Below, in pieces: positions 1 through 64,000 of a stretch of 64,000 nt of DNA. How positions within the stretch are numbered: the first letter of the stretch is position 1; the number at the start of each line of letters is the position of its first letter. Source of the stretch: Phycisphaerae bacterium (GTDB taxonomy: Bacteria; Planctomycetota; Phycisphaerae; Tepidisphaerales; Tepidisphaeraceae). The position numbers and the translations under genes are program-made. Location: contig JAUJNJ010000012.1 of assembly GCA_030448225.1 (NCBI GenBank), forward strand, positions 3,166 to 67,165, read 5' to 3'. Below the pieces are notes generated by a model. It saw nothing but the letters and a program-made list of their open reading frames with translations. It ran no database searches and had not been told where the DNA came from.

Positions 1-819
1 AAGGAACTCGCCGCCGACGGCGCGGTGGAACTGAACCTGATCGGCCAGGACACGACGAGCTACGGGACCGACATCGGCTATGGTGCCGGCCTGTCTGGTC
101 TACTTAAGACGCTCGACCGCAACCTGAAGGACGTCCACTGGCTGCGGCTGATGTACGCGTACCCGTCGTGCTTCACCGACGAGATGATCAAGACGATCGC
201 CGACGGCGCGCGGATCGTGAAGTACATCGACATGCCGCTCCAGCACATCAACGACGAGGTGCTGACGAAGATGCGGCGCCGCGTCACGCGTCGCGAGATC
301 GACACGCTGCTGCAGAAGCTGCGCACGTGGGTGCCGGGCATCGCGATCCGCACGACGTTCATTGCCGGCGCGCCGGGCGAGACCGACGCGCAGCACCAGG
401 AGCTCGTGAAGTTCGTGAAGGACTTCGGCTTTGACATGATGGGCGTCTTCCCCTACAGCCCCGAGCCCGGCACCCCGATGGGCCGGATGGAGGGGCAACT
501 GCCCGACGACGTGAAGCAGGCGCGGGTCGAGGAGTTGATGCTCGCCCAGCAGGAAGTGGCGTTCGCCAAGAGCAAGGCGCAGGTCGGCCAGACGATCCCC
601 GTCCTGATCGAGCGCCCCGCGGGCCGCGACGCGGAGGACGGGTGGGTCGCCCGCGGCACGAGCCAGGCGCCGGACATCGACTCGGTCACGTTCGTCCACG
701 GCCGCGGGCTGCACGCGGGGCAACTCGTGGACGTGAAGGTGACGGACTTCCAGGCGTACGACCTCGTCGCCGAGGTGCCGCGCAAGCGGTCGCGGACGCT
801 CAACGTGATCCGGTCCTGA
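1..819 (+). CDS. rimO: Ribosomal protein S12 methylthiotransferase RimO (5' partial)
   Basis: The frame is open to the left edge, so the gene begins upstream and only the last 272 codons are here. RimO is a radical-SAM iron-sulfur enzyme that methylthiolates an aspartate of ribosomal protein S12. The visible part starts in the conserved NLIGQDTTSYG block, which in this family reads QDT(T/S)xYG, followed by the IKYIDMPLQH-type segment (VKYIDMPLQHI), the FIAGAPGET loop and, from about residue 190, a C-terminal TRAM domain. The QDTT block and the PLQH segment favour RimO over the tRNA enzyme MiaB. The N-terminal cluster cysteines and the CxxxCxxC motif lie outside the window. Confidence 0.9.
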   Translation, partial: KELAADGAVELNLIGQDTTSYGTDIGYGAGLSGLLKTLDRNLKDVHWLRLMYAYPSCFTDEMIKTIADGARIVKYIDMPLQHINDEVLTKMRRRVTRREIDTLLQKLRTWVPGIAIRTTFIAGAPGETDAQHQELVKFVKDFGFDMMGVFPYSPEPGTPMGRMEGQLPDDVKQARVEELMLAQQEVAFAKSKAQVGQTIPVLIERPAGRDAEDGWVARGTSQAPDIDSVTFVHGRGLHAGQLVDVKVTDFQAYDLVAEVPRKRSRTLNVIRS

Positions 820-968
820 CGCCGGCCGCCTAACCCCATTTATTCCGTTCGACGCCGCGCGATTCCCCTGCGCCGGTCCCGGCCGGCGCGGTATAACCCC
901 GCCGGCGGGAGCGTCGCGCCGTTGGCGGGCGCCCCGCGGGGCCGGGCATCGTCGGGAGGGAATCGCGC

Positions 969-1700
969 ATGACGAAGTTCCGCTGCCAGCAGTGCGGCCA
1001 CCGGATCGCGATGCCGCCGCGGCACATCGGCAAGCTCGTGCGGTGCCCGGAATGCGGCGGGTCTACGCACCCTTGGCCGAGCAGATCGTCGGCCAGCCCG
1101 CCCTGCCCGAGCCGCACCTCCGCCGCACGCGCCGGCCGCCGCCGCCGGCGACTTCCCCGCGCCGGTCGTCGCCCCACCAGGTGCGGCACTGCGGCAACTG
1201 CGGGCGGCCTATCGGCCGGCTGGAGATGTCGAACGTCTGGCACGGCAACGTGGTGTGCGTGCCCTGCCACGGCCACCTCGCCCATCCCACGCCGGGCCTC
1301 GCGATCGTCGCGTCGCCCGCGCCGGCCGCACCGCGCCGAACGCCGAGACGCGCGTCGCCACCGTGGTGCCCGTGTCGCGGCGGAAGCGGATCTCGCGCGG
1401 CTCGGGTCCCTCAGTCGCACTCGTCGCACGCCGCCGACCCGGTCGATCGCCTCGTGCCGGTGCTTCGACCGGACCGGTACGAACGATGCTGGCGCTCGCA
1501 AGGCGATCGGCCTCGCCGGCTACTTCCTGATCAGCTTCGTGCAGGTCATCAGCCTGCTGGCCAACATCGCGATCGTGGGCCTGCTCCTGCTGCTGGCGCT
1601 GTACCTGCTGTACCGCGGGTCGGCCGCCCGCGACGGCGGTTCTCGTCTGGCGACGGCGGGGTCGGATGGCGAGGGACGCCCGGCGCCTGAACGACGGTGA
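969..1700 (+). CDS. Zinc-ribbon membrane-anchored hypothetical protein (frame-broken)
   Basis: The N-terminus reads as a zinc ribbon with CQQC and CPEC pairs about 20 residues apart. A second pair (CGNC and CVPC) follows near 1195-1265 in another frame. A single hydrophobic helix with the core LLANIAIVGLLLLLALYLLY closes the protein in the first frame at about 1555-1610. The frame changes near 1060 and returns by about 1500, so at least two indels are present. The product would be about 240 residues: two zinc-binding modules, a basic proline-rich linker and a C-terminal membrane anchor. No specific function is recognised. An ATG 6 bases after a GGGAGGG stretch supports the start. Confidence 0.6.
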   Translation: MTKFRCQQCGHRIAMPPRHIGKLVRCPECGGSTHPWPSRSSASPPCPSRTSAARAGRRRRRLPRAGRRPTRCGTAATAGGLSAGWRCRTSGTATWCACPATATSPIPRRASRSSRRPRRPHRAERRDARRHRGARVAAEADLARLGSLSRTRRTPPTRSIASCRCFDRTGTNDAGARKAIGLAGYFLISFVQVISLLANIAIVGLLLLLALYLLYRGSAARDGGSRLATAGSDGEGRPAPERR

Positions 1701-1708
1701 GAGAAGAC

Positions 1709-2339
1709 ATGGCTGAAAGGCTTTTCCAAGCCCGCCGGTTCGTCCTGCTGCTGATCGCGGCCACGGCGTGCGTCGGCCGCCGCGCCCGCACCTCCGGCAG
1801 ATGGCGAGCGCTCCCGCCGTCGCGCGCGGCGGGCAGGACCTCGTCGGTCGGCCGATGCCGCCGCTGCACTTCGACCGCCTCCAGGCGCGGGCGCCTCGCC
1901 GGCCGAGCCCCGCGTCACGCTCTACCGCTGGTGGACCGACGGCTGCCCGTTCTGCGAGAAGACGCTGCCGGCGATCCAGTCGTTGCGGAAGAAGTACGGC
2001 GACCGCGGTCTGCGCGTGGTGGCCGTCTATCACCCCAAGCCGAAGCGGCACGTCACCGACGAACTCGTGTTGAACGCCGCGAAGCGCCTCGGCTACGGCG
2101 GCGAACTCGCGGTCGACGAGGATTGGTCGGCGTTGGAGGGGGCGTACCTGTCGACCGGCGAGCGGCGGGCGACGAGCGTGTCGTTCCTCGTCGACGCCGA
2201 GGGCGTGATCCGCTTCGTCCACCCCGGCACGGAGTTCTTCCCGTCGCACGCCCCCGCCGACGCCGAGGAAAACGCCGACTTCGAACTGCTCGATCGGGCG
2301 ATCGCCCGACGGGTGGCCCCGCCGCCTTCCGAGCCGTGA
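1709..2339 (+). CDS. Thioredoxin-fold (TlpA/redoxin-like) exported protein, frame-broken
   Basis: The ATG at 1709 opens a hydrophobic signal segment (FVLLLIAATA). In the next frame a redoxin-type entry reads VGRPMPPLHFDRL, and in the third frame comes a TDGCPFCEK active site with a CxxC motif (CPFC), followed by an intact stretch from about 1925 to the stop. The C-terminal part contains the cis-Pro region (SVSFLVDAEG) typical of TlpA/ResA-type thiol-disulfide oxidoreductases. Two indels between about 1780 and 1900 explain the three frames. The inferred role is periplasmic thiol-disulfide exchange; the substrate is unknown. Confidence 0.65.
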
Positions 2340-2435
2340 CGGCCGGTCGCCTCGATGCGAACGGCAGGCAGATGCCCATCTCGCGCGGGCCACGGGGCTG
2401 GCTCGCGTGCGTCGTCGTCATCTGATCCGCGGACA

Positions 2436-3006
2436 TCAAACCGTCGCCGTCTCCGACGTTGCGAACGCCGCCTTCACGTTCGGGCGGGTGAAGAAGTAGA
2501 CGACGCACGCCGGGAACACGAGGTTGAACACCAGGCCGATCACCAGGCCGACCGTGCCCGACATCCACATCGTGGCGGGCGGCGCCGGCGTTCTTGAGCG
2601 GCCTCCATCTTCGGCATGTACCAGACGTAGTTCACGACCTGCCCCGCGACCGCGTACGCGATGTAGACCCACGCCAGCGTCACCATGCCCGATCGCGCCC
2701 ACGGCTTGAGGTAAAAGCACCTGATGCAGCAGAACGCCACGCCGAGCATCAGCAGCATCATGAAGACGGTGCCGACGATCGTGTAGGCGCGCAGGAACGG
2801 GTCGCTCTTGCCGCGTCGATCGCCGGGTTGGGCATCCCGAGGTCGACGAACAGGAACACGAGGCTGATCGGCGAGCAGAGGAGCACGAGCGAACTGAGGA
2901 CCAGCCCGATGATCGCCAGCACCGTCACCGACGTCGGCCGCTTGCCGGGCATCTCGACGTACGGGGCGGCGTAGTCGGGCGTGTTCGGCGGCGGCATCGC
3001 GGTCAT
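2436..3006 (-). CDS. Small multi-pass membrane protein (frame-broken)
   Basis: Reading leftward, the N-terminus is a Pro-rich cytoplasmic stretch followed by TSVTVLAIIGLVLSSLVLL and a second helix. After a frame change near 2815 the IVGTVFMMLLMLGVAFCCI helix and a WVYIAYAVAGQVVNYVW helix follow. After another near 2590 comes a last helix (GLVIGLVFNLVFPACVVYFF) and the end of the protein. About five transmembrane segments and 189 residues in all. Planctomycete genomes carry many short proteins of this layout. No function can be assigned. Confidence 0.55.
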
Positions 3007-3166
3007 GCAGGCTCCCGGGTCGGCTGAGGTGCCGCACAGGATAGCGACCCCGCGCCCGGCAACAAAGCGGCCGGGTCTGTTGCGAGACCGTTCGGCTCGG
3101 ACCGGTTTTCGAAGGCAACCACGGAGACGCTCAGAGCCTGTTCAAGAAGCCGCCGGCATCGCGGGT

Positions 3167-3224
3167 GCGCGGGCGTCTCGACCCGCGTTCTCGCCGAAAA
3201 ATGATGCGGGCGAGACGCCCGCGC
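3167..3224. repeat. Perfect 14-bp inverted repeat in an otherwise empty 420-bp spacer
   Basis: Between 3007 and 3429 no gene is visible. GCGCGGGCGTCTCG at 3167-3180 is exactly reverse-complementary to 3211-3224, and a further 5 bp pair (CCCGC with GCGGG) after one bulged base. The loop is AT-rich. The bases just after it (CATAGCTGCATCTTG) resemble those at about 25897-25912 (TATAGCTACATCTTG) in another spacer, which suggests a dispersed repeat. Confidence 0.5.
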
Positions 3225-3391
3225 CACACTACATAGCTGCATCTTGACTAAGACGTAGAGGCAACCGCCGGAAATGACTCTTCGATGGGTCGTCGCTTCC
3301 GACCTCGGCGTGTCCGCGCCGCGGGGTGGCCTTCTTACCTAAACAGTCGACGTAGCCATAGACCCCGTTTGACGGCTCCGGCCGCCACACG

Positions 3392-3419
3392 TTGCCGCCG
3401 GGCGCAATCCCCGTACAAT
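3392..3419 (+). promoter_or_regulatory. Putative pgsA promoter
   Basis: TTGCCG, a 16-bp spacer and TACAAT lie directly upstream of pgsA. Only 10 bases separate TACAAT from the ATG, so the transcript would carry almost no leader. The motif match is good at -10 and weak at -35. Confidence 0.45.
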
Positions 3420-3429
3420 CCGCCCCCGC

Positions 3430-4099
3430 ATGTTCCGCCACGTTCCCAATGCCCTGACCGGTGCCCGGCTCGTGCTGGCGTGCGTGTTCTTCGTGCTGCT
3501 CTCGTTCTACCAGTACGAGGGGCGCGGCGACCCGGTCCTGCTGACCGTCGCGTTCGTCGTGTACGTCGCCGCCCTCGTCACCGACTTCCTCGACGGGCAC
3601 CTCGGCGCGCAAGTGGGACGTCAGCAGCGCGTTCGGGCGGGTCGTCGACCCGTTCGCCGACAAGATCCTCGTCCTCGGGGCGTTCATCTTCTTCGCCGGC
3701 AAGAACTTCATCATCCCCGACGACGACGTGCCCCACCCCTACGTCGTCAAGACGATCACCGGCGTCGTGCCGGGGATGGTGGTCCTCCTGCTCGCCCGCG
3801 AGCTGCTCGTCACCAGCCTCCGCGGCATCGTCGAGGCGGGCGGGCAGTCGTTCGGGGCCGTCTGGGCGGGCAAGTTCAAGATGGCGTTCCAGTCGGGGAC
3901 GGTCCTGGCGATCCTCGCGTACGTCACGTTCCGGCCGTGGCTCGAAACCTCGGGCTACGACGGGTACGCGGTGTGGGTGCGGAACTTCGGCATCTGGGGG
4001 ACGGTCGCGATCACGTTGTACAGCGGGGTGACGTACGTCCGGCGTGCGGCGGCGATGTACGCCGCGAGCCTTCGGGGCGTCGGCCCGACTTCTTTGTAA
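3430..4099 (+). CDS. pgsA: CDP-diacylglycerol-glycerol-3-phosphate 3-phosphatidyltransferase
   Basis: This integral membrane enzyme makes phosphatidylglycerol phosphate from CDP-diacylglycerol and glycerol-3-phosphate. The CDP-alcohol phosphotransferase signature DG-x2-AR-x8-G-x3-D-x3-D is complete (DGHLARKWD ... GRVVDPFAD) once a single extra G near 3606 is removed. With the base present the frame breaks inside the motif, so the break is almost surely a sequencing error. The corrected product is about 223 residues with several hydrophobic helices, slightly longer than usual. uppP follows 37 bases later and also serves the envelope. Confidence 0.88.
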
Positions 4100-4135
4100 G
4101 GTCGGGGCCGTTCGGTCGCCGAAGATAGGAACGAA

Positions 4136-5194
4136 TTGCCGGATCTTCTCAAAGCCATCCTCCTGGGCATCATCGAAGGGGTCACCGAGTTCCTCCCCGT
4201 CAGCTCCACCGGGCACCTGCTGCTGGCCGACCGGCTGATGGGCCTGCACAAGGACCCGCAGTTCTGGCAGATGTTCGTCGTCTTCATCCAGGGCGGCGCG
4301 ATCGCGGCGGTCGTGGTCTACTTCCGCGAGCGGATCATGGAACTGCTCCGCGGGCAGCCGGAGCGCAAGCTCACGCCGCTGGAGATCTCGACCGGCATCT
4401 CCGCGACGAGCGCCCGCGCCGCCGGGCGCGGCGCCGGCGACGTGGGCCACGCTGACCCGGGCCAAATCGACGCCCACGCCGACGCCGGGCCGGCCGACGC
4501 GGCGCGCACGGGCGCGGCGGTCGCCTACGAGGCGCCGGCCCCGCCGGAGGACGCGCCCGTGACGTCGGCGCAGCGCGGCTGGGCGATCATGATGATCGTG
4601 CTCGCGTCGCTCCCGCTCGGCGTGGCGTACTTCGCCGACAAGTGGGCCGAGCAGCACATGCAGAGCTCGAACGTGATCGCCGCCGCGCTGCTCGTCGGCG
4701 GGCTGCTGATGATCCTGATCGAGTGGCTGCCGCTGAAGATCACCACCCGCCGGATCGAGCACATGACGTGGAAGCAGGCGCTGGGGATCGGCGCGGCCCA
4801 GGTCGTCGCCGCCCTCTTCCCCGGCACGTCCCGCTCGGCCGCCACGATCATGGGCGGGCTCGTCGCCGGGCTCTCGCGACCGGCGGCGGCGGAGTTCAGC
4901 TTCTTCCTGGCCATCCCGGCGATGGGGGCGGCCTGCACCTACAAGCTGTACAAGTTCCTCCGCGAGCGCGGCATGACCCTCGCCGCCGACGAGATGCTGC
5001 TGCTGGTGATCGGGACGCTCGTGTCGTTCCTCGTCGCCTGGGCGGTGATCGCGCTGTTCATGGGCTACATCCGCCGGCACAGCTTCGTGCCGTTCGCGAT
5101 CTACCGCATCCTGCTGGGCCTGATCGTCTTCTGGTTCCTCCGCTCCGGCGACGTCGGCACCGTGGTCACCGAGGCGGCCCTCCCCCTGCCGTAA
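4136..5194 (+). CDS. uppP: Undecaprenyl-diphosphatase UppP (BacA family)
   Basis: UppP recycles undecaprenyl pyrophosphate, the lipid carrier of cell-wall synthesis, at the membrane. The first conserved box (EGVTEFLPVSSTGHLLLA) and the second (PGTSRSAATIMGG) are intact, with about seven hydrophobic helices. The start is a TTG at 4136 preceded by AGGAACGA; no ATG fits the conserved N-terminus. At 352 residues it is longer than the usual 260-290, because residues about 85-140 hold an Ala/Pro/Asp-rich insertion between helices, low in complexity and probably a loop. Confidence 0.92.
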   Translation: MPDLLKAILLGIIEGVTEFLPVSSTGHLLLADRLMGLHKDPQFWQMFVVFIQGGAIAAVVVYFRERIMELLRGQPERKLTPLEISTGISATSARAAGRGAGDVGHADPGQIDAHADAGPADAARTGAAVAYEAPAPPEDAPVTSAQRGWAIMMIVLASLPLGVAYFADKWAEQHMQSSNVIAAALLVGGLLMILIEWLPLKITTRRIEHMTWKQALGIGAAQVVAALFPGTSRSAATIMGGLVAGLSRPAAAEFSFFLAIPAMGAACTYKLYKFLRERGMTLAADEMLLLVIGTLVSFLVAWAVIALFMGYIRRHSFVPFAIYRILLGLIVFWFLRSGDVGTVVTEAALPLP

Positions 5195-5223
5195 ACTTTC
5201 GGCGGATTCCCGCGCCCGCCGCT

Positions 5224-5253
5224 TTGGCCGACGGCGCCGGCGGGGGCTATACT
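5224..5253 (+). promoter_or_regulatory. Putative promoter of the PIN-TRAM gene
   Basis: TTGGCC, 18 bp and TATACT stand 36 bases before the ATG at 5290, after the uppP stop. The leader then carries a GGGGGAG ribosome-binding stretch. Confidence 0.4.
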
Positions 5254-5289
5254 GAACCGCGCCCGGGAATCCGGTGGGGGAGCGATCGC

Positions 5290-6375
5290 ATGGTCCTACA
5301 CATCCTACGCGCGATCTTCATCCTGCTGGTGGCGGCGGTCGGGTACTTCTACCTGCAGCTGACGTGGCTCTCCATGACGATCGCCGTCGCGGTGGGCGTG
5401 CTCGTCGTCTGCGTCGACATCCTCTCCCCCCGCCGCAAGCTGGCGATCTTCGCCGGCACGTTCTTCGGGCTGCTGATCGGCGTCGTCGTCTCCTACGCGC
5501 TGAGCTTCGCGGTGCGCCTCATCATCGAGCAGGCGAACCAGTACCTCAGCCGCCCGCTCCTCGACCCCGGGCAGTACGTGGCGTTCGCGAACCTGCTGAT
5601 CGGCGTGACGTGCTGCTACCTGTCGATCAGCTTCGTGCTCCAGACGAAGGACGACTTCCGGTTCATCATCCCGTACGTCGAGTTCAGCAAGCAGACCAAA
5701 GGCGCCCGCCCGATCCTGCTCGACACGAGCGTGCTGATCGACGGCCGCATCGGCGACATCGCCGGCACCGGCATCCTCGAGAGCCAGCTCGTCGTCCCGC
5801 GGTTCGTGCTCGAGGAGTTGCAGCTCGTCGCCGACCACAGCGACGGCCTCAAACGCAACCGCGGCCGCCGCGGCCTCGACGTGCTGACGAAGCTCCGCAA
5901 CGGCCGGGCGGACGTCGTGCTCTACGAGTCCACCCGGACGAGCGACCGCAACGCCACCGTCGATCAGCGGCTGATGGACCTCGCCCGCGAGCTCAACGCC
6001 CGCGTGCTGTCCAACGACTACAACCTGAGCAAGGTCGCGCAGTTGCGCGAGGTCGACGTGATCAACATCAACGACCTGGCCAACGCGCTCAAGCCGGTCG
6101 TGCTGCCCGGCGAGCGGATGGTCGTGCGGCTCGTGAAGGCGGGCGAGGAGGCGGGCCAGGCGGTGGGCTACCTCTCGGACGGGACGATGGTCGTCGTCGA
6201 AGGGGCGCGGCAGCACCTGAATGAAGACGCGGAGTTCGTCGTCACCCGCGCGCTGCAGACGAGCGCGGGTCGGATGATCTTCGGCCGCCTCCCCGCCGCC
6301 GATTCCACCCCCGCCGGCGGCGGGCCGCGGCGCCCGCGGCCGCGGAGCGACAGCGAATCCTCGGCCCCCGCCTGA
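5290..6375 (+). CDS. PIN/TRAM domain membrane protein (YacL family)
   Basis: Four N-terminal hydrophobic helices (residues about 3-125) precede a PIN nuclease-fold domain with LLDTSVLIDGRIGDI, an acidic EELQ helix and a late LSNDYNLSKVA motif. A TRAM domain (residues about 275-345) and a disordered Pro/Arg tail follow. YacL-type proteins occur in many bacteria as membrane-tethered PIN domains of uncertain substrate. The PIN acidic residues are present, so RNA cleavage is possible. At 361 residues it has the usual length. The ATG was chosen because the first helix begins there and a purine-rich site precedes it. Confidence 0.88.
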   Translation: MVLHILRAIFILLVAAVGYFYLQLTWLSMTIAVAVGVLVVCVDILSPRRKLAIFAGTFFGLLIGVVVSYALSFAVRLIIEQANQYLSRPLLDPGQYVAFANLLIGVTCCYLSISFVLQTKDDFRFIIPYVEFSKQTKGARPILLDTSVLIDGRIGDIAGTGILESQLVVPRFVLEELQLVADHSDGLKRNRGRRGLDVLTKLRNGRADVVLYESTRTSDRNATVDQRLMDLARELNARVLSNDYNLSKVAQLREVDVININDLANALKPVVLPGERMVVRLVKAGEEAGQAVGYLSDGTMVVVEGARQHLNEDAEFVVTRALQTSAGRMIFGRLPAADSTPAGGGPRRPRPRSDSESSAPA

Positions 6376-6671
6376 ACCGCGTTCACGCCCGATCGGCGTC
6401 GTCCGCCGCCGCGCCGTTAGGCAGCGACGCCGGGCGTACCCCTCCACTGCTTAGTCGCTAGGCGGCAAACGGGTCGATAACCGCACTTCTGACATTTGCA
6501 CGGCGTTTGCATTGAGGTCGGTCGGTCGGTGGCGGCCGTCTCGGCGGACGCGTCGGCCGACCCATTGACGACCGGGCGCGGCTGTGAAGAATGGCCGCAC
6601 CCGCGCGCCGAGGCCACCCGGGCTGGTGGTTCGCCGACCCTCGGTTCACCGTTTTCCTCAGGAGTCGATCC

Positions 6672-8847
6672 ATGTCCACTGTTCGCCAAGAGGCGATTCG
6701 CGCCATCGCCAGTGCCAAGCACAACCTCAACCGCGTCGACTTCCGCAAGACGCACCTGAAGGACCTCTTCGGGACCAACGTCTTCAACGAGGAAGTGCAG
6801 AAGGCCCGCCTGCCCAAGCCGGTGTTCAAGGGGCTCCAGAAGACGATCAAGTACGGCGCGCCGCTCGACCCGACCGTCGCCGACGCCGTCGCCAGCGCGA
6901 TGAAGGACTGGGCGATCGAGAAGGGCGCGACCCACTACACCCACCTGTTCCAGCCCATGACCGGCATCACCGCCGAGAAGCACGACAGCTTCATCGCCCC
7001 CAACGGCGACGGCGGCGCGGTGGCCGAGTTCAGCGGCAAGGAACTGATCAAGGGCGAGCCGGACGCGTCGAGCTTCCCGTCCGGCGGCCTGCGCGCGACG
7101 TTCGAGGCCCGCGGCTACACCGCCTGGGACCCGACCAGCCCCGCCTACATCGTCGAGAACCCCAACGGCTCGACGCTCGTCATCCCCACCGCGTTCCTCA
7201 GCTGGACCGGCGAGGCGCTGGACAAGAAGACGCCGCTGCTCCGCTCGATGGAGGCCCTGTCGACGCAGGCGATCCGCATCCTCAAGCTGTTCGGCAAGGA
7301 CGCGTCGCGCGTGGTGACGACGGTGGGCCCGGAGCAGGAATACTTCCTGATCGACAAGAACTTCTACGACGCCCGCCCCGACCTCATCACCGCCGGCCGC
7401 ACCCTCTTCGGCGCCCCCCCGCCCAAGGGCCAGGAACTGGAGGACCAGTACTTCGGCACGATCCCCGAGCGGGTGCTGGCGTACATGGCCGAGGTCGAGG
7501 CGCAGCTGTTCAAGCTGGGCGTGCCGGTGAAGACGCGGCACAATGAGGTGGCGCCGAGCCAGTACGAGATCGCCCCGATCTTCGAGAACAGCAACCTCGC
7601 CACCGACCACCAGAACCTCACGCAGGAGGTCCTGCGCAAGACGGCCGACAAGTACGGCCTGGTCTGCCTGCTGAACGAGAAGCCGTTCGCCGGCATCAAC
7701 GGGTCGGGCAAGCACAACAACTGGTCGATGAGCACCGACAGCGAGAACCTGCTCGAGCCGGGCAACACGCCGCACGACAACGCCCAGTTCCTGCTGTTCA
7801 CGACCGCCGTCATCCGCGGTCGCGAAGTACAGCGAGATCCTGCGGCTGTCGATCGCGTCGGCGCACAACGACCACCGCCTCGGCGTCGCCAACGAGGCGG
7901 CGCCGGCGATCATCTCGATCTTCCTCGGCGACCAGCTCAACGACGTGATCGACCAGATCGAGAAGGGCGGCCAAGACCAGCAAGCAGGGCGGGATGTTCC
8001 AGACCGGCGTCAGCGTGCTGCCGCCGCTGCCGAAGGAGGCCGGCGACCGCAACCGCACGTCGCCGTTCGCGTTCACCGGCAACAAGTTCGAGTTCCGCGC
8101 CGTCGGCTCCAGCGCGAACATCTCGATGCGCCAACACGGTGCTGAACACGATCGTCGCCGAGTCGCTCGACGTGATCGCCACGAAGCTTGAGGCCGACGT
8201 CGCCGGCGGCAAGGACCTCGCCCGCGCGATCCAGGACCTGCTGCCCGGGATCATCAAGGAGAGCAAGAAGGTCGTGTTCAACGGCAACGGCTACTCCGAG
8301 GAGTGGCACGCCGAGGCCGAGCGCGCGGGCTGCCGAACCTGAAGAACACGGTCGACGTGCTGCCGATCGCCGTCCGCAAGGACACGATCGAGCTGTTCAC
8401 GAAGTACAAGGTGTATTCCGAGAAGGAGCTGCAGAGCCGCTTCAACATCCTCTCCGAGACGTACGTCAAGACGATCGACATCGAGGCCAAGACGGCGGTG
8501 ATGATGGCCAAGACGATGATCCTGCCCGCCTCGCTGAAGTACCAGAAGGAGGTCGGCGAGAGCATCGCCGCCGCCAAGGCCGCCGGCGCCGCCCAGCCCG
8601 CCGGGCTGGAGACGTTCACCGCGCTCGTGAGCCGCGATCAACGAGTTGCAGAGCGGGATCAAGGGCCTGGAGAAGCGCGCAGAGCCACCACGCCGAGGGC
8701 TCGCCCTACGACCACGCGAAGCACATGCGCAACGAGGTGTTCCCCGCCCTGAACGTCCTGCGGACGGCGGCGGACAAGCTCGAGTGCATCGTCAGCGACG
8801 ACCTGTGGCCGCTGCCGACGTACCGCGAGATGCTGTTCATCAAGTAG
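6672..8847 (+). CDS. glnA: Glutamine synthetase type III (frame-broken in its second half)
   Basis: Glutamine synthetase condenses glutamate and ammonia with ATP. About 725 codons, no close match to the 450-residue type I enzyme, and the blocks [25 protein letters not shown] and [18 protein letters not shown] identify the type III (GSIII-N/catalytic) family. The first 380 codons are intact. After about 7818 the reading frame changes at about six places (near 7820, 7970, 8130, 8330, 8640 and 8690), yet conserved stretches continue in order to the C-terminal [10 protein letters not shown] and its stop. The ATG at 6672 follows AGGAG. A strong terminator follows the gene. Confidence 0.9.
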
Positions 8848-8884
8848 TCGCGCCGCCCGGCGACGCGTGCCGCGAATCGAAGGG

Positions 8885-8913
8885 GCCCCGGCTGCGAGCA
8901 GCCGGGGCTTTTT
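8885..8913 (+). terminator. Rho-independent terminator after glnA
   Basis: A perfect 10-bp stem (GCCCCGGCTG with CAGCCGGGGC), loop CGAG, followed immediately by five T. Confidence 0.9.
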
Positions 8914-8941
8914 CAAAAGCGCGGCTCGTACAATCCGCCGC

Positions 8942-10175
8942 GTGTCGGTCGTCGGCAACTACGTGGCCTCGACAGCTCGGGACCCGCCGAGGACGTCGCC
9001 GCGCGCGCCTGGCGGTTCCCGCCGGGCGGGGCGGAATGGGTCGTCACCTGCGACGCGCCGCACGACGCGCGCACCTCCGCACGCCGGACGGCGTCGAGAT
9101 GCGGTGGGACGACCCGCTCGACGCGCTGCGGTGGATGGTCGAATCGATCGAACGCCAGCCCGACCCGCGGGCCCGCTGGGTGGGCTACCTGAGCTACGAC
9201 TTCGGCCGCTCGTTCGAGGAGATCCCGTCACGCGCGGCCGACGACCTCCGGCTTCCGCTTTTCCGCTTCTCGCTTCAACACCCCGTCCCCCAGCCGCGCC
9301 GCAACCTGCGTCCGGCGTCCGGCGCATCTGTCGGCGCCCCCCGCCTCGTCCGCTCCACCTTTGGTCGCGACGGCTACCTTCGCGCCGTCAGCCGGGCCAT
9401 CGAATACATCCGCGCGGGCGACGTCTTTCAGGTGAACCTCTCGCAGCGGTTCACCGTCGCCACCGGCGAGCACCCCGCCGTGATCTACGCGCGCCTGCGG
9501 CGGCAGTCGCCGGCGCGGTACGGGGCGTACCTCGCGTACGACGACGCGGCGATCCTCTCGAACTCGCCCGAACTGTTCCTCCGGGTGACGCCCCGCGACC
9601 GTGCCGGCCGCCGCCGCGTGATCACCCGCCCGATCAAGGGGACGCGCCCGCGGCTGCCGGGGATGGACGTGGCGCTGCGCGACAGCGCGAAGGACCAGGC
9701 CGAACTGAACATGATCGTCGACCTCGAGCGCAACGACCTCGGCCGGGTGTGCGAGATCGGCAGCGTGCGCGTGACCGAGCCGCGGACGATCGAGCCCCAC
9801 CCCACCGTCTACCACGGCGTCGCCACGATCGAGGGCGCGCTGCGCGGCGACGTCGACCTCGTCGACCTGCTCCGCGCCACCTTCCCGGGCGGCTCGATCA
9901 CCGGCGCGCCGAAGATCCGCGCGACGCAGATCATCGAGGAACTCGAGCCCGTCCGCCGCGGCCCCTACTGCGGCGCGATCGGGTACATCGCGGCCGACGG
10001 CGGCGTCGAGTTCAACGTCGCGATCCGCACGATGGTCATCAAGGACGGCCTCGCCCACGTCGCCGTCGGCGGCGGCATCGTCGCCGACAGCGTGCCGGCC
10101 GAGGAGTACGAGGAAACGCTCGTGAAGGCGCGGGCGATGTTCGACGCGCTGGGCGTTTCGGCGCGAGATCTATGA
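8942..10175 (+). CDS. pabB: Aminodeoxychorismate synthase component I
   Basis: The enzyme converts chorismate and ammonia to 4-amino-4-deoxychorismate for folate synthesis. The chorismate-binding domain is complete: RPIKGTRPR, LERNDLGRVCEIGSVRV, FPGGSITGAPKIRA and a final GGGIVADSVPAEEYEETL. The lysine of PIKGT is characteristic of PabB; anthranilate synthase TrpE has alanine there. The N-terminal 60 codons are spread over other frames (indels between 8980 and 9090), so the GTG start at 8942 is tentative. It lies 7 bases after a TACAAT box, which would give a leaderless message. Confidence 0.87.
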
Positions 10176-10334
10176 CGACCACCGGTCTCGCCTTGCCGCC
10201 GATCCGCCGCTCGATCGCGCATGAGGCGGCGCCAGGCCCCGGCCCCCCGCGACGACTGCCCCAGCGATCGCGTAACAGTTCCGCAACGCGTCGAGCGTCA
10301 CGGGCGCTTGTCGGGCTGCCGACGGCGTCACAAG

Positions 10335-11432
10335 ATGGTCGGCATGCGACTGTCCGAACTGCTGCGCGTCCTGGAAGAGATCGCCCCCACCCGCAACGCC
10401 GAGGCGTGGGACAACGTGGGCCTGCTCGCAGGCGACCCGGCGCAGGAGGTGACCCGGGCGATGCTGACGATCGACTACACGATGGACGTGGCCGCCGAGA
10501 CGCGGCGCGAGCGGTGCGACGTCGTGATCGCGTACCACCCGCCGATCTTCGACGCGGTGAAGCGGCTCGTCGCGCCGGGGCCGGTGTTCGACGCGATCCG
10601 CGACGGCGTCGCCCTCTACTCGCCGCACACCGCGCTCGACGTCGCCGACGGCGGCACGAACGACATGCTCGCCGACGCGATCGGCCTCGGCGACCGGATG
10701 CCGCTGCGGCTCGTGGAGCCAAAGGCGTCGCAGTACAAGCTGGTGACGTTCGTGCCGCCGAAGGACCTGGAGCGCGTGAGCAACGCCTTGTTCGACGCCG
10801 GCGCCGGCCGCATCGGGAACTACACGCGGTGCAGCTTTCGCACGCCGGGCACCGGCACGTTTTACGGCGAGGAGGGGACGAACCCGGTCGTCGGGCGGAG
10901 CGGGCAACTCGAGCAGTCGGAGGAGATGAAGGTCGAAACGGTCCTGCCGATCGCGAAGCTCGCCGACGCGTTGCAGGCCCTGCGGGCGTCGCACCCGTAC
11001 GAGGAGCCGGCGTTCGACCTCGTGCAACTCGCCGCCCCGCCGGAAAAGCTCGGGCAGGGCCGGATCGGCACGATGGCGCGTGTCGAACGGGCCGACGTGC
11101 TGGCGCGCATCAAGCGGGAACTCGGACTTCAACACCTGCTCGTCGCCGGCCCCACGACCGGCCCGATCACCCGCGCCGCGTGTTGCGCCGGCGCGTGCGG
11201 CGAATTCCTCGACGACGCGATCGCGCAGGGCGCCGAGCTTTACCTGACCGGGGAGATGCGCCACCACGACGCGCTGAAAGCCGCCCGCGCGGGCGTGACG
11301 GTCGTGTGCACGCTCCACTCGAACAGCGAGCGGGCCGTGCTCAAACGGCTGACGCGGCAACTGGCGGACAAGGCGCCGGCGTTGACGACGGTTCTGAGCG
11401 CGGCGGACCGGGATCCGTTCGCGATCCGCTGA
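10335..11432 (+). CDS. Nif3/YbgI-family (DUF34) dinuclear metal-centre protein with central insertion
   Basis: The family folds as a two-domain metal-binding protein of uncertain biochemical role (often linked to GTP cyclohydrolase-like folds). The metal ligands are visible: YHPPIF near residue 58, SPHTALDVADGG near residue 98 and TGEMRHHD near residue 303. A CutA-like insertion domain (YKLVTFVPPKDLERVSNALF ... GRIGNYTRCSF) occupies residues about 135-235, the long form of the family. The intact frame is 365 codons. The start could also be the ATG at 10344, which fits the usual N-terminus better. Its 3' end overlaps the convergent CHAD gene by 92 bases. Confidence 0.87.
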   Translation: MVGMRLSELLRVLEEIAPTRNAEAWDNVGLLAGDPAQEVTRAMLTIDYTMDVAAETRRERCDVVIAYHPPIFDAVKRLVAPGPVFDAIRDGVALYSPHTALDVADGGTNDMLADAIGLGDRMPLRLVEPKASQYKLVTFVPPKDLERVSNALFDAGAGRIGNYTRCSFRTPGTGTFYGEEGTNPVVGRSGQLEQSEEMKVETVLPIAKLADALQALRASHPYEEPAFDLVQLAAPPEKLGQGRIGTMARVERADVLARIKRELGLQHLLVAGPTTGPITRAACCAGACGEFLDDAIAQGAELYLTGEMRHHDALKAARAGVTVVCTLHSNSERAVLKRLTRQLADKAPALTTVLSAADRDPFAIR

Positions 11433-12525
11433 CGCCGTCGCCGCCGCCCGCCGCCGCCGCGACGACCGGCATCGCCGCGGGAAGGCTCGCGGACGCCGCG
11501 GCCGGCGTGATCGAGCGCGTGAGCGGGAACGCGACGCGGATCGACCGCGTCAGCTCCTCGCCGCGCTCGCTCCAGAGCTTCGAGAACCGGTCGAGCTCGC
11601 GCGTCGATTTGCGGAGCGCCAGCTTCGCCAGGTCCAGCACCTTCTCGTGCGTCGCGGGGTCGAAGTGCCCGAGCAGCCGTTCCACGGCGGCGGTCAGCAT
11701 GCGGTCGGACAGCACCACGTAGTCGTGCCACAGGCCGAGGCACTCCTGCATCTGTTTGAACATCTTGGCGACGTTCTTCGGCAGCGGGTGCCCCTGCTTG
11801 GCCGCCATCTCCAACGTGTAGCGCAGCGCCTTGCCCGCGATCCGCAACTCGTGCGGATCGACGCGGCCGATGTCGACGGTCGCGGCGTCCGCGGGCGCCG
11901 CCGGGGCGGCGGCGGCGGCGGTCGTCGTCGTCGCGGCCGTGGCCGCCTTGTCGCGTTTGGTCGCGCCCGCCTGCTGGTGGGCGAGGAGGCGGTCGGCCTG
12001 CTCGGCGAAGGCGTCGACCTGGAGGTGGAGCGACTCGGCGAGCAGCGCGTCGACCGCCTCGCCGGCCTCGGTCACCTCCTCGCGCAGGCCCCACCAGCGG
12101 CCGAGCCGGGCGAGCACCTTCGCCGGCGCCGCGTCCTCCCGCGACACCGCCCGCGCCGCCTCGCGCTGCCCGCACAGCGCCCCCGCCAGCCAGGCGGCGG
12201 CCGGGGCGAGGCGGGGGTCCTGCTCGTACTCGCGGAGGTGGTCGAGCATCACGTCGAGGTCGCGCAGCGGCCCCAGCCGGCGGCGGAGCTTGCGCAGCTC
12301 GCGGGCGAACGGCCGGCGGCGGTCGCCGGTGAGCACCGGCTTGAACAGGTCCAGCGCCGCCTTCAGCCGGCGGGTGGCCACGCGGGCCTGGTGGATCGCG
12401 TCGATGTCGAACTGCTTCAGCGCCTTGGAGACGTTCGTCCGGAGGTCTTCGACGAGCTCGTCGACGTGCGTCAGGAGCGGGAATTCGGCCGGGGCGGGGG
12501 CGGTGGTGTCCATGGCGATCGGCAT
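11341..12525 (-). CDS. CHAD domain protein
   Basis: CHAD domains are helical bundles rich in conserved histidines and basic residues that bind polyphosphate. The first half holds AIHQARVATRRLKAALDLF and LRRRLGPLRDLDVML; after an Ala/Thr-rich linker the second bundle holds PHELRIAGKALRYTLE and LGLWHDYVV. About 390 residues. The last 35 residues run backwards across the end of the Nif3 gene and are low in complexity, so a missed stop from an indel is possible. The second ATG (12513) may be the true start, because the first overlaps a TACAAT box. Confidence 0.87.
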   Translation of the reverse strand: MPIAMDTTAPAPAEFPLLTHVDELVEDLRTNVSKALKQFDIDAIHQARVATRRLKAALDLFKPVLTGDRRRPFARELRKLRRRLGPLRDLDVMLDHLREYEQDPRLAPAAAWLAGALCGQREAARAVSREDAAPAKVLARLGRWWGLREEVTEAGEAVDALLAESLHLQVDAFAEQADRLLAHQQAGATKRDKAATAATTTTAAAAAPAAPADAATVDIGRVDPHELRIAGKALRYTLEMAAKQGHPLPKNVAKMFKQMQECLGLWHDYVVLSDRMLTAAVERLLGHFDPATHEKVLDLAKLALRKSTRELDRFSKLWSERGEELTRSIRVAFPLTRSITPAAASASLPAAMPVVAAAAGGGDGVSGSRTDPGPPRSEPSSTPAPCPPVAASAV

Positions 12526-12770
12526 TGTAGGACCCGTCCCCCACCGCCGGAACCGACGCCGCCCCGCAAATCGCCCGATATCGCGCGCGGAAACGTCCGG
12601 TCCGGCCGACGTGCCGGATCGTATATACTTGGTTCACGCTGGAATCGTCGACCGCGGCCGGCGAACGCCGGCCCGCGGCACATGGTCAGCCGGCCGATGT
12701 GATCCGCGCGACGGTGGCGGTTCAGGACGCACGGGAAGTAAGGTCAGGCGCAGGGAACGAAGGGAACGAC

Positions 12771-14123
12771 TTGTCAGATCTGAAGCGCACGGAACTGTCG
12801 GTCCGCCAGGAGCGGGCCGTGTTGGTCGGGGTGATCCTCCCGGGGTCGACGGCCGACCCGCGCGAGCCGCTCGGCGAGCTCGCCTCGCTCGCCAAGACCG
12901 CCGGCGCGAGCGTCGTCGCCGAGGTGTTGCAGCGCCGCCAGAGCCCCGACAGCGGCACCTACGTCGGCAGCGGCAAGGCGAAGCAGATCGCGGGCCTCGC
13001 CAAGCAGCACAAGGCGAACGTCGTGCTGTTCGACAACGACCTGTCGCCCGGGCAGATCGGCGCGCTCGAGAAGATCATCAACGAGGAGGCCGGCAGCAAG
13101 CAGGCCGAGCGCGGCATCAAGGTGCTGGACCGCTCGGAGTTGATCCTCGACATCTTCGCCACGCGGGCCGAGACGCACGAGGCGAAGCTGCAGGTCGAGC
13201 TGGCGCAGATGCAGTACACTTACCCGCGCCTCGCGCGCATGTGGGGCCACTTCGGCCGCGTCGCCGGCACGGGCGCCGGCATCGGCATCGGCTCGCGCGG
13301 CCCGGGCGAGACGCAGCTCGAGGTCGACCGCCGCATCGTCCGCAAGCGCATCGCCGACCTTAAGGGGGAGATCGAGCACATCCAGGAGCGCAAGACCCGG
13401 CTCGTCGCCCAGCGCAACCTCGACCACTTCACGGTCTGCATCGTCGGCTACACGAACGCCGGCAAGAGCACGCTCTTCAACACGCTGACCGCCGCCGGCA
13501 CCTACGCCGACGACAAGCTCTTCGCCACGCTCGACACCAAGACCCGCGGGTGGCGGCTCGAGCGCGGGACGGAGGCGCTGCTGAGCGACACGGTCGGCTT
13601 CGTCCGCGACCTGCCGCACAACCTCGTCGCCAGCTTCAAGGCCACGCTCGAGGAGGCGGTGCACGCCGACCTGCTGCTGCACGTGCTCGACGTCGGCCAC
13701 CCGCACGCCGAGCAGCAGTTCAAGAGCGTGCACGGCGTGCTCGAGGAGATCGGCGTGAAGGACAAGCCCGAGATCCTGCTGCTGAACAAGATCGACACCG
13801 ACGAGGGCGAGCAGGCCTACCCCGAGTGGCGCACGCTCCGCCCCGACGCGATCCCCGTCAGCGCCCGCACCGGCCGCGGCCTGCAGGACGTGCAGGAGGC
13901 GGTCTACCGCGCCGTCCGCGGCCAGCAGGTCGACGTCACGCTCGAGGCCGACGTCACCAACGGCCGGCTCCTCTCGTTCCTCGAGTCCCACACCCGCGTC
14001 CACGACAAGCAGTTCATGGACGGCCGCGTGCAACTCAAGGCCGTGATGGGCAAGCGCACGCTCGCCGACCTTTCCCGCAACGAACAGGTCGAGGTGAAGC
14101 AGGTCGACGGCGTGACGGATTAA
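12771..14123 (+). CDS. hflX: GTPase HflX
   Basis: HflX is a ribosome-binding GTPase that splits or rescues stalled ribosomes. The N-terminal glycine-rich region (GTYVGSGKAKQI), the RGPGETQLEVDRR helix and the G domain are intact, with GYTNAGKST (G1, residues about 225-233), DTVGF (G3) and NKID (G4). The frame is open from 12699, but a TTG at 12771 preceded by AAGGGAACGAC fits the family N-terminus (LKRTELSVRQERAVLVGV). About 450 residues, normal length. A heptad element and a hairpin separate it from the next gene. Confidence 0.93.
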   Translation: MSDLKRTELSVRQERAVLVGVILPGSTADPREPLGELASLAKTAGASVVAEVLQRRQSPDSGTYVGSGKAKQIAGLAKQHKANVVLFDNDLSPGQIGALEKIINEEAGSKQAERGIKVLDRSELILDIFATRAETHEAKLQVELAQMQYTYPRLARMWGHFGRVAGTGAGIGIGSRGPGETQLEVDRRIVRKRIADLKGEIEHIQERKTRLVAQRNLDHFTVCIVGYTNAGKSTLFNTLTAAGTYADDKLFATLDTKTRGWRLERGTEALLSDTVGFVRDLPHNLVASFKATLEEAVHADLLLHVLDVGHPHAEQQFKSVHGVLEEIGVKDKPEILLLNKIDTDEGEQAYPEWRTLRPDAIPVSARTGRGLQDVQEAVYRAVRGQQVDVTLEADVTNGRLLSFLESHTRVHDKQFMDGRVQLKAVMGKRTLADLSRNEQVEVKQVDGVTD

Positions 14124-14130
14124 AGCCTCG

Positions 14131-14199
14131 CACGTTGGACGTTCGCATTCGACTCCGGAGCGAACGTCCGACGCTCGACGTCCAACGTCCAACGTTCAA
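14131..14199. repeat. Heptad inverted element 1 (unit CGTTGGA/TCCAACG), after hflX
   Basis: The left arm reads about three 7-bp units of the CGTTGGA type and the right arm about five of TCCAACG type, with a central CTCCGGAG palindrome. It begins 7 bases after the hflX stop. Confidence 0.7.
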
Positions 14200-14242
14200 G
14201 TTGAAGAAGTGGTCGCATGCCACGCGTCGTTTTCCTGAAACG

Positions 14243-14264
14243 CCGTGGGAGCTTGCTCCCACGG
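14243..14264. terminator. Hairpin between convergent hflX and dinB-like gene
   Basis: CCGTGGGAGC and GCTCCCACGG form a perfect 10-bp stem with a TT loop. No T-run is attached on either strand, so the terminating role is inferred from position alone. Confidence 0.5.
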
Positions 14265-14360
14265 TTCCCCCGCGTTTCGCAGACCAGTCGGCCGGCGGCG
14301 CCGTGCGCGGCAAGGCGAGCGCCGGCCGAGGGAGGCGGTGCGGCCCGGGCGGAACGCCCC

Positions 14361-14864
14361 TTACCCTTCGACGCCGCCACTCCACGTCCACTCGGCGACG
14401 CTGCTCGGCGGGAGCGGTGTGACGCCGAGGTGGCGGAGCAGGTTCAGGCACTGCGCGCGGTGGTGGGTGCCGTGCGTGGTGACGTGGGCGAGGGCGGCGC
14501 CGCGGGTCATGCGGAGGGTCCTGCCGTCCTTCAAGGTGCGCGTGATGATCTCGTCGACCGGGCGGCGACGGGCCTCGGCGGCGAAGGCCGGGTACGCCTC
14601 GTCGAGCAGGGCGCGCAGCTCGGCGGGGGTTCGGCGCTGGCCGTCGGTCTCGAGGCGCGGGCGCAGTGTTTGGGCGGCGAGCGTGTCGGTAAACGTGCGG
14701 ACCACGCCGACGATGTGCGTGAGCGTGTCGTGGAGCGACCCGGGCCCGATGTCGAATCGCCGTTGAAATTCCTCAGGCGCGAGGGGGCCGCAGGCGTCGA
14801 GGAGTTGGGCGGTGGCCCAGCGGTCGTGGGACAGAATGATCTGGAGGGGGTCGTTTTCCGCCAT
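14361..14864 (-). CDS. DinB-family metal-dependent protein
   Basis: A four-helix-bundle protein of 167 residues. The three metal-binding histidines expected in DinB proteins are present: the SHDRW helix near residue 13, LTHIVG near residue 46 and the GTHHRAQ motif near residue 137. Family members include thiol-dependent hydrolases and transferases; no substrate can be inferred here. The start ATG lies 6 bases downstream of TACCAT, with TTCGGT 17 bp further up (14871-14899), so a leaderless message is likely. Confidence 0.8.
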   Translation of the reverse strand: MAENDPLQIILSHDRWATAQLLDACGPLAPEEFQRRFDIGPGSLHDTLTHIVGVVRTFTDTLAAQTLRPRLETDGQRRTPAELRALLDEAYPAFAAEARRRPVDEIITRTLKDGRTLRMTRGAALAHVTTHGTHHRAQCLNLLRHLGVTPLPPSSVAEWTWSGGVEG

Positions 14865-15332
14865 GGGGGGATGGTACCGGCGGTCGTGGCGTGACCGAAG
14901 CGGTGAGAGTCTGATCGTGAAGTATTCTTGCTCATGTAGAAGCGACAATCGCGCATGATGCCGGGCGCGTGAGCCCTCCCGGTGAGACTGCGCGCTCACC
15001 CCGACAACGTACGAACGCGCGAGGTCGCCGACGGAAAGCGCCACCCTCGCCGCACAGCGCAGGCCCAGCCCTGCGTCCGATGGAGGCGGCGATCCCACAC
15101 GACGGCGCGGCGTCCGCAGCTTTCGAAGAGCCGCGAGTGAGCCCGGGGCTGTGAGCGGGCGGTCAGGCAATTCGGGGGGTTGGCGGTCCGGCGACAACCT
15201 GCCGCCAGGCGGTAGAGACGCGACTGCTCCGCGGCACGCCCTTAGGGCAAGATCGGACGTCGGTCGTTGAGCCTCGGCGTACAATTTGCACAGAGCTCGT
15301 CTCGTAGCAAGAACAGTCGAGCTGGAGCGAAC
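14865..15332. other. Intergenic region, no gene seen
   Basis: No convincing coding frame. It holds the promoter-like bases of the dinB-like gene at its left and a CGTACAATT box at about 15278-15286, which may be the -10 of the next gene. Confidence 0.4.
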
Positions 15333-16235
15333 TTGAGCGGAGCGGGAGCCGATTATCCGTCGATCATTCGCGGCGCGATGCGCGGCGTGGCGCAGCCGAT
15401 CGGCGCCGAGCCGGCGGGGACGCTTCGGGTGGAACGCGGCGAGATCTTCCCGCTCGCGCTGCTCGACGCGGGCCCGGCGGCGCTCGCCGCGGCGGGCGGG
15501 CCGCTCGTGGCGGTGCGAGACGTGGGCGCGGTAGACGTCGAGGACGCCAGCGGGCACCGGCGGGGGCACTACCGCCCGCTGCTGGCGTACTGCTGGCTGC
15601 GGGCGTACGAGGCGGCGAGCGAGCGGTCGGCCTCGTCGGCGGCGGTCGCGGCGGAATGGGCGGCGCCGCTGGCGCGGTGGTGTGCGGCGCTGGGCGCGGA
15701 GGCAGTGCTTCGGCCAGACGCGGGCGGCACGTTTGCCGCGGCCCGCGGCGAGGAGATCGCCGGCGCGGCGTGGGCGGCGGTGGCGCTGTGCGTCGGCGCC
15801 GATCTGCTCGGCGGACCGGTTCGAGACGCGGGCGCGGCCGACGCGTTCCGGCGCCTCATCGCCGCCCAGTCGCCCGAGGGGCCGTTCCTGCGCCCGTCGC
15901 CGTCGGACAACCCCGAGACGCTCTGGTTCCACGAGCTCGTCCTGCTGCACGCGGCGAGCGCCTACGCGGCGCAGTCGGGCGACGCGGCGGTGACGGCCGC
16001 GGTGCGGCGACACGCCGAGTGGGTGCAGCGCGAGACGCAGCCCGACCACGCCACGTCGCAGCCGTGGGGCCTGCCGGCGTTCGTCCTTAACGCGCAGACG
16101 CGGCCGACGGCCGACGCGCTGCTCCACGCGGTGCGGGTGCAGCACCCGGGCGGGCCGGGCGGCGTCTCCTTGATGCTGCTGGCCGACACCCTATATTGCC
16201 TGCGACGCACCGCACGTCCCGCGCCCGGCGGTTAG
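15333..16235 (+). CDS. Hypothetical alpha-helical protein
   Basis: An intact frame rich in alanine-leucine helices, about 300 residues. Repeated helical pairs (for example YRPLLAYCWLRAYEAASE, WFHELVLLHAASAYAA and RRHAEWVQRETQPDHATSQP) recall the alpha/alpha toroid of terpene-cyclase and glycosidase-like proteins, but no catalytic motif is recognised. The start is uncertain: a TTG at 15333 follows a GGAG site; GTG or ATG codons further in are possible. It is followed by the Trm112-like gene. Confidence 0.6.
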   Translation: MSGAGADYPSIIRGAMRGVAQPIGAEPAGTLRVERGEIFPLALLDAGPAALAAAGGPLVAVRDVGAVDVEDASGHRRGHYRPLLAYCWLRAYEAASERSASSAAVAAEWAAPLARWCAALGAEAVLRPDAGGTFAAARGEEIAGAAWAAVALCVGADLLGGPVRDAGAADAFRRLIAAQSPEGPFLRPSPSDNPETLWFHELVLLHAASAYAAQSGDAAVTAAVRRHAEWVQRETQPDHATSQPWGLPAFVLNAQTRPTADALLHAVRVQHPGGPGGVSLMLLADTLYCLRRTARPAPGG

Positions 16236-16387
16236 TTTCGCCGCGGGACGTCCGCCGTGTAGCGGTTTCGCGCGGCGCGAGCCGTCGAACTTCGCTTCCA
16301 CGATGTTCGAGCACGCTCCACCGTTGGGGCCGTGGATCGATGACCCCGACGACGAACATGACGACTCGCGCAGAAAGGCGCCCACCG

Positions 16388-16613
16388 ATGATCGACCCGG
16401 ACCTGCTGGAGATGCTCCGCTGCCCGCTCACCGGCAGCCGCCTGCGCGAGGAGGGCGACTTCCTGATCGCCGAGGAGGGCGGCCTCGCCTACCCGGTGCG
16501 CGACGGCTTCCCCCGTGATGCTGATGGAAGAGGCCCGCCTCCCGGCCGGCGTCGCGTCGCTCGACGCGCTGAAACTGAAGTACAAGCCCCAGGCCGCCAC
16601 GCCCGAGGCGTGA
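16388..16613 (+). CDS. Trm112-family protein (one-base frame break)
   Basis: The short protein starts MIDPDLLEMLRCPLTGSRL and continues to YPVRDGFP, the usual Trm112/YcaR layout. In bacteria only part of the zinc site is kept, as here (one cysteine). A run of five C at about 16509-16513 breaks the frame; with four C the sequence continues FPVMLMEEARLPAG, the conserved end of the family. About 74 residues. These small proteins act as partners of methyltransferases or of lipid A/cell-wall enzymes. Confidence 0.8.
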
Positions 16614-17354
16614 ACACCCGCGCGCCGATTGAGCGCGCGGCCCGCCTGCACGCCCCCGCCCCGCCGACGCGAAGTGATCGCGATGAACAGTCGCGGCGAC
16701 CACCAAGTGCCACAAGCAGCTCCGCGCGCGGCGCGCCGTAATGCTCATCTGGACGAGTGATCGACACGCGGTCGGGACATGCCTCAAGCGCGCGTCACCG
16801 GTTGCAGATGACGACCGCTTGCAACACGGAAACCGGCTATCAAATTCTTGTCAAAAGCAGTCCTTGGTTGAGTGTAGCATGGCCAGCCATGTCATCCCGA
16901 GGGGAGCGGTAGCGACCAGAGGGATCTCGGGCTGGGACGACGCGCACCCTCCCCGCCCGCGATCCCTCGTCCCTGTCGCTCGGGATGACGGCGCCTGTCA
17001 GCCGCGACTGTTACACCTGCCTGAGAAGTGCCCGGAACGCGTCAGGCATCGGCGGAGCTTACGGCCTTCCGTCCGGCGACGGTCGCTTCAATCCTGCCCC
17101 GTAGATGCGACGCCTGCGTCGTTCTCGTGTCGCATCAGAAGGTCATTACGACGATGGAACCGCTGCTCCGTTCCGACGGCGGCGCGGGCGTCGGGACTGC
17201 GCGTCGAACGAAGCGTCACCGACCCTCGGGCGGCACGGGGAAGCGAACTTGTTGACGGAGACGCGTACCGCTTGGCAGCTTCGCCGCGCGTCCGTCGCAC
17301 GTCCGACCGCGCGTCGACGTCTGCCGCCGCGGCCGTCCGACGCGGCGGTCGGCG
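16614..17354. other. 740-bp region without a recognisable gene
   Basis: No frame here shows protein-like composition. The region contains the long inverted repeat at 16891-16989. The segment ends just outside the stop codon of the minus-strand ammonium transporter. Confidence 0.45.
16891..16989. repeat. Long imperfect inverted repeat (CATCCCGAG type)
   Basis: The arm 16891-16927 starts GTCATCCCGAG and ends GAGGGATC; the arm 16961-16989 is nearly its reverse complement, ending CTCGGGATGAC. The 33-bp loop is GC-rich. Repeats of this general kind are dispersed in intergenic DNA of several phyla. Confidence 0.6.
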
Positions 17355-18595
17355 TCACGCCTCGCGGAGGTGGTAGCTCTTGATCATCGTCTGCTGGAAG
17401 TCGGGGTAGGCGCCGATGTCGTGCTCGGCGAGGTCGAGGCCGTCGTACTCGTCGGCCTCCGTCGAGCGGACGGGCGTGAGGCGCTTGAGCAGCGCGAACA
17501 GCGCGGCGCCGCGCCGCCGGCGAACGCCGCGATGACGAGGATCGCCAGCAGGTGCGCCCCGAGGCGGGCGAGGTGCTGGCCGAACGTGCCGGGGACGAAC
17601 AGGGCGGCGGCGACGAGGCCCCACGCGCGCCGACGCCGTGGATCGCGACGCCGCCGGCGGGGTCGTCGACGCGGCCGAACAGGTCGAGCGATGCCGGCGG
17701 CCGGGACGAGCAGGCCCCGCACCGCGCCGGTGACGACCGCCGCGAGCGACCCGACCGCCGGCCCCCCGCCGTGCTGGCGACGAGGCCGCCGAGGAACCCG
17801 CCCAGCGCCAGGCCGACGTCGGCCTTGCCGTACCGCACCTGCCCCACCGCCAGCGCCGTCGCCCCGCCCGCCGCCGCCGCCAGCAGCACGTTGGCGGCGG
17901 CGGGCGCCAGCCTGCGTCGAGCGCGTCGTCGGCGGCCGGCGAAGCGGACGATAGCGATCGTAGCAGCGCACAACCAACGGCGTAGGGGACGAAGCCGACG
18001 AGCATCGTGACGGCCCCGCAGACGGCGAACGGCACGCTGTGCCCGGGGATCATGTTGGCCGAGCCGTCGCGGTTGTACTTCCCCGCCCGCGGCCCCACCG
18101 CCGCCGCCGCCGCCAGCGCGCGAACGCGCCGGCGGCCAGATGGACGGCGCCGGCGCGCCGGCGAAGTCGACGACGCCGAGCCGCTCGAGCCACCCGCCCC
18201 ACGTCCACCGCGGCGGTCGGGATGACGAGGCCCGCCAGCACCGCCCACGCGGCGCAGAGCGGGAAGAACCGCGACCGCTCGGCGAGCGACCCGCCGACGA
18301 CGGCGGTGCCGATCAGGACGACCGTTGCGTAGAACAGCGCCGTCGGCGGCGTCCCGCCCCACCCCAGCAGCAGGCGTAGCGCGATGCCGAAGAACCCGTT
18401 GGACGACTGGCCGAGGATCGCCGCGCCGATCGCCCAGAACGCCAGCGCCGACACGCACAGGTCACAGAGGCTCCGCACCGACGCGCGGCCGCGTTCTTCG
18501 AGCGGGCGAGGCCGACGTAGTACAGCGTCTGCCCCAGCCGCACGATCAGCACGGGCGGCCAGCAGCACGATCGGGATCGACTCCATTTGCGGCAC
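17355..18595 (-). CDS. amt: Ammonium transporter, Amt family (frame-broken)
   Basis: Amt proteins are trimeric ammonia/ammonium channels of the inner membrane. Recognisable blocks occur in order in three frames: FWAIGAAILGQSSNGFFG, a membrane helix run ending in GGSLAERSRFFP, an FAGA-xxHLAAG segment, GPRAGKY ... IPGHSVPFAVCGAVTMLVG, and the C-terminal DGLDLAEHDIGAYPDF tail that in Amt proteins couples the subunits. Length end to end is about 413 codons, the family norm. At least four indels are needed. Whether it is a real gene with sequencing errors or a decayed copy cannot be told, but the density of breaks matches its essential neighbours. Confidence 0.75.
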
Positions 18596-18745
18596 TCCTT
18601 CGGGCGGCGAGTTCTACCAGAAACCCGCGCCCCGCGACACCGCGGCGGGCGCCCGGCGGGCATGTCGTTGAACTGGGATGTGAGCGCGTCGCGGCGTCAC
18701 CTTCGGGGTGGCCGCCGACGCGTCGCCCGCGGTACGCTGTCGGGC

Positions 18746-19572
18746 ATGATCCGGCACCGCCGCGGCGACGAGTTCTTCCTGGTCACGCAGCACGACCACG
18801 CGTTGGCCGGCCGCTTCGCCCGCCACCTCGGGAACGCGACCTTCGAGCCACCCTCGCCGCTTCAGCCCGTGATGGACGGCATCGCCCTGCACGACTGCGG
18901 CTGGCCGCTGCACGACGACCGGCCGACGCTCAACGACCGCGGCGAGCCGCTCCACGTGCTGGAGTCGCCGATGAGCATCGCGACCCGCGTGTGGGGCGAG
19001 TCGGCCCGGCGGGTGGCGGCGCACGACCCGTACGCCGGCCTGCTCGTGAGCCTCCACGTGATGGGCCTGTCGTTCATCGCGATGCGCGACGACGACCAGC
19101 CGCACGAGCGGGCGCGCGCGGCCGAAGTTTTCGAACTGAACAAGTTCCAGCACCGGCAGGTCGAACTTCAGGAGGCGCTCGCCGCCGACTCGGCCTGCGG
19201 ACGGACGTGCCGCTGAAGCAGGGACTGGCGGCCGCGGGGACGGACGCCGACGAGGACCTGCTGCGGTTCAACTTCGGGTACCTGCGCGCCCATCGACGCG
19301 CTGAGCCTGGACGTCTGCTGCAGCGAGGACCTGTTCCCCTCGCTGCCCGACGTCCAGCCGAAGCCGGGCGGGCCGGCGGTCACGCTGACGGTGGGCCATC
19401 CGGGTCGCACGATGCTCACGGTCGAGCCATGGCCGTTCGACGCGGACCGACTCGTCGACGACGTCCCGTGCAGGCGCGTCCCGGCCGAGCGGTATGAGTC
19501 GGCGGAGGCGTTCTTCCAAGTTTACGAGGCGGCGCGCGGGAGACGCTCACCGTCACACTCGCACGCGCGTAG
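18746..19572 (+). CDS. DUF3891-like protein (frame-broken)
   Basis: The N-terminus MIRHRRGDEFFLVTQHDHAL, then IALHDCGWPLHDDRP and a helical C-terminal half, match the DUF3891 layout, in which conserved histidines and aspartates suggest a metal-dependent hydrolase-like fold. The frame changes near 19190, 19290 and 19540; the corrected protein is about 275 residues and ends at TAG 19570-19572. The ATG lies 7 bases after TACGCT. Function unknown. Confidence 0.65.
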
Positions 19573-19838
19573 GGTGTCTGCTGTCGCATGCGCGTTGCAG
19601 CATGCCCGCGCATCAAACGTCTCGACTTCCCTGGACGGTTTCGTGCCGACACGGAAACGGGCCCTTCGGGCCTGCGGCTGAAAGGGCGAGGGAGTTCGCA
19701 AAGTTGTTTCGAGCGATCTCGCCATATCTGCGCGATCACTCCAGCGTCGCGCGCTGGTACTCCCTGTCGGATTCCGATTGTTGCGGCGCATCTGCGGCCG
19801 CCCTTCCCTTGCTGGCGGGTGGCGATAGGATGCGGCCC

Positions 19839-20321
19839 ATGATCGAACGGCGTCTCATCGTGTTGCTCATGGCCCTCTCGCTCGCCGCCGTCGCCGGCTG
19901 CGCCGAGACGCGGCGGTACAACGTGGAAGTGCTGAACCGGACGCAGGCCCCGCTGACAATCGGGCTGGCGAAACAGGGCCCGCCGTTCGAGGCGCACCTG
20001 GCGTCGCCGGAACAGGCGGCCGTGGGGACGCCGTCGTCGGACGAGACGTTGTGGCCGTCGACGGTCGTGGAGCCGGGCAAGGTGGGTTACACCCGGATCG
20101 AGGGGAAGTTCGACAAGCGGTCGGTGCTCGAGCTGCGCGTCTACGCGGGCAAACGCGGCCTCTCGGACGTGCTGGCGGTGCCGCGCGGCGCGGGCGACCG
20201 CATCGATACGACGCTCGCGCCCGAGCCGTCGCGGAACAAGTTCGTCGTCGCCCGCGAGAACGGCCGGCTCGCGGCCACGGCGGTCGAGCGGATCCCCGAA
20301 GCGGCCGCCTCTTCAAAGTAG
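19839..20321 (+). CDS. Lipoprotein of unknown function
   Basis: A short signal peptide (RRLIVLLMALSLAAVAGC) ends in a lipobox with cysteine at residue 21, so the mature protein is lipid-anchored. The 140-residue mature part is beta-rich (NVEVLNRTQAPLTIGLAKQG) without a recognised family. The ATG at 19830 is in frame too; 19839 places the signal peptide better. TAGGAT lies only 7 bases upstream. The next gene begins 5 bases after the stop. Confidence 0.75.
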   Translation: MIERRLIVLLMALSLAAVAGCAETRRYNVEVLNRTQAPLTIGLAKQGPPFEAHLASPEQAAVGTPSSDETLWPSTVVEPGKVGYTRIEGKFDKRSVLELRVYAGKRGLSDVLAVPRGAGDRIDTTLAPEPSRNKFVVARENGRLAATAVERIPEAAASSK

Positions 20322-20326
20322 GACCC

Positions 20327-20839
20327 GTGGGCTACGACCAACACATCCGCGCCTCCGCCGCCGACAAGATCGTCGCCCGCTGCGCCGTGGTCACGCTGAG
20401 CGACACGCGCACCGAGGAGACGGACAAGAGCGGCCGGCGGATTCGCGAACTCCTGGCCGAGGCCGGCCACGCCGTCGCCGCGTATCGAATCATCGCCGAC
20501 GACGCCGACGCGCTCCGCGCGGTGCTCGACACCCTGCTCGGCGACGCCGCCGTGGACGTGATCCTCACCAACGGCGGCACCGGGATCAGCCGGCGCGACC
20601 GGACGATCGCCGTCGTCGAGGAACACCTCGACGTCAGGCTCCCCGGCTTCGGGGAGCTGTTCCGGATGTTGAGCTGGGAGCAGATCGGCAGCGGCGCGAT
20701 GATGAGCCGCGCGGTCGGCGGCGTCGGGCGCGGGAAGCCGGTCTTCGCGATGCCCGGGTCGACCCCGGCGGTGGAACTGGCGATGCAGCGGCTCGTCCTG
20801 CCCGAGCTGTCCCACCTGCTTCACGAACTGCGCAAGTAG
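20327..20839 (+). CDS. moaB: Molybdopterin adenylyltransferase/MoaB-MogA family protein
   Basis: The 171-residue protein shows the MoCF-biosynthesis fold: CAVVTLSDTRTEETDKSG, TNGGTGISRRD (the GGTG substrate loop) and FRMLSWEQIGSGAMMSRA. Family members bind molybdopterin and adenylylate it (MogA) or are its paralogue MoaB; which of the two is meant cannot be told, and no other molybdenum gene is near. The GTG start gives the usual length and sits 5 bases after the lipoprotein stop, so the pair may be cotranscribed. Confidence 0.85.
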   Translation: MGYDQHIRASAADKIVARCAVVTLSDTRTEETDKSGRRIRELLAEAGHAVAAYRIIADDADALRAVLDTLLGDAAVDVILTNGGTGISRRDRTIAVVEEHLDVRLPGFGELFRMLSWEQIGSGAMMSRAVGGVGRGKPVFAMPGSTPAVELAMQRLVLPELSHLLHELRK

Positions 20840-20991
20840 CGGCGGATGTACGGCGACCGGCGCGCGGCGCCGGCGGCACGCGCGGCGTCGGCGTCGGGTC
20901 TACGGTCGTTCTGCCCGCACCGGACCACATCGTTGCCGCGCCGCGCGACCGTGCCCCCCGACCGCGGACGCGGACGCGGTCGCAGCCGGTG

Positions 20992-21019
20992 TTCACCCGT
21001 GCTCATCCGTGGATAAAGT
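20992..21019 (+). promoter_or_regulatory. corA promoter with almost no leader
   Basis: TTCACC, a 16-bp spacer and TAAAGT. Only six bases separate TAAAGT from the corA ATG, so the transcript would start at or within a base of the start codon. Confidence 0.55.
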
Positions 21020-21025
21020 AGCGAC

Positions 21026-22030
21026 ATGCTGACCGCCTTCATCAAGCACGGCGACGGCCGCGTGATCCGCGACACGTCGGTCCAGTCCCTCGCCGCCGCC
21101 GTGCGCGACCCCAACTGCACGTTCTGGCTCGACATGCTCAAGCCGACCGACGAGGAGATCGGCCTGCTCGACGACGTGTTTGGCTTCCACCCGCTGGCGA
21201 TCGAAGACACGATCAACTACGCGCAGCGGCCGAAGATCGAGAGCTACAATCACGTCGGCGACGCCTGTCAGAAGGGGTACTTCTACATGGTGTTCCACGG
21301 GCCGGACCTGGAGACGTTCCGCGAGAAGCTGCGGACGAAGGAGCTGGACGTGTTCGTCTCCGACCGCTACCTCGTCACGGTCCGCGACGAGCAGATGAAG
21401 AGCGTGGAGACCGTGCTGGCCAAGGCCGAGGCGGACGCGTCGCGCACGATCGACCGCGGCACCGACGTGCTGCTGTACATGATCCTCGACCACCTCGTCG
21501 ACCACTACGACCCGATCCTGGACTACCTCGAGGAGAACCTCGACCAGCTCGAGGAGCGCGCCGTCACCAAGCCCGACCCGGCGGTCCTGAGCGAGATCGC
21601 GGTGAAGAAGCGCGAGCTGCTGAACCTGCGGCGGATCGTCGGCCCGCAGCGCGAGGTGATCGCGCAGATCACCCGCGGCGACGTGCCGTTCATCCGCGAG
21701 GGGACGCGCATCTTCTTCCGCGACGTGTCGGACCACCTCGTGCGCGTCGTCGAACTCGTCGAGCTGTACCGCGACCTCGTCCTCGGCGCCCGCGACATGT
21801 ACCTGACGAGCATCAGCAACCAGCTCAACGTGATCATGAAGACGCTGACGATCATCACGGTCGTCGCGCTGCCGGCCACCGTGGTCACGAGCTTCTACGG
21901 CCAGAACTTCGACGTGCCCGTGTTCAACGCGATCCTCAAGTCCAACGCCGGCTTCTGGATTTCGATGGGGCTGATCCTCGCGCTGATCGCGGGATTGCTC
22001 TACATGTTCCGGCGGAACAAGTGGCTCTGA
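21026..22030 (+). CDS. corA: CorA-family divalent cation transporter with GQN in place of GMN
   Basis: CorA forms pentameric Mg2+/Co2+ channels. The protein is 334 residues: a cytoplasmic alpha/beta domain with HPLAIEDTINYAQRPKIESY, a long helix (residues about 160-275) and two C-terminal membrane helices. The loop after the first membrane helix reads FYGQNF; almost all CorA proteins have YGMNF, and the ZntB branch has GIN. Everything else is typical, and the frame is intact. Ion selectivity might therefore differ; this is inference. Confidence 0.9.
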   Translation: MLTAFIKHGDGRVIRDTSVQSLAAAVRDPNCTFWLDMLKPTDEEIGLLDDVFGFHPLAIEDTINYAQRPKIESYNHVGDACQKGYFYMVFHGPDLETFREKLRTKELDVFVSDRYLVTVRDEQMKSVETVLAKAEADASRTIDRGTDVLLYMILDHLVDHYDPILDYLEENLDQLEERAVTKPDPAVLSEIAVKKRELLNLRRIVGPQREVIAQITRGDVPFIREGTRIFFRDVSDHLVRVVELVELYRDLVLGARDMYLTSISNQLNVIMKTLTIITVVALPATVVTSFYGQNFDVPVFNAILKSNAGFWISMGLILALIAGLLYMFRRNKWL

Positions 22031-22068
22031 GAAAGGATGACTGTCGGCACGCCACATAAGATCGCGGG

Positions 22069-23085
22069 TGGCTCTGTTGAGACCCTCAGTTGCACGCCGC
22101 GAGCAGCATGAGGTTGTGCGTCAGCACGCGCATCCGCAGCTCGCCGTGCTGCCGGTCCTCGCGTTTGGCGGTCAGCGCCGACCCGAGCAGGCGCTGGCGC
22201 GGGTTGAACCCGCTCTCGGCCTGCGCCCGCTGGCGGTAGACGCTTGGGGAATTGCCGCATCAGCCGCCGGTACTTCGTCTTGGGCCACCGCCGCCCGTGG
22301 TTCGGCCGGTTCAGCGGGATCGCGGTCGTCCGCACGCCCAGCTCGCGGCGGCACAGCACGTGGTTCCGCTCCCCGTCGTACGCCCGGTCGGCCAGCACCC
22401 GCCGCAGGTTCGCCGCCGCCTGGCGGACGACCGGCTCGAACCCCGGGCCGTCGTTGCCCGGGCCGCGGCAGGCGTGCGCGCCGGCGATCAGGTGCGTCCG
22501 CGTGTGCAGCGCGACCGTCAGCTTCGGCCACGCCTCGTGCGTCACGTGCCGGTCCCGCCCGCACCGCCGGCGGAAGTGGGCCACGCGTGCCGCGTCTCCA
22601 GCCCGGTCGCGTCGACCGCGGCCTCGCGGGCGGCGGGGTCGGCGTCCTCCGCGGGGTCGAGCAGCCCGAGCGCGCGGGCCCGGCCGAAGCAGGCGGCGAG
22701 CGCGGCGAAGGCGGACGACGACGACGACCCCTTTCCCCACCGTCGCCGTCGGCCATCAGCTTGGCCTCGGCCAGGCAGAGCGTCGAGTGGTCCGGCACCC
22801 GCGGGGTCGATCGCCGCCCGCAGCTGACCACTCGCCGAGCAACGCCTCGATCCCGCGGTAGTCCTGCCCGAGGAACCGGCGGACCGCCAGGCACGCGAAC
22901 AGCTGCGGCAACGTGAACCCGTCGCGGCGGCTGTACCGGCTCGCGTACCGCGGCAGCGACGCCTCGCCGACCGAGCTGCCTCGGGCCACGCCGACCGCGC
23001 TCTTGCTCATCTCGCGCATCGGAACCTCCTTGTCCGTCGCACGACATAGTCTTCCGCTTCGCCACCAAGGGTCTCAACAGAGCCA
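22069..23085. mobile_element. Insertion sequence of 1017 bp with 18-bp perfect terminal repeats and 7-bp target duplication
   Basis: TGGCTCTGTTGAGACCCT at 22069-22086 is exactly the reverse complement of 23068-23085. The bases TCGCGGG flank both ends (22062-22068 and 23086-23092), a 7-bp target duplication. The element carries one DDE-type transposase on the minus strand and sits 7 bp from the 3' end of the FkbM gene. Perfect ends and duplication indicate a recent insertion. Confidence 0.92.
22086..23019 (-). CDS. DDE transposase (IS4/IS5-like), frame-broken
   Basis: The N-terminus (SLPRYASRYSRRDGFTLPQLFACLAV) and FLGQDYRGIEALLGEW are the usual start of DDE transposases of this type; further on come VPDHSTLCL, KLTVALHTRTHLIAGAHACRGPGND, RRVLADRAYDGE and RPNHGRRWPKTKYRRLMRQF, the last two holding the second catalytic aspartate region and the basic C-terminal part. 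The frame changes at least three times. AGGAGG lies 5 bases before the ATG. Since errors are common in this sequence, activity cannot be judged. Confidence 0.8.
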
Positions 23086-23092
23086 TCGCGGG

Positions 23093-23926
23093 TCAAAACC
23101 GCTCTAGAAACACCGTACCGTGTTCTCCAAGCGGATCTGTCTGGCCCGTTAACGGAATGGGCCGGAACTGCAATTCCTCTAGCAGGGACTCGGCGCGCTG
23201 CCGTGTTGTGGCCGCTGATGACCAGGCACCCGGATGCATCTCGACGACAATTCCGAGCGCCTGCCCGCGGGCGCGAATGATGTTTTGCGCGCCAGCGAGA
23301 GCCGCGATTTCGAACCCCTCGATGTCGATCAGCATCCAATCCGGCGCGATGCTACCATCGAGGCAGAAACGATCTAACGTGACGACGTGGACGGCCTGGG
23401 ACTCCACCGAGTCAGCGATCAACGGGTTCGGCTGCCCAAGCCTGCTCATCCCATCCGCGCCGGCGGCAAAAAGGGTCGCTTCGCCGTCCGCTTCTCCGAC
23501 GGCGACAGGGACGACCTGCACTTGATCCGCAATGTGGTTCATCCGCAGGTGTCGTTCGAGAACCCGCCGCGCTCCGGCGTTCGGCTCGAATGCGACGATC
23601 CTGCCCGTCGGTCCCACCCAGCGGGCGAACTGCAACACATACACCCCCACGTTCGCGCCGACATCCAAACACACTGCGCCCGGCTGGACGCGCGCTCTCA
23701 AGAAGTCGGCCACGGTCGGGTCATAAAGATGGGCAAGGCGATGACGGCTGCTCGGATCAATCCGGTAGTCCGCACCGTTGATCGTCCAAGAAATCCCGCG
23801 ACCCGCACTGTACCGATCGAGGATGCGCTCGTACGCAGGTCGGGCACGGCGAATCAGTGCGCTCTCACGGCCAAGAAGGCCGCTTACGCTCCGGCCCACG
23901 AATTGAATGAATCGGTCACCAACCAT
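23093..23926 (-). CDS. FkbM-family methyltransferase
   Basis: A 277-residue SAM-dependent methyltransferase: motif I is CLDVGANVGVYVLQFARWVG (near residue 87), then VAFEPN, and the C-terminal DWMLIDIEGFE is the FkbM signature. Such enzymes O-methylate polyketides, glycolipids or polysaccharides. The frame is intact. The neighbouring glycosyltransferase on the same strand supports a role in a surface polysaccharide. Its stop lies next to the insertion sequence, which has not damaged it. Confidence 0.9.
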   Translation of the reverse strand: MVGDRFIQFVGRSVSGLLGRESALIRRARPAYERILDRYSAGRGISWTINGADYRIDPSSRHRLAHLYDPTVADFLRARVQPGAVCLDVGANVGVYVLQFARWVGPTGRIVAFEPNAGARRVLERHLRMNHIADQVQVVPVAVGEADGEATLFAAGADGMSRLGQPNPLIADSVESQAVHVVTLDRFCLDGSIAPDWMLIDIEGFEIAALAGAQNIIRARGQALGIVVEMHPGAWSSAATTRQRAESLLEELQFRPIPLTGQTDPLGEHGTVFLERF

Positions 23927-24053
23927 TGATTACGCATCCCTGCGCTATTGTTTGCTCCGGCGGACACTGCAGACGCCTCTGTATGTCAGGTCCGCTCCGG
24001 GTGCTCCCTATGGTGCGATTGTTCTGGACGAAAGGATTCATATTGCGGTGCGA

Positions 24054-25631
24054 TCAGGTCGGCAGCGACTCGGCGGCGGCGGCGGCGAGTAGTTCGTCGT
24101 TCTCGCGCTGCATGTTGTACAGGGCGTGGATCGAGGCGAATCCGACGTAGAAGTAGCCGCCGGCGAAAATCAGCAGGAACGGGATGCTGGCCAAGCCGAA
24201 GCCGTACCAGATCGCGATGAGGATGCACGAGAGGATGTAGCAGCCGAACGCGATCTCGATGATCGGCAGCGTGAGCCGCTTGAGCGTCAGCATGCTGATC
24301 GGCGTCACCTTGTAGCGCTGGCGGTCGATGCCGGTGACGCCGTACTTGGGCGTGCGGACGAACTCGCTCTCCTTGCGGCGCAGGGCGCTCCAGAGCCCCT
24401 CGAACACCGCCTTGGCGTTGTTGATGCCGACGCCGACGCCGAGGCTCATCAGGAACGGCAGGTAGAGGATCGTCTTCCAGCCGGCCTCCTTGCCGAACAA
24501 CTCGCGCTGTCCGAACACGAAGAACGTGCTGGCCGAGCAGGTCGCCAGGACGAACAGGCTGGCGGTGAACATGAAGCGCCCCCACGGCACGCTCTTGAGC
24601 GGCGCCTCGATGCCGTCGAAGTAGGCGAAGAACGCGGGGTAGATCATCAGCGTGAGGAACACCATCAGCGGGTAGACCACGGTGTTCGTCAGGTGGAAGA
24701 ACGCCTCGCTCTTGATGCGGTACGGCAGGCGGCTCTTGAGGATCTTGGGCAGCAGCTTGACGGCCGTCTGCACGCTCCCCTTCGTCCAGCGGTGGGCCTG
24801 CTGCTTGAAGCTGACCATCTCCGGCGGCAGTTCCGCGGGGGCGGCGTACTGCGGGAGGTAGACGAACTGCCACCCCTTCATCTGGGCGCGGTAGCTGAGG
24901 TCGAGGTCCTCGGTGAGCGTGTCGTGCTGCCAGCCGCCCGCGTCGTTGATCGTCGTGCGGCGCCAGACGCCGGCCGTGCCGTTGAAGTGCATGAACCGGC
25001 CGCTGCGATTGCGGGCCGTGTGCTCGATCACGAAGTGCCCGTCGAGGAAGATCGCCTGGCCCTTGGTGAGCAGGCTGGCGTTGCGGTTGAGGTGGTCCCA
25101 GCGGATCTGCACCATGCCGACCTTCTCGTCGGTGAAGAAGTCGAGCACGTTGTGCAGGATGTCGCGCGGCGGGAGGAAGTCGGCGTCGAAGATCGCGACG
25201 AAGTCGCCAGTCGCCTGCTCCATCCCCTCGGCCAGCGCGCCCGCCTTGTAGCCCTTGCGGTTGGTCCGGTGGATGTACTTGATCGGGTAGCCCTTGGCCG
25301 CCCACTCGTCGACCGCGTTGCGGGCGATCTCGGCCGAGTGGTCGGTGCTGTCGTCGAGGACTTGGATCTCGAGCAGGTCGAGCGGGTAATCGATCTGGCA
25401 GGCCGAGCGGATGACGCGCTCGGCGACCTGGTCCTCGTTGTACATCGGGAGCTGCACGGTCACGCGCGGCAGCGACGGGAACTTCCCCTTCGGGACGTAG
25501 CCGTCCTTGCGGTGCTTGACGTACAGGTAGACGAGCACGTACCGGTGCACGCCGTACATGGCGATGAGGAACAACGTCACGGCGTAAAGGAACACCAGCG
25601 TCGTACGGATGATGTCAGCGAACTCGGACAT
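24054..25631 (-). CDS. Processive glycosyltransferase family 2 (cellulose-synthase-like)
   Basis: A 525-residue membrane enzyme. One N-terminal helix is followed by a GT-A domain with LPMYNEDQVAERVI, the DADF metal motif (FDADFLPPRD), the TEDLDLSYR catalytic motif and QQAHRW (the Q-x-x-R-W motif has one residue changed in spacing but keeps Q, R and W), and then four or five C-terminal helices. This is the layout of cellulose, glucomannan and related synthases. No cellulose partner genes are visible. The sugar polymer is unknown. The frame is intact. Confidence 0.9.
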   Translation of the reverse strand: MSEFADIIRTTLVFLYAVTLFLIAMYGVHRYVLVYLYVKHRKDGYVPKGKFPSLPRVTVQLPMYNEDQVAERVIRSACQIDYPLDLLEIQVLDDSTDHSAEIARNAVDEWAAKGYPIKYIHRTNRKGYKAGALAEGMEQATGDFVAIFDADFLPPRDILHNVLDFFTDEKVGMVQIRWDHLNRNASLLTKGQAIFLDGHFVIEHTARNRSGRFMHFNGTAGVWRRTTINDAGGWQHDTLTEDLDLSYRAQMKGWQFVYLPQYAAPAELPPEMVSFKQQAHRWTKGSVQTAVKLLPKILKSRLPYRIKSEAFFHLTNTVVYPLMVFLTLMIYPAFFAYFDGIEAPLKSVPWGRFMFTASLFVLATCSASTFFVFGQRELFGKEAGWKTILYLPFLMSLGVGVGINNAKAVFEGLWSALRRKESEFVRTPKYGVTGIDRQRYKVTPISMLTLKRLTLPIIEIAFGCYILSCILIAIWYGFGLASIPFLLIFAGGYFYVGFASIHALYNMQRENDELLAAAAAESLPT

Positions 25632-26015
25632 AAAAGGTCAATGCCTTCCCTAGAAGCCCCCGCGGCCGGCCCGCCCGCGCTGACGTACGTCCACGCGACA
25701 ACCGATACCCGTCGACGGGCAGGCAATCGCTCCAGCCGACCCGACGAAGGGCACATGCGGGTCATACCCGCCGACCTTCCCATGATGTCCGTCGCGCGAA
25801 TCAACTATACGGCAAGAGTGGTGCCTTGGCCGGTGGAATTGTAATTCTGGCCGCAGTCGCCTGTCAAACAAAGACATGCCAAACCACCACTTATAGCTAC
25901 ATCTTGTGGCAGCGCAACACGATGTGGGCCGCATAACCCGCTCAGGCGATCCAGTATCCACCCCAAAGGCGTCGTGGCCAACGGACAATCCGTTTCGCGA
26001 CACCCCTGAAACGGA
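25632..26015. other. Intergenic region, no gene seen
   Basis: Nothing coding is visible. It includes TATAGCTACATCTTG at about 25897-25911, similar to the bases after the inverted repeat at 3167-3224. Confidence 0.4.
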
Positions 26016-26042
26016 CAGGGCCGGCCCAACGGGCCGGCCCTG
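26016..26042 (-). terminator. End-of-operon hairpin of the ribosomal cluster
   Basis: A perfect 12-bp stem (CAGGGCCGGCCC and its complement) with a 3-base loop lies 28 bases after the rplQ stop. The T-run is good on the + side (CTTTTA) but weak (TCCGTTT) in the direction of rplQ, so it may be bidirectional. Confidence 0.7.
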
Positions 26043-26069
26043 CTTTTATGACGTTGTCGTCGGAGATCG

Positions 26070-26660
26070 TTACTCGGCGGCGCCCTCGGCGGCCGGCGCG
26101 TCGGCCGCGGCGGGCGCGGCGGCGGGCGCGTCGGGCTTTGCGGTCTTGCCCTTGGCGAGCTTCGTCGCGAACTGGTGACGCCGCTCGTTGCGCTTGCGCC
26201 GCAGGCCGGCGCTGCGGCGGACGGTGCCCGTGGGCTTCTCGGCCTCATCGGTCAGCAACTGAAGCAGCACGATGCTGCCGCCGTCGCCGATGCGGTAGTC
26301 GCTCGTCTTGATGATGCGGGTGTAGCCGCCCTGGCGGTCGGCCAGCTTCGGGCCGATCTCCTCGAACAGCCGCTGCACCACCGTGCGCTCGCGGCCGCGC
26401 TCGTTGAGGATGAACTCCTGCTCCTCGTCGGTGATCCGCCGGTCCTGCATGAGCTGCACGACGCGCCGGCGGTTGTTGACGTTGTCGGTGCGGGCCAGGG
26501 TGACGAGCTTCTCGACGAAGGACTTGATCTCCTTCGCCTTCGGCAGCGTCGTGCGGATCTTGCCGTGCTCGAACAGGCTCTGCGCCATGTTCCGGCGGAG
26601 CGCCTTGCGGTGCTCGGTGTCCCGGCTCAGCTGCCGGCCGCGAATCATATGACTGGACAT
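26070..26660 (-). CDS. rplQ: 50S ribosomal protein L17
   Basis: MSSHMIRGRQLSRDTEHRKALRRNMAQSL is a normal L17 start, and TKAKE-like and NNRRRVVQL segments follow, then YTRIIKTSDYRIGD. The final 60 residues form an Ala/Pro-rich tail that ordinary L17 (about 120 residues) lacks, giving 196 in all. It is the last gene of the cluster, after rpoA. The frame also runs upstream through the heptad element, but the MSSHM start gives the right protein. Confidence 0.95.
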   Translation of the reverse strand: MSSHMIRGRQLSRDTEHRKALRRNMAQSLFEHGKIRTTLPKAKEIKSFVEKLVTLARTDNVNNRRRVVQLMQDRRITDEEQEFILNERGRERTVVQRLFEEIGPKLADRQGGYTRIIKTSDYRIGDGGSIVLLQLLTDEAEKPTGTVRRSAGLRRKRNERRHQFATKLAKGKTAKPDAPAAAPAAADAPAAEGAAE

Positions 26661-26671
26661 GTCGGGTACCT

Positions 26672-26766
26672 CGATTTTGGATTTTGGATAGCGGATTTTG
26701 GATCGGAAGCGGAGGGCAGCGCCTTCGCGCTCACCGATCCAAAATCGCAAATCCAAAATTCAAAAT
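26672..26766. repeat. Heptad inverted element 2 (unit TTTTGGA), rpoA-rplQ spacer
   Basis: The left arm (26672-26704) is GATTTTG-type heptads, the right arm (26736-26766) their complement (ATCCAAA-type). The loop is GC-rich. It fills the spacer between rpoA (ends 26775) and the rplQ start (26660). Confidence 0.85.
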
Positions 26767-26774
26767 GCTACTTC

Positions 26775-27884
26775 TTACTGTTCGGCGTCTTCCGCGCCGC
26801 CGACGCCGGCCGTCTCGGTCTGGTCGTCGTCATCGTCGTCGTCATCGTCGCCCGCGCTGGCGGCGGCGGCCTGGGCCGCGGCGGCGGCGTCGAGGTCCAT
26901 GCCGAGGCTCAGGCCCATGTCGGCCAGCTTGCGCTTGACCTCGCGGAGGCTGGTCTTGCCGAAGCTGCGGACCTTCAGCAGGTCGGCGTCGGTCTTCTTC
27001 ACGAGGTCGCGGACCGACCCGATCTTCGCCGACTCCAGGCAGTTGTTCGCCCGGACCGACAGGTCCAGTTCCTGCACCGTCATCCCGAGCTTCTGCTGAA
27101 GCTCGGGGTCGATCGTGGCCTTGTTCGCCTCGCGCAGGGCGGCGATCGCGTCGTCGTTGGCGACGTCGCTGCCGAGCTCGAAGTACTGCACGAACGGGTT
27201 GAGGTGCTTGCGGAGGATCTTGCTCGCCTCGACCAGCGCCATCTCCGGCGTGATCGTGCCGTTCGTCCAGATCTCCAGGATCAGCCGGTCGTAGTCGGTC
27301 TTCTGGCCGACGCGGGCGTCCTCGGTCGCGTAGCGGACGCGTGTCACCGGCGAGTAGAGGCTGTCGACGGAGATCGTGCCGATCTCCTGCTCCTCGGTGT
27401 CCTGGATGTTCTCCGACGCCGTGACGTAGCCGCGGCCCTTGTCGACCGTGAGCGTCATCTCGAACGGGACGTCCTCGGTGAGCGTCGCGATCACGAGGTC
27501 CTTGTTGATCACCGTGATCGCCGGGTCGCCCTCGATCATGCCGGCGGTGATCGCGCCGGCCTTGCGGGCGACGAGCTTCATCTCCTTGGGCTCGTCGGCG
27601 TCGAGCTTCACGATGAGGCTCTTGATGTTCAGGATGATGTCGGTCACGTCCTCCATCACGCCGGGCAGGCTGGAGAACTCGTGCTCCGCGCCGCGCAGCT
27701 TGATGTGCGTAACCGCGGCGCCCTCGAGGCTCGAGAGCAGGATGCGGCGGAGGCTGTTGCCCACCGTCGTGCCGAACCCGCGCTCGAAGGGCTCGGCGCT
27801 GAACTTCGCGTAATTTTCGGTCGAAACCGCCTGGTCACGAACCACCCGGCTGGGCAGTTCGAGTCCGCGCCATCGGATCCTCAT
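26775..27884 (-). CDS. rpoA: RNA polymerase alpha subunit
   Basis: 369 residues with an intact N-terminal assembly domain (GFGTTVGNSLRRILLSSL) and C-terminal domain (LSVRANNCLESAKIGSVRDL and KTSLREVKRKLADMGLSLG) that contacts promoter DNA and activators. It ends in an unusual acidic tail with nine consecutive aspartates. Order in the cluster: rpsK-rpoA-rplQ, without rpsD. Confidence 0.97.
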   Translation of the reverse strand: MRIRWRGLELPSRVVRDQAVSTENYAKFSAEPFERGFGTTVGNSLRRILLSSLEGAAVTHIKLRGAEHEFSSLPGVMEDVTDIILNIKSLIVKLDADEPKEMKLVARKAGAITAGMIEGDPAITVINKDLVIATLTEDVPFEMTLTVDKGRGYVTASENIQDTEEQEIGTISVDSLYSPVTRVRYATEDARVGQKTDYDRLILEIWTNGTITPEMALVEASKILRKHLNPFVQYFELGSDVANDDAIAALREANKATIDPELQQKLGMTVQELDLSVRANNCLESAKIGSVRDLVKKTDADLLKVRSFGKTSLREVKRKLADMGLSLGMDLDAAAAAQAAAASAGDDDDDDDDDQTETAGVGGAEDAEQ

Positions 27885-27980
27885 GATGTCGTCTCCTTAT
27901 GCGCCGCCCGCGGATCGCGAAAGGTTCCCGCCCCAACCGTTAGGGGCCATCTGTTCTTTCGCCTCGCCGTGGGGCGCGAT

Positions 27981-28084
27981 CGATTTTGGATTTTGGATTG
28001 CGGATTTTGGATTGAGGGACCTCGAATCAGACGCAAGCATTGTTAGCCCGCAGTCCAAAATCCAAGATCCGCAATCCAAAATCG
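27981..28084. repeat. Heptad inverted element 3 (unit TTTTGGA), rpsK-rpoA spacer
   Basis: Left arm 27981-28013, right arm 28052-28084, with about four heptads each and a 38-base loop. Same unit as element 2. Confidence 0.85.
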
Positions 28085-28088
28085 CCAT

Positions 28089-28499
28089 TCAAACGCGCCG
28101 CTTCTTCGGCGGGCGGCAGCCGTTGTGGGGCAGCGGGGTGACGTCCTCGATGCCGGTGATCTTCAGCCCCGCGTGCTGGAGTTGGATGATCGCCTGCTCG
28201 CGCCCGGCGCCGGGGCCCTTGACCTTCACCTCGATCTCGAGGAGGCCGTGCTTCTTCGCCTGCTGGGCCGCGTTCTCGGCGGCGCGGCCGGCGGCGAACG
28301 GGGTGCTCTTGCGGGCGCCCTTGAAGCCGACGGTCCCGGCCGACGCCCAGGAGAGCGTCTCGCCGTTGGTGTCGGTGATCGTCACCATCGTGTTGTTGAA
28401 CGTCGCCTTGATGTGCGCCACGCCGCGGGTGACGCCCTTGCGGACGCGGCTTCTTCGGGGCATTCTTGCCGCCGGCGCGCCCTTGCCTTGCTCTGCCAT
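28089..28499 (-). CDS. rpsK: 30S ribosomal protein S11
   Basis: 136 residues: [39 protein letters not shown] and the C-terminal [18 protein letters not shown] are textbook S11. S11 lies in the 30S platform near the mRNA exit. The frame is intact. Confidence 0.97.
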
Positions 28500-28553
28500 G
28501 ATCAGTGTCCTCTTCTGTGCGGATCGACCGGATCTACGCCGTCCCCGCTGTGA

Positions 28554-28644
28554 TAGTTGCTAGTTGCTAGTTGCGAGTTGCTAGCAGGAGCCGGCTGCCG
28601 CTGCTGTTTGTTCGCTAGCAACTAGCAACTGACAACTAGCAACT
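28554..28644. repeat. Heptad inverted element 4 (unit GTTGCTA), rpsM-rpsK spacer
   Basis: Left arm 28554-28584, right arm 28614-28644, with a loop beginning GAGCCGGCTGCCGCTGCTG. Fills the spacer between the rpsM stop (28651) and rpsK. Confidence 0.9.
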
Positions 28645-28650
28645 CATTCT

Positions 28651-29039
28651 CTACTTGCCGAGTTCCTTCACGCCCTTCTTGCCGGCGACGGTCTTGCGCG
28701 GGCCCTTGCGGGTGCGGGCGTTGGACCAGGTGCGCTGGCCGCGGACCGGGAGCGAGCGGCGGTGGCGGTTGCCGCGGAAGCTGCCGATGTCGCGCAGGCG
28801 GGCGATGTTCTGCTGGATCGAGCGGCGGAGCGCGCCCCTCGACGGCGAAGTCGCGGTCGATGATGCCGATGATCCGCGCCCAGTTCCTCTTCGCTCAGGT
28901 CCTTCGCCCGGCGCTGGCCGTCGATGCCGAGTTCCTTCAGGATCACCCGGCTGTTCGTCCGGCCGATGCCGTAGAGGTACGTGAGGCTGATCCAGATCGG
29001 CTTGTCGTTCGGGATGTCGATACCAGAGATACGGGGCAT
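28651..29039 (-). CDS. rpsM: 30S ribosomal protein S13 (one or two frame breaks)
   Basis: [27 protein letters not shown] is a normal S13 N-terminus. The frame breaks near 28890; the remainder ([62 protein letters not shown]) continues in another frame to the stop. About 129 residues, the normal length. S13 contacts the 50S subunit (bridge B1) and the peptidyl-tRNA. Confidence 0.92.
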
Positions 29040-29050
29040 GCTTGCTCCAA

Positions 29051-29128
29051 AGTTGCTAGTTGCTGGTGTCTAGTTGCTAGTGAAGCCGGCTGCGTTGACT
29101 AGCAACCAGCAACTAACAACTAGCAACT
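29051..29128. repeat. Heptad inverted element 5 (unit GTTGCTA), rpmJ-rpsM spacer
   Basis: Left arm 29051-29082, right arm 29098-29128, loop rich in G+C (GAAGCCGGCTGCG). Fills the spacer. Confidence 0.85.
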
Positions 29129-29131
29129 GCT

Positions 29132-29245
29132 TCATCCTTGCCGCTGCTTGTGCTTCGTGTTCGTGCAGATCACCCGCACGACGCCCTTGCGGCGGACCAC
29201 CTTGCAGTTCTCACAAATCCGCCGGACGCTGCTTCGAACTTTCAT
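29132..29245 (-). CDS. rpmJ: 50S ribosomal protein L36
   Basis: A 37-residue zinc-binding protein: [21 protein letters not shown] then [13 protein letters not shown], with CxxC and a C-x4-H pair of ligands. This is the zinc form of L36. Longer reading frames upstream of the ATG are not needed. Confidence 0.95.
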
Positions 29246-29357
29246 GATCGTAATTCCAGTGGCAGTAGTAGCTTGAGTCCGACCCCGGGGCCGGGAATCG
29301 AGCTTTATAGCAGAAAAAGACTTTCTTCTCAAGGCCTTACGACAACGGCACGTCTGT

Positions 29358-30150
29358 CTACGTCAGCACCGGCGCCCGCCCGTCGGTCAGGATGTCGACG
29401 CCGGCTTCCGTCACGGCGACCGTGTGCTCGAAGTGGGCGGCGGGGAGTCGGTCCTCGGTCACGACCGTCCACTTGTCGCCGAGCAGTTCGACGTCCCGCC
29501 GACCCGCGACGACCATCGGCTCGACCGCCAGCGTCATGCCGGGGCGGAGCTTGAAGTCGCCCCGCAGTTGTTCCTGCGTGACGAAGTTCGGCACCTTCGG
29601 GTCCTCGTGCATCGTGCGGCCGATGCCGTGGCCGACGAACTCGCGCACGACGCTGAAGCCGTTGCGGCTCGACGTGGTACTGCATCAGCCGGGCGATGTC
29701 GGACCACTTGCGGCCCGGCTTCATGTGCTGGATCGCCAGCGTCAGCGTCTCGCGCGTCACGTCGAGGAGGCGGCTGGCCTGCGGCGAGATCGGGCCGATC
29801 GGGACGGTGGTGGCCGTGTCGGCACAGTACCCTTCGAGCGACAGCGCGACGTCGAGCGTTACCAGGTCGCCTTCCTTCAGCACCCGCCGGCCGGGAATGC
29901 CGTGGACGACCTCCTCGTTGACGCTGATGCAGGTGTGTCCGGGAAGCCCTCCTTCCTTGTAGGTCGGGTAGTTCTTCGACAGCGCCCGCGCGCCGACCTT
30001 GGCCATCTCCGACCGCGCGAGTTCGTCGAGTTCGGCGGTCGAGACGCCGGCTGCGGCGGCGACGCGCATCTTGGCGAGGATCTCGCAGCCGACCTGCCCC
30101 GCCCGGCGCATCTTCTCAATCTCGGTGCGGGATTTGAGGACGATCGGCAT
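29358..30150 (-). CDS. map: Methionine aminopeptidase (one frame break)
   Basis: Removes the initiator methionine from nascent proteins. Signature blocks: [41 protein letters not shown] (first metal aspartates), [29 protein letters not shown] and [23 protein letters not shown] end, with the ligands D, D, H, E, E visible. The frame breaks once near 29665; removing one base joins the halves into about 264 residues. It lies between secY and rpmJ as in many bacteria, but adk and infA are absent. Confidence 0.93.
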
Positions 30151-30160
30151 GGAAGGAGCA

Positions 30161-30240
30161 GTTGCTAGTGGGTCAGTCGCCGGTCGCTAGTGACGCTCGG
30201 GCGGGTGCTGCTATCAACGAGGAACTAGCAACGAGCGACG
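30161..30240. repeat. Heptad inverted element 6 (degenerate GTTGCTA type), secY-map spacer
   Basis: Only some heptads match (GTTGCTA, GGTCGCTA; right arm AACTAGCAACGAGCGACG). It is the most decayed member and fills the spacer. Confidence 0.65.
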
Positions 30241-30243
30241 TCC

Positions 30244-31656
<1,413 letters not shown>

Positions 31657-31784
31657 GCTCAGCCCCGCACGATGTTAGGCACGCCGTTGGAAACGGTGAA
31701 AAGCCGCCGATGGCACCGGGGGTCCTGCTCGTCGGGACCGCGCCGATGACATCCGCGGCTTCTACGGGTAGGACACGCGATGAC

Positions 31785-32443
31785 TCAGCCCTCGGTCGGC
31801 GCGGCAAATCGAAGCGCGTCCGGTTCGGGCGTGTTGCGGCCGGGGCCGGGGCCGGGGCCGGGGCGGCGGGTGCCGCGGCGGGGGGCGGCGTGGCATCGGC
31901 AGGGCGTCCGCCGCCCTTGGTCTTCACCGCGGCGTCGCGCTTCACGAACCGCTTCTTGGGCTTGGGGAACTCGAACGCCTCGCCCTTGAGGTTCTGGGCG
32001 GTGCCGCCGGCGGCGGTGATCTTCTCGTGGGCGGCTCTTGCTGAACCACCCGGCGACCACCGTCAGCTTTTTGCCGCTGAAGTCGCCGTTGCCCAGGATT
32101 TTGACCGGCTGGCGGTCGTCCGGCACGAGGCCGGCCTCGATCAGGGCGGCGGCGTCGACCGTCGTGCCCGCGTCGAAGCGGGCGAGTTCCGACCACGTTC
32201 ACAACGTGGAACCGGCGGCTCGAAGTCGTGGTTGCTGAAGCCGCGCAGCGGGGGACGCGGCGGAAGATCGGCGTCTGGCCGCCCTCGTGACCCGCCTTCA
32301 CGTACTTGCGCCGCCGCGGGCCGATGCGCTTGCTGCCGCCGCGGCCGGACGTCTTGCCCCGCCCGCTCGACTCGCCGCGGCCCTTGCGCTGCGAGCAGCT
32401 TGTTCCGGGGGGGCGGGCCCGTGATCTCGTGCGTCATGCTCAT
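31785..32443 (-). CDS. rplO: 50S ribosomal protein L15 (several frame breaks)
   Basis: The start MTHEITG and the basic region KGRGESSGRGKTSGRGGSKR are the L15 signature; KAGHEGGQTPIFRRVPR and RGFSNHDFEP follow in other frames, and the C-terminal half reads LARFDAGTTVDAAALIEAGL. Frames change near 32400, 32235, 32180 and 32030. The C-terminus runs into an Ala/Pro tail whose end (PEPDALRFAAPTEG then stop at 31785) is the best guess. About 220 residues. rpmD, normally just upstream, is absent. Confidence 0.88.
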
Positions 32444-32453
32444 GGAATACCAA

Positions 32454-32537
32454 AGTTGCTAGTTGCTAGTTACCAGTTGCTAGTCAATGTCGGCCGCCGT
32501 GCTCTTACTAGCAACTAGCAACTGACCACTAGCAACT
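32454..32537. repeat. Heptad inverted element 7 (unit GTTGCTA), rpsE-rplO spacer
   Basis: Left arm 32454-32484, right arm 32507-32537. The loop reads AATGTCGGCCGCCGTGCTCTT, nearly the same as that of element 14. It occupies the place where rpmD would be expected. Confidence 0.9.
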
Positions 32538-32556
32538 ATCCTCAGGCCGAGACGAG

Positions 32557-33354
32557 TCACCGCCCGCGCCGGCCCTTCTCGAGCTGGACGCCGCGGCTCT
32601 GCTCGACCATCTCGCGGCTCTTGAGCTGCTTGAGGGCGGCGATCGTCGCGCCTTCACGAGGTTCTTGGGGCTCGTGGAGCCGTAGGCCTTGGTGAGGATG
32701 TCGGTCACGCCCGCGAGTTCGACGCAGGGGCGGACGCTCTTGCCGGCCGTGACGCCCGTGCCCGGGCGGGCCGGGGCGAGGACGACCGTGGGCGCGCCGC
32801 TCGTGCCCTTGACCTGGTGCGGGATCGTGCTGCCCTTGAGGTTGACCTTGAACATGGTCTTGCGGGCGTCCTTCGTGGCCTTCTCGACGGCCATGGGCAC
32901 TTCGTTGGCCTTGCCGTAGCCGATGCCGATGTTGCCCTTGCGGTCGCCGGCGACGACGAGCGCGCCCGAAGCTGAACGTGCGGCCGCCCTTGACAACCTT
33001 CGAGCAGCGGTAGATGCGGACGACGGAGGACTCGATGCCCGAGCCGTCGTCGTCGCCGCGCGCCCGCGGTTGCCGCCGGGCCGCCGCCGCCGCCGCCGGT
33101 TCCCGCCGCGACCGACCGCCGCCGCCGTACCCGCCGCGGCCGCCACCACCGCCACCACCACCGCCGAAGCCGCCGCCGCCACCGCCGAACTGGGGGGCCG
33201 GTCGGGTCGGGGCCGCTGCCGGGGTTGCCGGTGCTGCCGCCTGGTCGGGCGCGGCGGCCGTCTCGGGGGCGGCGGTCGCGTCGGGGGCCGGCGTGGCCGG
33301 GGCGGCGTCGCCGGGGTTCTGCTGTTCGGTCGAATTGGAAGTTTCTTCAGCCAT
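32557..33354 (-). CDS. rpsE: 30S ribosomal protein S5 with long low-complexity N-terminus (frame-broken)
   Basis: The core (KVVKGGRTFSFGALVVAGDRKG, IGYGKANEVPMAVEKA, STIPHQVKGTSGAPTVVLAPA, KAYGSTSPKNLVKATIAALKQL) is S5. Ahead of it stand about 105 residues: Ala/Pro/Thr-rich, then a long run of glycines with a few aromatic and basic residues. The frame breaks near 32970 and 32657, restored by single bases. Ordinary S5 is about 165 residues; this one is about 265. Confidence 0.92.
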   Translation of the reverse strand: MAEETSNSTEQQNPGDAAPATPAPDATAAPETAAAPDQAAAPATPAAAPTRPAPQFGGGGGGFGGGGGGGGGRGGYGGGGRSRREPAAAAAARRQPRARGDDDGSGIESSVVRIYRCSKVVKGGRTFSFGRARRRRRPQGQHRHRLRQGQRSAHGRREGHEGRPQDHVQGQPQGQHDPAPGQGHERRAHGRPRPGPPGHGRHGRQERPPLRRTRGRDRHPHQGLRLHEPQEPREGATIAALKQLKSREMVEQSRGVQLEKGRRGR

Positions 33355-33458
33355 TAGAGTCGTCCGTTAAACGGCGTCGGGGCACCCGAGGGCCGCCGCT
33401 TTGTTCGTGGCCGCTGCAAGCGGTCATGCCGCCGAGGCGCGCCACGCGTCGTTTCGAT

Positions 33459-33830
33459 TTAGAACTTCAGACCGCCCTTGCGGGCCGCGTCCGCCAGCGC
33501 CTTCACCCGGCCGTGGTACTTGCGGCCGCCGCGGTCGAATGCCACCTTCGTGATGCCGGCGGCCTTGGCGCGCTCGGCGATGATCGTGCCGACCTTGACC
33601 GCCGCGGCGATGTTCCCGCCGTTGGCGAGGTCGCCCCGCACGTCGCCGCTCGTCGACGCCGCCTCGGCCAGCGTGCGCCCGGCGTGGTCGTCGATGACCT
33701 GCGCGTAAATGTGCTTGTCGCTGCGGAACACCGAGAGCCGCGGACGTTCGGGCGTGCCGAACACCGAGTTCCGGACGCTCCACTTGCGGCGCTGCAGCCG
33801 CACCTGCTTCTTCATCTGCTTGTCGGCCAT
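33459..33830 (-). CDS. rplR: 50S ribosomal protein L18
   Basis: 123 residues: [20 protein letters not shown] and a C-terminal [24 protein letters not shown] are typical of L18, a 5S rRNA-binding protein. The start at 33830 follows GAGAAGAGATC; an in-frame ATG five codons upstream (33845) is less likely. The frame is intact. Confidence 0.95.
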
Positions 33831-33890
33831 GATCTCTTCTCTCAACCTCGGGGGCGTCGGCTGTGTTCGAAGCCCCAGTTGATCGTGTCG

Positions 33891-33965
33891 TATTGCGTAG
33901 TGCGTAGTGCGTAATAGGAAAACACGTTCGTGACGTTCTTCTCTGCTTACGCACTACGCACTACG
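33891..33965. repeat. Heptad inverted element 8 (unit TGCGTAG), rplF-rplR spacer
   Basis: Left arm ATTGCGTAGTGCGTAGTGCG at 33892 and beyond, right arm TTACGCACTACGCACTACG. About three heptads per arm. Different heptamer from its neighbours, same period and layout. Confidence 0.85.
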
Positions 33966-33976
33966 ACTTTCAATTC

Positions 33977-34525
33977 CTACTTCGCACCCGCACCGGCGAA
34001 CGCCTTGCCGGCCTTGATCTTGACGACCTCGCCCTCGTAGCGGATGCCCTTGCCCTTGTAGGGCTCGGGCTTGCGCTGCGAGCGCACAGCGGCGGCGAAC
34101 TGCCCGACGGCCTGCTTGTCGGCGCCGGTGACGACGATCTTGCTCGTCCCCTCCAGCGCGACCGCGACGTTGCCGGGGATCGGCATCGTGACCGGGTTGG
34201 CGAAGCCGACCGACAGCACGAGGTTCTTGCCCCGCTGCTCGGCCTTGTAGCCGACGCCCTGGATCTCGAGCACCTTGCGGTACCCGTTGGTCACGCCCTC
34301 GACCATGTTCGCCAGCAGCGAGCGCGTCAGCCCGTGCAGGGCCTTGCTCGGCTTGAGGTCGTCCGGGCGGGTGACGACGAGGTTGCCGTCCTGCTGCACG
34401 ACGGTGATCGTGGGGTGGACGTCGAGCTCGAGCTTGCCCTTGGGGCCCTCGACCGACACGTGGCGATCCTTGACCGTCACCTTCGCGCTGCCGACCGGGA
34501 CCGGCTTCTTGCCAATACGGCTCAT
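33977..34525 (-). CDS. rplF: 50S ribosomal protein L6
   Basis: 182 residues, MSRIGKKPVPVGSAKVTV start, GPKGKL motif in the first domain and GxKAEQRGKNLVLSVGF then EPYKGKGIRYEGEVV in the second. L6 sits near the factor-binding site of the 50S subunit. The frame is intact. Confidence 0.96.
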   Translation of the reverse strand: MSRIGKKPVPVGSAKVTVKDRHVSVEGPKGKLELDVHPTITVVQQDGNLVVTRPDDLKPSKALHGLTRSLLANMVEGVTNGYRKVLEIQGVGYKAEQRGKNLVLSVGFANPVTMPIPGNVAVALEGTSKIVVTGADKQAVGQFAAAVRSQRKPEPYKGKGIRYEGEVVKIKAGKAFAGAGAK

Positions 34526-34606
34526 CGTGATGCTCCTTCGCGGTCTGCCCGCGGCCCCTCGAAGGTCAAGTGGGGGCCGGCTTCCCGCGGGTTACAAGTT
34601 TGTCCG

Positions 34607-35005
34607 TTAGCTGACCGTGCAGATCAACTCGCCGCCCACGTTGTTCTCGCGGGCACGGCGGTCGCTCATGACGCCCTTGCTCGTGCTCACGACCGCGATG
34701 CCCATGCCGCTGAGGACCTGCGGCAGGTCGCCGACGCCGCGGTACACGCGGCAGCCGGGCTTGCTCGTGCGGTCGATCGTGTGGATGACCTTCTCGCCAC
34801 TCATCGAGTACTTCAGCGTCACGCGGAGCTGGCCCTGGCGCTCGTCCTCGATGACGTCGAAGTCCTTGATGTACCCCTCGTCCTTCAGGACCTGCGCGAT
34901 GCCGACGCAGATCTTGCTCTTGGGGATCAAAACCTTCTGGCGGCCGACGCGGTTCGCGTTGCGGATCCGCGTGAGCATGTCCGCGATGGGATCTTGATTG
35001 TTCAT
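34607..35005 (-). CDS. rpsH: 30S ribosomal protein S8
   Basis: 132 residues: DPIADMLTRIRNANRVGRQKV, IAQVLKDEGYIKDFDVIED and the C-terminal GIAVVSTSKGVMSDRRARENNVGGELICTV, all standard S8. In E. coli S8 is the repressor of its operon (spc). The frame is intact. Confidence 0.96.
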   Translation of the reverse strand: MNNQDPIADMLTRIRNANRVGRQKVLIPKSKICVGIAQVLKDEGYIKDFDVIEDERQGQLRVTLKYSMSGEKVIHTIDRTSKPGCRVYRGVGDLPQVLSGMGIAVVSTSKGVMSDRRARENNVGGELICTVS

Positions 35006-35009
35006 GAGA

Positions 35010-35096
35010 AGTCAGTAGTCAGTAGACAGTAGGCGGAAGTCAGCAGTCGTGGCAGCCGAGCGGTCATCTGGTGACGGCCGACCACCGACTACTCTC
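35010..35096. repeat. Heptad inverted element 9 (unit AGTCAGT), rpsN-rpsH spacer
   Basis: Left arm 35010-35048 with five to six AGTCAGT-type heptads; the right arm (about 35069-35096) is more degenerate (GGTGACG, GCCGACC, ACCGACT). Confidence 0.7.
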
Positions 35097-35099
35097 CTC

Positions 35100-35369
35100 T
35101 TACCAGCTCGCCTTCTTCAGGCCCGGGATCTTCCCCGCGTTTCCGAGTTCCCGCAGCATGATGCGCGAGATCTTGAACTTGCGCAGGACGGCGCGGCTGC
35201 GGCCGGTGAGCTCGCACCGGTTGTGCGAGCGGGTCGGGCTCGAGTCGCGCGGGAGCTTCGCCAGCGCGGCGTAGTTCTTTTCCTTCTTGAGCTGCCGCCG
35301 GATGTCCGCGTAGCGGTCGACCAGGGCCTCGCGACGCTTCTGTTTTGCTACCCAGGCTTTGGTTGCCAT
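35100..35369 (-). CDS. rpsN: 30S ribosomal protein S14, zinc-free form
   Basis: 89 residues with [31 protein letters not shown]. The CxxC pairs of the zinc form are absent and the length is that of the C-minus type. The frame is intact. Confidence 0.95.
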
Positions 35370-35380
35370 GTGTCAATCCT

Positions 35381-35470
35381 AGTGGTCAGTGGTCAGTGGC
35401 TACTGGTCAGTCCCGTCGGCGAGGCATTGCGGCCATTTCACTGACCACTGGCCACCCGACACTGACCACT
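35381..35470. repeat. Heptad inverted element 10 (unit GGTCAGT), rplE-rpsN spacer
   Basis: Left arm 35381-35411, right arm 35439-35470 (ACTGACC-type heptads). The spacing between the rplE stop (35475) and the rpsN start is filled by it. Confidence 0.85.
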
Positions 35471-35474
35471 CGCT

Positions 35475-36191
35475 TTAGCGGCCGTCCTGCTTCGCGCTGT
35501 CGCGGAACGGGAACCCGAACTGCCGGAGCAGCTCGCGCCCGTGGTCGGGGTTCTGCGCGGTCGTCACCATCGTGATGTTCATCCCCTGCGGGAACGTGAC
35601 GGCCGCGGCGTCGACCTCGGGGAACACCGTCTGCTCGGTGAAGCCGAAGTTGTAGTTGCCGCTGCGGTCGAAGCCCGTCGGGTCCACGCCGCGGAAGTCC
35701 TTCACGCGGGGGAACGCCAGCGAGATCATGCGGTCGAGGAACTCGTACATCCGGTTCCCGCGGAGCGTGACCTTCAGGCCGGTCTCCTGCCCCTCGCGGA
35801 CCTTGAAGTTCGCGACGCTCTTCTTCGCCTTGCAGCGGATCGGCTTCTGCCCGGCGATCACGCCGAGCTCCTTCTCCGCCTGCTCGAGCTTGCCCTTCTC
35901 GCCGGCGGTGACGGCCTTGCCCAGGCCCATCGAGATCACGATCTTCTCGAGCCGCGGCACCGCCAGCAGGTTCTTCACGCCGAGCTTCTGCTGCAGTGCG
36001 GGCGCGATCTCGTCCTTGTACTTGATCTGCAGTCGGGGCGTCGGCGCCGGCTGCTGCGGCCCGTCGTCGGCCACGTCGGCCTGGGCCTCGGCGGCACCGC
36101 CCTTGGGCTTCTTCTCGCGCTTCGGCTGGTTGCCGGCGCCGCCGCCCTTGGCCTGCTTAGACTGCTTGTTGTCTTTCTTCTGCTCTGCCAT
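35475..36191 (-). CDS. rplE: 50S ribosomal protein L5 with basic N-terminal extension
   Basis: 238 residues. The core begins LQIKYKDEIAPALQQKLGVKNLLAVPRLEKIVISMGLG; then RGNRMYEFLDRMISLAFPRVKDFRG and a C-terminal MNITMVTTAQNPDHGRELLRQFGFPF. The first 50 residues (Lys/Gln/Gly-rich) are absent from ordinary 180-residue L5. L5 binds 5S rRNA. The frame is intact. Confidence 0.96.
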   Translation of the reverse strand: MAEQKKDNKQSKQAKGGGAGNQPKREKKPKGGAAEAQADVADDGPQQPAPTPRLQIKYKDEIAPALQQKLGVKNLLAVPRLEKIVISMGLGKAVTAGEKGKLEQAEKELGVIAGQKPIRCKAKKSVANFKVREGQETGLKVTLRGNRMYEFLDRMISLAFPRVKDFRGVDPTGFDRSGNYNFGFTEQTVFPEVDAAAVTFPQGMNITMVTTAQNPDHGRELLRQFGFPFRDSAKQDGR

Positions 36192-36272
36192 CGCTTGCCT
36201 CTCTCCGCCGGGCCTTACGCTCGATTCCCAACCGAGCCACCCGCGTCCTTACGTCCGTCCGGCCGCCCGCGT

Positions 36273-36620
36273 TCAGGCGTTCGCGGCCTTGACCTGCTTG
36301 CGGACCACGCCGAGCTCGGCCCCGCCGCTGACTGCGACGCGGCGCTTCTGCCCGTCGCGCGTCTCAAACTTCACGCGGGTGCCCTTACCGGTCGTCGGGT
36401 CGAGCGGCATCACGTTGCTGATGTGGACCGGCGCGTCCTTCTGGATGCGGCCGCCCTGCGGGTTGCGCTGGGACGGGCGCACGTGCTTCCAGACGCGGTT
36501 GATCCCCTCGACGACCACGCGGTCCTTGTCGGTCAGCACGCGCAGGACGCGACCCGACTTTCCCTTGTCCGCGCCCGTGATGACGATGACCGTGTCGCCG
36601 GTCTTGATGTTTCGTGCCAT
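36273..36620 (-). CDS. rplX: 50S ribosomal protein L24
   Basis: 115 residues, with the KOW motif VIVITGADKGKSGRVLRVL and KHVRPSQRNPQGGRIQKDAPVH. An early assembly protein near the exit tunnel. Intact. The ATG lies 10 bases after the heptad element with no clear ribosome-binding site. Confidence 0.96.
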   Translation of the reverse strand: MARNIKTGDTVIVITGADKGKSGRVLRVLTDKDRVVVEGINRVWKHVRPSQRNPQGGRIQKDAPVHISNVMPLDPTTGKGTRVKFETRDGQKRRVAVSGGAELGVVRKQVKAANA

Positions 36621-36629
36621 GGTAAAACC

Positions 36630-36717
36630 AGTTGCTAGTTGCTAGTTATGAGTTGCTAGCCCGTCACGGTCGCCGCTGCTCTTGCTGGCAGCTAGCAACT
36701 GGCAACTAGCAACTAGT
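36630..36717. repeat. Heptad inverted element 11 (unit GTTGCTA), rplN-rplX spacer
   Basis: Left arm 36630-36660 (GTTGCTA, GTTGCTA, GTTATGA, GTTGCTA), right arm 36691-36717. Begins 3 bases after the rplN stop and ends 10 bases before the rplX ATG. The third heptad differs between the two arms without compensation. Confidence 0.92.
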
Positions 36718-36719
36718 CC

Positions 36720-37106
36720 TCAGACCACTTCGCTGGCGAGCGAGACGATCTTCATGAAGTTCTTGTCGCGCAGCTCGCGGGCGACGGCGCCGAAGATGCG
36801 GGTGCCGCGCGGGTTGTTTTCCTTGTCGATCACGACGGCGGCGTTCTTGTCGAAGCGCACGTAGCTGCCGTCCTTGCGCTTGACCGGCTGCTTCGTGCGG
36901 ACGACGACGCAGCGGATGATCTCGCCCTGCTTCACCTCGCCGCCGGCCAGCGTCTTCTTCACCGCGCAGATGATGACGTCGCCGACGCCGGCCACCTTGC
37001 GCTTGAACTTGCCGCTGCTGGTCGAGCCGCCGAGCACCTTGATGCACATCGCCTGCTTCGCGCCGGTGTTGTCCGCGATATCGAGATACGACTGTTGCTG
37101 GATCAT
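36720..37106 (-). CDS. rplN: 50S ribosomal protein L14
   Basis: 128 residues: [49 protein letters not shown] and the C-terminal [18 protein letters not shown]. Intact. Confidence 0.97.
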
Positions 37107-37116
37107 GGGAGTAACC

Positions 37117-37204
37117 AGTTGCTAGTTGCCAGGTATCAGTTGCTCGTGTGAACCGGCCGCCCCGCTGCTTTCTCGCGAGCAACCAGCAACCCGACGCAGC
37201 AACT
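37117..37204. repeat. Heptad inverted element 12 (unit GTTGCTA), rpsQ-rplN spacer
   Basis: Left arm 37117-37146 (four heptads), right arm 37175-37204 (one heptad shortened by a base). The loop has a CCGGCCGCCCCGCTGCTTTC core. Confidence 0.85.
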
Positions 37205-37553
37205 ATCGCGCTTCGGGCGCCTTGCCCGTCATGACCTCTTCGGCCGACACCTGCACCGCCCGCTCCGGGGCGCGCTCGACGACCCGCAGGAGGCGGTGGT
37301 GCTTGGTCTTGCTCATCGGGCGGCACTCGGCGATCTCGACGGTGTCGCCCTCCTTCGCGTCGTTCTTCTCGTCGTGCGCGTGGAGGACGGTGCGGCGCTT
37401 GAGGTACTTGCCGTACTTCGCGTGCTTCGTCTGGTAGTTGACGACGACCTTGATCGTCTTGTCACCCTTGTCCGACGCGACCACGCCTTGGATCGTGCGG
37501 AGCAGGGACCGTTCGGCGGTCGCCGTCGCGCTGCTGTTTTCGTCTGCTGCCAT
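37203..37553 (-). CDS. rpsQ: 30S ribosomal protein S17
   Basis: 116 residues: RTIQGVVASDKGDKTIKVVVNYQTKHAKYGKYLKR and GDTVEIAECRPMSKTKHHRLLRVVE are typical. Slightly longer than usual at both ends. Intact; its last codons overlap the heptad element edge. Confidence 0.96.
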   Translation of the reverse strand: MAADENSSATATAERSLLRTIQGVVASDKGDKTIKVVVNYQTKHAKYGKYLKRRTVLHAHDEKNDAKEGDTVEIAECRPMSKTKHHRLLRVVERAPERAVQVSAEEVMTGKAPEAR

Positions 37554-37595
37554 GTTCGCTTGAACCCGTGGTGCGGGGCACCACCGTTAAATGCC

Positions 37596-37856
37596 TTAAG
37601 CCGAGGCCGCCGGGGCGGTCGTCGTCGTCGTCGTCGCCTTCGCCTTCGGCTGGGCCTTAGCCGCGTCGGCGACCTGCCGCTGCCGCAGGATCGTCTTGAT
37701 CCGGGCGATGTCCTTGCGGGTCTTGCGGAGCTGGGTGGGGTCCTCCAGCTTCTCCGTCACCGCCTGGCCGCGAAGCTCGAACAGGTGCTTCTTCCGCTCG
37801 ATCAACTCCTGATTGAGCGCGCCCGAATCCTTGTCGCGGATCTCTTTGGTCGTCAT
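37596..37856 (-). CDS. rpmC: 50S ribosomal protein L29
   Basis: 86 residues: EIRDKDSGALNQELIERKKHLFELRGQAV and TRKDIARIKTILRQRQ; an Ala/Thr tail (AKATTTTTTAPAASA) extends the usual 65 residues. Intact. Confidence 0.93.
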   Translation of the reverse strand: MTTKEIRDKDSGALNQELIERKKHLFELRGQAVTEKLEDPTQLRKTRKDIARIKTILRQRQVADAAKAQPKAKATTTTTTAPAASA

Positions 37857-37922
37857 TGCTGTCGTTCCCGATTATCAGGTCGCGCCGCGGACGGCGGCGC
37901 CAAACGTCGGCCCGCCCCGCCT

Positions 37923-38345
37923 TTAGGCCACGGCGTGCTTGCGGGCGACGAACCGCGTCTGCACCGGCATCTTGTGGGCGACGCGAGCCAAGGCGCGCTT
38001 CGCGGTCGGCTCGTCGACGCCGCTGATCTCGAACATCACGGTGCCGGGCTTCACGATCGCCACCCAGAACTCCGGCTCGCCCTTGCCCTTGCCCATGCGG
38101 GTCTCGAGCGGCTTGGCCGAGACGGGCTTGTGCGGGAATATGCGGATGAACACGCGACCCTCGCGGCGGAGGAAGTGCATGCAGGCGACGCGGCCGGCCT
38201 CGATCTGGCGGGCCGTGATCCACGACGGCTCGAGGCTCTGGAGGCCGAACTCGCCGAACGACACGGTGTTGCCGCGGCTGGCGTTGCCCTTCATCTTCCC
38301 GCGGTGGCTTTTGCGGAACTTAACCCGCTTGGGCATCATTGGCAT
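37923..38345 (-). CDS. rplP: 50S ribosomal protein L16
   Basis: 140 residues: [73 protein letters not shown], and a C-terminal end with [12 protein letters not shown]. The ATG two codons in (38339) or at 38336 is also possible. Intact. Confidence 0.95.
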
Positions 38346-38358
38346 AGGAGCACCAATC

Positions 38359-38446
38359 AGTTGCTAGTTGTCAGTTGCAAGTTGCTAGTTGAATACGAGC
38401 GGCGTCCGTCAGTATGGTCACTAGCAACTAGCCACTAGCAACCAGA
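38359..38446. repeat. Heptad inverted element 13 (unit GTTGCTA), rpsC-rplP spacer
   Basis: Left arm 38359-38391, right arm 38419-38446. It ends 13 bases before the rplP ATG. The minus-strand bases between element and ATG hold no canonical ribosome-binding site. Confidence 0.9.
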
Positions 38447-38458
38447 AACCCCTCTCGC

Positions 38459-39157
38459 TTACCTGCGGCCGCGACGCGGGCCGCCGCCGGGGCGGACGTC
38501 GGTGTCCATGACCTCTTCGCCGTACATCCCGCGGTAGACCCAGACCTTCACGCCGATCGTGCCGAAGGTCGTGAACGCGATCGCGTACCCGTAGTCGACG
38601 AACGCCTGGAGCGTCGTCAGCGGGACGGACCCGACCGTGACCTTTTCGTTGCGGGCGATCTCGGAGCCGCCGAGCCGGCCGCTCACACTGATCTTGATGC
38701 CCTTGGCGCCGGCCTGCATCGTGGACTCGGTCCGCATCTTCAGGACGCGGCGGAAGCTGGCGCGCTTCTTCAACTGCTCGCCGATCGCCTCGGCCACGAG
38801 TTGGGCGTTGAGGTCCGGGTTCTTGATCTCGATGACCTTGATCGGCGCGACCTTGCGCTTGATCAGGTCCTCGAGCTCCTCGCGGAGGCGGTCCACCTCG
38901 GCGCCCTTGGCGCCCACGACGAGGCCGGGGCGGGCGGTCTTGATCGTGACCGTCACCTCTTCGCGGGTCCGCTCGATCAGGATGTCGGCGATGCCGGCGA
39001 ACGGCGGGCGGCGGTTGAGCTTCTGGTCGATGTGGTGGCGGACCTTGAAATCCTCGATGAGGAAGTCGCCGTACGCCGCCTTGGGCGCGTACCACTTGCT
39101 CTTCCAGTCCTCGGTGATCCCGGTCCGGAAACCGATCGGGTTAACTTTTTGGCCCAT
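38459..39157 (-). CDS. rpsC: 30S ribosomal protein S3
   Basis: 232 residues: MGQKVNPIGFRTGITEDWKSKWY, the KH domain KVAPIKVIEIKNPDLNAQLVAEAIGEQL and the C-terminal GTIGVKVWVYRGM. Intact. S3 lines the mRNA entry channel. Confidence 0.97.
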   Translation of the reverse strand: MGQKVNPIGFRTGITEDWKSKWYAPKAAYGDFLIEDFKVRHHIDQKLNRRPPFAGIADILIERTREEVTVTIKTARPGLVVGAKGAEVDRLREELEDLIKRKVAPIKVIEIKNPDLNAQLVAEAIGEQLKKRASFRRVLKMRTESTMQAGAKGIKISVSGRLGGSEIARNEKVTVGSVPLTTLQAFVDYGYAIAFTTFGTIGVKVWVYRGMYGEEVMDTDVRPGGGPRRGRR

Positions 39158-39167
39158 GATGTCTCGC

Positions 39168-39251
39168 AGTTGCTAGTGGCTAGTTACGAGTTGCTAGTGA
39201 AAACCGGCCGCCGTGCTCTTACTAGCAACTAGCAACTGGCAACCAGCAACT
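39168..39251. repeat. Heptad inverted element 14 (unit GTTGCTA), rplV-rpsC spacer
   Basis: Left arm 39168-39199, right arm 39220-39251; loop CCGGCCGCCGTGCTCTT is shared almost exactly with element 7. Begins 5 bases after the rplV stop. Confidence 0.92.
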
Positions 39252-39255
39252 TCTC

Positions 39256-39591
39256 TCAAGCCCGCTCGTCCAGCGTCACCACCAGGTGGCTCGTGCGCTT
39301 CTTGATCGGGTACGCCTTGCCGCGATCCTTCGGCTGGAAGCGCTTGATGATCGGACCCGGGTCCACCCACGCCTTGGCGACGTAGAGCGTGTTGCGGGGC
39401 GGCGTGTCCGTCTCGTTCGCGTTGGCGACCGCCGAGCGGATGACCTTCTCGATCATCCCGCTGCTGCGCTGCTTGGCGAACTTCAGCATCGAGATCGCGT
39501 CGTCGACGTTGCGGCCACGGATCATGTCCATGACGAGGCGCGCCTTGCGCGGGGCGATCCGGGCGAACGTGTGTTTTGCGGTGAATGCCAT
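39256..39591 (-). CDS. rplV: 50S ribosomal protein L22
   Basis: 111 residues: IAPRKARLVMDMIRGRNVDDAI, SAVANANET and KAYPIKKRTSHLVVTLDE. Intact. Forms part of the exit tunnel. Confidence 0.95.
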   Translation of the reverse strand: MAFTAKHTFARIAPRKARLVMDMIRGRNVDDAISMLKFAKQRSSGMIEKVIRSAVANANETDTPPRNTLYVAKAWVDPGPIIKRFQPKDRGKAYPIKKRTSHLVVTLDERA

Positions 39592-39658
39592 CTGTCGTAC
39601 CTCGCGTCACCGGCCCCTGCCCTACCGGGCGGCCGGGCGTCGTTCGGGCCCCTCGCCA

Positions 39659-39931
39659 CTAGGCGCCGGTCTTGCGGCCGCTGTGTCCGCGGAACGTGCG
39701 GGTCGGGGAGAACTCGCCGAGCTTGTGCCCGACCATGTCCTCCTGCGCGAACACCTTCAGGAACTTGTTCCCGTTGTGGACCTCGAACGTGTGGCCCACG
39801 AACTCCGGGATGATCGTGCAGGCCCGCGCCCACGTGCGGATCGGCTGCTTCGCCCGGTTCTCGTTGAGCGTCGACACCTTGCGGTACAGCTTCTCGTTGA
39901 CGAACGGGCCCTTCTTTGCGCTTCTGCTCAT
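39659..39931 (-). CDS. rpsS: 30S ribosomal protein S19
   Basis: 90 residues: [66 protein letters not shown]. Intact; 10 bases after a heptad element. Confidence 0.96.
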
Positions 39932-39940
39932 GGGTGAACC

Positions 39941-40024
39941 AGTTGCTTGTTGCTAGTTGCTAGTCGCTAGTCGGTGTCAGCAGCCTTGCTCTTCCTAGCA
40001 ACTGGCAACTGACAACTAGCAACT
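39941..40024. repeat. Heptad inverted element 15 (unit GTTGCTA), rplB-rpsS spacer
   Basis: Left arm 39941-39972, right arm 39994-40024. Begins 6 bases after the rplB stop and ends 10 bases before the rpsS start. Confidence 0.92.
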
Positions 40025-40029
40025 ATTTC

Positions 40030-40896
40030 CTACACGTTCACGTTCTGCGGCCGCACCTGGTGCTTGCCGAACTTGCGGCGGCGGAGGATCAGCTTCTCGC
40101 TGTGCTTCTTCTTGCTCCGCGTGATCCCGCCCTTGGACGGCACGCCGGTCTTGCTGACCGGGTGGCGGCCGCCGTTGGAGCGACCCTCGCCACCGCCCAG
40201 CGGGTGGTCGATCGGGTTCATCGCCTTGGCGCGGGTGTGCGGGCGGACGCCGCGGTGGCGGTTGCGGCCGGCCTTGCCGAGGCTGACGTTGATCCAGTCG
40301 AGGTTGCCGAGCTGGCCGATCGTCGCACGGCAGGTGCTGCGGACGCGGCGCATCTCGCCGGACGGCAGGATGATGACGGCGTAGTCACCTTCCTTGGCGC
40401 CGAGGCGGGCGACGCCGCCGGCCGAGCGGACGAGCTTGCCGCCCTGCCCGGGGTTCATCTCGATGTTATGCACCTCGAGGCCCGACGGCACGTTCGCCAG
40501 CGGCAGGCAGTTGCCCAAATCCGGCGCGGCGGCCGGGCCGTTGTGGATCTGCTGGCCGACCTTCAGGCCGTTGGGGGCCAGGATGTAGCGCTTGTCGCCG
40601 TCCTCGTAGCGGACGAGCGCGATGAAGCACGAGCGGTTCGGGTCGTACTCGATCGCCTCGACGGTGGCGGGGACGCCGTCCTTCGTGCGCTTGAAGTCGA
40701 TGATCCGGTACAGCTTCTTGTTGCCGCCGCCGCGGTGCTTGGCGGTGATCACGCCGTGGTGGTTGCGGCCGTGCGCGCGACGTTTGCCGACCGTCAGCGA
40801 CTTCTCCGGCTCGAACTTCGTCAGGACCTTCTTGTAGTCCACGACGCTCCCGGCGCGGCGGCCGGCGGAAGTCGGGTTGTAAAACTTGATGGGCAT
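40030..40896 (-). CDS. rplB: 50S ribosomal protein L2
   Basis: 288 residues: KKLYRIIDFKRTKDGVPATVEAIEYDPNRSCFIALV and the conserved C-terminal RAKAMNPIDHPLGGGEGRSNGGRHPVSKTG with the active-site-proximal histidine. Intact. L2 is required for subunit association. Confidence 0.97.
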   Translation of the reverse strand: MPIKFYNPTSAGRRAGSVVDYKKVLTKFEPEKSLTVGKRRAHGRNHHGVITAKHRGGGNKKLYRIIDFKRTKDGVPATVEAIEYDPNRSCFIALVRYEDGDKRYILAPNGLKVGQQIHNGPAAAPDLGNCLPLANVPSGLEVHNIEMNPGQGGKLVRSAGGVARLGAKEGDYAVIILPSGEMRRVRSTCRATIGQLGNLDWINVSLGKAGRNRHRGVRPHTRAKAMNPIDHPLGGGEGRSNGGRHPVSKTGVPSKGGITRSKKKHSEKLILRRRKFGKHQVRPQNVNV

Positions 40897-40903
40897 AGTG
40901 CAC

Positions 40904-40989
40904 CAGTTGCTAGTTGTCGGTTGCTAATTGCTAGTAGGGCCGGTCGCGTTGCTCTCTCACTGGCAACTAGCAACCGACAACTAGCAACT
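40904..40989. repeat. Heptad inverted element 16 (unit GTTGCTA), rplW-rplB spacer
   Basis: Left arm 40904-40935, right arm 40959-40989. Ends 7 bases before the rplB ATG. Confidence 0.92.
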
Positions 40990-40993
40990 GCCC

Positions 40994-41272
40994 TCAGAAC
41001 AGTTCGATCCGCGAGTTCTCGTCGAGCACGACGATCGCCCGCTTCCAGTCGCTCGTCTTGGCCATCTTGAACCGGCTGCGGCGGGGCTTGCCCTTGCGGT
41101 TCATCGTGCGGACGTCCACGACCTTCACGGCGTAGACCTTCTCGATCGCCTGCTTGATCTGCTGCTTGTTGGCGTCCGGCGCCACCTGGAACGCGTAGGC
41201 GTTGCGCGTGGTCTGCTGGTGCGTGCTCTTCTCGGTGACCAGCGGCTTGATGATGACGTTCGTGATATCCAT
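40994..41272 (-). CDS. rplW: 50S ribosomal protein L23
   Basis: 92 residues: IIKPLVTEKSTHQQTTRNAYAFQVAPDANKQQIKQAIE and DVRTMNRKGKPRR. Intact. Sits at the tunnel exit where SRP and trigger factor dock. Confidence 0.95.
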   Translation of the reverse strand: MDITNVIIKPLVTEKSTHQQTTRNAYAFQVAPDANKQQIKQAIEKVYAVKVVDVRTMNRKGKPRRSRFKMAKTSDWKRAIVVLDENSRIELF

Positions 41273-41331
41273 GACTTCATCCTTCCGACGTAACCCGCGG
41301 GACCGCCGCGGGGCTCGATCTTCGTCGCGAG

Positions 41332-41939
41332 TTACGCGAGGAGCTTGGCGACGCCGTCCTTCGTCATCAGGAGCGTCCGGTTCTTCAGGATGTCCCAGGC
41401 GTTGAGCTGGTCGACCGTCGTCAGCGTTGTGCGGTCGATGTTGCGCGCCGAGCGTTCGATCTGCTCGTCGCGGCCGCTCAGGGCGAACAGCACGCTGCGG
41501 TCGATGCCGAGCGCCTTGAACATCGTCGCGACGTGCTTGGTCTTGGCCGCCTCGAGCGTGATCTGGTCGACGACCTTCACGTCGTTCGACTGGATCTTGG
41601 CGAGGATCGCGCTGTTGCGGGCGAGGCGGCGGGCCTTCTTCGGCATCGCCTGGCGCCAGTCCTTGGGCGTCTTCTGCTTGGCGTGGCCGCCGCCCTTCTT
41701 GATCGGGTTGCGGATGCCGCCGGTGCGGGCGTTGCCGGTGCCCTTCTGGCGGAACATCTTGCGGGTCGAAGACCGCCGCGGCCGCGGCCTTTGGCGGTGC
41801 CCTGCCGCTGGTTGGCGTGGTACATGACCAGCGCCTGCTTCAGGAGGTTGGTCCGCACCTCGCCGCCGAGCTTCTGCTCGTCGATCTGAAGGGTGTCGAC
41901 CTGCTGACCGGCCTGATTGTAAACGGGGACGTCAATCAT
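41332..41939 (-). CDS. rplD: 50S ribosomal protein L4 (one frame break)
   Basis: MIDVPVYNQAGQQVDTLQI and TNLLKQALVMYHANQRQGTAK, then after a break near 41775 MFRQKGTGNARTGGIRNPIKKGGG and a C-terminal VDQLNAWDILKNRTLLMTKD. About 202 residues. In E. coli L4 represses the S10 operon, so the structured leader upstream is of interest. Confidence 0.93.
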
Positions 41940-41952
41940 GGTCGTCTCTTCC

Positions 41953-42164
41953 TCAACCGCGCTCGTTGGAGCCAGCGGGACTGTCCTTAGACATCATCTT
42001 CTTGACGAGCGGCCAGCCGAATACAATCGCGAGCGTCACGATCACGACGCCCCACGCGAGCGGGTCGCCGCTCTTGAGGGCGTTCCAGCGACGCTCCCAC
42101 TTCGACTGATACCCGACTTGCTCCGTCGCCACGCGAGCAGCGAAATCAACAGGTCGTGATTCAT
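41953..42164 (-). CDS. Small membrane protein inside the S10 operon (frame-broken)
   Basis: A very strong ribosome-binding site (AGGAGG, complement of 42171-42176) stands 6 bases before the ATG at 42164. The first frame reads MNHDLLISLLA; after one indel the other continues VATEQVGYQSKWERRWNALKSGD, one hydrophobic helix (LAWGVVIVTLAIVFGWPLV) and KKMMSKDSPAGSNERG, with the TGA 13 bases before the rplD start. About 70 residues, one transmembrane helix with a basic flank. No match to known ribosomal cluster genes is recognised. Confidence 0.6.
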
Positions 42165-42197
42165 CGCGTCCCTCCTAAACCGATCCCCGGCACACGC

Positions 42198-42856
42198 TCA
42201 GGCCTCGGCCGCGGCGCGGGCCGTGACGGCCTTGCGGACGAACAGGAGCCCGCCGTTCGGACCCGGCAAGCGCGCCCTTGATCAGCAACAGGTTGTTCTC
42301 GCGGTCGACCTTCACGAGCGGGTGGTTCCGCGTGGTCACGCGGTCGACGCCCATGTGGCCGGCCATGCGGACGCCCTTCTTCGGCTTGCCGCTGTTACCG
42401 CGGTTGGTCGCTCGCGAGGCGAGCGAGCCGGGCGAGCGGTGCTATGCGCTCGGTGCCGTGCGAGGCGGGCTGGCCGCCGAAGTGGTGCCGCTTCATGACG
42501 CCGGCGAAGCCCTTGCCCTTGCTCGTGCCGATCACGTCGACGAACTGCACGCCGTCGAAGGTCTCGACGTTCACCACGTCGCCGAGCTTGCGGTCGGTGG
42601 CGTCGTTCAGCTTGATCTCGCGGAAGTGGCGCTTCGGGCCGGCGCCGGCCTTGGCGGCGTGGGCGAGCGGAAGGTGCTGAGCTTCGCCCGCACGTCGCCG
42701 AAGCCGAGTTGGACGGCGTTGTAGCCGTCGGTCTCGACCGTCTTCACCTGGGTGACGGCGCAGGTCCGGCCTGCACGACGGTCACGGGCACGACCGTGCC
42801 TTTCTCGTCGTACACGCGGGTCATTCCGATTTTCTTGCCGAGCAGTGCGGGGTCAT
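42198..42856 (-). CDS. rplC: 50S ribosomal protein L3 (several frame breaks)
   Basis: Blocks: [65 protein letters not shown] (the glycine-rich loop reaching the peptidyl transferase centre) and [22 protein letters not shown]. Frames change near 42765, 42670, 42410 and 42255. At the 5' end, one C missing from a run of four (42848-42851) breaks ATG-ACC-CCC-GCA, which restores the usual [13 protein letters not shown] start. About 218 residues. Confidence 0.92.
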
Positions 42857-43048
42857 CAATTCACCGGACCAGGGCGGGAGCCACGCGGCCGATGCTGGGG
42901 CGGCGTCAACTCCGACTCTTGAGTCCGCTCCTGGGCGTCTTCCCGCGGGAAGACGGCTCGAAACGATGCGACACTTCCGCACGCGTGACCCGCTGGGCGA
43001 CAGTTCGCCCGCCGGGCAAAGGGTTCTTGGATGAACCCCACGGCCAAT
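42857..43048 (-). promoter_or_regulatory. Structured leader between rpsJ and rplC
   Basis: A 190-base spacer with three perfect hairpins: GGGTTC/GAACCC (43021-43038), GGGCG/CGCCC (42995-43010) and an 18-bp palindrome GTCTTCCC-GC-GGGAAGAC (42937-42954). No gene is seen on either strand. It directly follows a terminator. Confidence 0.55.
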
Positions 43049-43073
43049 GAAAATGCCCCTTAAAGCAGGGGCA
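43049..43073 (-). terminator. Terminator-like hairpin immediately after rpsJ
   Basis: On the minus strand a perfect 7-bp stem (TGCCCCT with AGGGGCA), 6-base loop and a following TTTTC, 17 bases after the rpsJ stop. Because the rest of the S10 operon follows, it could act as an attenuator. Confidence 0.75.
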
Positions 43074-43090
43074 CGTGGTAGTACGAAAAC

Positions 43091-43399
43091 TTAGGCCTTG
43101 ATCTTAACGAACACGCCGGCCGGGACGACGAGGCGGTTCAAGGCTTCGATCGTGCGCGCGGTGGGCTCGAAGATGTCGATGACGCGCTTGTGCGTCCGCA
43201 TCTCGAACTGCTCGCGGGACTTCTTGTCGATGTGCGGGCTACGGAGCACCGTATAGCGCTCGATGCGGGTCGGGATCAGGATCGGGCCGCAGACCCGCGC
43301 GTTGGTGCGCTTGGCGTGCTCGACGATCTCTTTGGCCGACGCGTCCAGGGCCCGGTGATCGTAGGCTTCCATCCGAATTCGAATCCGATCGCCCGTCAT
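43091..43399 (-). CDS. rpsJ: 30S ribosomal protein S10 / NusE
   Basis: 102 residues: [62 protein letters not shown], standard S10. Intact. Also an antitermination factor in other bacteria. First gene of the cluster, about 115 bases below the promoter. Confidence 0.96.
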
Positions 43400-43512
43400 A
43401 GCTTATAAACTTTGCAGCCGTGTGCGTTCGTGGTCGGTTTCCTCCTGCCGCCAACGAACAACACCGCGTCCCCCGGGTGGACCCCTTGCCATTCGTGTCA
43501 AGGGAACGCGAA

Positions 43513-43541
43513 AATTTAGCGACTGTTCTCTTTCGTGTCAA
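43513..43541 (-). promoter_or_regulatory. Promoter of the S10 ribosomal cluster
   Basis: On the minus strand TTGACA (43541-43536), a 17-bp spacer and TAAATT (43518-43513). A second TTGACA at 43501-43496 has no partner. The leader to the rpsJ ATG is about 105 bases and carries an AGGAGG 42 bases before the start that does not serve it. Confidence 0.85.
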
Positions 43542-44857
43542 GGCCGCGGAGCAGAAAAATTCCTGAGACGCACGTGCGGCAAACCGGTTGTACGTCCGGC
43601 CGCGCGCGAGTCCCCCGCTGTTCGCGCGGTGTGCCGAAATGACGCCGACGTCGCGCGCGATCACTCGCAGCTCGCAGGAGCGTCATGATCGCGTAGGCGG
43701 TCCCGTAAGGCTTGTGATAGTCCCACATTGCGTAGTCCCACCACGAGCCGTCCGGTTCCTGATACGGCAGGATGACGTCCGACAGCTTTTGCCGTAAGCC
43801 GCCTTACCGTCGGGTCCCATCTTCTCCAGCAGGCGCGCGGCGTAGTAGTGCCCGAAGTAGTAATAGTACGCGGCCGTCGCGTACCACGACTCGTGCGGGT
43901 ACGGGCGCTTGCGGCCCATCTGGATGAAGTTGTGCTCTTCGAAGAAGGCATCGAGCCCTTCGCGGACCTTCGCTTCGTCCATCTTCGACGCCGACCAGAG
44001 CCACAGGGCGTAGTGGCCCGACTGCGTCCGCCCGATGCTCCCGCGACGGCGGTTCGCCGGGTGGCGCGGGCTGTACTTGTGGTCCTGGCTGTAGAGGAAC
44101 GCGCCATCCGGCAGGCGCATCTCGGCGAGTCGGCGGAGGGCGATGTCGATCATCTTCTGCGGGACGTCAGCCCCGCCTCGCGCGCCTCCCACAGCGCGAC
44201 GAGGCCGCCGCCGTGCCGAAGCTCGTCGGCCCCATCGCCGGCTTCTGGGTGCCGGCGTCGAAGTCGTAGTAGTTCCACCCGCCGATGAACGTCTCGTAGC
44301 GGATGGAGCCGGTCGAGGTGCCAGGCGGCCGCCTTCTTCACGGCCGGGTCCGGCTTGAGGCGGTGTTCGATCGCGAGGCACTGGAGGCCGTATTTGTGGG
44401 CCCACGTTGTAGAGGAGCGGGCCGTCGTCGCCGGGCCTCGCCGCGCTTGACGAGGTAAGCCCGCGCGCGCGCGCCTTCTCGCCCCGCCTCGCGCCATCAC
44501 GGCCAGCGCGGTCGTGGCGACGCGGAAGGCGTCGTGGAGCCGGGCACCATCGAGTAGACCTCGGTGCCCCGCGTCTCGGTGCCGGTCCCCAGGAGCCGTC
44601 CTTGCTCTGGCTCTTGACGAGGAAGGCGACGCCCTTTTCGATCGCCTTTTTCACCGCCGCCGGGCCGGCGAGCTTCGCATCGGCCGACTTCGCCGCATCC
44701 GTCGGCTTCGGTGAATCGGTGGGCTTCGGCGCGTCGGCGGGCTTCGGCGATTCGGCCGGGCGAGCGGGCCTTTCGGGCATGGGCCGGCCGGCCCGGCAGC
44801 GTTGCCGAGCCGCCGACGACTGCGATCAACAGTAAGACGAGCGGAGAGCAATCTCAT
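43516..44857 (-). CDS. Prenyltransferase/squalene-cyclase-repeat secreted protein (frame-broken)
   Basis: A signal peptide (MRLLSARL then LLIAVVGGSATLPG in the shifted frame) is followed by a Pro/Lys/Ala linker and repeats of the alpha/alpha-toroid type: AIEKGVAFLVKSQSKDGSWG, IDIALRRLAEMRLPDGAFLYSQDHKYSPRHPANRRRG, SGHYALWLWSASKMDEAKV and YATAAYYYYFGHYYAARLLEKMGPDGKAAYGK. Toroids of this kind are common in planctomycetes and need not be terpene cyclases; no DxDD motif is seen. The true 3' end is uncertain (an earlier end near 43660 is likely, since the S10 promoter begins at 43541). Its ATG overlaps the stop of the upstream gene (ATGA). Confidence 0.65.
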
Positions 44858-46452
44858 TTCTTCCCCTGGGCCAGAACTTCGTCGCCGTCGGTGAGGCCGC
44901 CGCGGATCTCGACCATCGTGCCGTCGGTGCGGCCGGTGACGACCGCCACCTCCGACTCCTGGCCGTCCTTCCCCTTGGACCCAGACCTTGCCGTTGGAAA
45001 TCGCCGACCGGGCCAGCAGGACGTCCTTCAGGTCGACGTCCTCGATCAGGACCGTCGCCTTCATGCCCGGCTGGATCCGCGGGTCGACCTGCGGTCGACT
45101 GATTGACGCTCGAAGCCGATCCCGGGCGTCGCCTTGGCGGCCGAGGGCGCCGCCGCAGGTGCCATCGTAGGCGAGTTCGGGGAAGGCGACGGGGATCACC
45201 TTCGCCTTCGTCCCGGGCGTCACCCACGCCGACTGCGCCTCGGGCACCGTGAGCTCCACGTCGAGCTTGCCGGGCGTGTAGAGCGTCATGTAAACGGTGC
45301 CGCTGGTGAGGCGTTCGCCGACGCGGAGCGTCTTCGGGTCGCCGCCCTGCCAGCCCGTCCGTCCCCTGCCCGTAGAACACGACGCCGTCGGCGGGCGCCT
45401 TGAACGAGAAGTTCGCCAAGTCCTTGTTGAGGTCCGCCAGCTTCCGCTCGGCCTGCGGCGTGCGCGAGGCGTGGCGGCCGTGACAGCCCCCTTGCGGAGC
45501 ACCGCCGCCTGCGACTGGGCGGGCGCAGCTCTCCAGCTTCTGCCGGACGCCCTCGACCGAGTCGAGGACCTCCTGCTTGGCGATCGGAAACGCGTGCTGC
45601 TTGACCTTCTCGGCGCGCTCCTGCGACATGCCGAGCGTCACCTTCGCCACCTCCAGCGAGCGGATCGCGCGCTTCACGACGATGTCGGCCGTGTCGCTGG
45701 TGAGCTCCTCGGACTTGTACATCTTGCGGAGCTGCTCGAGTTCGTCCTCCTGGTCGTCGGCGTTGGCCTTGGCCATCTTCTACCTGGAGCTCGACGCTCT
45801 TGAGCATCTGCGGGCCGTCGACCTCGTTCCACCACTTCAGGCCCGCCTCGGCGTTGGTCAGCTCCGCCTGCTGGAGGCGCAGCGCGCGGGCGTCGCCGGC
45901 GGTGCCGAGGCGAGGTCGGACTGCGCCTTGTCGAGGTTCGCCTTCGCCGACGCCAGCTCCGACTCGGCGGCGGTGACGTCGTTCCTGATCTGCGCGGCGT
46001 CGAGCTCGAGCAGCACGTCGCCCTTGCGCGCACGACGCGCGGTGCGCGCGGCGGCGTTGATCGTGAGCGGACCGGTGTGGGCGACGAGGCGCGGGCGCAC
46101 CTGGAAGCTGCCGCGGCTGGATCGAGAACGACGTGCCCTCGGCCTGCACGCGGAGGTCGAGCGCCGCCCCCTTCTTCACGACGTGCGTCGCCGCCGCCGC
46201 GGCGCGGGGCTGCGTCGCCGCGGCCGACGGCTGCGTGGCCGGCGCGGGCTGCGTCGTCGCGGGCGCCGCCTGCGTGGTGGCGGCGGCGGTCGGGGCGGCG
46301 GGCTGGCCGCCCGGCGAAACACGGCCGTGGCGGCCGGCGTTGCGGCAGCCGTCGGCTCCGCCCGCGCGCGACGCCGGCCGAGATCAACGATGCGACGGCC
46401 GCCCACAACACCACCCGGCGGGCGGACGACGCCCGTGCGAACCCATTACCAT
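44854..46452 (-). CDS. HlyD/MFP-type efflux adaptor-like protein (many frame breaks)
   Basis: A signal peptide (RRVVLWAAVASLISAGVARA), an Ala/Pro/Thr-rich linker, a beta-barrel-hairpin part (TGPLTINAAARTARRARKGDVLLELDAAQIRNDV), a coiled coil and, after the second lipoyl half, KAPADGVVFYGQ, GERLTSGTVYMTLY, LDVELTVPEAQSAWVTPGTKAKVIP and QPGMKATVLIEDVDLKDVLLARSAI. Together about 530 residues. Such adaptors link an inner-membrane pump to the outside; no pump gene is seen. The last codon overlaps the start of the next gene. At least seven indels. Confidence 0.65.
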
Positions 46453-46849
46453 GTGCTCTCCTTGTTCCGCCCACCCCAGGCGGCCGGGGGATTCTACCAA
46501 GCGTCGGGGGCAAGGAAGGGATTTCATCCGCAAACGGTTGGGGCGGATCATGCGGTGCGATGGGGAATCGCAGCAAATTCATGCCGAGGGTGAAGGGTGG
46601 AGGCGAGGGAATTGATGAGACTTGTTGATCCGCAGGTGCTTGCCCCGTGCGCGGCAGGGATTCGTAGTCGAGGGCGAAGCCCGAGGCCACCGACGAGCGA
46701 TCTGGTGCACGGTTGCAGCACATTCCGCCCTGCGGGCGGTCGCTAAAAGGGGCTTCCAGGTCGGGAATCGTGTGCGGAGATGACAGCTGCGGGGGGGGAA
46801 GACGGCACGTTTAATCGACGACACGTTTCAGGAATCAAGATCTCGTCGG
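46453..46849. other. Intergenic region between HlyD-like gene and fusA terminator
   Basis: No coding frame stands out. It probably holds the promoter of the HlyD-like gene, but no good -35/-10 pair was found. Confidence 0.35.
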
Positions 46850-46886
46850 AAAAGCGAAGGGCACGGGGATGACCCGTGCCCTTCGC
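46850..46886 (-). terminator. Strong rho-independent terminator of fusA
   Basis: On the minus strand a 14-bp perfect stem (GCGAAGGGCACGGG with its complement), a 5-base loop and a TTTT tail. Confidence 0.9.
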
Positions 46887-49075
46887 GGTTGAAGTCTTCG
46901 TTCGATCTCCGGCGGGTCGCCCAGCGCCGACCTCCTCGAGGATCGCGTTCTTCACGTTCGTCGGGACCGGGGCGTACTTCAGCGGCTCCATCACCGACGA
47001 GCGCGCCCGGTGCTCATCGACCGCAGTTCGGTCGTGTAACCGAACATCTCGCTCAGCGGCACCTCGGCCTCGACGACGCGCGTGTTGCGCGCTGCTCGCT
47101 GTTGAGGATCAGGCCGCGGCGGCGGTTGAGGTCACCGGTGACGTTGCCGACGAAGTCCTCCGGCGTCGTCACGACCACGCGCATCACCGGCTCGAGCAGC
47201 GTCAGGCCCGCCTTCTGGCAGCCCTCCTTGAACGCGATCTGGCCGGCGAGTTCGAACGCGATTTGGCTCGAGTCGACCTGGTGGTAGCTGCCGTCGGTCA
47301 GCGTGACCTTGCAGTTGATCAGCGGGTAGTTCGCCAGCACGCCGGTCTTGGCCGCCATGCGGACGCCGTACTCGACCGACGGGATGAACTCCTTGGGGAT
47401 CGAGCCGCCGAAGATCTTGTTCTCGAACGCGAACTTGTCGTCGGCGTTCCAAGCGACCTCTTCAGGTCCTCCGGCGGGAGCGGCTTGCCGGTGGCCGCGT
47501 CCATGCCGTCGAACGGCTCGATCGAGATCGTGCAGTCGCCGAACTGGCCGCGGCCGCCCGACTGCTTCACGTGCTTGCCGCGGATGCCGACGGCCGCTTG
47601 GTGATCGTCTCCTTGTACGCGACCTTCGGCTTGCCGACGATCACGTCGACCTTCATGTCGCGCGTCAGCTTCGTGCGCAGGATGTCCAGGTGGAGCTCGC
47701 CCATGCCCGCGATGATCGTCTGGCCCGTCTCGTCGTCGTAGTTCGCGTGGAACGTCGGGTCCTCGCGGCGGAGCGTCGTCAGCGCCTCGCCGAGCTTCTG
47801 CTTGTCGGCGGCCGTCTTGGGCTCGATCGACATGCTGATGACCGGCTCGGGGAACATGGGCTTCTCGAGCAGGATCGGGTTGTCCTGGTCGCAGAGCGTG
47901 TCGCCCGTCAGCGCCTCCTTCACGCCGATGCACGCGACGATGTCGCCGGCCTCGGCGACGTCGACCGGGTTGCGGTCGTTCGCGTGCATCTGGAACATGC
48001 GCGACACGTTCTCGCGCTTGTTGCGGCTGCTGTTGAGCACGCGGCTGCCCTTCTCGAGCTTGCCGCTGTAGACGCGGACGTACGTCAGGTCGCCGTGCTG
48101 GTCGCTGACGATCTTGAACGCCAGGCCGCAGAACGGCTCGGCGGGATCCGGGTGGCGCTCGATCGTCTTGTCCGGGTCCTTCAGGTCGTGGCCGATGATG
48201 GGGGGCATGTCCATCGGGCTCGGCAGGTAGTCGATGACGCCGTCGAGCAGGCGCTGCACGCCGACGTACTTCAGGGCCGAGCCGCAGAAGACCGGGTGGC
48301 ACTGGAAGTTGATCGTGCCCTTGCGGAGCGCGCCGCGGATTTCCTGCTCGCTCAGTTCCTCGCCGTTGAGGAACTTCTCGGTGAGCGTGTCGTCGAGTTC
48401 GGCCGCCTTCTCGACGAGGACGGCGCGCCACTTATCGAAGCGCTCGCGCTCCTCCTCGGGGATCGGCTTCTCGATCTGGGTCTTGCCGCGGTCCTTCTCG
48501 TCCTTGAGGTTGTAGTAGATCGCCACGCCGCGGATCAGGTCCATCATGCCCTGGAACGTGTTGCTCTGGCCGATCGGGATCTGCACGGCCACCGCCGGGG
48601 CGCCGAGGCGCTCGATGATGCTGTTGAAGCTGAAGTCGAAGTCGGCGCCGAGCTTGTCCATCTTGTTGATGAAGCAGACGCGCGGGACCTTGTACTTCGT
48701 CGCCTGGCGCCAGACGGTCTCGGACTGCGCCTCGACGCCCTCCTTGCCGTCGAACACGGCGACCGCGCCGTCGAGCACGCGGAGCGACCGCTCCACCTCT
48801 ACCGTGAAGTCGACGTGCCCGGGCGTGTCGATCAGGTTGATCGTGTAGTTCTCGCCGTTGCGGACCCACGGGCAGGTCGTGGCGGCCGACTGGATCGTGA
48901 TGCCGCGCTCCTGCTCGTCCTGCAGGAAGTCCATCTTGGCGGTGCCCTCGTGGACCTCGCCCATCTTGTGGATCTTGCCGGTGTAGAACAGGACGCGCTC
49001 CGAGACGGTCGTCTTGCCCGCGTCGATGTGGGCGGCGATGCCGATGTTGCGAATCTTGGTCAGGTCGCGTGCCAT
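46887..49075 (-). CDS. fusA: Elongation factor G (3' end frame-broken)
   Basis: EF-G drives translocation by GTP hydrolysis. Intact from [23 protein letters not shown] (G1) through DTPGH (G3), NKMDK (G4), to domain III and the start of domain IV ([10 protein letters not shown]). The rest lies in other frames: [38 protein letters not shown] then [13 protein letters not shown] and [16 protein letters not shown]. Frames change near 47595, 47455, 47090 and 47010. The stop codon itself is not visible in any frame before the terminator; its position is approximate. About 700 residues as usual. The tuf, rpsL and rpsG genes of the str operon are absent. Confidence 0.93.
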
Positions 49076-49127
49076 ATGAAACTGTCCCTTTCGACGTGCC
49101 GCCCGGCCGTGGAAACGCCGGGAAACA

Positions 49128-49253
49128 CAAAACCCGCGGAAGCCTTTCCGCGGCAATCGTCAATCCAATCCTGAGGAGGCGACTGCCGGCTCCGGGATCA
49201 GGTCCCGGATCGGCCCCTGCGGGTTCTCTGAAGACCGCCGGGTCGACCGGCGG
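49128..49253 (-). promoter_or_regulatory. Structured fusA leader with terminator-like hairpin
   Basis: On the minus strand, from 5' to 3': hairpin CCGCCGG/CCGGCGG (49253-49235), hairpin TCCGGGA/TCCCGGA (49209-49191), and hairpin CCGCGGAA/TTCCGCGG (49153-49134) followed by GTTTTGTGTTT. The last one lies about 59 bases before the ATG and looks like an attenuator. Stems are perfect at 7, 7 and 8 bp. Confidence 0.55.
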
Positions 49254-49721
49254 GTGAGCTTCGAATGTCGCCGTCCCGAAGCCCGGATGGGGCGCGGCGT
49301 GTAGGACGCCGGTCCCGTTTCCTGCGGATCTGCTCATACTGACCCGCAGGGCTTCGGTCAGCATGAGCCGTCAGTGCGGCTCCATCTTCACGGCAACTCC
49401 TTGTCAGCGAATTGTTATCATCGTTACGTCCGTCGCGGGGCCAGAGTTTGCGCAACAGGTGGCCCCAGACGCGCCGACAATAAGGCGAGGCAGTGTATCC
49501 ACCTTCGCACAGACGTCAAGATTCCATTCTCGGGCACGGGAGTAGCGCGCTCCTGGGCGGGGTCGGTGACGCGGGTGAATCGTTCGCACCGGACAAGGTG
49601 CGCCCGTGCGTTACCATGCCGCTTGCGGCTTCGCGGACGCCGCCGTTGCGCACCATGATTCGCTAAGCCGCGAGCGGCAGAGCCCGGTGCCTTACCCCGT
49701 CCCTTTCGGCGTCCGAAATCC
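49254..49721. other. Intergenic region between fusA leader and the tRNA promoter
   Basis: No gene seen. On the minus strand AAGGAG stands 6 bases before a GTG that opens a six-codon frame (GTG AAG ATG GAG CCG CAC TGA, 49393-49373 region) ahead of fusA, possibly a leader peptide, though this could be chance. Confidence 0.3.
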
Positions 49722-49749
49722 TTGACAACCCGCACCTCCTCCTTAGGAT
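49722..49749 (+). promoter_or_regulatory. Promoter of the structured RNA and tRNA-Gln unit
   Basis: TTGACA (49722-49727), a 16-bp spacer and TAGGAT (49744-49749). The predicted start (about 49755) is exactly the first base of the closing stem of the RNA below. Confidence 0.8.
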
Positions 49750-49754
49750 GACGC

Positions 49755-49925
49755 GTCGCTTCCCACTGATGGGCGTTCGTCGAGAGGTCCGGCACGTGGC
49801 CGGATGGGTAGACGAGACGGGTTGGATCGCGGTTTGAACCCACCCGTGCCTCGGAAGCGACTGCCGCGAGCGGAAGGCACCCCGTTTCGACGTTCGGACC
49901 GCCGACGAGCGGCCCGAAAGGTGCC
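49755..49925 (+). ncRNA. Candidate structured noncoding RNA upstream of tRNA-Gln
   Basis: A 9-bp perfect stem, GTCGCTTCC (49755-49763) with GGAAGCGAC (49853-49861), closes a loop containing TCCGGC/GCCGGA nested in TCGTC/GACGA and GGGTT/AACCC. After it, GGCACC and GGTGCC (about 49877-49925), with TTTCG/CGAAA inside, form another domain. No open reading frame of note. It does not match the tmRNA, SRP, 6S or RNase P signatures I know, and it does not fold as a regular tRNA. Confidence 0.5.
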
Positions 49926-49944
49926 CCACCCTTCGCCTTCTCAC

Positions 49945-50015
49945 TACCCCGTAGTGTAACGGTAGCACAGCAGATTTTGGCTCTGCTCGTCTTGGTTCGA
50001 ATCCAAGCGGGGTAG
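49945..50015 (+). tRNA. tRNA-Gln (anticodon TTG)
   Basis: Acceptor TACCCCG (49945-49951) pairs with CGGGGTA (50008-50014); D arm GTG/CAC; anticodon stem GCAGA/TCTGC with loop TTTTGGC, anticodon TTG; T arm CTTGG-TTCGAAT-CCAAG. The U1-A72 pair is usual for tRNA-Gln. The CCA end is not encoded. Confidence 0.93.
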
Positions 50016-50030
50016 CTCCGCCACGCTGGC

Positions 50031-50152
50031 GGAAGCACGAAACCCGAAGCACGAAATACGAAAGAGTCGCCCGAGCGAGGTGCCCTTTTTCGCGTTTCCT
50101 CTTCGACTTTTATGCTTCTTCCGATTTCGTACTTTGGATTTCGGATTTTCTT
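50031..50152. repeat. Heptad inverted element 17 (units GAAGCAC/GAAATAC), tRNA-glmU spacer
   Basis: Left arm 50031-50067 (GAAGCAC, GAAACCC, GAAGCAC, GAAATAC, GAAAGAG), right arm about 50121-50152 (ATTTCGT, ACTTTGG, ATTTCGG, ATTTTCT). The loop is the longest of the family. Confidence 0.75.
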
Positions 50153-50154
50153 CC

Positions 50155-51136
50155 ATGTCCCCTACCGCCATCATCCTCGCCGCGGGCAAGAGCACGCGGA
50201 TGAAGTCGAAGCACGCCCGGCGCGCTGCACGAGGTGTGCGGCCGGCCGATGCTGCGCTACGTGCTCGACGCATGCTTCGAGCGCGGGTGCGGCCGGGTGA
50301 TCGTGGTCGTCGGGCCACGGGCAGGACGAGGTCATCGCCTACTTCGGCGACGACAAGCGGATCGAGTGGGTCGAGCAGACCGAGCAGCACGGCACCGGCC
50401 ACGCCGCCTGGATGGCCGAGCTCGCTGCTGAAGGGGCACACGGGCGATGTCTTCATCCTGACCGGCGACGGGCCGCTCATCCGCGCCGAGGTGCTCCAGC
50501 ACGCTCCGCCAGGCCCACCACGAGGACCGCGCCGACGCCAGCATGGCGACGGCGGTGCTCGACGACCCGGCGGGCTACGGGCGGATCATTCGCGACGCGA
50601 CTGGCGCGTTCGTGGAGATCGTCGAGCAGCTCGACGCCACGCCGGTCCAGCGCGAGATCCGCGAGGTCTTCCCGAGCATCTACTGTTTCAACAACGACGC
50701 GCTGCTCCACGCCCTGGCCAACCTGAAGAACGAGAACAAGAAGGGGGAGTACTACCTCACCGACACCTACGGCATCCTGCGGGCGGCGGGCCGGCGCGTG
50801 CTCGCGGTGCAGGCGGTGACGGCGGACGACGTGCTCGGCGTGAACTCGCGCGACCAGCTCGCGCAGGTCGACGCCGTCATGCAGGACCGCATCCAGCGCG
50901 AGCACTTCGCCAACGGCGTGACGATCGTGAGCCCGGTCAACACGTACATCGAGTCCGGCGTCACGATCGGCGCGGACACGACGATCGCGCCGCACACGTT
51001 CGTCGGCCGCGGCGCGTCGATCGGCGGCGACTGCGTGATCGGGCCGTTCGCGCTCGTGCCGCGCGACGGGATCGTGCCGGAGGGGACGAGCGTCGTCGGG
51101 AACGGGATCGAGGCGGGGTCCTTCAACCAAGGTTAA
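50155..51136 (+). CDS. glmU: GlmU-type UDP-N-acetylglucosamine pyrophosphorylase, short C-terminus (frame-broken)
   Basis: The start MSPTAIILAAGKSTRMKS is the nucleotidyltransferase signature, and LLKGHTGDVFILTGDGPLIRAEVLQ and KKGEYYLTDTYGILR (in order, three frames) complete the uridylyltransferase domain. A left-handed beta-helix follows (GVTIVSPVNTYIESGVTIGADTTIAPHTFVGRGASIGGDCVIG) but stops at residue 325. E. coli GlmU is about 456 residues, so most of the acetyltransferase domain is missing. The stop is in frame with a long intact stretch. Next gene 7 bases on. Confidence 0.85.
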
Positions 51137-51143
51137 TTGCGGT

Positions 51144-52136
51144 ATGTCCAGCCTCGACTCGGACAAGCTGAAGGTGTTCACCGGCCGCGCCCACCCCGCA
51201 CTGGCGCAACGCATCTGCACGTACCTGCAGATCCCGCTCGGCCGGGGCCGCACCGAGTGGTTCCCCGACGGGGAACTCATCGTGAAGGTCGACGAGGACG
51301 TCCGCGGCCGCGACTGCTACATCATCCAGCCGACGAGCCACCCGGTGAACGCCCACCTGATGGAGCTGTTCATCTGGATCGACTGCCTCCGCCGCGCCAG
51401 CGCCCGGCGGATCACGGCCGTCATCCCGTACTTCGGCTACGCCCGCCAGGATCGCAAGGACGAGGGGCGCACGCCGATCACGGCGAAGCTGGTCGCCAAC
51501 CTCATCGAGACGGCCGGCGCCGACCGCGTCGTGTCGGTCGACCTGCACGCGGCGCAGGTGCAGGGGTTCTTCGACATCCCGGTGGATCACCTCAACGCCG
51601 GCCCGGTGCTCATCAAGTGGTACAAGAGCTTGAAGCTCAGCAACCGGGTGTTCGTCTCGCCCGACGTCGGGAACGTGAAGCGGGCGCAGGTCTACGCCAA
51701 CATGATCGGCGGCGACATCTGCATCATCGACAAGCGGCGCAAGAGCGGCACGAAGACCGAGGCGAAGCACATCATCGGCGACGTCGAGGGCAAGAACGTG
51801 CTGATGGTCGACGACATGATCACGACCGCCGGCACGATGACCGAGGCCGTGCGGATCGTCCGCGAGAACGGCGCGAAGGACGTGTACATCAGCGCGACCC
51901 ACGCCGTCTTCGCCCCGCCGGCGATGGAGCGGCTGGCCGACTGCCCGTTCACGAAGATCGCCGTGACCGACACGATCCCGATCGGCGACCGGTGCGACGC
52001 GATCAAGGACCGGCTCGTCGTCCTGCCGGTGCACGAACTGCTCGGCGAGGCGATCCACCGCATCCACCACAACGAGTCGGTCAGCGCGCTGTTCCAGAAG
52101 GACCGCGAGCCGACCCCCCGCTCCACGACGGAGTAG
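51144..52136 (+). CDS. prs: Ribose-phosphate pyrophosphokinase
   Basis: Makes phosphoribosyl pyrophosphate from ribose-5-phosphate and ATP. 330 residues: PDGELIVKVDEDVRGRDCYIIQP, VIPYFGYARQDRKDEGRTPI (flexible loop), SVDLHAAQVQGFFDIPVDHL and the PRPP-binding VLMVDDMITTAGTM. Intact. glmU-prs-rplY-pth is the order of many bacteria. Confidence 0.96.
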   Translation: MSSLDSDKLKVFTGRAHPALAQRICTYLQIPLGRGRTEWFPDGELIVKVDEDVRGRDCYIIQPTSHPVNAHLMELFIWIDCLRRASARRITAVIPYFGYARQDRKDEGRTPITAKLVANLIETAGADRVVSVDLHAAQVQGFFDIPVDHLNAGPVLIKWYKSLKLSNRVFVSPDVGNVKRAQVYANMIGGDICIIDKRRKSGTKTEAKHIIGDVEGKNVLMVDDMITTAGTMTEAVRIVRENGAKDVYISATHAVFAPPAMERLADCPFTKIAVTDTIPIGDRCDAIKDRLVVLPVHELLGEAIHRIHHNESVSALFQKDREPTPRSTTE

Positions 52137-52144
52137 GAATGGAG

Positions 52145-52226
52145 AGTTGCTGGTTGCTAGTTGCTAGTTGCTAGTGCCAGACACGGAGTTTTCCAACTAG
52201 CAACCAGCAACCGAACACTAGCAACT
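52145..52226. repeat. Heptad inverted element 18 (unit GTTGCTA), prs-rplY spacer
   Basis: Left arm 52145-52175, right arm 52195-52226. GAGG lies between it and the rplY ATG. Confidence 0.9.
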
Positions 52227-52241
52227 GCTACCGAGGTTCAC

Positions 52242-52886
52242 ATGGCAGCATCCATCCAAGTAACGGTTAAGCCCCGCGGCGAGCTCGGCTCCCGCGCCAA
52301 CAAGCGCCTCCGCGACGCCGGCTTCATCCCCGGCGTCATCTACGGCCACAAGGAGGCGGTCGTCCCCGTCACGCTCCCGAAGAAGGAGATGAGCGGGCAC
52401 CTCAACCACGGCACGCACGTGTTCGACCTCGCGCTCGACGGCAAGAGCGAGAAGGTGCTCGTGAAGGAAGTGCAGTTCGACCACCTCGGCATCGAGATCA
52501 TCCACGTCGACTTCGCCCGCGTCAGCCTCGACGAGCGGGTCGAGGTCACCGTGCCGCTCGAGCTCAAGGGCACCCCCAAGGGCGAGGACGACGGCGGCGT
52601 GCTCCAGCAGTTGGTCGCCGAGCTCGAGGTCGAGTGCGTCGTGACCGACATCCCCGACGTGATCCGCCACAACGTCGGCGAGATGAAGGTCGACGACGTC
52701 CTGCTGATCAAGGACCTCAAGCTCCCCGCCGGCGTCCGCGCCCTGCAGGACGAGGACCTGATGGTCGCGCAGGTGACGGTGATCGCCGACGAGGAGGCCA
52801 CCCCCGCCGCCGACGCCGACGCCGCCGAGCCCGAGGTCATCGGCAAGAAGCCCGAGGACGATGCCGCCGAGGGCGACGCGAAGTAA
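52242..52886 (+). CDS. rplY: 50S ribosomal protein L25 / general stress protein Ctc
   Basis: 214 residues: VTVKPRGELGSRANKRLRDAGFIPGVIYGHK, VLVKEVQFDHLGIEIIHVDFARV and DLKLPAGVRALQDED. This is the long CTC form with a beta domain, ending in an acidic tail. It binds 5S rRNA. Intact. Confidence 0.93.
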   Translation: MAASIQVTVKPRGELGSRANKRLRDAGFIPGVIYGHKEAVVPVTLPKKEMSGHLNHGTHVFDLALDGKSEKVLVKEVQFDHLGIEIIHVDFARVSLDERVEVTVPLELKGTPKGEDDGGVLQQLVAELEVECVVTDIPDVIRHNVGEMKVDDVLLIKDLKLPAGVRALQDEDLMVAQVTVIADEEATPAADADAAEPEVIGKKPEDDAAEGDAK

Positions 52887-52892
52887 CGGAGC

Positions 52893-52983
52893 AGTTGCTA
52901 GTGGTAAGTTGCTAGTTGCTAGTGAAGATCAAGAGCGATCCTTCTTGGCACTAGCAACTGACAACTAGCAACTAGCAACTAAC
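52893..52983. repeat. Heptad inverted element 19 (unit GTTGCTA), rplY-pth spacer
   Basis: Left arm 52893-52923, right arm about 52950-52983. It runs right up to the pth ATG (52986), leaving no ribosome-binding site. Confidence 0.9.
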
Positions 52984-52985
52984 GC

Positions 52986-53603
52986 ATGAAGCTCATCGTC
53001 GGCTTAGGCAACCCCGGTCGCGAGTACGTCGGCACCCGGCACAACGTCGGCTTCGACGTGGTCGACGAGGTCGCCGAGCGGCTCAGCTGGATCGCCTCGG
53101 CCGCCGACTTCGACCGCCTGGCGCGGACGAAGTTCTCCGGCCTCGCCCTCGACGGCACGGTGACGTTCGCGGGCGGCGGCGGCAGCGAGAAGGTGCTGCT
53201 GCTGAAGCCGACGACCTACATGAACCTGTCCGGCCGCAGCGTGCAGGAGGCGATGGCCTTCCACAAGCTGACGCCGGCGGACCTGATGGTCGTGCTCGAC
53301 GAGATGGCGCTGCCGTGCGGCAAGATCCGGCTCCGGTCGGGCGGGTCGAGCGGCGGCCACAACGGGCTGAAGGACATCGAGCGGGCGCTGGGCACGAGCC
53401 AGTACCCGCGCCTCCGGGTCGGCGTCGACGCGCCGCCTGGCCGCGTCCCCGGCCGCGACTACGTCCTCGGGCGATTCACCGAGGCGCAGCTGAATCAGGT
53501 CGTCCCGGCCGTGCAACGCGCGACGAGCGCAGTGATCGCCTGGGCGGAAAAAGGCATGAACGCGGCGATGAACGTCTTCAACGCCGACAAAGAGAAGAAG
53601 TGA
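52986..53603 (+). CDS. pth: Peptidyl-tRNA hydrolase
   Basis: 205 residues: MKLIVGLGNPGREYVGTRHNVGFDVVDEVAE with the catalytic Asn and His, LLLKPTTYMNLSGRSV, and SGGSSGGHNGLKDIERALG. Intact. Frees tRNA from dropped-off peptidyl-tRNA. Confidence 0.96.
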   Translation: MKLIVGLGNPGREYVGTRHNVGFDVVDEVAERLSWIASAADFDRLARTKFSGLALDGTVTFAGGGGSEKVLLLKPTTYMNLSGRSVQEAMAFHKLTPADLMVVLDEMALPCGKIRLRSGGSSGGHNGLKDIERALGTSQYPRLRVGVDAPPGRVPGRDYVLGRFTEAQLNQVVPAVQRATSAVIAWAEKGMNAAMNVFNADKEKK

Positions 53604-53691
53604 TCAGGAGTCAGGAGTCATGAGTCAGAGATGGGCCGAGCAGTAAGAAACGCTTCTTACTGACTCCTGATCCCTGACCCCTGACCCTGAA
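53603..53691. repeat. Heptad inverted element 20 (unit GTCAGGA), pth-rpsF spacer
   Basis: Left arm 53603-53629 (GTCAGGA-type), right arm 53658-53691 (TCCTGAC-type). Confidence 0.85.
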
Positions 53692-53743
53692 CTAGCGGTC
53701 GGACCACCGACCAGAACCCAAGCTAGAAAGCAGCAGCAGACCT

Positions 53744-54292
53744 ATGGCAAACGCGACAGCAACCCCGAACCAGTACGAAGCGATGTTCCTCCTCGGCCCC
53801 GCGGCGACGCAGGAGAACAACGGCGGCCTCGACCTCGTCCGCGGGATGATCGAGCGCCACGGCGCGACGATCCTCGTGCTCAAGAAGTGGGACGAGCGCA
53901 AGCTCGCCTACGAGCTCAACAAGCAGAAGCGCGGCACCTACATCATCGCGTACTTCACCGCCCCCGGCTCGGCCATCGCCCCGCTCGAGCGCGACGTGAA
54001 GCTGAGCGAGGACGTGCTCCGCGTGATGGTCACCAAGGCCGACCACCTCAACCAGCAGGAGATGGAGGCGGTCGAGCCGCAGCCGATCCAGCGCGTCGAG
54101 GAACGCCCGAGCTGGGAGACCGAGCGCTTCGGCGGCGGCGGTGGCGGCGGCGGGCGTCGTGACGACCGCGGCCCGCGCGACGACCGTGGCCCGCGTGACG
54201 ACCGTGGCCCCCGCGGCGACGACCGCGGCCCCCGCCCGGCCCGTCGCGACGAGGGTGGCGCCCCGGCCGAGGCCGGCGCCGCCAAGGACTGA
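53744..54292 (+). CDS. rpsF: 30S ribosomal protein S6 with RGG-like tail
   Basis: Core (YEAMFLLGPAATQ, ILVLKKWDERKLAYELNKQKRGTYIIAYF, VLRVMVTKADHL) is S6. About 60 extra residues at the C-terminus are Gly-rich and then carry three or four copies of an RDDRGP repeat. Start by context (ATG 53744, AGCAGACCT nearby). Intact. Confidence 0.93.
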   Translation: MANATATPNQYEAMFLLGPAATQENNGGLDLVRGMIERHGATILVLKKWDERKLAYELNKQKRGTYIIAYFTAPGSAIAPLERDVKLSEDVLRVMVTKADHLNQQEMEAVEPQPIQRVEERPSWETERFGGGGGGGGRRDDRGPRDDRGPRDDRGPRGDDRGPRPARRDEGGAPAEAGAAKD

Positions 54293-54302
54293 CGCCCCGG
54301 AC

Positions 54303-54392
54303 AGAATGACGAATGAAGAATGCAGAACGGAGTCCGCATTCACCGAACGTGTCCCCTATTCTGCATTCATCGTTCTGACCTCTGCATTCGGA
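54303..54392. repeat. Heptad inverted element 21 (unit AGAATGA/GAATGCA), rpsF-ssb spacer
   Basis: Left arm 54303-54339 (AGAATGA, CGAATGA, AGAATGC, AGAACGG), right arm 54358-54392 (ATTCTGC, ATTCATC, GTTCTGA, CCTCTGC, ATTCGGA). Confidence 0.8.
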
Positions 54393-54399
54393 GTACCTC

Positions 54400-54999
54400 A
54401 TGGCCAGCTTCAACCAAGTCATCCTGATGGGGAACCTCACGCGGGACCCCCAGCTCAAGTACCTCCCGAGCCAGACCGCCGTCGCCGAGTTCGGCATCGC
54501 GTGCAACCGCAAGTTCCGCACGCAGCAGGGCGAGGACCGCGAGGAGGTGACTTTCATCGACTGCACGGCGTTCGCCAAGCAGGCGGAACTCATCAACCAG
54601 TACTTCACCAAGGGCAAGCCGATCTTCATCGAGGGCCGCCTGAAGTACGACTCGTGGGATGACAAGCAGGGCGGCGGCAAGCGCAGCAAGCTGACCGTCG
54701 TCGTCAACAACTTCCAGTTCGTCGGCGGCCGCGATGGCGGCGGCGGTGGTGGAGGCGGCGGCGGTGGCGGCGGGGTCGACGCCGACTCGCACGGCGACTA
54801 CGACAGCGCCCCCCCGCCGCAGCGGAACTACAACCGTGGCGGCGGCGGTGGTGGTGGTGGTGGTGGCGGTGGCGGCAACGCCCCCGCCAACCGCGGGCCG
54901 GCGCCCCGTCCCGCCCCGCAGCGACCGCAGCCCGCGCCGCAGCAGGAAGCGCCGTTCAGCGACGAACAGCAGTTCCGCGACGACGATATCCCGTTCTAA
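54400..54999 (+). CDS. ssb: Single-stranded DNA-binding protein
   Basis: 199 residues: MASFNQVILMGNLTRDPQLKYLPSQTAVAEFGIA then FIDCTAFAKQAELINQYFTKGKPIFIEGRL, an OB-fold. A glycine-rich linker of about 70 residues with a run of glycines follows, then a Pro-rich stretch and the acidic C-terminal tip DDDIPF that recruits partner proteins. Intact. rpsR, usual between ssb and rplI, is absent. Confidence 0.95.
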   Translation: MASFNQVILMGNLTRDPQLKYLPSQTAVAEFGIACNRKFRTQQGEDREEVTFIDCTAFAKQAELINQYFTKGKPIFIEGRLKYDSWDDKQGGGKRSKLTVVVNNFQFVGGRDGGGGGGGGGGGGGVDADSHGDYDSAPPPQRNYNRGGGGGGGGGGGGGNAPANRGPAPRPAPQRPQPAPQQEAPFSDEQQFRDDDIPF

Positions 55000-55004
55000 A
55001 AGCA

Positions 55005-55083
55005 ATTGCTGGTTGCTAGTTGCTAGTTGCTAGCAGCTCCCGGCATGTTTTTCCTAGCAACTAGCAACTCACAACTAGCAACT
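55005..55083. repeat. Heptad inverted element 22 (unit GTTGCTA), ssb-rplI spacer
   Basis: Left arm 55005-55036, right arm 55053-55083. GAGG follows before the rplI start. Confidence 0.9.
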
Positions 55084-55095
55084 CCCCGAGGTCCC

Positions 55096-55626
55096 ATGGC
55101 AACCAAAAAGCTTCTCCTGAAGGAATCGATTAAGAACGTCGGCCGCGTCGGCGATGTCGTCGAGGTGTCGCCCGGCTACGCCCGCAACTACCTCATCCCG
55201 CACAACCTCGCCGTCGAGCCGACGCCGAACAACGTGAAGAAGATCGAGGAGCGGCGCAAGGAGATCGAAAAGCAGGAGCGCGAGCTCCGGGCGCAGCAGG
55301 AAGCCCTCATCAAGCGCCTCGAGGGCGTCGAGGTGATGGTCGAGCGCCGCGCCAACGAGCAGGGCCACCTGTTCGGCTCCGTCAGCGCCACCGACGTCGC
55401 CAAGGCGCTGCAGGCGCAGGGGTACAACGTCAACGCCGACGACGTCTACCTCAACGGGAAGCTCGACCGCATCGACAAGTACCAGGTCCGCATCCGCTTC
55501 GCCGAGGGCGTCGAGACCGAGATCAAGGTCTGGGTCAACCCCGACGCCGACAGCAAGGCCGCCATCGACGCCTACGCCAAGGCACAGGCCACCCCGGACG
55601 CCCACGAGGCGCACGACGAGGTCTAA
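55096..55626 (+). CDS. rplI: 50S ribosomal protein L9
   Basis: 176 residues: KKLLLKESIKNVGRVGDVVEVSPGYARNYLIPHNLAVEPT, a long connecting helix and the C-terminal LFGSVSATDVAKALQAQG domain. Intact; last gene of the unit. Confidence 0.96.
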   Translation: MATKKLLLKESIKNVGRVGDVVEVSPGYARNYLIPHNLAVEPTPNNVKKIEERRKEIEKQERELRAQQEALIKRLEGVEVMVERRANEQGHLFGSVSATDVAKALQAQGYNVNADDVYLNGKLDRIDKYQVRIRFAEGVETEIKVWVNPDADSKAAIDAYAKAQATPDAHEAHDEV

Positions 55627-55654
55627 CGCCGCACGCGCGGTGATCGCACGCATG

Positions 55655-55686
55655 AAGGGCCGCGGGAGCAATCTCCCGCGGCCCTT
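55655..55686 (+). terminator. Hairpin after rplI
   Basis: A perfect 14-bp stem (AAGGGCCGCGGGAG with CTCCCGCGGCCCTT) and a 4-base loop. No T-run follows, so termination may need a factor. Confidence 0.6.
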
Positions 55687-55855
55687 CTGCTGCGCGTACA
55701 CATCGGACGAACGCGATCGCCTCGCGCGGACCGCTCGGCGGGCCCTTGCGGTTTCGCCGCGCCAGCCGTTCAAGTCCGGTCAGGAGTGACCGAAGCCGTC
55801 ATTCCTCGGACGGCCTGCCCTCATCGAACATCGCCCCACTGTGGGTAGCTTGTGC

Positions 55856-55900
55856 AAAACCCGTCGCCCCGCGCCCGAGCGTGCGGGGGCCGCGGGTTTT
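55856..55900 (+). terminator. Second terminator-like hairpin before dnaB
   Basis: AACCCG pairs with CGGGTT and CCCCGC with GCGGGG across a loop, followed by TTTT. Confidence 0.65.
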
Positions 55901-55994
55901 CTCGTTTACAAACCAATTTTCGAGCGTCGAGTTGCGGCGGCCCGATCAACGTGGTTAGCCTGATGTTTGGAGACAGGGAAGGGAGTCTCTCGGA

Positions 55995-57350
55995 ATGAGC
56001 CAGTTGATCGACCCGTCCGTCGCCCGCCAGTTCGAGCGCCTGCCGCCGCACGCGATCGAGGCCGAGATGTGCCTGCTCGCGTCGATGATGCTCGACAAGG
56101 ACATGATCGGCGAGGTCGTCACGATCGTCGACCGCGACGCGTTCTTCCAGGCCGACCACCAGGTCATCTTCGACGTCCTGCTGAAGCTCTACGAGTTGAA
56201 CCGCCCGATCGACGCCGTGATCCTCCGCGAGGAGCTCGCCAAGCGCCAGCTCCTCGACGAGGTCGGCGGCACCGCGTACCTCGCGGCGATCCTCAGTTCC
56301 GTCCCCTCGGCGGCCCACGGCAAGCACTACGCCGGGATCATCCGCGAGAAGGCGCTGCTGCGCCAGCTCATCGCCGCCAGCAACGACATCCTCCGCGACG
56401 CCTACGCCCCCCACGAGCAGGCCGACCTCGTGCTCGACAAGGCCGAGAAGCGCATCTTCGACATCGCGCAGAAGAAGGTCGGCGGCGCGATGGTGCCGAT
56501 GGAGACCGTGCTGCACGAGGTCTTCGAGATGATCGAGAACCGCGGCCAGCGCGGCGTCGAGACCGGCTTCTTCGAACTCGACGACATGCTCAACGGCCTC
56601 CAGCCCGGCGAGATGATCATCATCGCCGCGCGGCCCTCGATGGGGAAAACCGCGTTCGCGATGAACCTCATCGAGCACATCTCGGCCGACTCGCAATTGC
56701 CGACGGCGGTCTTCTCGCTCGAGATGAGCAAGCAGCAGCTCGCGCAGCGCATGCTGTGCAGCCGGGGGCAGATCGACGCCCACAAGCTGCGCAAGGGCTG
56801 CTGCAGGCGCACGAGTACGCGCACCTCGCCAACGTGGTGGGCGAGCTCGCCAAGGCGCCGATCTGGGTCGACGACTCGCCCGGCCTCACGCCGCTCGACC
56901 TCCGCGCCAAGTGCCGCCGGCTGAAGCTGCAGCACGACATCAAGGCGATCATGATCGACTACATGCAGCTGATGGATAACCCCGGCCCCGACAGCCGCCA
57001 GCAGCAGATCAGCGAGATCAGCCGCGGCATCAAGGCCGTCGCCCGCGAGTTGAACGTGCCCGTGATGGCCCTCTCGCAGCTCAACCGCTCGAGCGAAGGC
57101 CGCGACGGCCACCGCCCGCGCATGAGCGACCTGCGGGAGTCCGGCTCGATCGAGCAGGACGCGGACGTGATCGCCCTGCTGCACCGCGAGGACTACTACC
57201 GGATGAGCGAGCCGGACTTCCAGCCGGACAACATCGCCGAGGTGATCATCGCCAAGCAGCGGAATGGCCCGACGGGCACGGTGAAGCTCACGTTCCTCAA
57301 CAAGACGACGCGGTTTCGAGAACCTGTCGACACAGCACGACCCGTTCTAG
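55995..57350 (+). CDS. dnaB: Replicative DNA helicase DnaB (two frame breaks)
   Basis: The hexameric helicase that unwinds the fork. N-terminal domain (AHEQ-like IEAEMCLLASMMLDKDMIGEV), Walker A RPSMGKTAFAMN, IMIDYMQLM (Walker B), ALSQLNRSSEGR and RMSDLRESGSIEQDADVI, and a last AKQRNGPTGTVKLTFLNKTTRF. A missing C near 56800 (LRKG then LLQAHEY) breaks the middle, and one extra T in the TTT at 57313-57315 breaks the end. Fixing both gives NLSTQHDPF and a TAG at 57348-57350. About 450 residues. Confidence 0.94.
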
Positions 57351-57880
57351 GAACTTCCGAACGGACCCACGGTTCAGCCGACGTTGGCAGGTCATCGCCG
57401 CGCCCGGCCCATCGACCTCTCGCGGACGTCGTCGCGGCGGTCGAACCCACGCATCAGATCGGGCAGGGCCTGACGCCGAGGCGGCCAACGAGGCGGTGTG
57501 CCCGGGCGCGTTCCGAATTAAGTTGAAGCTCCGCAATCTGCCGATATACTTCCGTCCACGTCGCGTACGCGGGACTTCGACTTCGACCGTTGCCTCCGGG
57601 GAACGCCTTCGGGTCGGATTCGGGTGTTGAGATCTGTTGGCGACCGCCGGGGGCGGCAGGGGATCACGTCGTAAAGTAAAATCCGCCACCGACCGTTCCT
57701 GCTTCATCTTGAGCTGCGCTCCTCTGGATTAGGACGCGCGGCGAACGCATCGCGGCGACACGTGCTTCGACGCGCCCGGGGACACGAGCCGGGCCACGCA
57801 AGCGACTGCCGCCGTCGGGCGAGGGAGTTCCATGTCGGCGAAACGGAGTAGCGGCCGGACGATCGGCGGAGCCGAGTTAC
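57351..57880 (+). other. Promoter region of the PEP-CTERM gene, no other gene
   Basis: 530 bp without a coding frame. TTGAAG (57523-57528), a 16-bp spacer and TATACT (57545-57550) are promoter-like and point to the gene at 57881, with a 330-base leader. Confidence 0.4.
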
Positions 57881-60079
57881 ATGCCCGCCCTTCGCGCCCC
57901 GCCCGAGGGGCGCGGACGACGACGCAGTGCCATTCCGGCGGCGGCGGCCGCCCGCGAGCGGCCGCAGTTCATGTTCCTGCCCGCCGCCGCGGCCATGGCC
58001 ATCGCGTGCGCGCCCGCTCGTGCGGTCGAGGAGCCGGTCGGGTGGGACGGCGGGGGCGGTGCTAACCGCTATGGGTCGAACGTGATCATCTGGGACGACG
58101 ACGCCTCGCCCGCGGGCGATGACGTCACGTTCGGCGAGGTCGGCGGCACCTCGGCCGGCGAGATCACGACGAGCATCATCGACGCCGGAGTGGGCCCCAC
58201 TCTCACCATTCACTCCCTGAACTTCGCCAACGACGCGACGTTCCATCGCCTCGCCATCGATGAAGGCGTGACGCTGAACGTCGCCGGCCTCGTCGCGTTC
58301 GGCGCCCTCGATAACCTCGCGAACTGCAACGTCAGCCTCACCGGCGCGGGTCGGTTCAGCATCGACACCGCGGTCGAAGACTTCGTCGTCGGCCCCGGCT
58401 CCGCGTTCAACACGCCGCCCATGTCGACGCGCGTCGACATGTCCGGCCTCGCCACGTTCGACGCGTCGGTCCTCCGCTTCCGCGTCGGCAAGTACATGCT
58501 GGACACGACCGCGACGCGGAGCCACGGCGGCGACCTCACCCTCGCCGAGAATAGCACGATCACCACGGCGGCCGGCGGCGGGGTTTACGTCGGCGACCTC
58601 GGCGGCTCGGCCCCGAACCCGGGGCCGGAGAGCTTCCTCCGGTTCGGCGCCGGCATCACGTCGATCCGCACCGACACGTTCGTCGTCGGTCGCGTGAAGC
58701 CGTCGGGCACGGCGATGTTCTCCAAACCCGGCGTCGGGGAGTTGATCCTGCGTGGGGCCGGGGGTGGGTCGTCGCGCGTTTCGACGGTGACCGTTGGCGA
58801 GCGGACGGTCGGAGCGAGCGGCGCGGTGCTCCGGGGCACCATCAACCTCGACGGTTACCGCATCGACGCGAGGGTCGACACGCTCAACGTCGCCACCGGC
58901 AGTTCCGGCAGCAGCGGCATCGGGGGGCTCGCCGGATCGTTCATCCTCAACCCCGGTTGGTCGGGCAGCGTCGTCGACGTCAACACGGTGAACCTCAAGA
59001 CCGGATACGGCGTCTCGAGCAGCCCGTCTCAGGTCGCGACGCTCGACATCTACAACGGCACGTTTCGCTTCGGCGCCTTCGGCACCGTGAACGCCGCCCC
59101 CGGCTCGGCAGACGTGTTCTTCCGCGGCGGCACGATCGCGTCGAATCGCGACGCCGGCAGCGCAATGAACCTCCCGTTCAACCTCGGCGCGATCGATGCG
59201 ACCGTGCGCTTCGGCGAGTTGAACCTTCCGGCACGCCCGCTCCACTTCGGCGGCGCGATCCGCCTGGCCGGCGACACCACGGTCGACACCGCCGTGCGCA
59301 CGACGTTCGCCAACGTGGTGGACGACGACGTCTTCACCTACCGCATCGTCAAGCGCGGGTCGTCGGTCCTGCGCCTGTCGGCCGCCAACGCGTACGGCGG
59401 CGGCACGTCCATCTTCGACGGCACCCTCGTCGCCAACACGCTGGGGCTCGGCTCGGCGACCGGGACGGGCGACGTGCTCGTGGGCGACGGCCTGCTCGGC
59501 GGGAGCGGCATCCTCGCCGGCATCGGTCGAGTCGGCGGCGCGGTGACGCTCAACGTCGGCGGCACGATCGCGCCCGGCGACCCCACGCTCGCCGACGTGA
59601 CCGGCACGCTCACCACGCTCGCGTCGCAGGTGTGGTTCGGCGGCGGGACCTACGAGTGGCAGATCGACGACGCGACGGGCGCCGCCGGCGCCGCGTACGA
59701 CCAGGTCGTGATCGGCGGCGCGCTCACGCTCCAGGCGACTGCCGCCGATCCGGTCGTCATCCGCGTCGTCACGATCGGCGCGAACGGCATGCCGGCGAAC
59801 TTCGACGTCACCCGGCCCTACACGTGGGTCGTGGCCCGGGCCGGCGGATCGAACAACCTCAACGCGGCCCACTTCGTGCTCGACACGACCGGAGCGGAGG
59901 CGTTCGCGGATCGCCTGCGCGTCGTGACTGACCTGCCGACGAACACGGTGTCGGTTCAGTACCAGCCGGTCCCGGAGCCGGGCGCCGGTCTGGTCGCCGT
60001 CATGTTCGCGACGTGGTGCGGGCTCCGCCGGCGTCGTCGGATGCGAGAACGTCATGACGCCACAGGCGCCGTCGATTGA
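57881..60079 (+). CDS. PEP-CTERM surface protein with autotransporter-type beta repeats
   Basis: 732 residues. A signal peptide (MFLPAAAAMAIACAPARA, starting at the internal ATG 57971) is followed by beta-rich repeats, with a passenger-type motif (NAYGGGTSIFDGTLVANTLG, then LLGGSGILAGIGRVGGAVTLN and GGTIAPGD) near residues 500-570, as in autotransporter-associated beta-strand repeats. The C-terminus is VPEPGAGLVAVMFATWCG followed by RRRRR, the PEP-CTERM sorting tripartite signal recognised by exosortase. Probably displayed at the surface. Intact. An exosortase gene is not in the window. Confidence 0.88.
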   Translation: MPALRAPPEGRGRRRSAIPAAAAARERPQFMFLPAAAAMAIACAPARAVEEPVGWDGGGGANRYGSNVIIWDDDASPAGDDVTFGEVGGTSAGEITTSIIDAGVGPTLTIHSLNFANDATFHRLAIDEGVTLNVAGLVAFGALDNLANCNVSLTGAGRFSIDTAVEDFVVGPGSAFNTPPMSTRVDMSGLATFDASVLRFRVGKYMLDTTATRSHGGDLTLAENSTITTAAGGGVYVGDLGGSAPNPGPESFLRFGAGITSIRTDTFVVGRVKPSGTAMFSKPGVGELILRGAGGGSSRVSTVTVGERTVGASGAVLRGTINLDGYRIDARVDTLNVATGSSGSSGIGGLAGSFILNPGWSGSVVDVNTVNLKTGYGVSSSPSQVATLDIYNGTFRFGAFGTVNAAPGSADVFFRGGTIASNRDAGSAMNLPFNLGAIDATVRFGELNLPARPLHFGGAIRLAGDTTVDTAVRTTFANVVDDDVFTYRIVKRGSSVLRLSAANAYGGGTSIFDGTLVANTLGLGSATGTGDVLVGDGLLGGSGILAGIGRVGGAVTLNVGGTIAPGDPTLADVTGTLTTLASQVWFGGGTYEWQIDDATGAAGAAYDQVVIGGALTLQATAADPVVIRVVTIGANGMPANFDVTRPYTWVVARAGGSNNLNAAHFVLDTTGAEAFADRLRVVTDLPTNTVSVQYQPVPEPGAGLVAVMFATWCGLRRRRRMRERHDATGAVD

Positions 60080-60363
60080 TGCGTCGCGAATGGCTCCTGT
60101 CGGACGGGCCGTTCTCGCGGCACGCGAGGCCTTCGCGCCGAAGCGACGGAACCCAAAGTGGCAACCACAGTTCCCGCCGCGCAACGACCCTCCCGTCTCG
60201 ACACCTGCTCGTGCACGAGCGAACTACTTGTGACCCGATCATTGACCCTGTAGAAATTCATGCGTCGGCCACGACGTTCCAACGGCGACACCTCCGCTGG
60301 CGGGCCGGCAACCGCCGGCCTCAAGCACTTCCCGCGGGCGAACGCGGTTCAACGGGGCATCCG

Positions 60364-62835
60364 ATGAATTGGAAGCGAGCGATCGTCCTTGCGACCCTGT
60401 CTCTCGCCCTCTCCCGGCCGGCGCCGGCCGCGGAACCGCCGCGCGCTGCGGCCGGGGCGCCGCCGGAGTTCTCGGGGATCTACCCTCACCTGGCGATGTT
60501 CAACAACGAGAACGAGTGCGGCACCGGCGCGGTGGTGCCGTGGGCGGACCGCTTGTGGGTCGTGACGTACGCGCCGCACAAGCCGAAGGGATCGTCCGAC
60601 AAGCTCTACGAGATCGATGCCGCCCTCGCGCAGACCGTGCGGCCCGAGAGCATCGGCGGCACGCCCGCCAACCGGATGATCCATTCGGAGTCGAACCAAC
60701 TCTTCATCGGCCCGTATGCAATCGACCGCGACCGCAACGTCCGCGCGATCCCCTACAGCGCGATGCCCGGCCGTCACACCGCCAACGCGCGTCACCTGAC
60801 CGACCCGGCCAACAAAATCTACTACGCCACGATGGAGGAGGGCTTCTACGAGGTTGACGTGAAGACGCTCGAGCCGAAGGCGCTTTACCCCGACGCGAAC
60901 GGCGCCCCCGGCGGCCACGGCGGGACGCTGCTGCCGGGGTATCACGGCAAGGGCGCGTACTCCGGCCAGGGCAGGCTCGTCTACGCGAACAACGGCGACA
61001 CCGCCCGCGAGGCGCTGAGCCGACCGGACGTGCCGTCCGGCTGCCTCGCCGAGTGGGACGGCAAGGTGTGGCGCGTCGTCCGCCGCAACCAGTTCTGCGA
61101 CGTCACCGGCCCGGGTGGCATCACCGGCAACGAGCGGCCCGACACCGATCCGCTCTGGACCGTCGGCTGGGACCACCGCTCGCTCATGCTCATGGTGCTC
61201 GACGGTGGCACGTGGCACACGTTCCGCCTGCCGAAGGCGACGCACACCTACGACGGCGCGCACGGCTGGAACACCGAGTGGCCCCGCATCCGCGACGTGG
61301 GCGAGCCGGACCTGCTGATGACGATGCACGGCACGTTCTGGCGCTTCCCCCGCACGTTCACCGCCGCCCGCGCCGCCGGGATCCGGCCGCGCTCGACGTA
61401 CCTGAAGGTGATCGGCGACTTCGCGCGCTGGAACGACCGGATTGTCTTCGGGTGCGACGACACCGCCAAGAGCGAGTTCCTCAACAAGCGCAAGGCGAAG
61501 GGCAAACTGCTGGGGCCGGGTCAGTCGCACTCGAACCTGTGGTTCGCCGCGCCGTCGCTCCTGGACGACCTCGGGCCCGCGATCGGGCGCGGATCGGTCT
61601 GGGCGAACGAGCCCGTGAAGGCGGGCGTCGCGTCGGATCCGTACCTCTTCGCCGGCTACGAGCGGCGCGGCGCCCACCTCGTACATGGCGGCGACGGCGG
61701 CCCGATCACGTTCGAATTCGAGATCGACGCCGACGGGTCGGGCAAGTGGGCCTCGCTGCGAAAGGTGACCGTGCCGGCGGGCGGGTACGCGTGGGCGGAG
61801 TTTGCCGCGGCCGACCGCGGCGAGTGGGTGCGCGTGCGGCCCGACCGCGACGCCGAGCGGGTGACGGTTCAGTTCCACTACGCGGGCGCCGACCGCCGCA
61901 CGCGCGATGCCGACGGGCGCGTCGCGGGCGTCGCCAAGCCGGGCGAGGCCGGCGTCGTCGGCGGGTTGATCCGGGTCCGCGGCGACAACAAGCGCACGCT
62001 CGCGTTCGCCGCGACGGCTGGCGGCGACGGGGCGGCGGGCGGCGAGGTCGGCTATTACGAGATGGACGCCACCGCCGCACTCCGCCGCGTCGCCGACGAC
62101 AAGGCGCACGCGTTCCTGAAGAAGCACGCGCCGATCCCGCAGGGCGTGCTGAGCGTCGACGCGGCCTCGGTCGTGTACGTCGACGACGCCGGTCGGCGCT
62201 GGCGCCTGCCGAAGGGGGACGCCGCGTTCGACGCGCTCACGACCGGCGCCGCGTATCGCGTCGACCGCGAGGTGTGCACCGAGCGCGACCTGTTCAACGC
62301 GCACGGCACGTTCTACGAGCTGCCCGCGGAGAACGCCGGGGGATTCGTGAAGGTCCGGCCGGTGACGACGCACAACCGCGCGATCACGGACTATTGCTCC
62401 TACCGCGGCATGCTCGTCCTCACCGGCGTCGCCCCCGCGGCCGCCGAGTCGAACCGCCACGTCATCCGCTCGGACGACGGCAAGGCCGCGGTCTGGGTGG
62501 GCACGGTCGACGACCTCTGGAAGCTCGGCAAGCCCGTCGGCCGAGGCGGACCGTGGAAGGATTCGGCGGCGAAGGCGGGCGCGGCGTCGGACCCGTACCT
62601 GATGACGGGGTACGACAAGAAGCACCTCGCCCTTTCCCAGACGGGGGCCGACGCGGTTCGAATGCGCGTCGAGATCGACCCGACCGGCGAAGGCCGCTGG
62701 GTCGCCTACCGGACGTTCGACGTCCCGAGCGGCCGAACGATCGATCACGAGTTCCCCACGGCGTTTCAGGCGTACTGGGTCCGCGTCGTCGCCGACGCAT
62801 CGTGCACCGCGACGGCGCAGCTCACGTACGAGTAG
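60364..62835 (+). CDS. Large secreted protein with duplicated C-terminal module
   Basis: 823 residues. A signal peptide (RAIVLATLSLALSRPAPAAEPP) is followed by a beta-propeller-like region rich in tryptophan and glycine (FSGIYPHLAMFNNENECGTGAVVPWADRLW, ATMEEGFYEVDVKTLEPK). A module of about 95 residues occurs twice, at residues about 408-505 and 726-822, each with a (W/K)xxxxKAGxASDPYL(F/M)xGY start and a (V/R)xx(E/D)xDxxGxGxW core. No family is recognised. The region 60080-60363 holds no gene. Confidence 0.72.
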   Translation: MNWKRAIVLATLSLALSRPAPAAEPPRAAAGAPPEFSGIYPHLAMFNNENECGTGAVVPWADRLWVVTYAPHKPKGSSDKLYEIDAALAQTVRPESIGGTPANRMIHSESNQLFIGPYAIDRDRNVRAIPYSAMPGRHTANARHLTDPANKIYYATMEEGFYEVDVKTLEPKALYPDANGAPGGHGGTLLPGYHGKGAYSGQGRLVYANNGDTAREALSRPDVPSGCLAEWDGKVWRVVRRNQFCDVTGPGGITGNERPDTDPLWTVGWDHRSLMLMVLDGGTWHTFRLPKATHTYDGAHGWNTEWPRIRDVGEPDLLMTMHGTFWRFPRTFTAARAAGIRPRSTYLKVIGDFARWNDRIVFGCDDTAKSEFLNKRKAKGKLLGPGQSHSNLWFAAPSLLDDLGPAIGRGSVWANEPVKAGVASDPYLFAGYERRGAHLVHGGDGGPITFEFEIDADGSGKWASLRKVTVPAGGYAWAEFAAADRGEWVRVRPDRDAERVTVQFHYAGADRRTRDADGRVAGVAKPGEAGVVGGLIRVRGDNKRTLAFAATAGGDGAAGGEVGYYEMDATAALRRVADDKAHAFLKKHAPIPQGVLSVDAASVVYVDDAGRRWRLPKGDAAFDALTTGAAYRVDREVCTERDLFNAHGTFYELPAENAGGFVKVRPVTTHNRAITDYCSYRGMLVLTGVAPAAAESNRHVIRSDDGKAAVWVGTVDDLWKLGKPVGRGGPWKDSAAKAGAASDPYLMTGYDKKHLALSQTGADAVRMRVEIDPTGEGRWVAYRTFDVPSGRTIDHEFPTAFQAYWVRVVADASCTATAQLTYE

Positions 62836-63192
62836 GCGGTCGTACTCGAACTGACGACCAGCAGTTCGGGGACGCGGACGCCCGGCCGTCGCGGGGGCGT
62901 GTATGGGATTAAGTGGAAGTACGCGGAACAAGGTGTCGGTGCGCCGACCGTCGTAGCGCGGGACGCGACATCCACGTTGGCTCGCGAGGGGCCGGCGGCA
63001 TCCGGTTGACGCGCTGCGGGCCCCGTCCCCCGTTCGCCGCGCGGAGGCACCCCGTTCGACCGGCAGCCGTGCCGGTCGCGTAAAGGGCATAGGGCCGACG
63101 TTGCACCTACAGAGCGCTCGGCTCGGCGCGAACGCACACGATCGGCGGCCGACCTTCGCACTGTCGCGCCACCCCTGCTATCTTGCGCGGCG
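62836..63192. other. Intergenic region before the ClC gene
   Basis: 357 bp with no coding frame and no clear terminator. No promoter motif was convincing. Confidence 0.35.
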
Positions 63193-64000
63193 ATGCCTTC
63201 TCCCCTGGCAAGCGTCGGGCCGCGCGTGCGGCTGCTCACCACCCGCCTGCTCACCCGCCTCGGGTTCGTCGAGAGCTCGGTCCTCGTCCCGCTCGCGTTC
63301 GTCGTCGGCGTGGTCGCGGCGGCGGCCGCGGTGGCGTTCCACGAGCTCATCAACCACGTCCGCGCCACGTTCTACCCGGCCCGACACGCGGGGTTCCTCT
63401 ACGGGGGCGGCGTCTGGATGCTCGTCGTCTTGCCGGCGCTGGGCGGCCTCGTCGTCGGCCTCTTCAACCGATTCGTCGCCCGCGGCGGGGGCGGGCACGG
63501 GATGGCCGACGTGCTGGAGTCGGTCACGCGCAGCACCGGCAAGCTCCGCCCGCGCACCGCCGCGGAGGTGATCTTCACCAGCGGCGTCACGATCGGCAGC
63601 GGCGGGTCCGCCGGCGCCGAGGGCCCGATCGTGCAGATCGGCGCGGCGATCGCCACGGGCGTCGGCCGGCTGTTCCAGGTCGCGCGCCCGCACATGCCGG
63701 TCCTGATCGGCTGCGGCACCGCCGCCGGCATCAGCGCGATCTTCAACTCCCCGATCGGCGGCGTGCTGTTCACGCTCGAGGTGATCCTGCTGGACTTCTC
63801 GGTGGTCTCGTTCACCAACATAGACCTGGGCGACGTCGTGGCGGCCGTGGCCGCCGGCTGGTGGGCGAGGAGGGTCGTCGGCCGGTCGGGGGGGGAGGGG
63901 GCGGTCTGCGTGCTGGGGGGAGTCATACGCGGCGGGGGGAGCGGCGCGTCGCGAGGTTCTGTCGCGAGGTTCGAGATGGGGGGCGGCGGCTGGGGCGCGG
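63193..64000 (+). CDS. ClC-family chloride channel/transporter (3' partial)
   Basis: Starts MPSPLASVGPRVRLLTTRLL and has the family core: GSGGSAGAEGPIVQIGAAIA (GxEGP-type selectivity motif with alanine in the second place) and GCGTAAGISAIFNSPIGGVLFTLEVIL. The frame is open to the edge, but from about 63810 the composition becomes G-rich and the conserved helix after SVVSFT is lost, so the last 190 bases look unreliable. Confidence 0.8.
   Translation, partial: MPSPLASVGPRVRLLTTRLLTRLGFVESSVLVPLAFVVGVVAAAAAVAFHELINHVRATFYPARHAGFLYGGGVWMLVVLPALGGLVVGLFNRFVARGGGGHGMADVLESVTRSTGKLRPRTAAEVIFTSGVTIGSGGSAGAEGPIVQIGAAIATGVGRLFQVARPHMPVLIGCGTAAGISAIFNSPIGGVLFTLEVILLDFSVVSFTNIDLGDVVAAVAAGWWARRVVGRSGGEGAVCVLGGVIRGGGSGASRGSVARFEMGGGGWGA

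Follow-up and report, generated by a model that had tools for sequence, protein, structure and literature searches.

The short tandemly repeated repetitive (STRR) sequences of cyanobacteria consist of heptad units, several per genome, arranged as direct repeats. Inverted pairing is not mentioned in the available excerpts on STRR. Heptads have been described as the commonest longer class of simple repeats in many bacteria, and a possible contact length of the polymerase has been considered for the 7 nt (Mrazek 2007, as credited in excerpts of PMC4679880); no reason for the number seven has been agreed on. The TAACTGA repeats of marine Beggiatoaceae are intergenic heptads near genes and are phylogenetically scattered; according to the same excerpts, they are direct repeats of one unit, with a single indirect repeat, and related heptads are rarely direct (PMC4679880). 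Inverted heptads are already known in Xanthomonas, with one unit: GGGAATC repeats form 70 convergent pairs in Xcc and 75 in Xac, with stem-loop potential, lie nearer the preceding gene, and are found mostly between co-oriented genes (excerpts of PMC4692102). REP/REPIN/RAYT sequences are short dispersed extragenic palindromes, reported in Planctomycetes too; those of PMC3733652 carry GTAG or CGTC tags, and tandem heptad arms go unmentioned in the excerpted part of that paper.

Here, we describe inverted heptad elements in a window of 64,000 nucleotides (the whole stretch of DNA that was analyzed) from an uncultured Phycisphaerae bacterium, with sequence close to Phycisphaerales. The original prediction, made from the letters of this DNA, named STRR as the nearest relatives, known as direct repeats only; this was incomplete, since heptad arrays in convergent pairs have been described for Xanthomonas (PMC4692102). 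As in the excerpted description of the Xanthomonas repeats, the arrays are dispersed, mostly of four units, and mostly intergenic (PMC4692102), and tandem 7-nt units form two close convergent arrays. The Xanthomonas repeats belong to one G-rich unit family studied as quadruplexes (excerpts of PMC4692102), whereas the elements here have many units per genome, differ between orthologous spacers, are inverted pairs as a rule, and are dense in ribosomal operons. No G-rich GGGANTN quadruplex unit of the Xanthomonas type was found; the common units lack GGG, and a few units carry it (CAGGGTT in relative L003 and GGGTCAG at 53601). A REP-type conserved tetranucleotide tag such as GTAG was also not found in the arms, which share the period and no common sequence.

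Inverted heptad elements in operon spacers

The window was scanned with a unit-blind detector set to 28-nt arms, a period self-match of 12/21, 19/28 paired positions, and a loop of up to 80 nt. At this strict setting, 19 inverted elements of period 7 were found, compared with 0 to 5 elements at periods 4 to 6 and 8 to 13; the harmonic period of 14 gave 16. Markov-shuffled versions of the window (n = 200) yielded a mean of 0.15 elements and a maximum of 2, and a stricter setting gave 18 elements versus 0 in 200 shuffles. The shuffles and the counts at other periods rule out chance as the source of the elements.

Tandem-heptad arms face each other at the places where they had been predicted. The predicted total of 22 elements was reached with the 19 strict elements, one weak candidate, and two degenerate elements, and the predicted GTTGCTA class of 13 was reached once two degenerate GTTGCTA spacers were counted. 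The arms are inverted heptad arrays, as proposed, but measured mostly four units where 3 to 5 had been given; the interval between 28-nt arms in the listed elements was 16 to 50 nt, against a proposed loop of 20 to 50 bp. The elements are listed below (from the detector and unit parse unless otherwise indicated).

14126-14201, strand unassigned: weak candidate directly after a gene end, unit TCCAACG (20/28 pairs, left-arm period score 11/21; not in the strict set)
26674-26766, minus: element in the RpoA-L17 spacer, unit ATTTTGG
27981-28083, minus: element in the S11-RpoA spacer, unit GATTTTG
28555-28644, minus: element in the S13-S11 spacer, unit AGTTGCT
29051-29128, minus: element in the L36-S13 spacer, unit AGTTGCT
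30151-30243, minus: degenerate GTTGCTA element in the SecY-Map spacer (period score 15/21; fold z -1.5)
32454-32537, minus: element downstream of S5, in a spacer taken as S5-L15, unit AGTTGCT
33888-33973, minus: element in the L6-L18 spacer, unit GCGTAGT
35021-35100, minus: degenerate element in the S14-S8 spacer, unit AGTCAGT-like (detector; fold z -1.6)
35381-35470, minus: element in the L5-S14 spacer, unit AGTGGTC
36628-36716, minus: element in the L14-L24 spacer, unit CTAGTTG
37107-37202, minus: degenerate GTTGCTA element in the S17-L14 spacer (period score 14/21; fold z -1.0)
38360-38449, minus: element in the S3-L16 spacer, unit GTTGCTA (orthologous spacer also compared in relatives)
39169-39250, minus: element in the L22-S3 spacer, unit GTTGCTA (also compared in relatives)
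39942-40023, minus: element in the L2-S19 spacer, unit GTTGCTA (also compared in relatives)
40904-40990, minus: element in the L23-L2 spacer, unit CAGTTGC, arms mirrored even in variant units (fold z -8.5)
50033-50148, plus: element about 16 nt after tRNA-Gln, unit CGAAGCA/CGAAATA (detector)
52146-52226, plus: element in the prs-L25 spacer, unit GTTGCTA
52893-52980, plus: element in the L25-pth spacer, unit AGTTGCT
53601-53687, plus: element in the pth-S6 spacer, unit GAGTCAG/GGGTCAG
54302-54384, plus: element in the S6-ssb spacer, unit CAGAATG
55006-55081, plus: element in the spacer after ssb, unit TTGCTAG

Along with the weak candidate, which may be an ordinary gene-end hairpin, the elements at 30151-30243 and 37107-37202 lie outside the strict set; that at 35021-35100 is likewise degenerate, though within it. 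A match of a looser scan at 20714-20877, in a G+C-rich place and with a 108-nt loop, was dropped. No element was detected in 1 to 26 kb of the window at the strict setting. Thirteen strict elements lie in 26 to 41 kb (minus strand, ribosomal superoperon), five in 52 to 55 kb (plus strand), and one after the tRNA gene at 50 kb, and the sites are the spacers of the S10-spc-alpha operon and of a second translation-gene operon. Core genes were placed by Pfam or tblastn, and the crude gene caller was weakest on the window; L15, at the 32454-32537 spacer, was read from sequence and gene order rather than from a family search. The window seems to hold frameshift errors. An assembly artefact is unlikely to underlie the elements, because elements of this kind are also present in a single-contig genome of 7.19 Mb (G012) and in other assemblies.

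Conservation of period and layout with turnover of the unit

Related genomes were scanned for period 7, which led in every element-rich genome sampled. After removal of runs of N, period-7 elements numbered 19 in the window, 24 in G003, 15 in G005, 21 in G007, 22 in G012, 8 in G016, 11 in G011, and 7 in G028, and every other period had 0 to 7 elements in these eight sets, harmonic 14 aside. Among 322 arrays in the window and relatives, 181 had an inverted partner, 8 had a direct partner, and 133 had none detected; lone arrays were common in G005 (28/54) and G027 (61/88). Direct arrays without an inverted partner, as in STRR, do not describe the window, where 29 of 35 arrays had an inverted partner, none had a direct one, and 6 had none detected. 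In the ribosomal loci, an arm usually has four heptads. Orientation was shared in 196 same-unit pairs and opposite in 11, and in 91 of 108 elements the arm that runs into the loop contained more G than C, whereas 12 showed the reverse.

Orthologous spacers were then compared. In the window and in 21 loci of relatives, the six spacers that surround S3 were occupied in 26 of 129 cases, and elements are absent from the corresponding spacers in many relatives. At the same spacer, units differed between relatives and strains; in the S3-L16 spacer, nine elements (relatives and window) represented seven unit classes. Strains L116 and L003, whose S3 genes are 92.9% identical, had different units in all five spacers occupied in both, with 1, 2, 3, 3, and 3 mismatches over the 7 bases. 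Random pairs of units mostly differ at 3 to 4 positions; three of the five differences are as large as random, and whole-element replacement would also explain them. In the L16-L29 spacer of L116, an outermost GTGCTGA, which is the L003 unit, precedes GGACTGA units. The S3-L16 spacer holds a 123-nt full element in one of two sisters and a 52-nt one-armed remnant in the other (L001 and L002, 93.5%), and most of their element-free spacers align. The closest pairs (∼93% in S3) were unalignable inside occupied spacers and gave no alignable empty site in which a MITE-type target-site duplication could be read, and no sister contigs for further strain pairs were found within G003 (one 20-kb piece tried). 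Within genomes and between relatives, then, the period of 7 and the inverted layout were constant while the unit varied, as had been proposed. Because period and layout are kept through changes of unit, the units do not behave as distinct transposon-derived repeats lacking a shared period.

The loops and the order of variant units were also analyzed. In the window, 33% of 48 loop pairs from same-unit elements were alike (z > 2) versus 4% of 105 pairs with different units, which suggests that whole elements were copied. The corresponding values were 11% and 5% in G003, 4% and 4% in G005, 0 and 0 in G007, and 9% and 3% in G012. Among 26 comparisons of orthologous loops, one appears inverted (window versus L003, L22-S3; inverted z 6.2, direct z 2.2), and loop inversion is an outcome described for template switching (excerpts of PMC8604942). 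Pairing with the true unit order scored 23.61 versus 23.31 of 28 (103 elements, p = 0.08), which is no clear gain, and mirrored variants were seen in single elements only (window 40904-40990 and L22-S3 of L003). Template switching from arm to arm predicts mirrored variants; since mirrored order is not the rule, it is not demonstrated in its plain form. A fixed code of variant units (5' arm unit 2 and 3' arm unit 3) gave p values of 0.014 and 0.13 in the window and of 0.48 and 0.57 in the relatives tested; it was rejected, as it is therefore at most a trait of the window.

A proposed DNA-level process for rewriting paired arrays

We favor a DNA-level process in which paired arrays in operon spacers are rewritten by slippage and template switching, and we place its probability at about 0.48. 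The rewriting step is one that we infer, because such an event was not observed among near-identical strains. A pair would arise by whole-hairpin copying or by fold-back synthesis. The arms would then be rewritten at unit level, through replication slippage inside an arm and occasionally through strand or template switching between arms and between dispersed copies, so that the old unit could give way to a new one with period and layout unchanged. Slippage alone does not account for the inverted layout, or for a period of 7.

Accumulation in operon spacers would reflect low cost, a folded insert presumably leaving the stop and the next start close. The stop/start distance outside the arms was 7 to 33 nt in the 26 occupied spacers around S3, and 4 of 17 parsed elements in the window end 42 to 97 nt before the next start; the short distance is not distinctive, because any insertion into short spacers gives the same. 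The elements may mildly affect mRNA stability or gene dosage, but there is no sign that any such effect keeps the arms paired. Density in the ribosomal operon was raised ∼18-fold in G007 (10 elements in 20.6 kb versus 11 in 400 kb of sampled background) and ∼7-fold in G012 (4 in 16.5 kb versus 13 in 383.5 kb). A purely neutral model leaves this density unexplained.

If the rewriting is mutational, a conserved architecture without sequence conservation can arise without selection, and caution is needed in calling RNA structures by shape alone. The source of the period is testable here, because the group combines numerous elements per genome with a variety of units, a nearly constant polarity, and visible turnover between strains.

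Tests of RNA function

The main alternative to rewriting at the DNA level is that the elements are RNA hairpins between cistrons, selected for processing, stability, or dosage, in which shape matters and units drift. Window spacers with clear elements (11 of 22) folded at z -3.4 to -8.5, and the raised ribosomal-operon density would suit such a function, as would the placement of G012 elements: 15 of 17 lay between co-directional genes, 2 between divergent genes, and none inside genes. However, this share exceeds the G012 background for co-directional genes (220/307 of all gene pairs) only to a modest degree, and of the 129 orthologous spacers surveyed across the order, just 26 are occupied. 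Window spacers were sorted by hand, from period scores, into heptad-bearing and heptad-free; the eight heptad-free spacers gave z +0.6 to -1.4, with no excess folding, which rules out for the window a universal intercistronic hairpin with incidental heptads. No wobble signature was detected on the transcript strand, G-U mismatches being no commoner than A-C mismatches (109 versus 99; 81 elements, p = 0.53), and no clear register-specific compensation between arm variants was seen in 103 elements. Intrinsic terminators, in which a T run directly follows a G+C-rich hairpin, were not recognized either: over the 20 nt that follow the 3' arm, the longest T run was 1 to 2, with one of 4 (19 elements). 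Rfam models at gathering score matched one tRNA only in the window. We therefore consider selected RNA hairpins unlikely. The original prediction offered two options, a mechanism that generates the elements or an RNA function based on shape. The evidence inclines toward a mechanism at the DNA level, because there was no wobble signature and no compensation in register, heptad-free spacers of the window operon showed no excess folding, and elements are absent from the corresponding spacers in many relatives; the wobble and register tests gave no sign that the arms are maintained as RNA hairpins.

Mobility, sequence-blind writing, and end addition as possible alternatives

The elements could instead be mobile hairpins of REPIN or MITE type that a REP-associated (Y1/RAYT) transposase, for instance, moves in trans. 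This would fit the dispersal of AGTTGCTAGTTGCTAGT (up to 2 mismatches), found at 192 places in G003 (reversed control, 0) and at 179 in G005 (reversed control, 74), as well as the near-constant orientation, the partly shared loops in the window, the presence/absence difference between sisters L001 and L002, and the Y1 transposases found in every one of the 10 genomes searched. Yet none of 20 Y1 loci examined, which are part of the Y1 matches found, carried an element within up to ∼1.5 kb on each side (one had a lone array), so that a Y1 gene flanked by repeats was not seen there. G002 has Y1 genes, but its ribosomal locus is without a full element; moreover, the arms have no fixed sequence, and same-unit loops in G005 are no more alike than others. 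Movement in trans is thus a doubtful explanation.

Rather improbable, too, is a sequence-blind process that writes in steps of 7 nt, laying down or overwriting paired convergent arrays in the spacers of operons and using whichever unit is current in the genome; period, polarity, and layout would then be inherited, and the word would not. In a templated end addition, an enzyme would extend both 3' ends of a break by heptads, and their joining would leave convergent arrays of one unit, like a pair of opposed telomere ends. This would suit the constant polarity with its excess of G, the unit common to elements with unrelated loops in G005, and the apparently older unit outside newer ones in L16-L29 of L116, but it is very improbable, as the element-rich genomes G012 and G005 gave no Ku match (present in 8/26 genomes), reverse transcriptases passed the cut-off in 8/11 genomes with an element near S3 versus 4/9 without, neither Ku nor reverse transcriptase has a clear link to the elements, and neither an enzyme nor a template turned up.

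Loss of the hairpin nuclease SbcCD was rejected as a cause, since SbcD (1/11 genomes with an element near S3, 0/9 without) does not separate the two groups. SbcD passed the cut-off in 2/26 genomes (control, 8/14), and SbcC passed it in 0/26, with a control of only 1/14 and near full-length sub-cut-off matches in two genomes, which makes the SbcC count uninformative. Stop codons in all frames were rejected on paper as the reason for 7, several units containing none.

Neighbors of the G012 elements include MotA/MotB-like, DUF1501/DUF1800, and FabG/FabF-like genes. G007 further has inverted arrays of period 8 (seven) and period 10 (six), and it has other strong hairpins, in the L4-L23 (z -9.0) and L5-S14 (z -5.7) spacers.

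Heptad elements in the window

The window was searched with a unit-blind detector (two 28-nt arms, period-7 self-match of at least 12/21, at least 19/28 positions paired, loop of at most 80 nt). Nineteen elements, each consisting of two inverted arms of tandem 7-nt units around a loop, were found at period 7. Like settings at periods 4 to 6 and 8 to 13 gave 0 to 5 elements, the harmonic period 14 gave 16, and Markov shuffles of the window with local composition gave a mean of 0.15 (maximum, 2 in 200 shuffles). The original prediction counted 22 elements, a number reached by adding three places outside the strict set:

14126-14201, weak candidate place
30151-30243, degenerate GTTGCTA spacer
37107-37202, degenerate GTTGCTA spacer

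The units that it named are those found in the window elements, and the heptad-element observation is both confirmed and extended.

One window element follows the tRNA gene at 50 kb, and the others of the strict set lie in the S10-spc-alpha superoperon (minus strand) and in the prs-L25-pth-S6-ssb operon (plus strand). The best matches to ribosomal protein L5 of the window were Phycisphaerales assemblies (72 to 82% identity). Parsed in transcript sense, 17 window elements had a 5' arm beginning 0 to 23 nt (median, 6) past the upstream gene end, and the distance from the 3' arm to the next start was 5 to 25 nt in 13 of them and 42 to 97 nt in 4. Among 22 spacers scored for folding and labeled by hand, z was −3.4 to −8.5 for the 11 with a clear element, −1.0 to −1.6 for the 3 with a degenerate element, and +0.6 to −1.4 for the 8 without an element.

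Other features were observed in the same superoperon, some shared with ribosomal loci of related genomes (L numbers):

27885-27980, minus strand, S11-RpoA spacer: conserved, structured-looking rpoA leader, ACAGATGG...GG...GGGAA or GGCAAAC...GCAAT, without an Rfam match and a possible regulatory RNA; also L001, L002, L004, L007, and L008
28503-28550, minus strand, S13-S11 spacer: conserved motif GCGGGGACGGCRTA...CCGG.CGATCCGC ahead of S11; also L002
29329-33354: core genes (SecY, Map, S5, and the L15 region), seemingly frameshifted, probably by sequencing errors
33846-33890, minus strand, L6-L18 spacer: conserved, stem-loop-like motif ATCAACTGGGGCYTCGAA...CCGACGCCCC...GTTGA ahead of L18; also L001, L002, and L008

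Distribution and layout in other genomes

Elements in other assemblies (G numbers). N runs were removed, and harmonic 14 was left aside. Some stretches were picked for their hits (G003 and G005) or for the ribosomal operon, so that counts are not unbiased densities.
Genome; length; elements
G003 (mixed bin); 85 kb; period 7, 24; other periods, 0-2
G005; 227 kb; period 7, 15
G007; 421 kb; period 7, 21; period 8, 7; period 10, 6
G011; 273 kb; period 7, 11
G012 (single-contig genome); 400 kb; period 7, 22
G016; 75 kb; period 7, 8
G027 (labeled Taibaiella soli, outside the group); 400 kb; period 7, 9; period 8, 4
G028 (Actinomycetes-labeled assembly of L031, outside the group); 396 kb; period 7, 7; other periods 4-13, 0

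Period-7 elements occurred in four of the nine nearest ribosomal loci (L001, L003, L005, and L007) and were absent from the other five of L001 to L009, with two N runs in L004 discounted. The other 69 of 71 further loci (L010 to L080; 1.14 Mb in the 69, some from planctomycetes) together held one period-7 element and 0 to 2 at other periods. Given strong counts in some genomes and none in most loci examined, the trait is scattered. The claim that period and layout are independent of the unit held in related genomes, where period-7 elements with various units stood at various loci. Alongside its heptads, G007 (L081 to L100) has inverted tandem arrays whose periods are 8 (CACGAAGA-like) and 10 (ACACAGATGA-like).

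Six genomes yielded 322 heptad arrays. A partner within 200 nt was inverted for 181 of them and direct for 8, and no partner was detected for 133, some of which are merged arms; lone arrays were common in G005 (28/54) and G027 (61/88). Wherever a partner is detected, the inverted layout is the rule. Orientation was the same in 196 of 207 same-unit element pairs (10 of the 11 exceptions came from G007), and the loop-leading arm had G > C in 91 of 108 elements and C > G in 12.

In G007, 10 elements lay in the 20.6-kb ribosomal locus versus 11 in a 400-kb background of mostly contig starts (∼18-fold; Poisson P = 6e-10), and in G012, 4 lay in the 16.5-kb ribosomal locus versus 13 in 383.5 kb (∼7-fold; Poisson P = 0.003). 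An 8.7-kb piece around S3 held 7 of the 11 elements of G011. Non-ribosomal neighbors in G012 were often likely partners (MotA/MotB-like genes, DUF1501/DUF1800, ABC transporter parts, and FabG-like and FabF-like genes flanking a short frame between two elements). Co-directional genes flanked 15 of 17 G012 elements; the excess is modest, since 220 of all 307 gene pairs there are already co-directional.

Unit turnover between strains

The G003 bin seems to be a strain mixture, with two ribosomal operon versions (L003 and L116) whose S3 genes are 92.9% identical. The unit differed in all five spacers where both strains carry an element. At the best rotation, the difference was 3 of 7 bases in S19-L22, L22-S3, and S3-L16, 2 in L16-L29, and 1 in L14-L24; random units mostly differ by 3 to 4. 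The loops showed no direct similarity (z < 2 in 5/5); compared in inverted orientation, one pair reached a z of 2.7. The final 19 nt of the S3-L16 spacer were identical in the two strains, and in L16-L29 the first unit of the L116 arm is that of L003, followed by L116's own.

In the related loci L001 and L002 (93.5%), element-free spacers mostly aligned well. At S3-L16, one locus had a full element where the other had a one-armed remnant of 52 nt; S17-L14 was 104 versus 64 nt long, and S13-S11 held a CTAGAAA heptad element versus an inverted array with a period of ∼8 to 9 nt (read by eye). When six spacers were compared between the window and 21 relative loci from 20 genomes, 26 of 129 were occupied; the nine S3-L16 elements fell into seven unit classes.

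Origin and upkeep of the elements

The original prediction left the choice between a generating mechanism and an RNA shape. We favor a process at the DNA level that acts on the convergent heptad pairs of operon spacers, and assign to it a probability of just under one half (∼0.48). Selection on pairing in the transcript should leave more G-U than A-C mismatches, and such an excess was not seen (109:99 in 81 elements; P = 0.53). Arms matched base by base should pair better in their true unit order than in permuted orders; the gain was only 0.3 of 28 (103 elements; P = 0.08). Within their power, these two tests gave no sign of upkeep as RNA. Individual mirrored elements do occur, and the hairpin may have a weak function.

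Movement in trans as REPIN- or MITE-like elements is unlikely: Y1 transposases were present in 10/10 genomes searched, and at 20 fetched Y1 loci there were no elements and one lone array. Loops were alike in 33% of 48 same-unit versus 4% of 105 different-unit pairs in the window, 11% of 35 versus 5% of 118 in G003, 9% of 11 versus 3% of 142 in G012, 4% of 24 versus 4% of 54 in G005, and 0 of 6 versus 0 of 22 in G007. Some elements thus seem to have been copied whole, and others have only the unit in common. Three of the five L116-L003 unit differences are as large as those between random units, which slightly strengthens the mobile-element alternative and slightly weakens the DNA-level process.

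Xanthomonas GGGAATC heptads likewise include convergent pairs (70 and 75; PMC4692102). Beggiatoaceae TAACTGA heptads are described as direct repeats in PMC4679880, which attributes two points to Mrazek et al. (2007): no class is more abundant than heptads in most genomes, and 7 nt may be the length of a polymerase contact. Template switching at short inverted repeats is described as homogenizing arms and inverting spacers (PMC8604942). Among the matches listed in open-licence literature on heptads and repeats in bacteria, Planctomycetes, Phycisphaerae, and ribosomal operons, none described inverted heptads whose unit changes. Of 26 genomes of the order, many of which are probably incomplete assemblies, only 2 had SbcD above the cutoff; this palindrome nuclease may be rare in the order.

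Other dispersed repeats, ∼30 to 360 nt long with many copies in G003, were observed in a further locus at L119:11308-11620 and L119:18123-18483; a 20-kb piece gave 136 matches in all.
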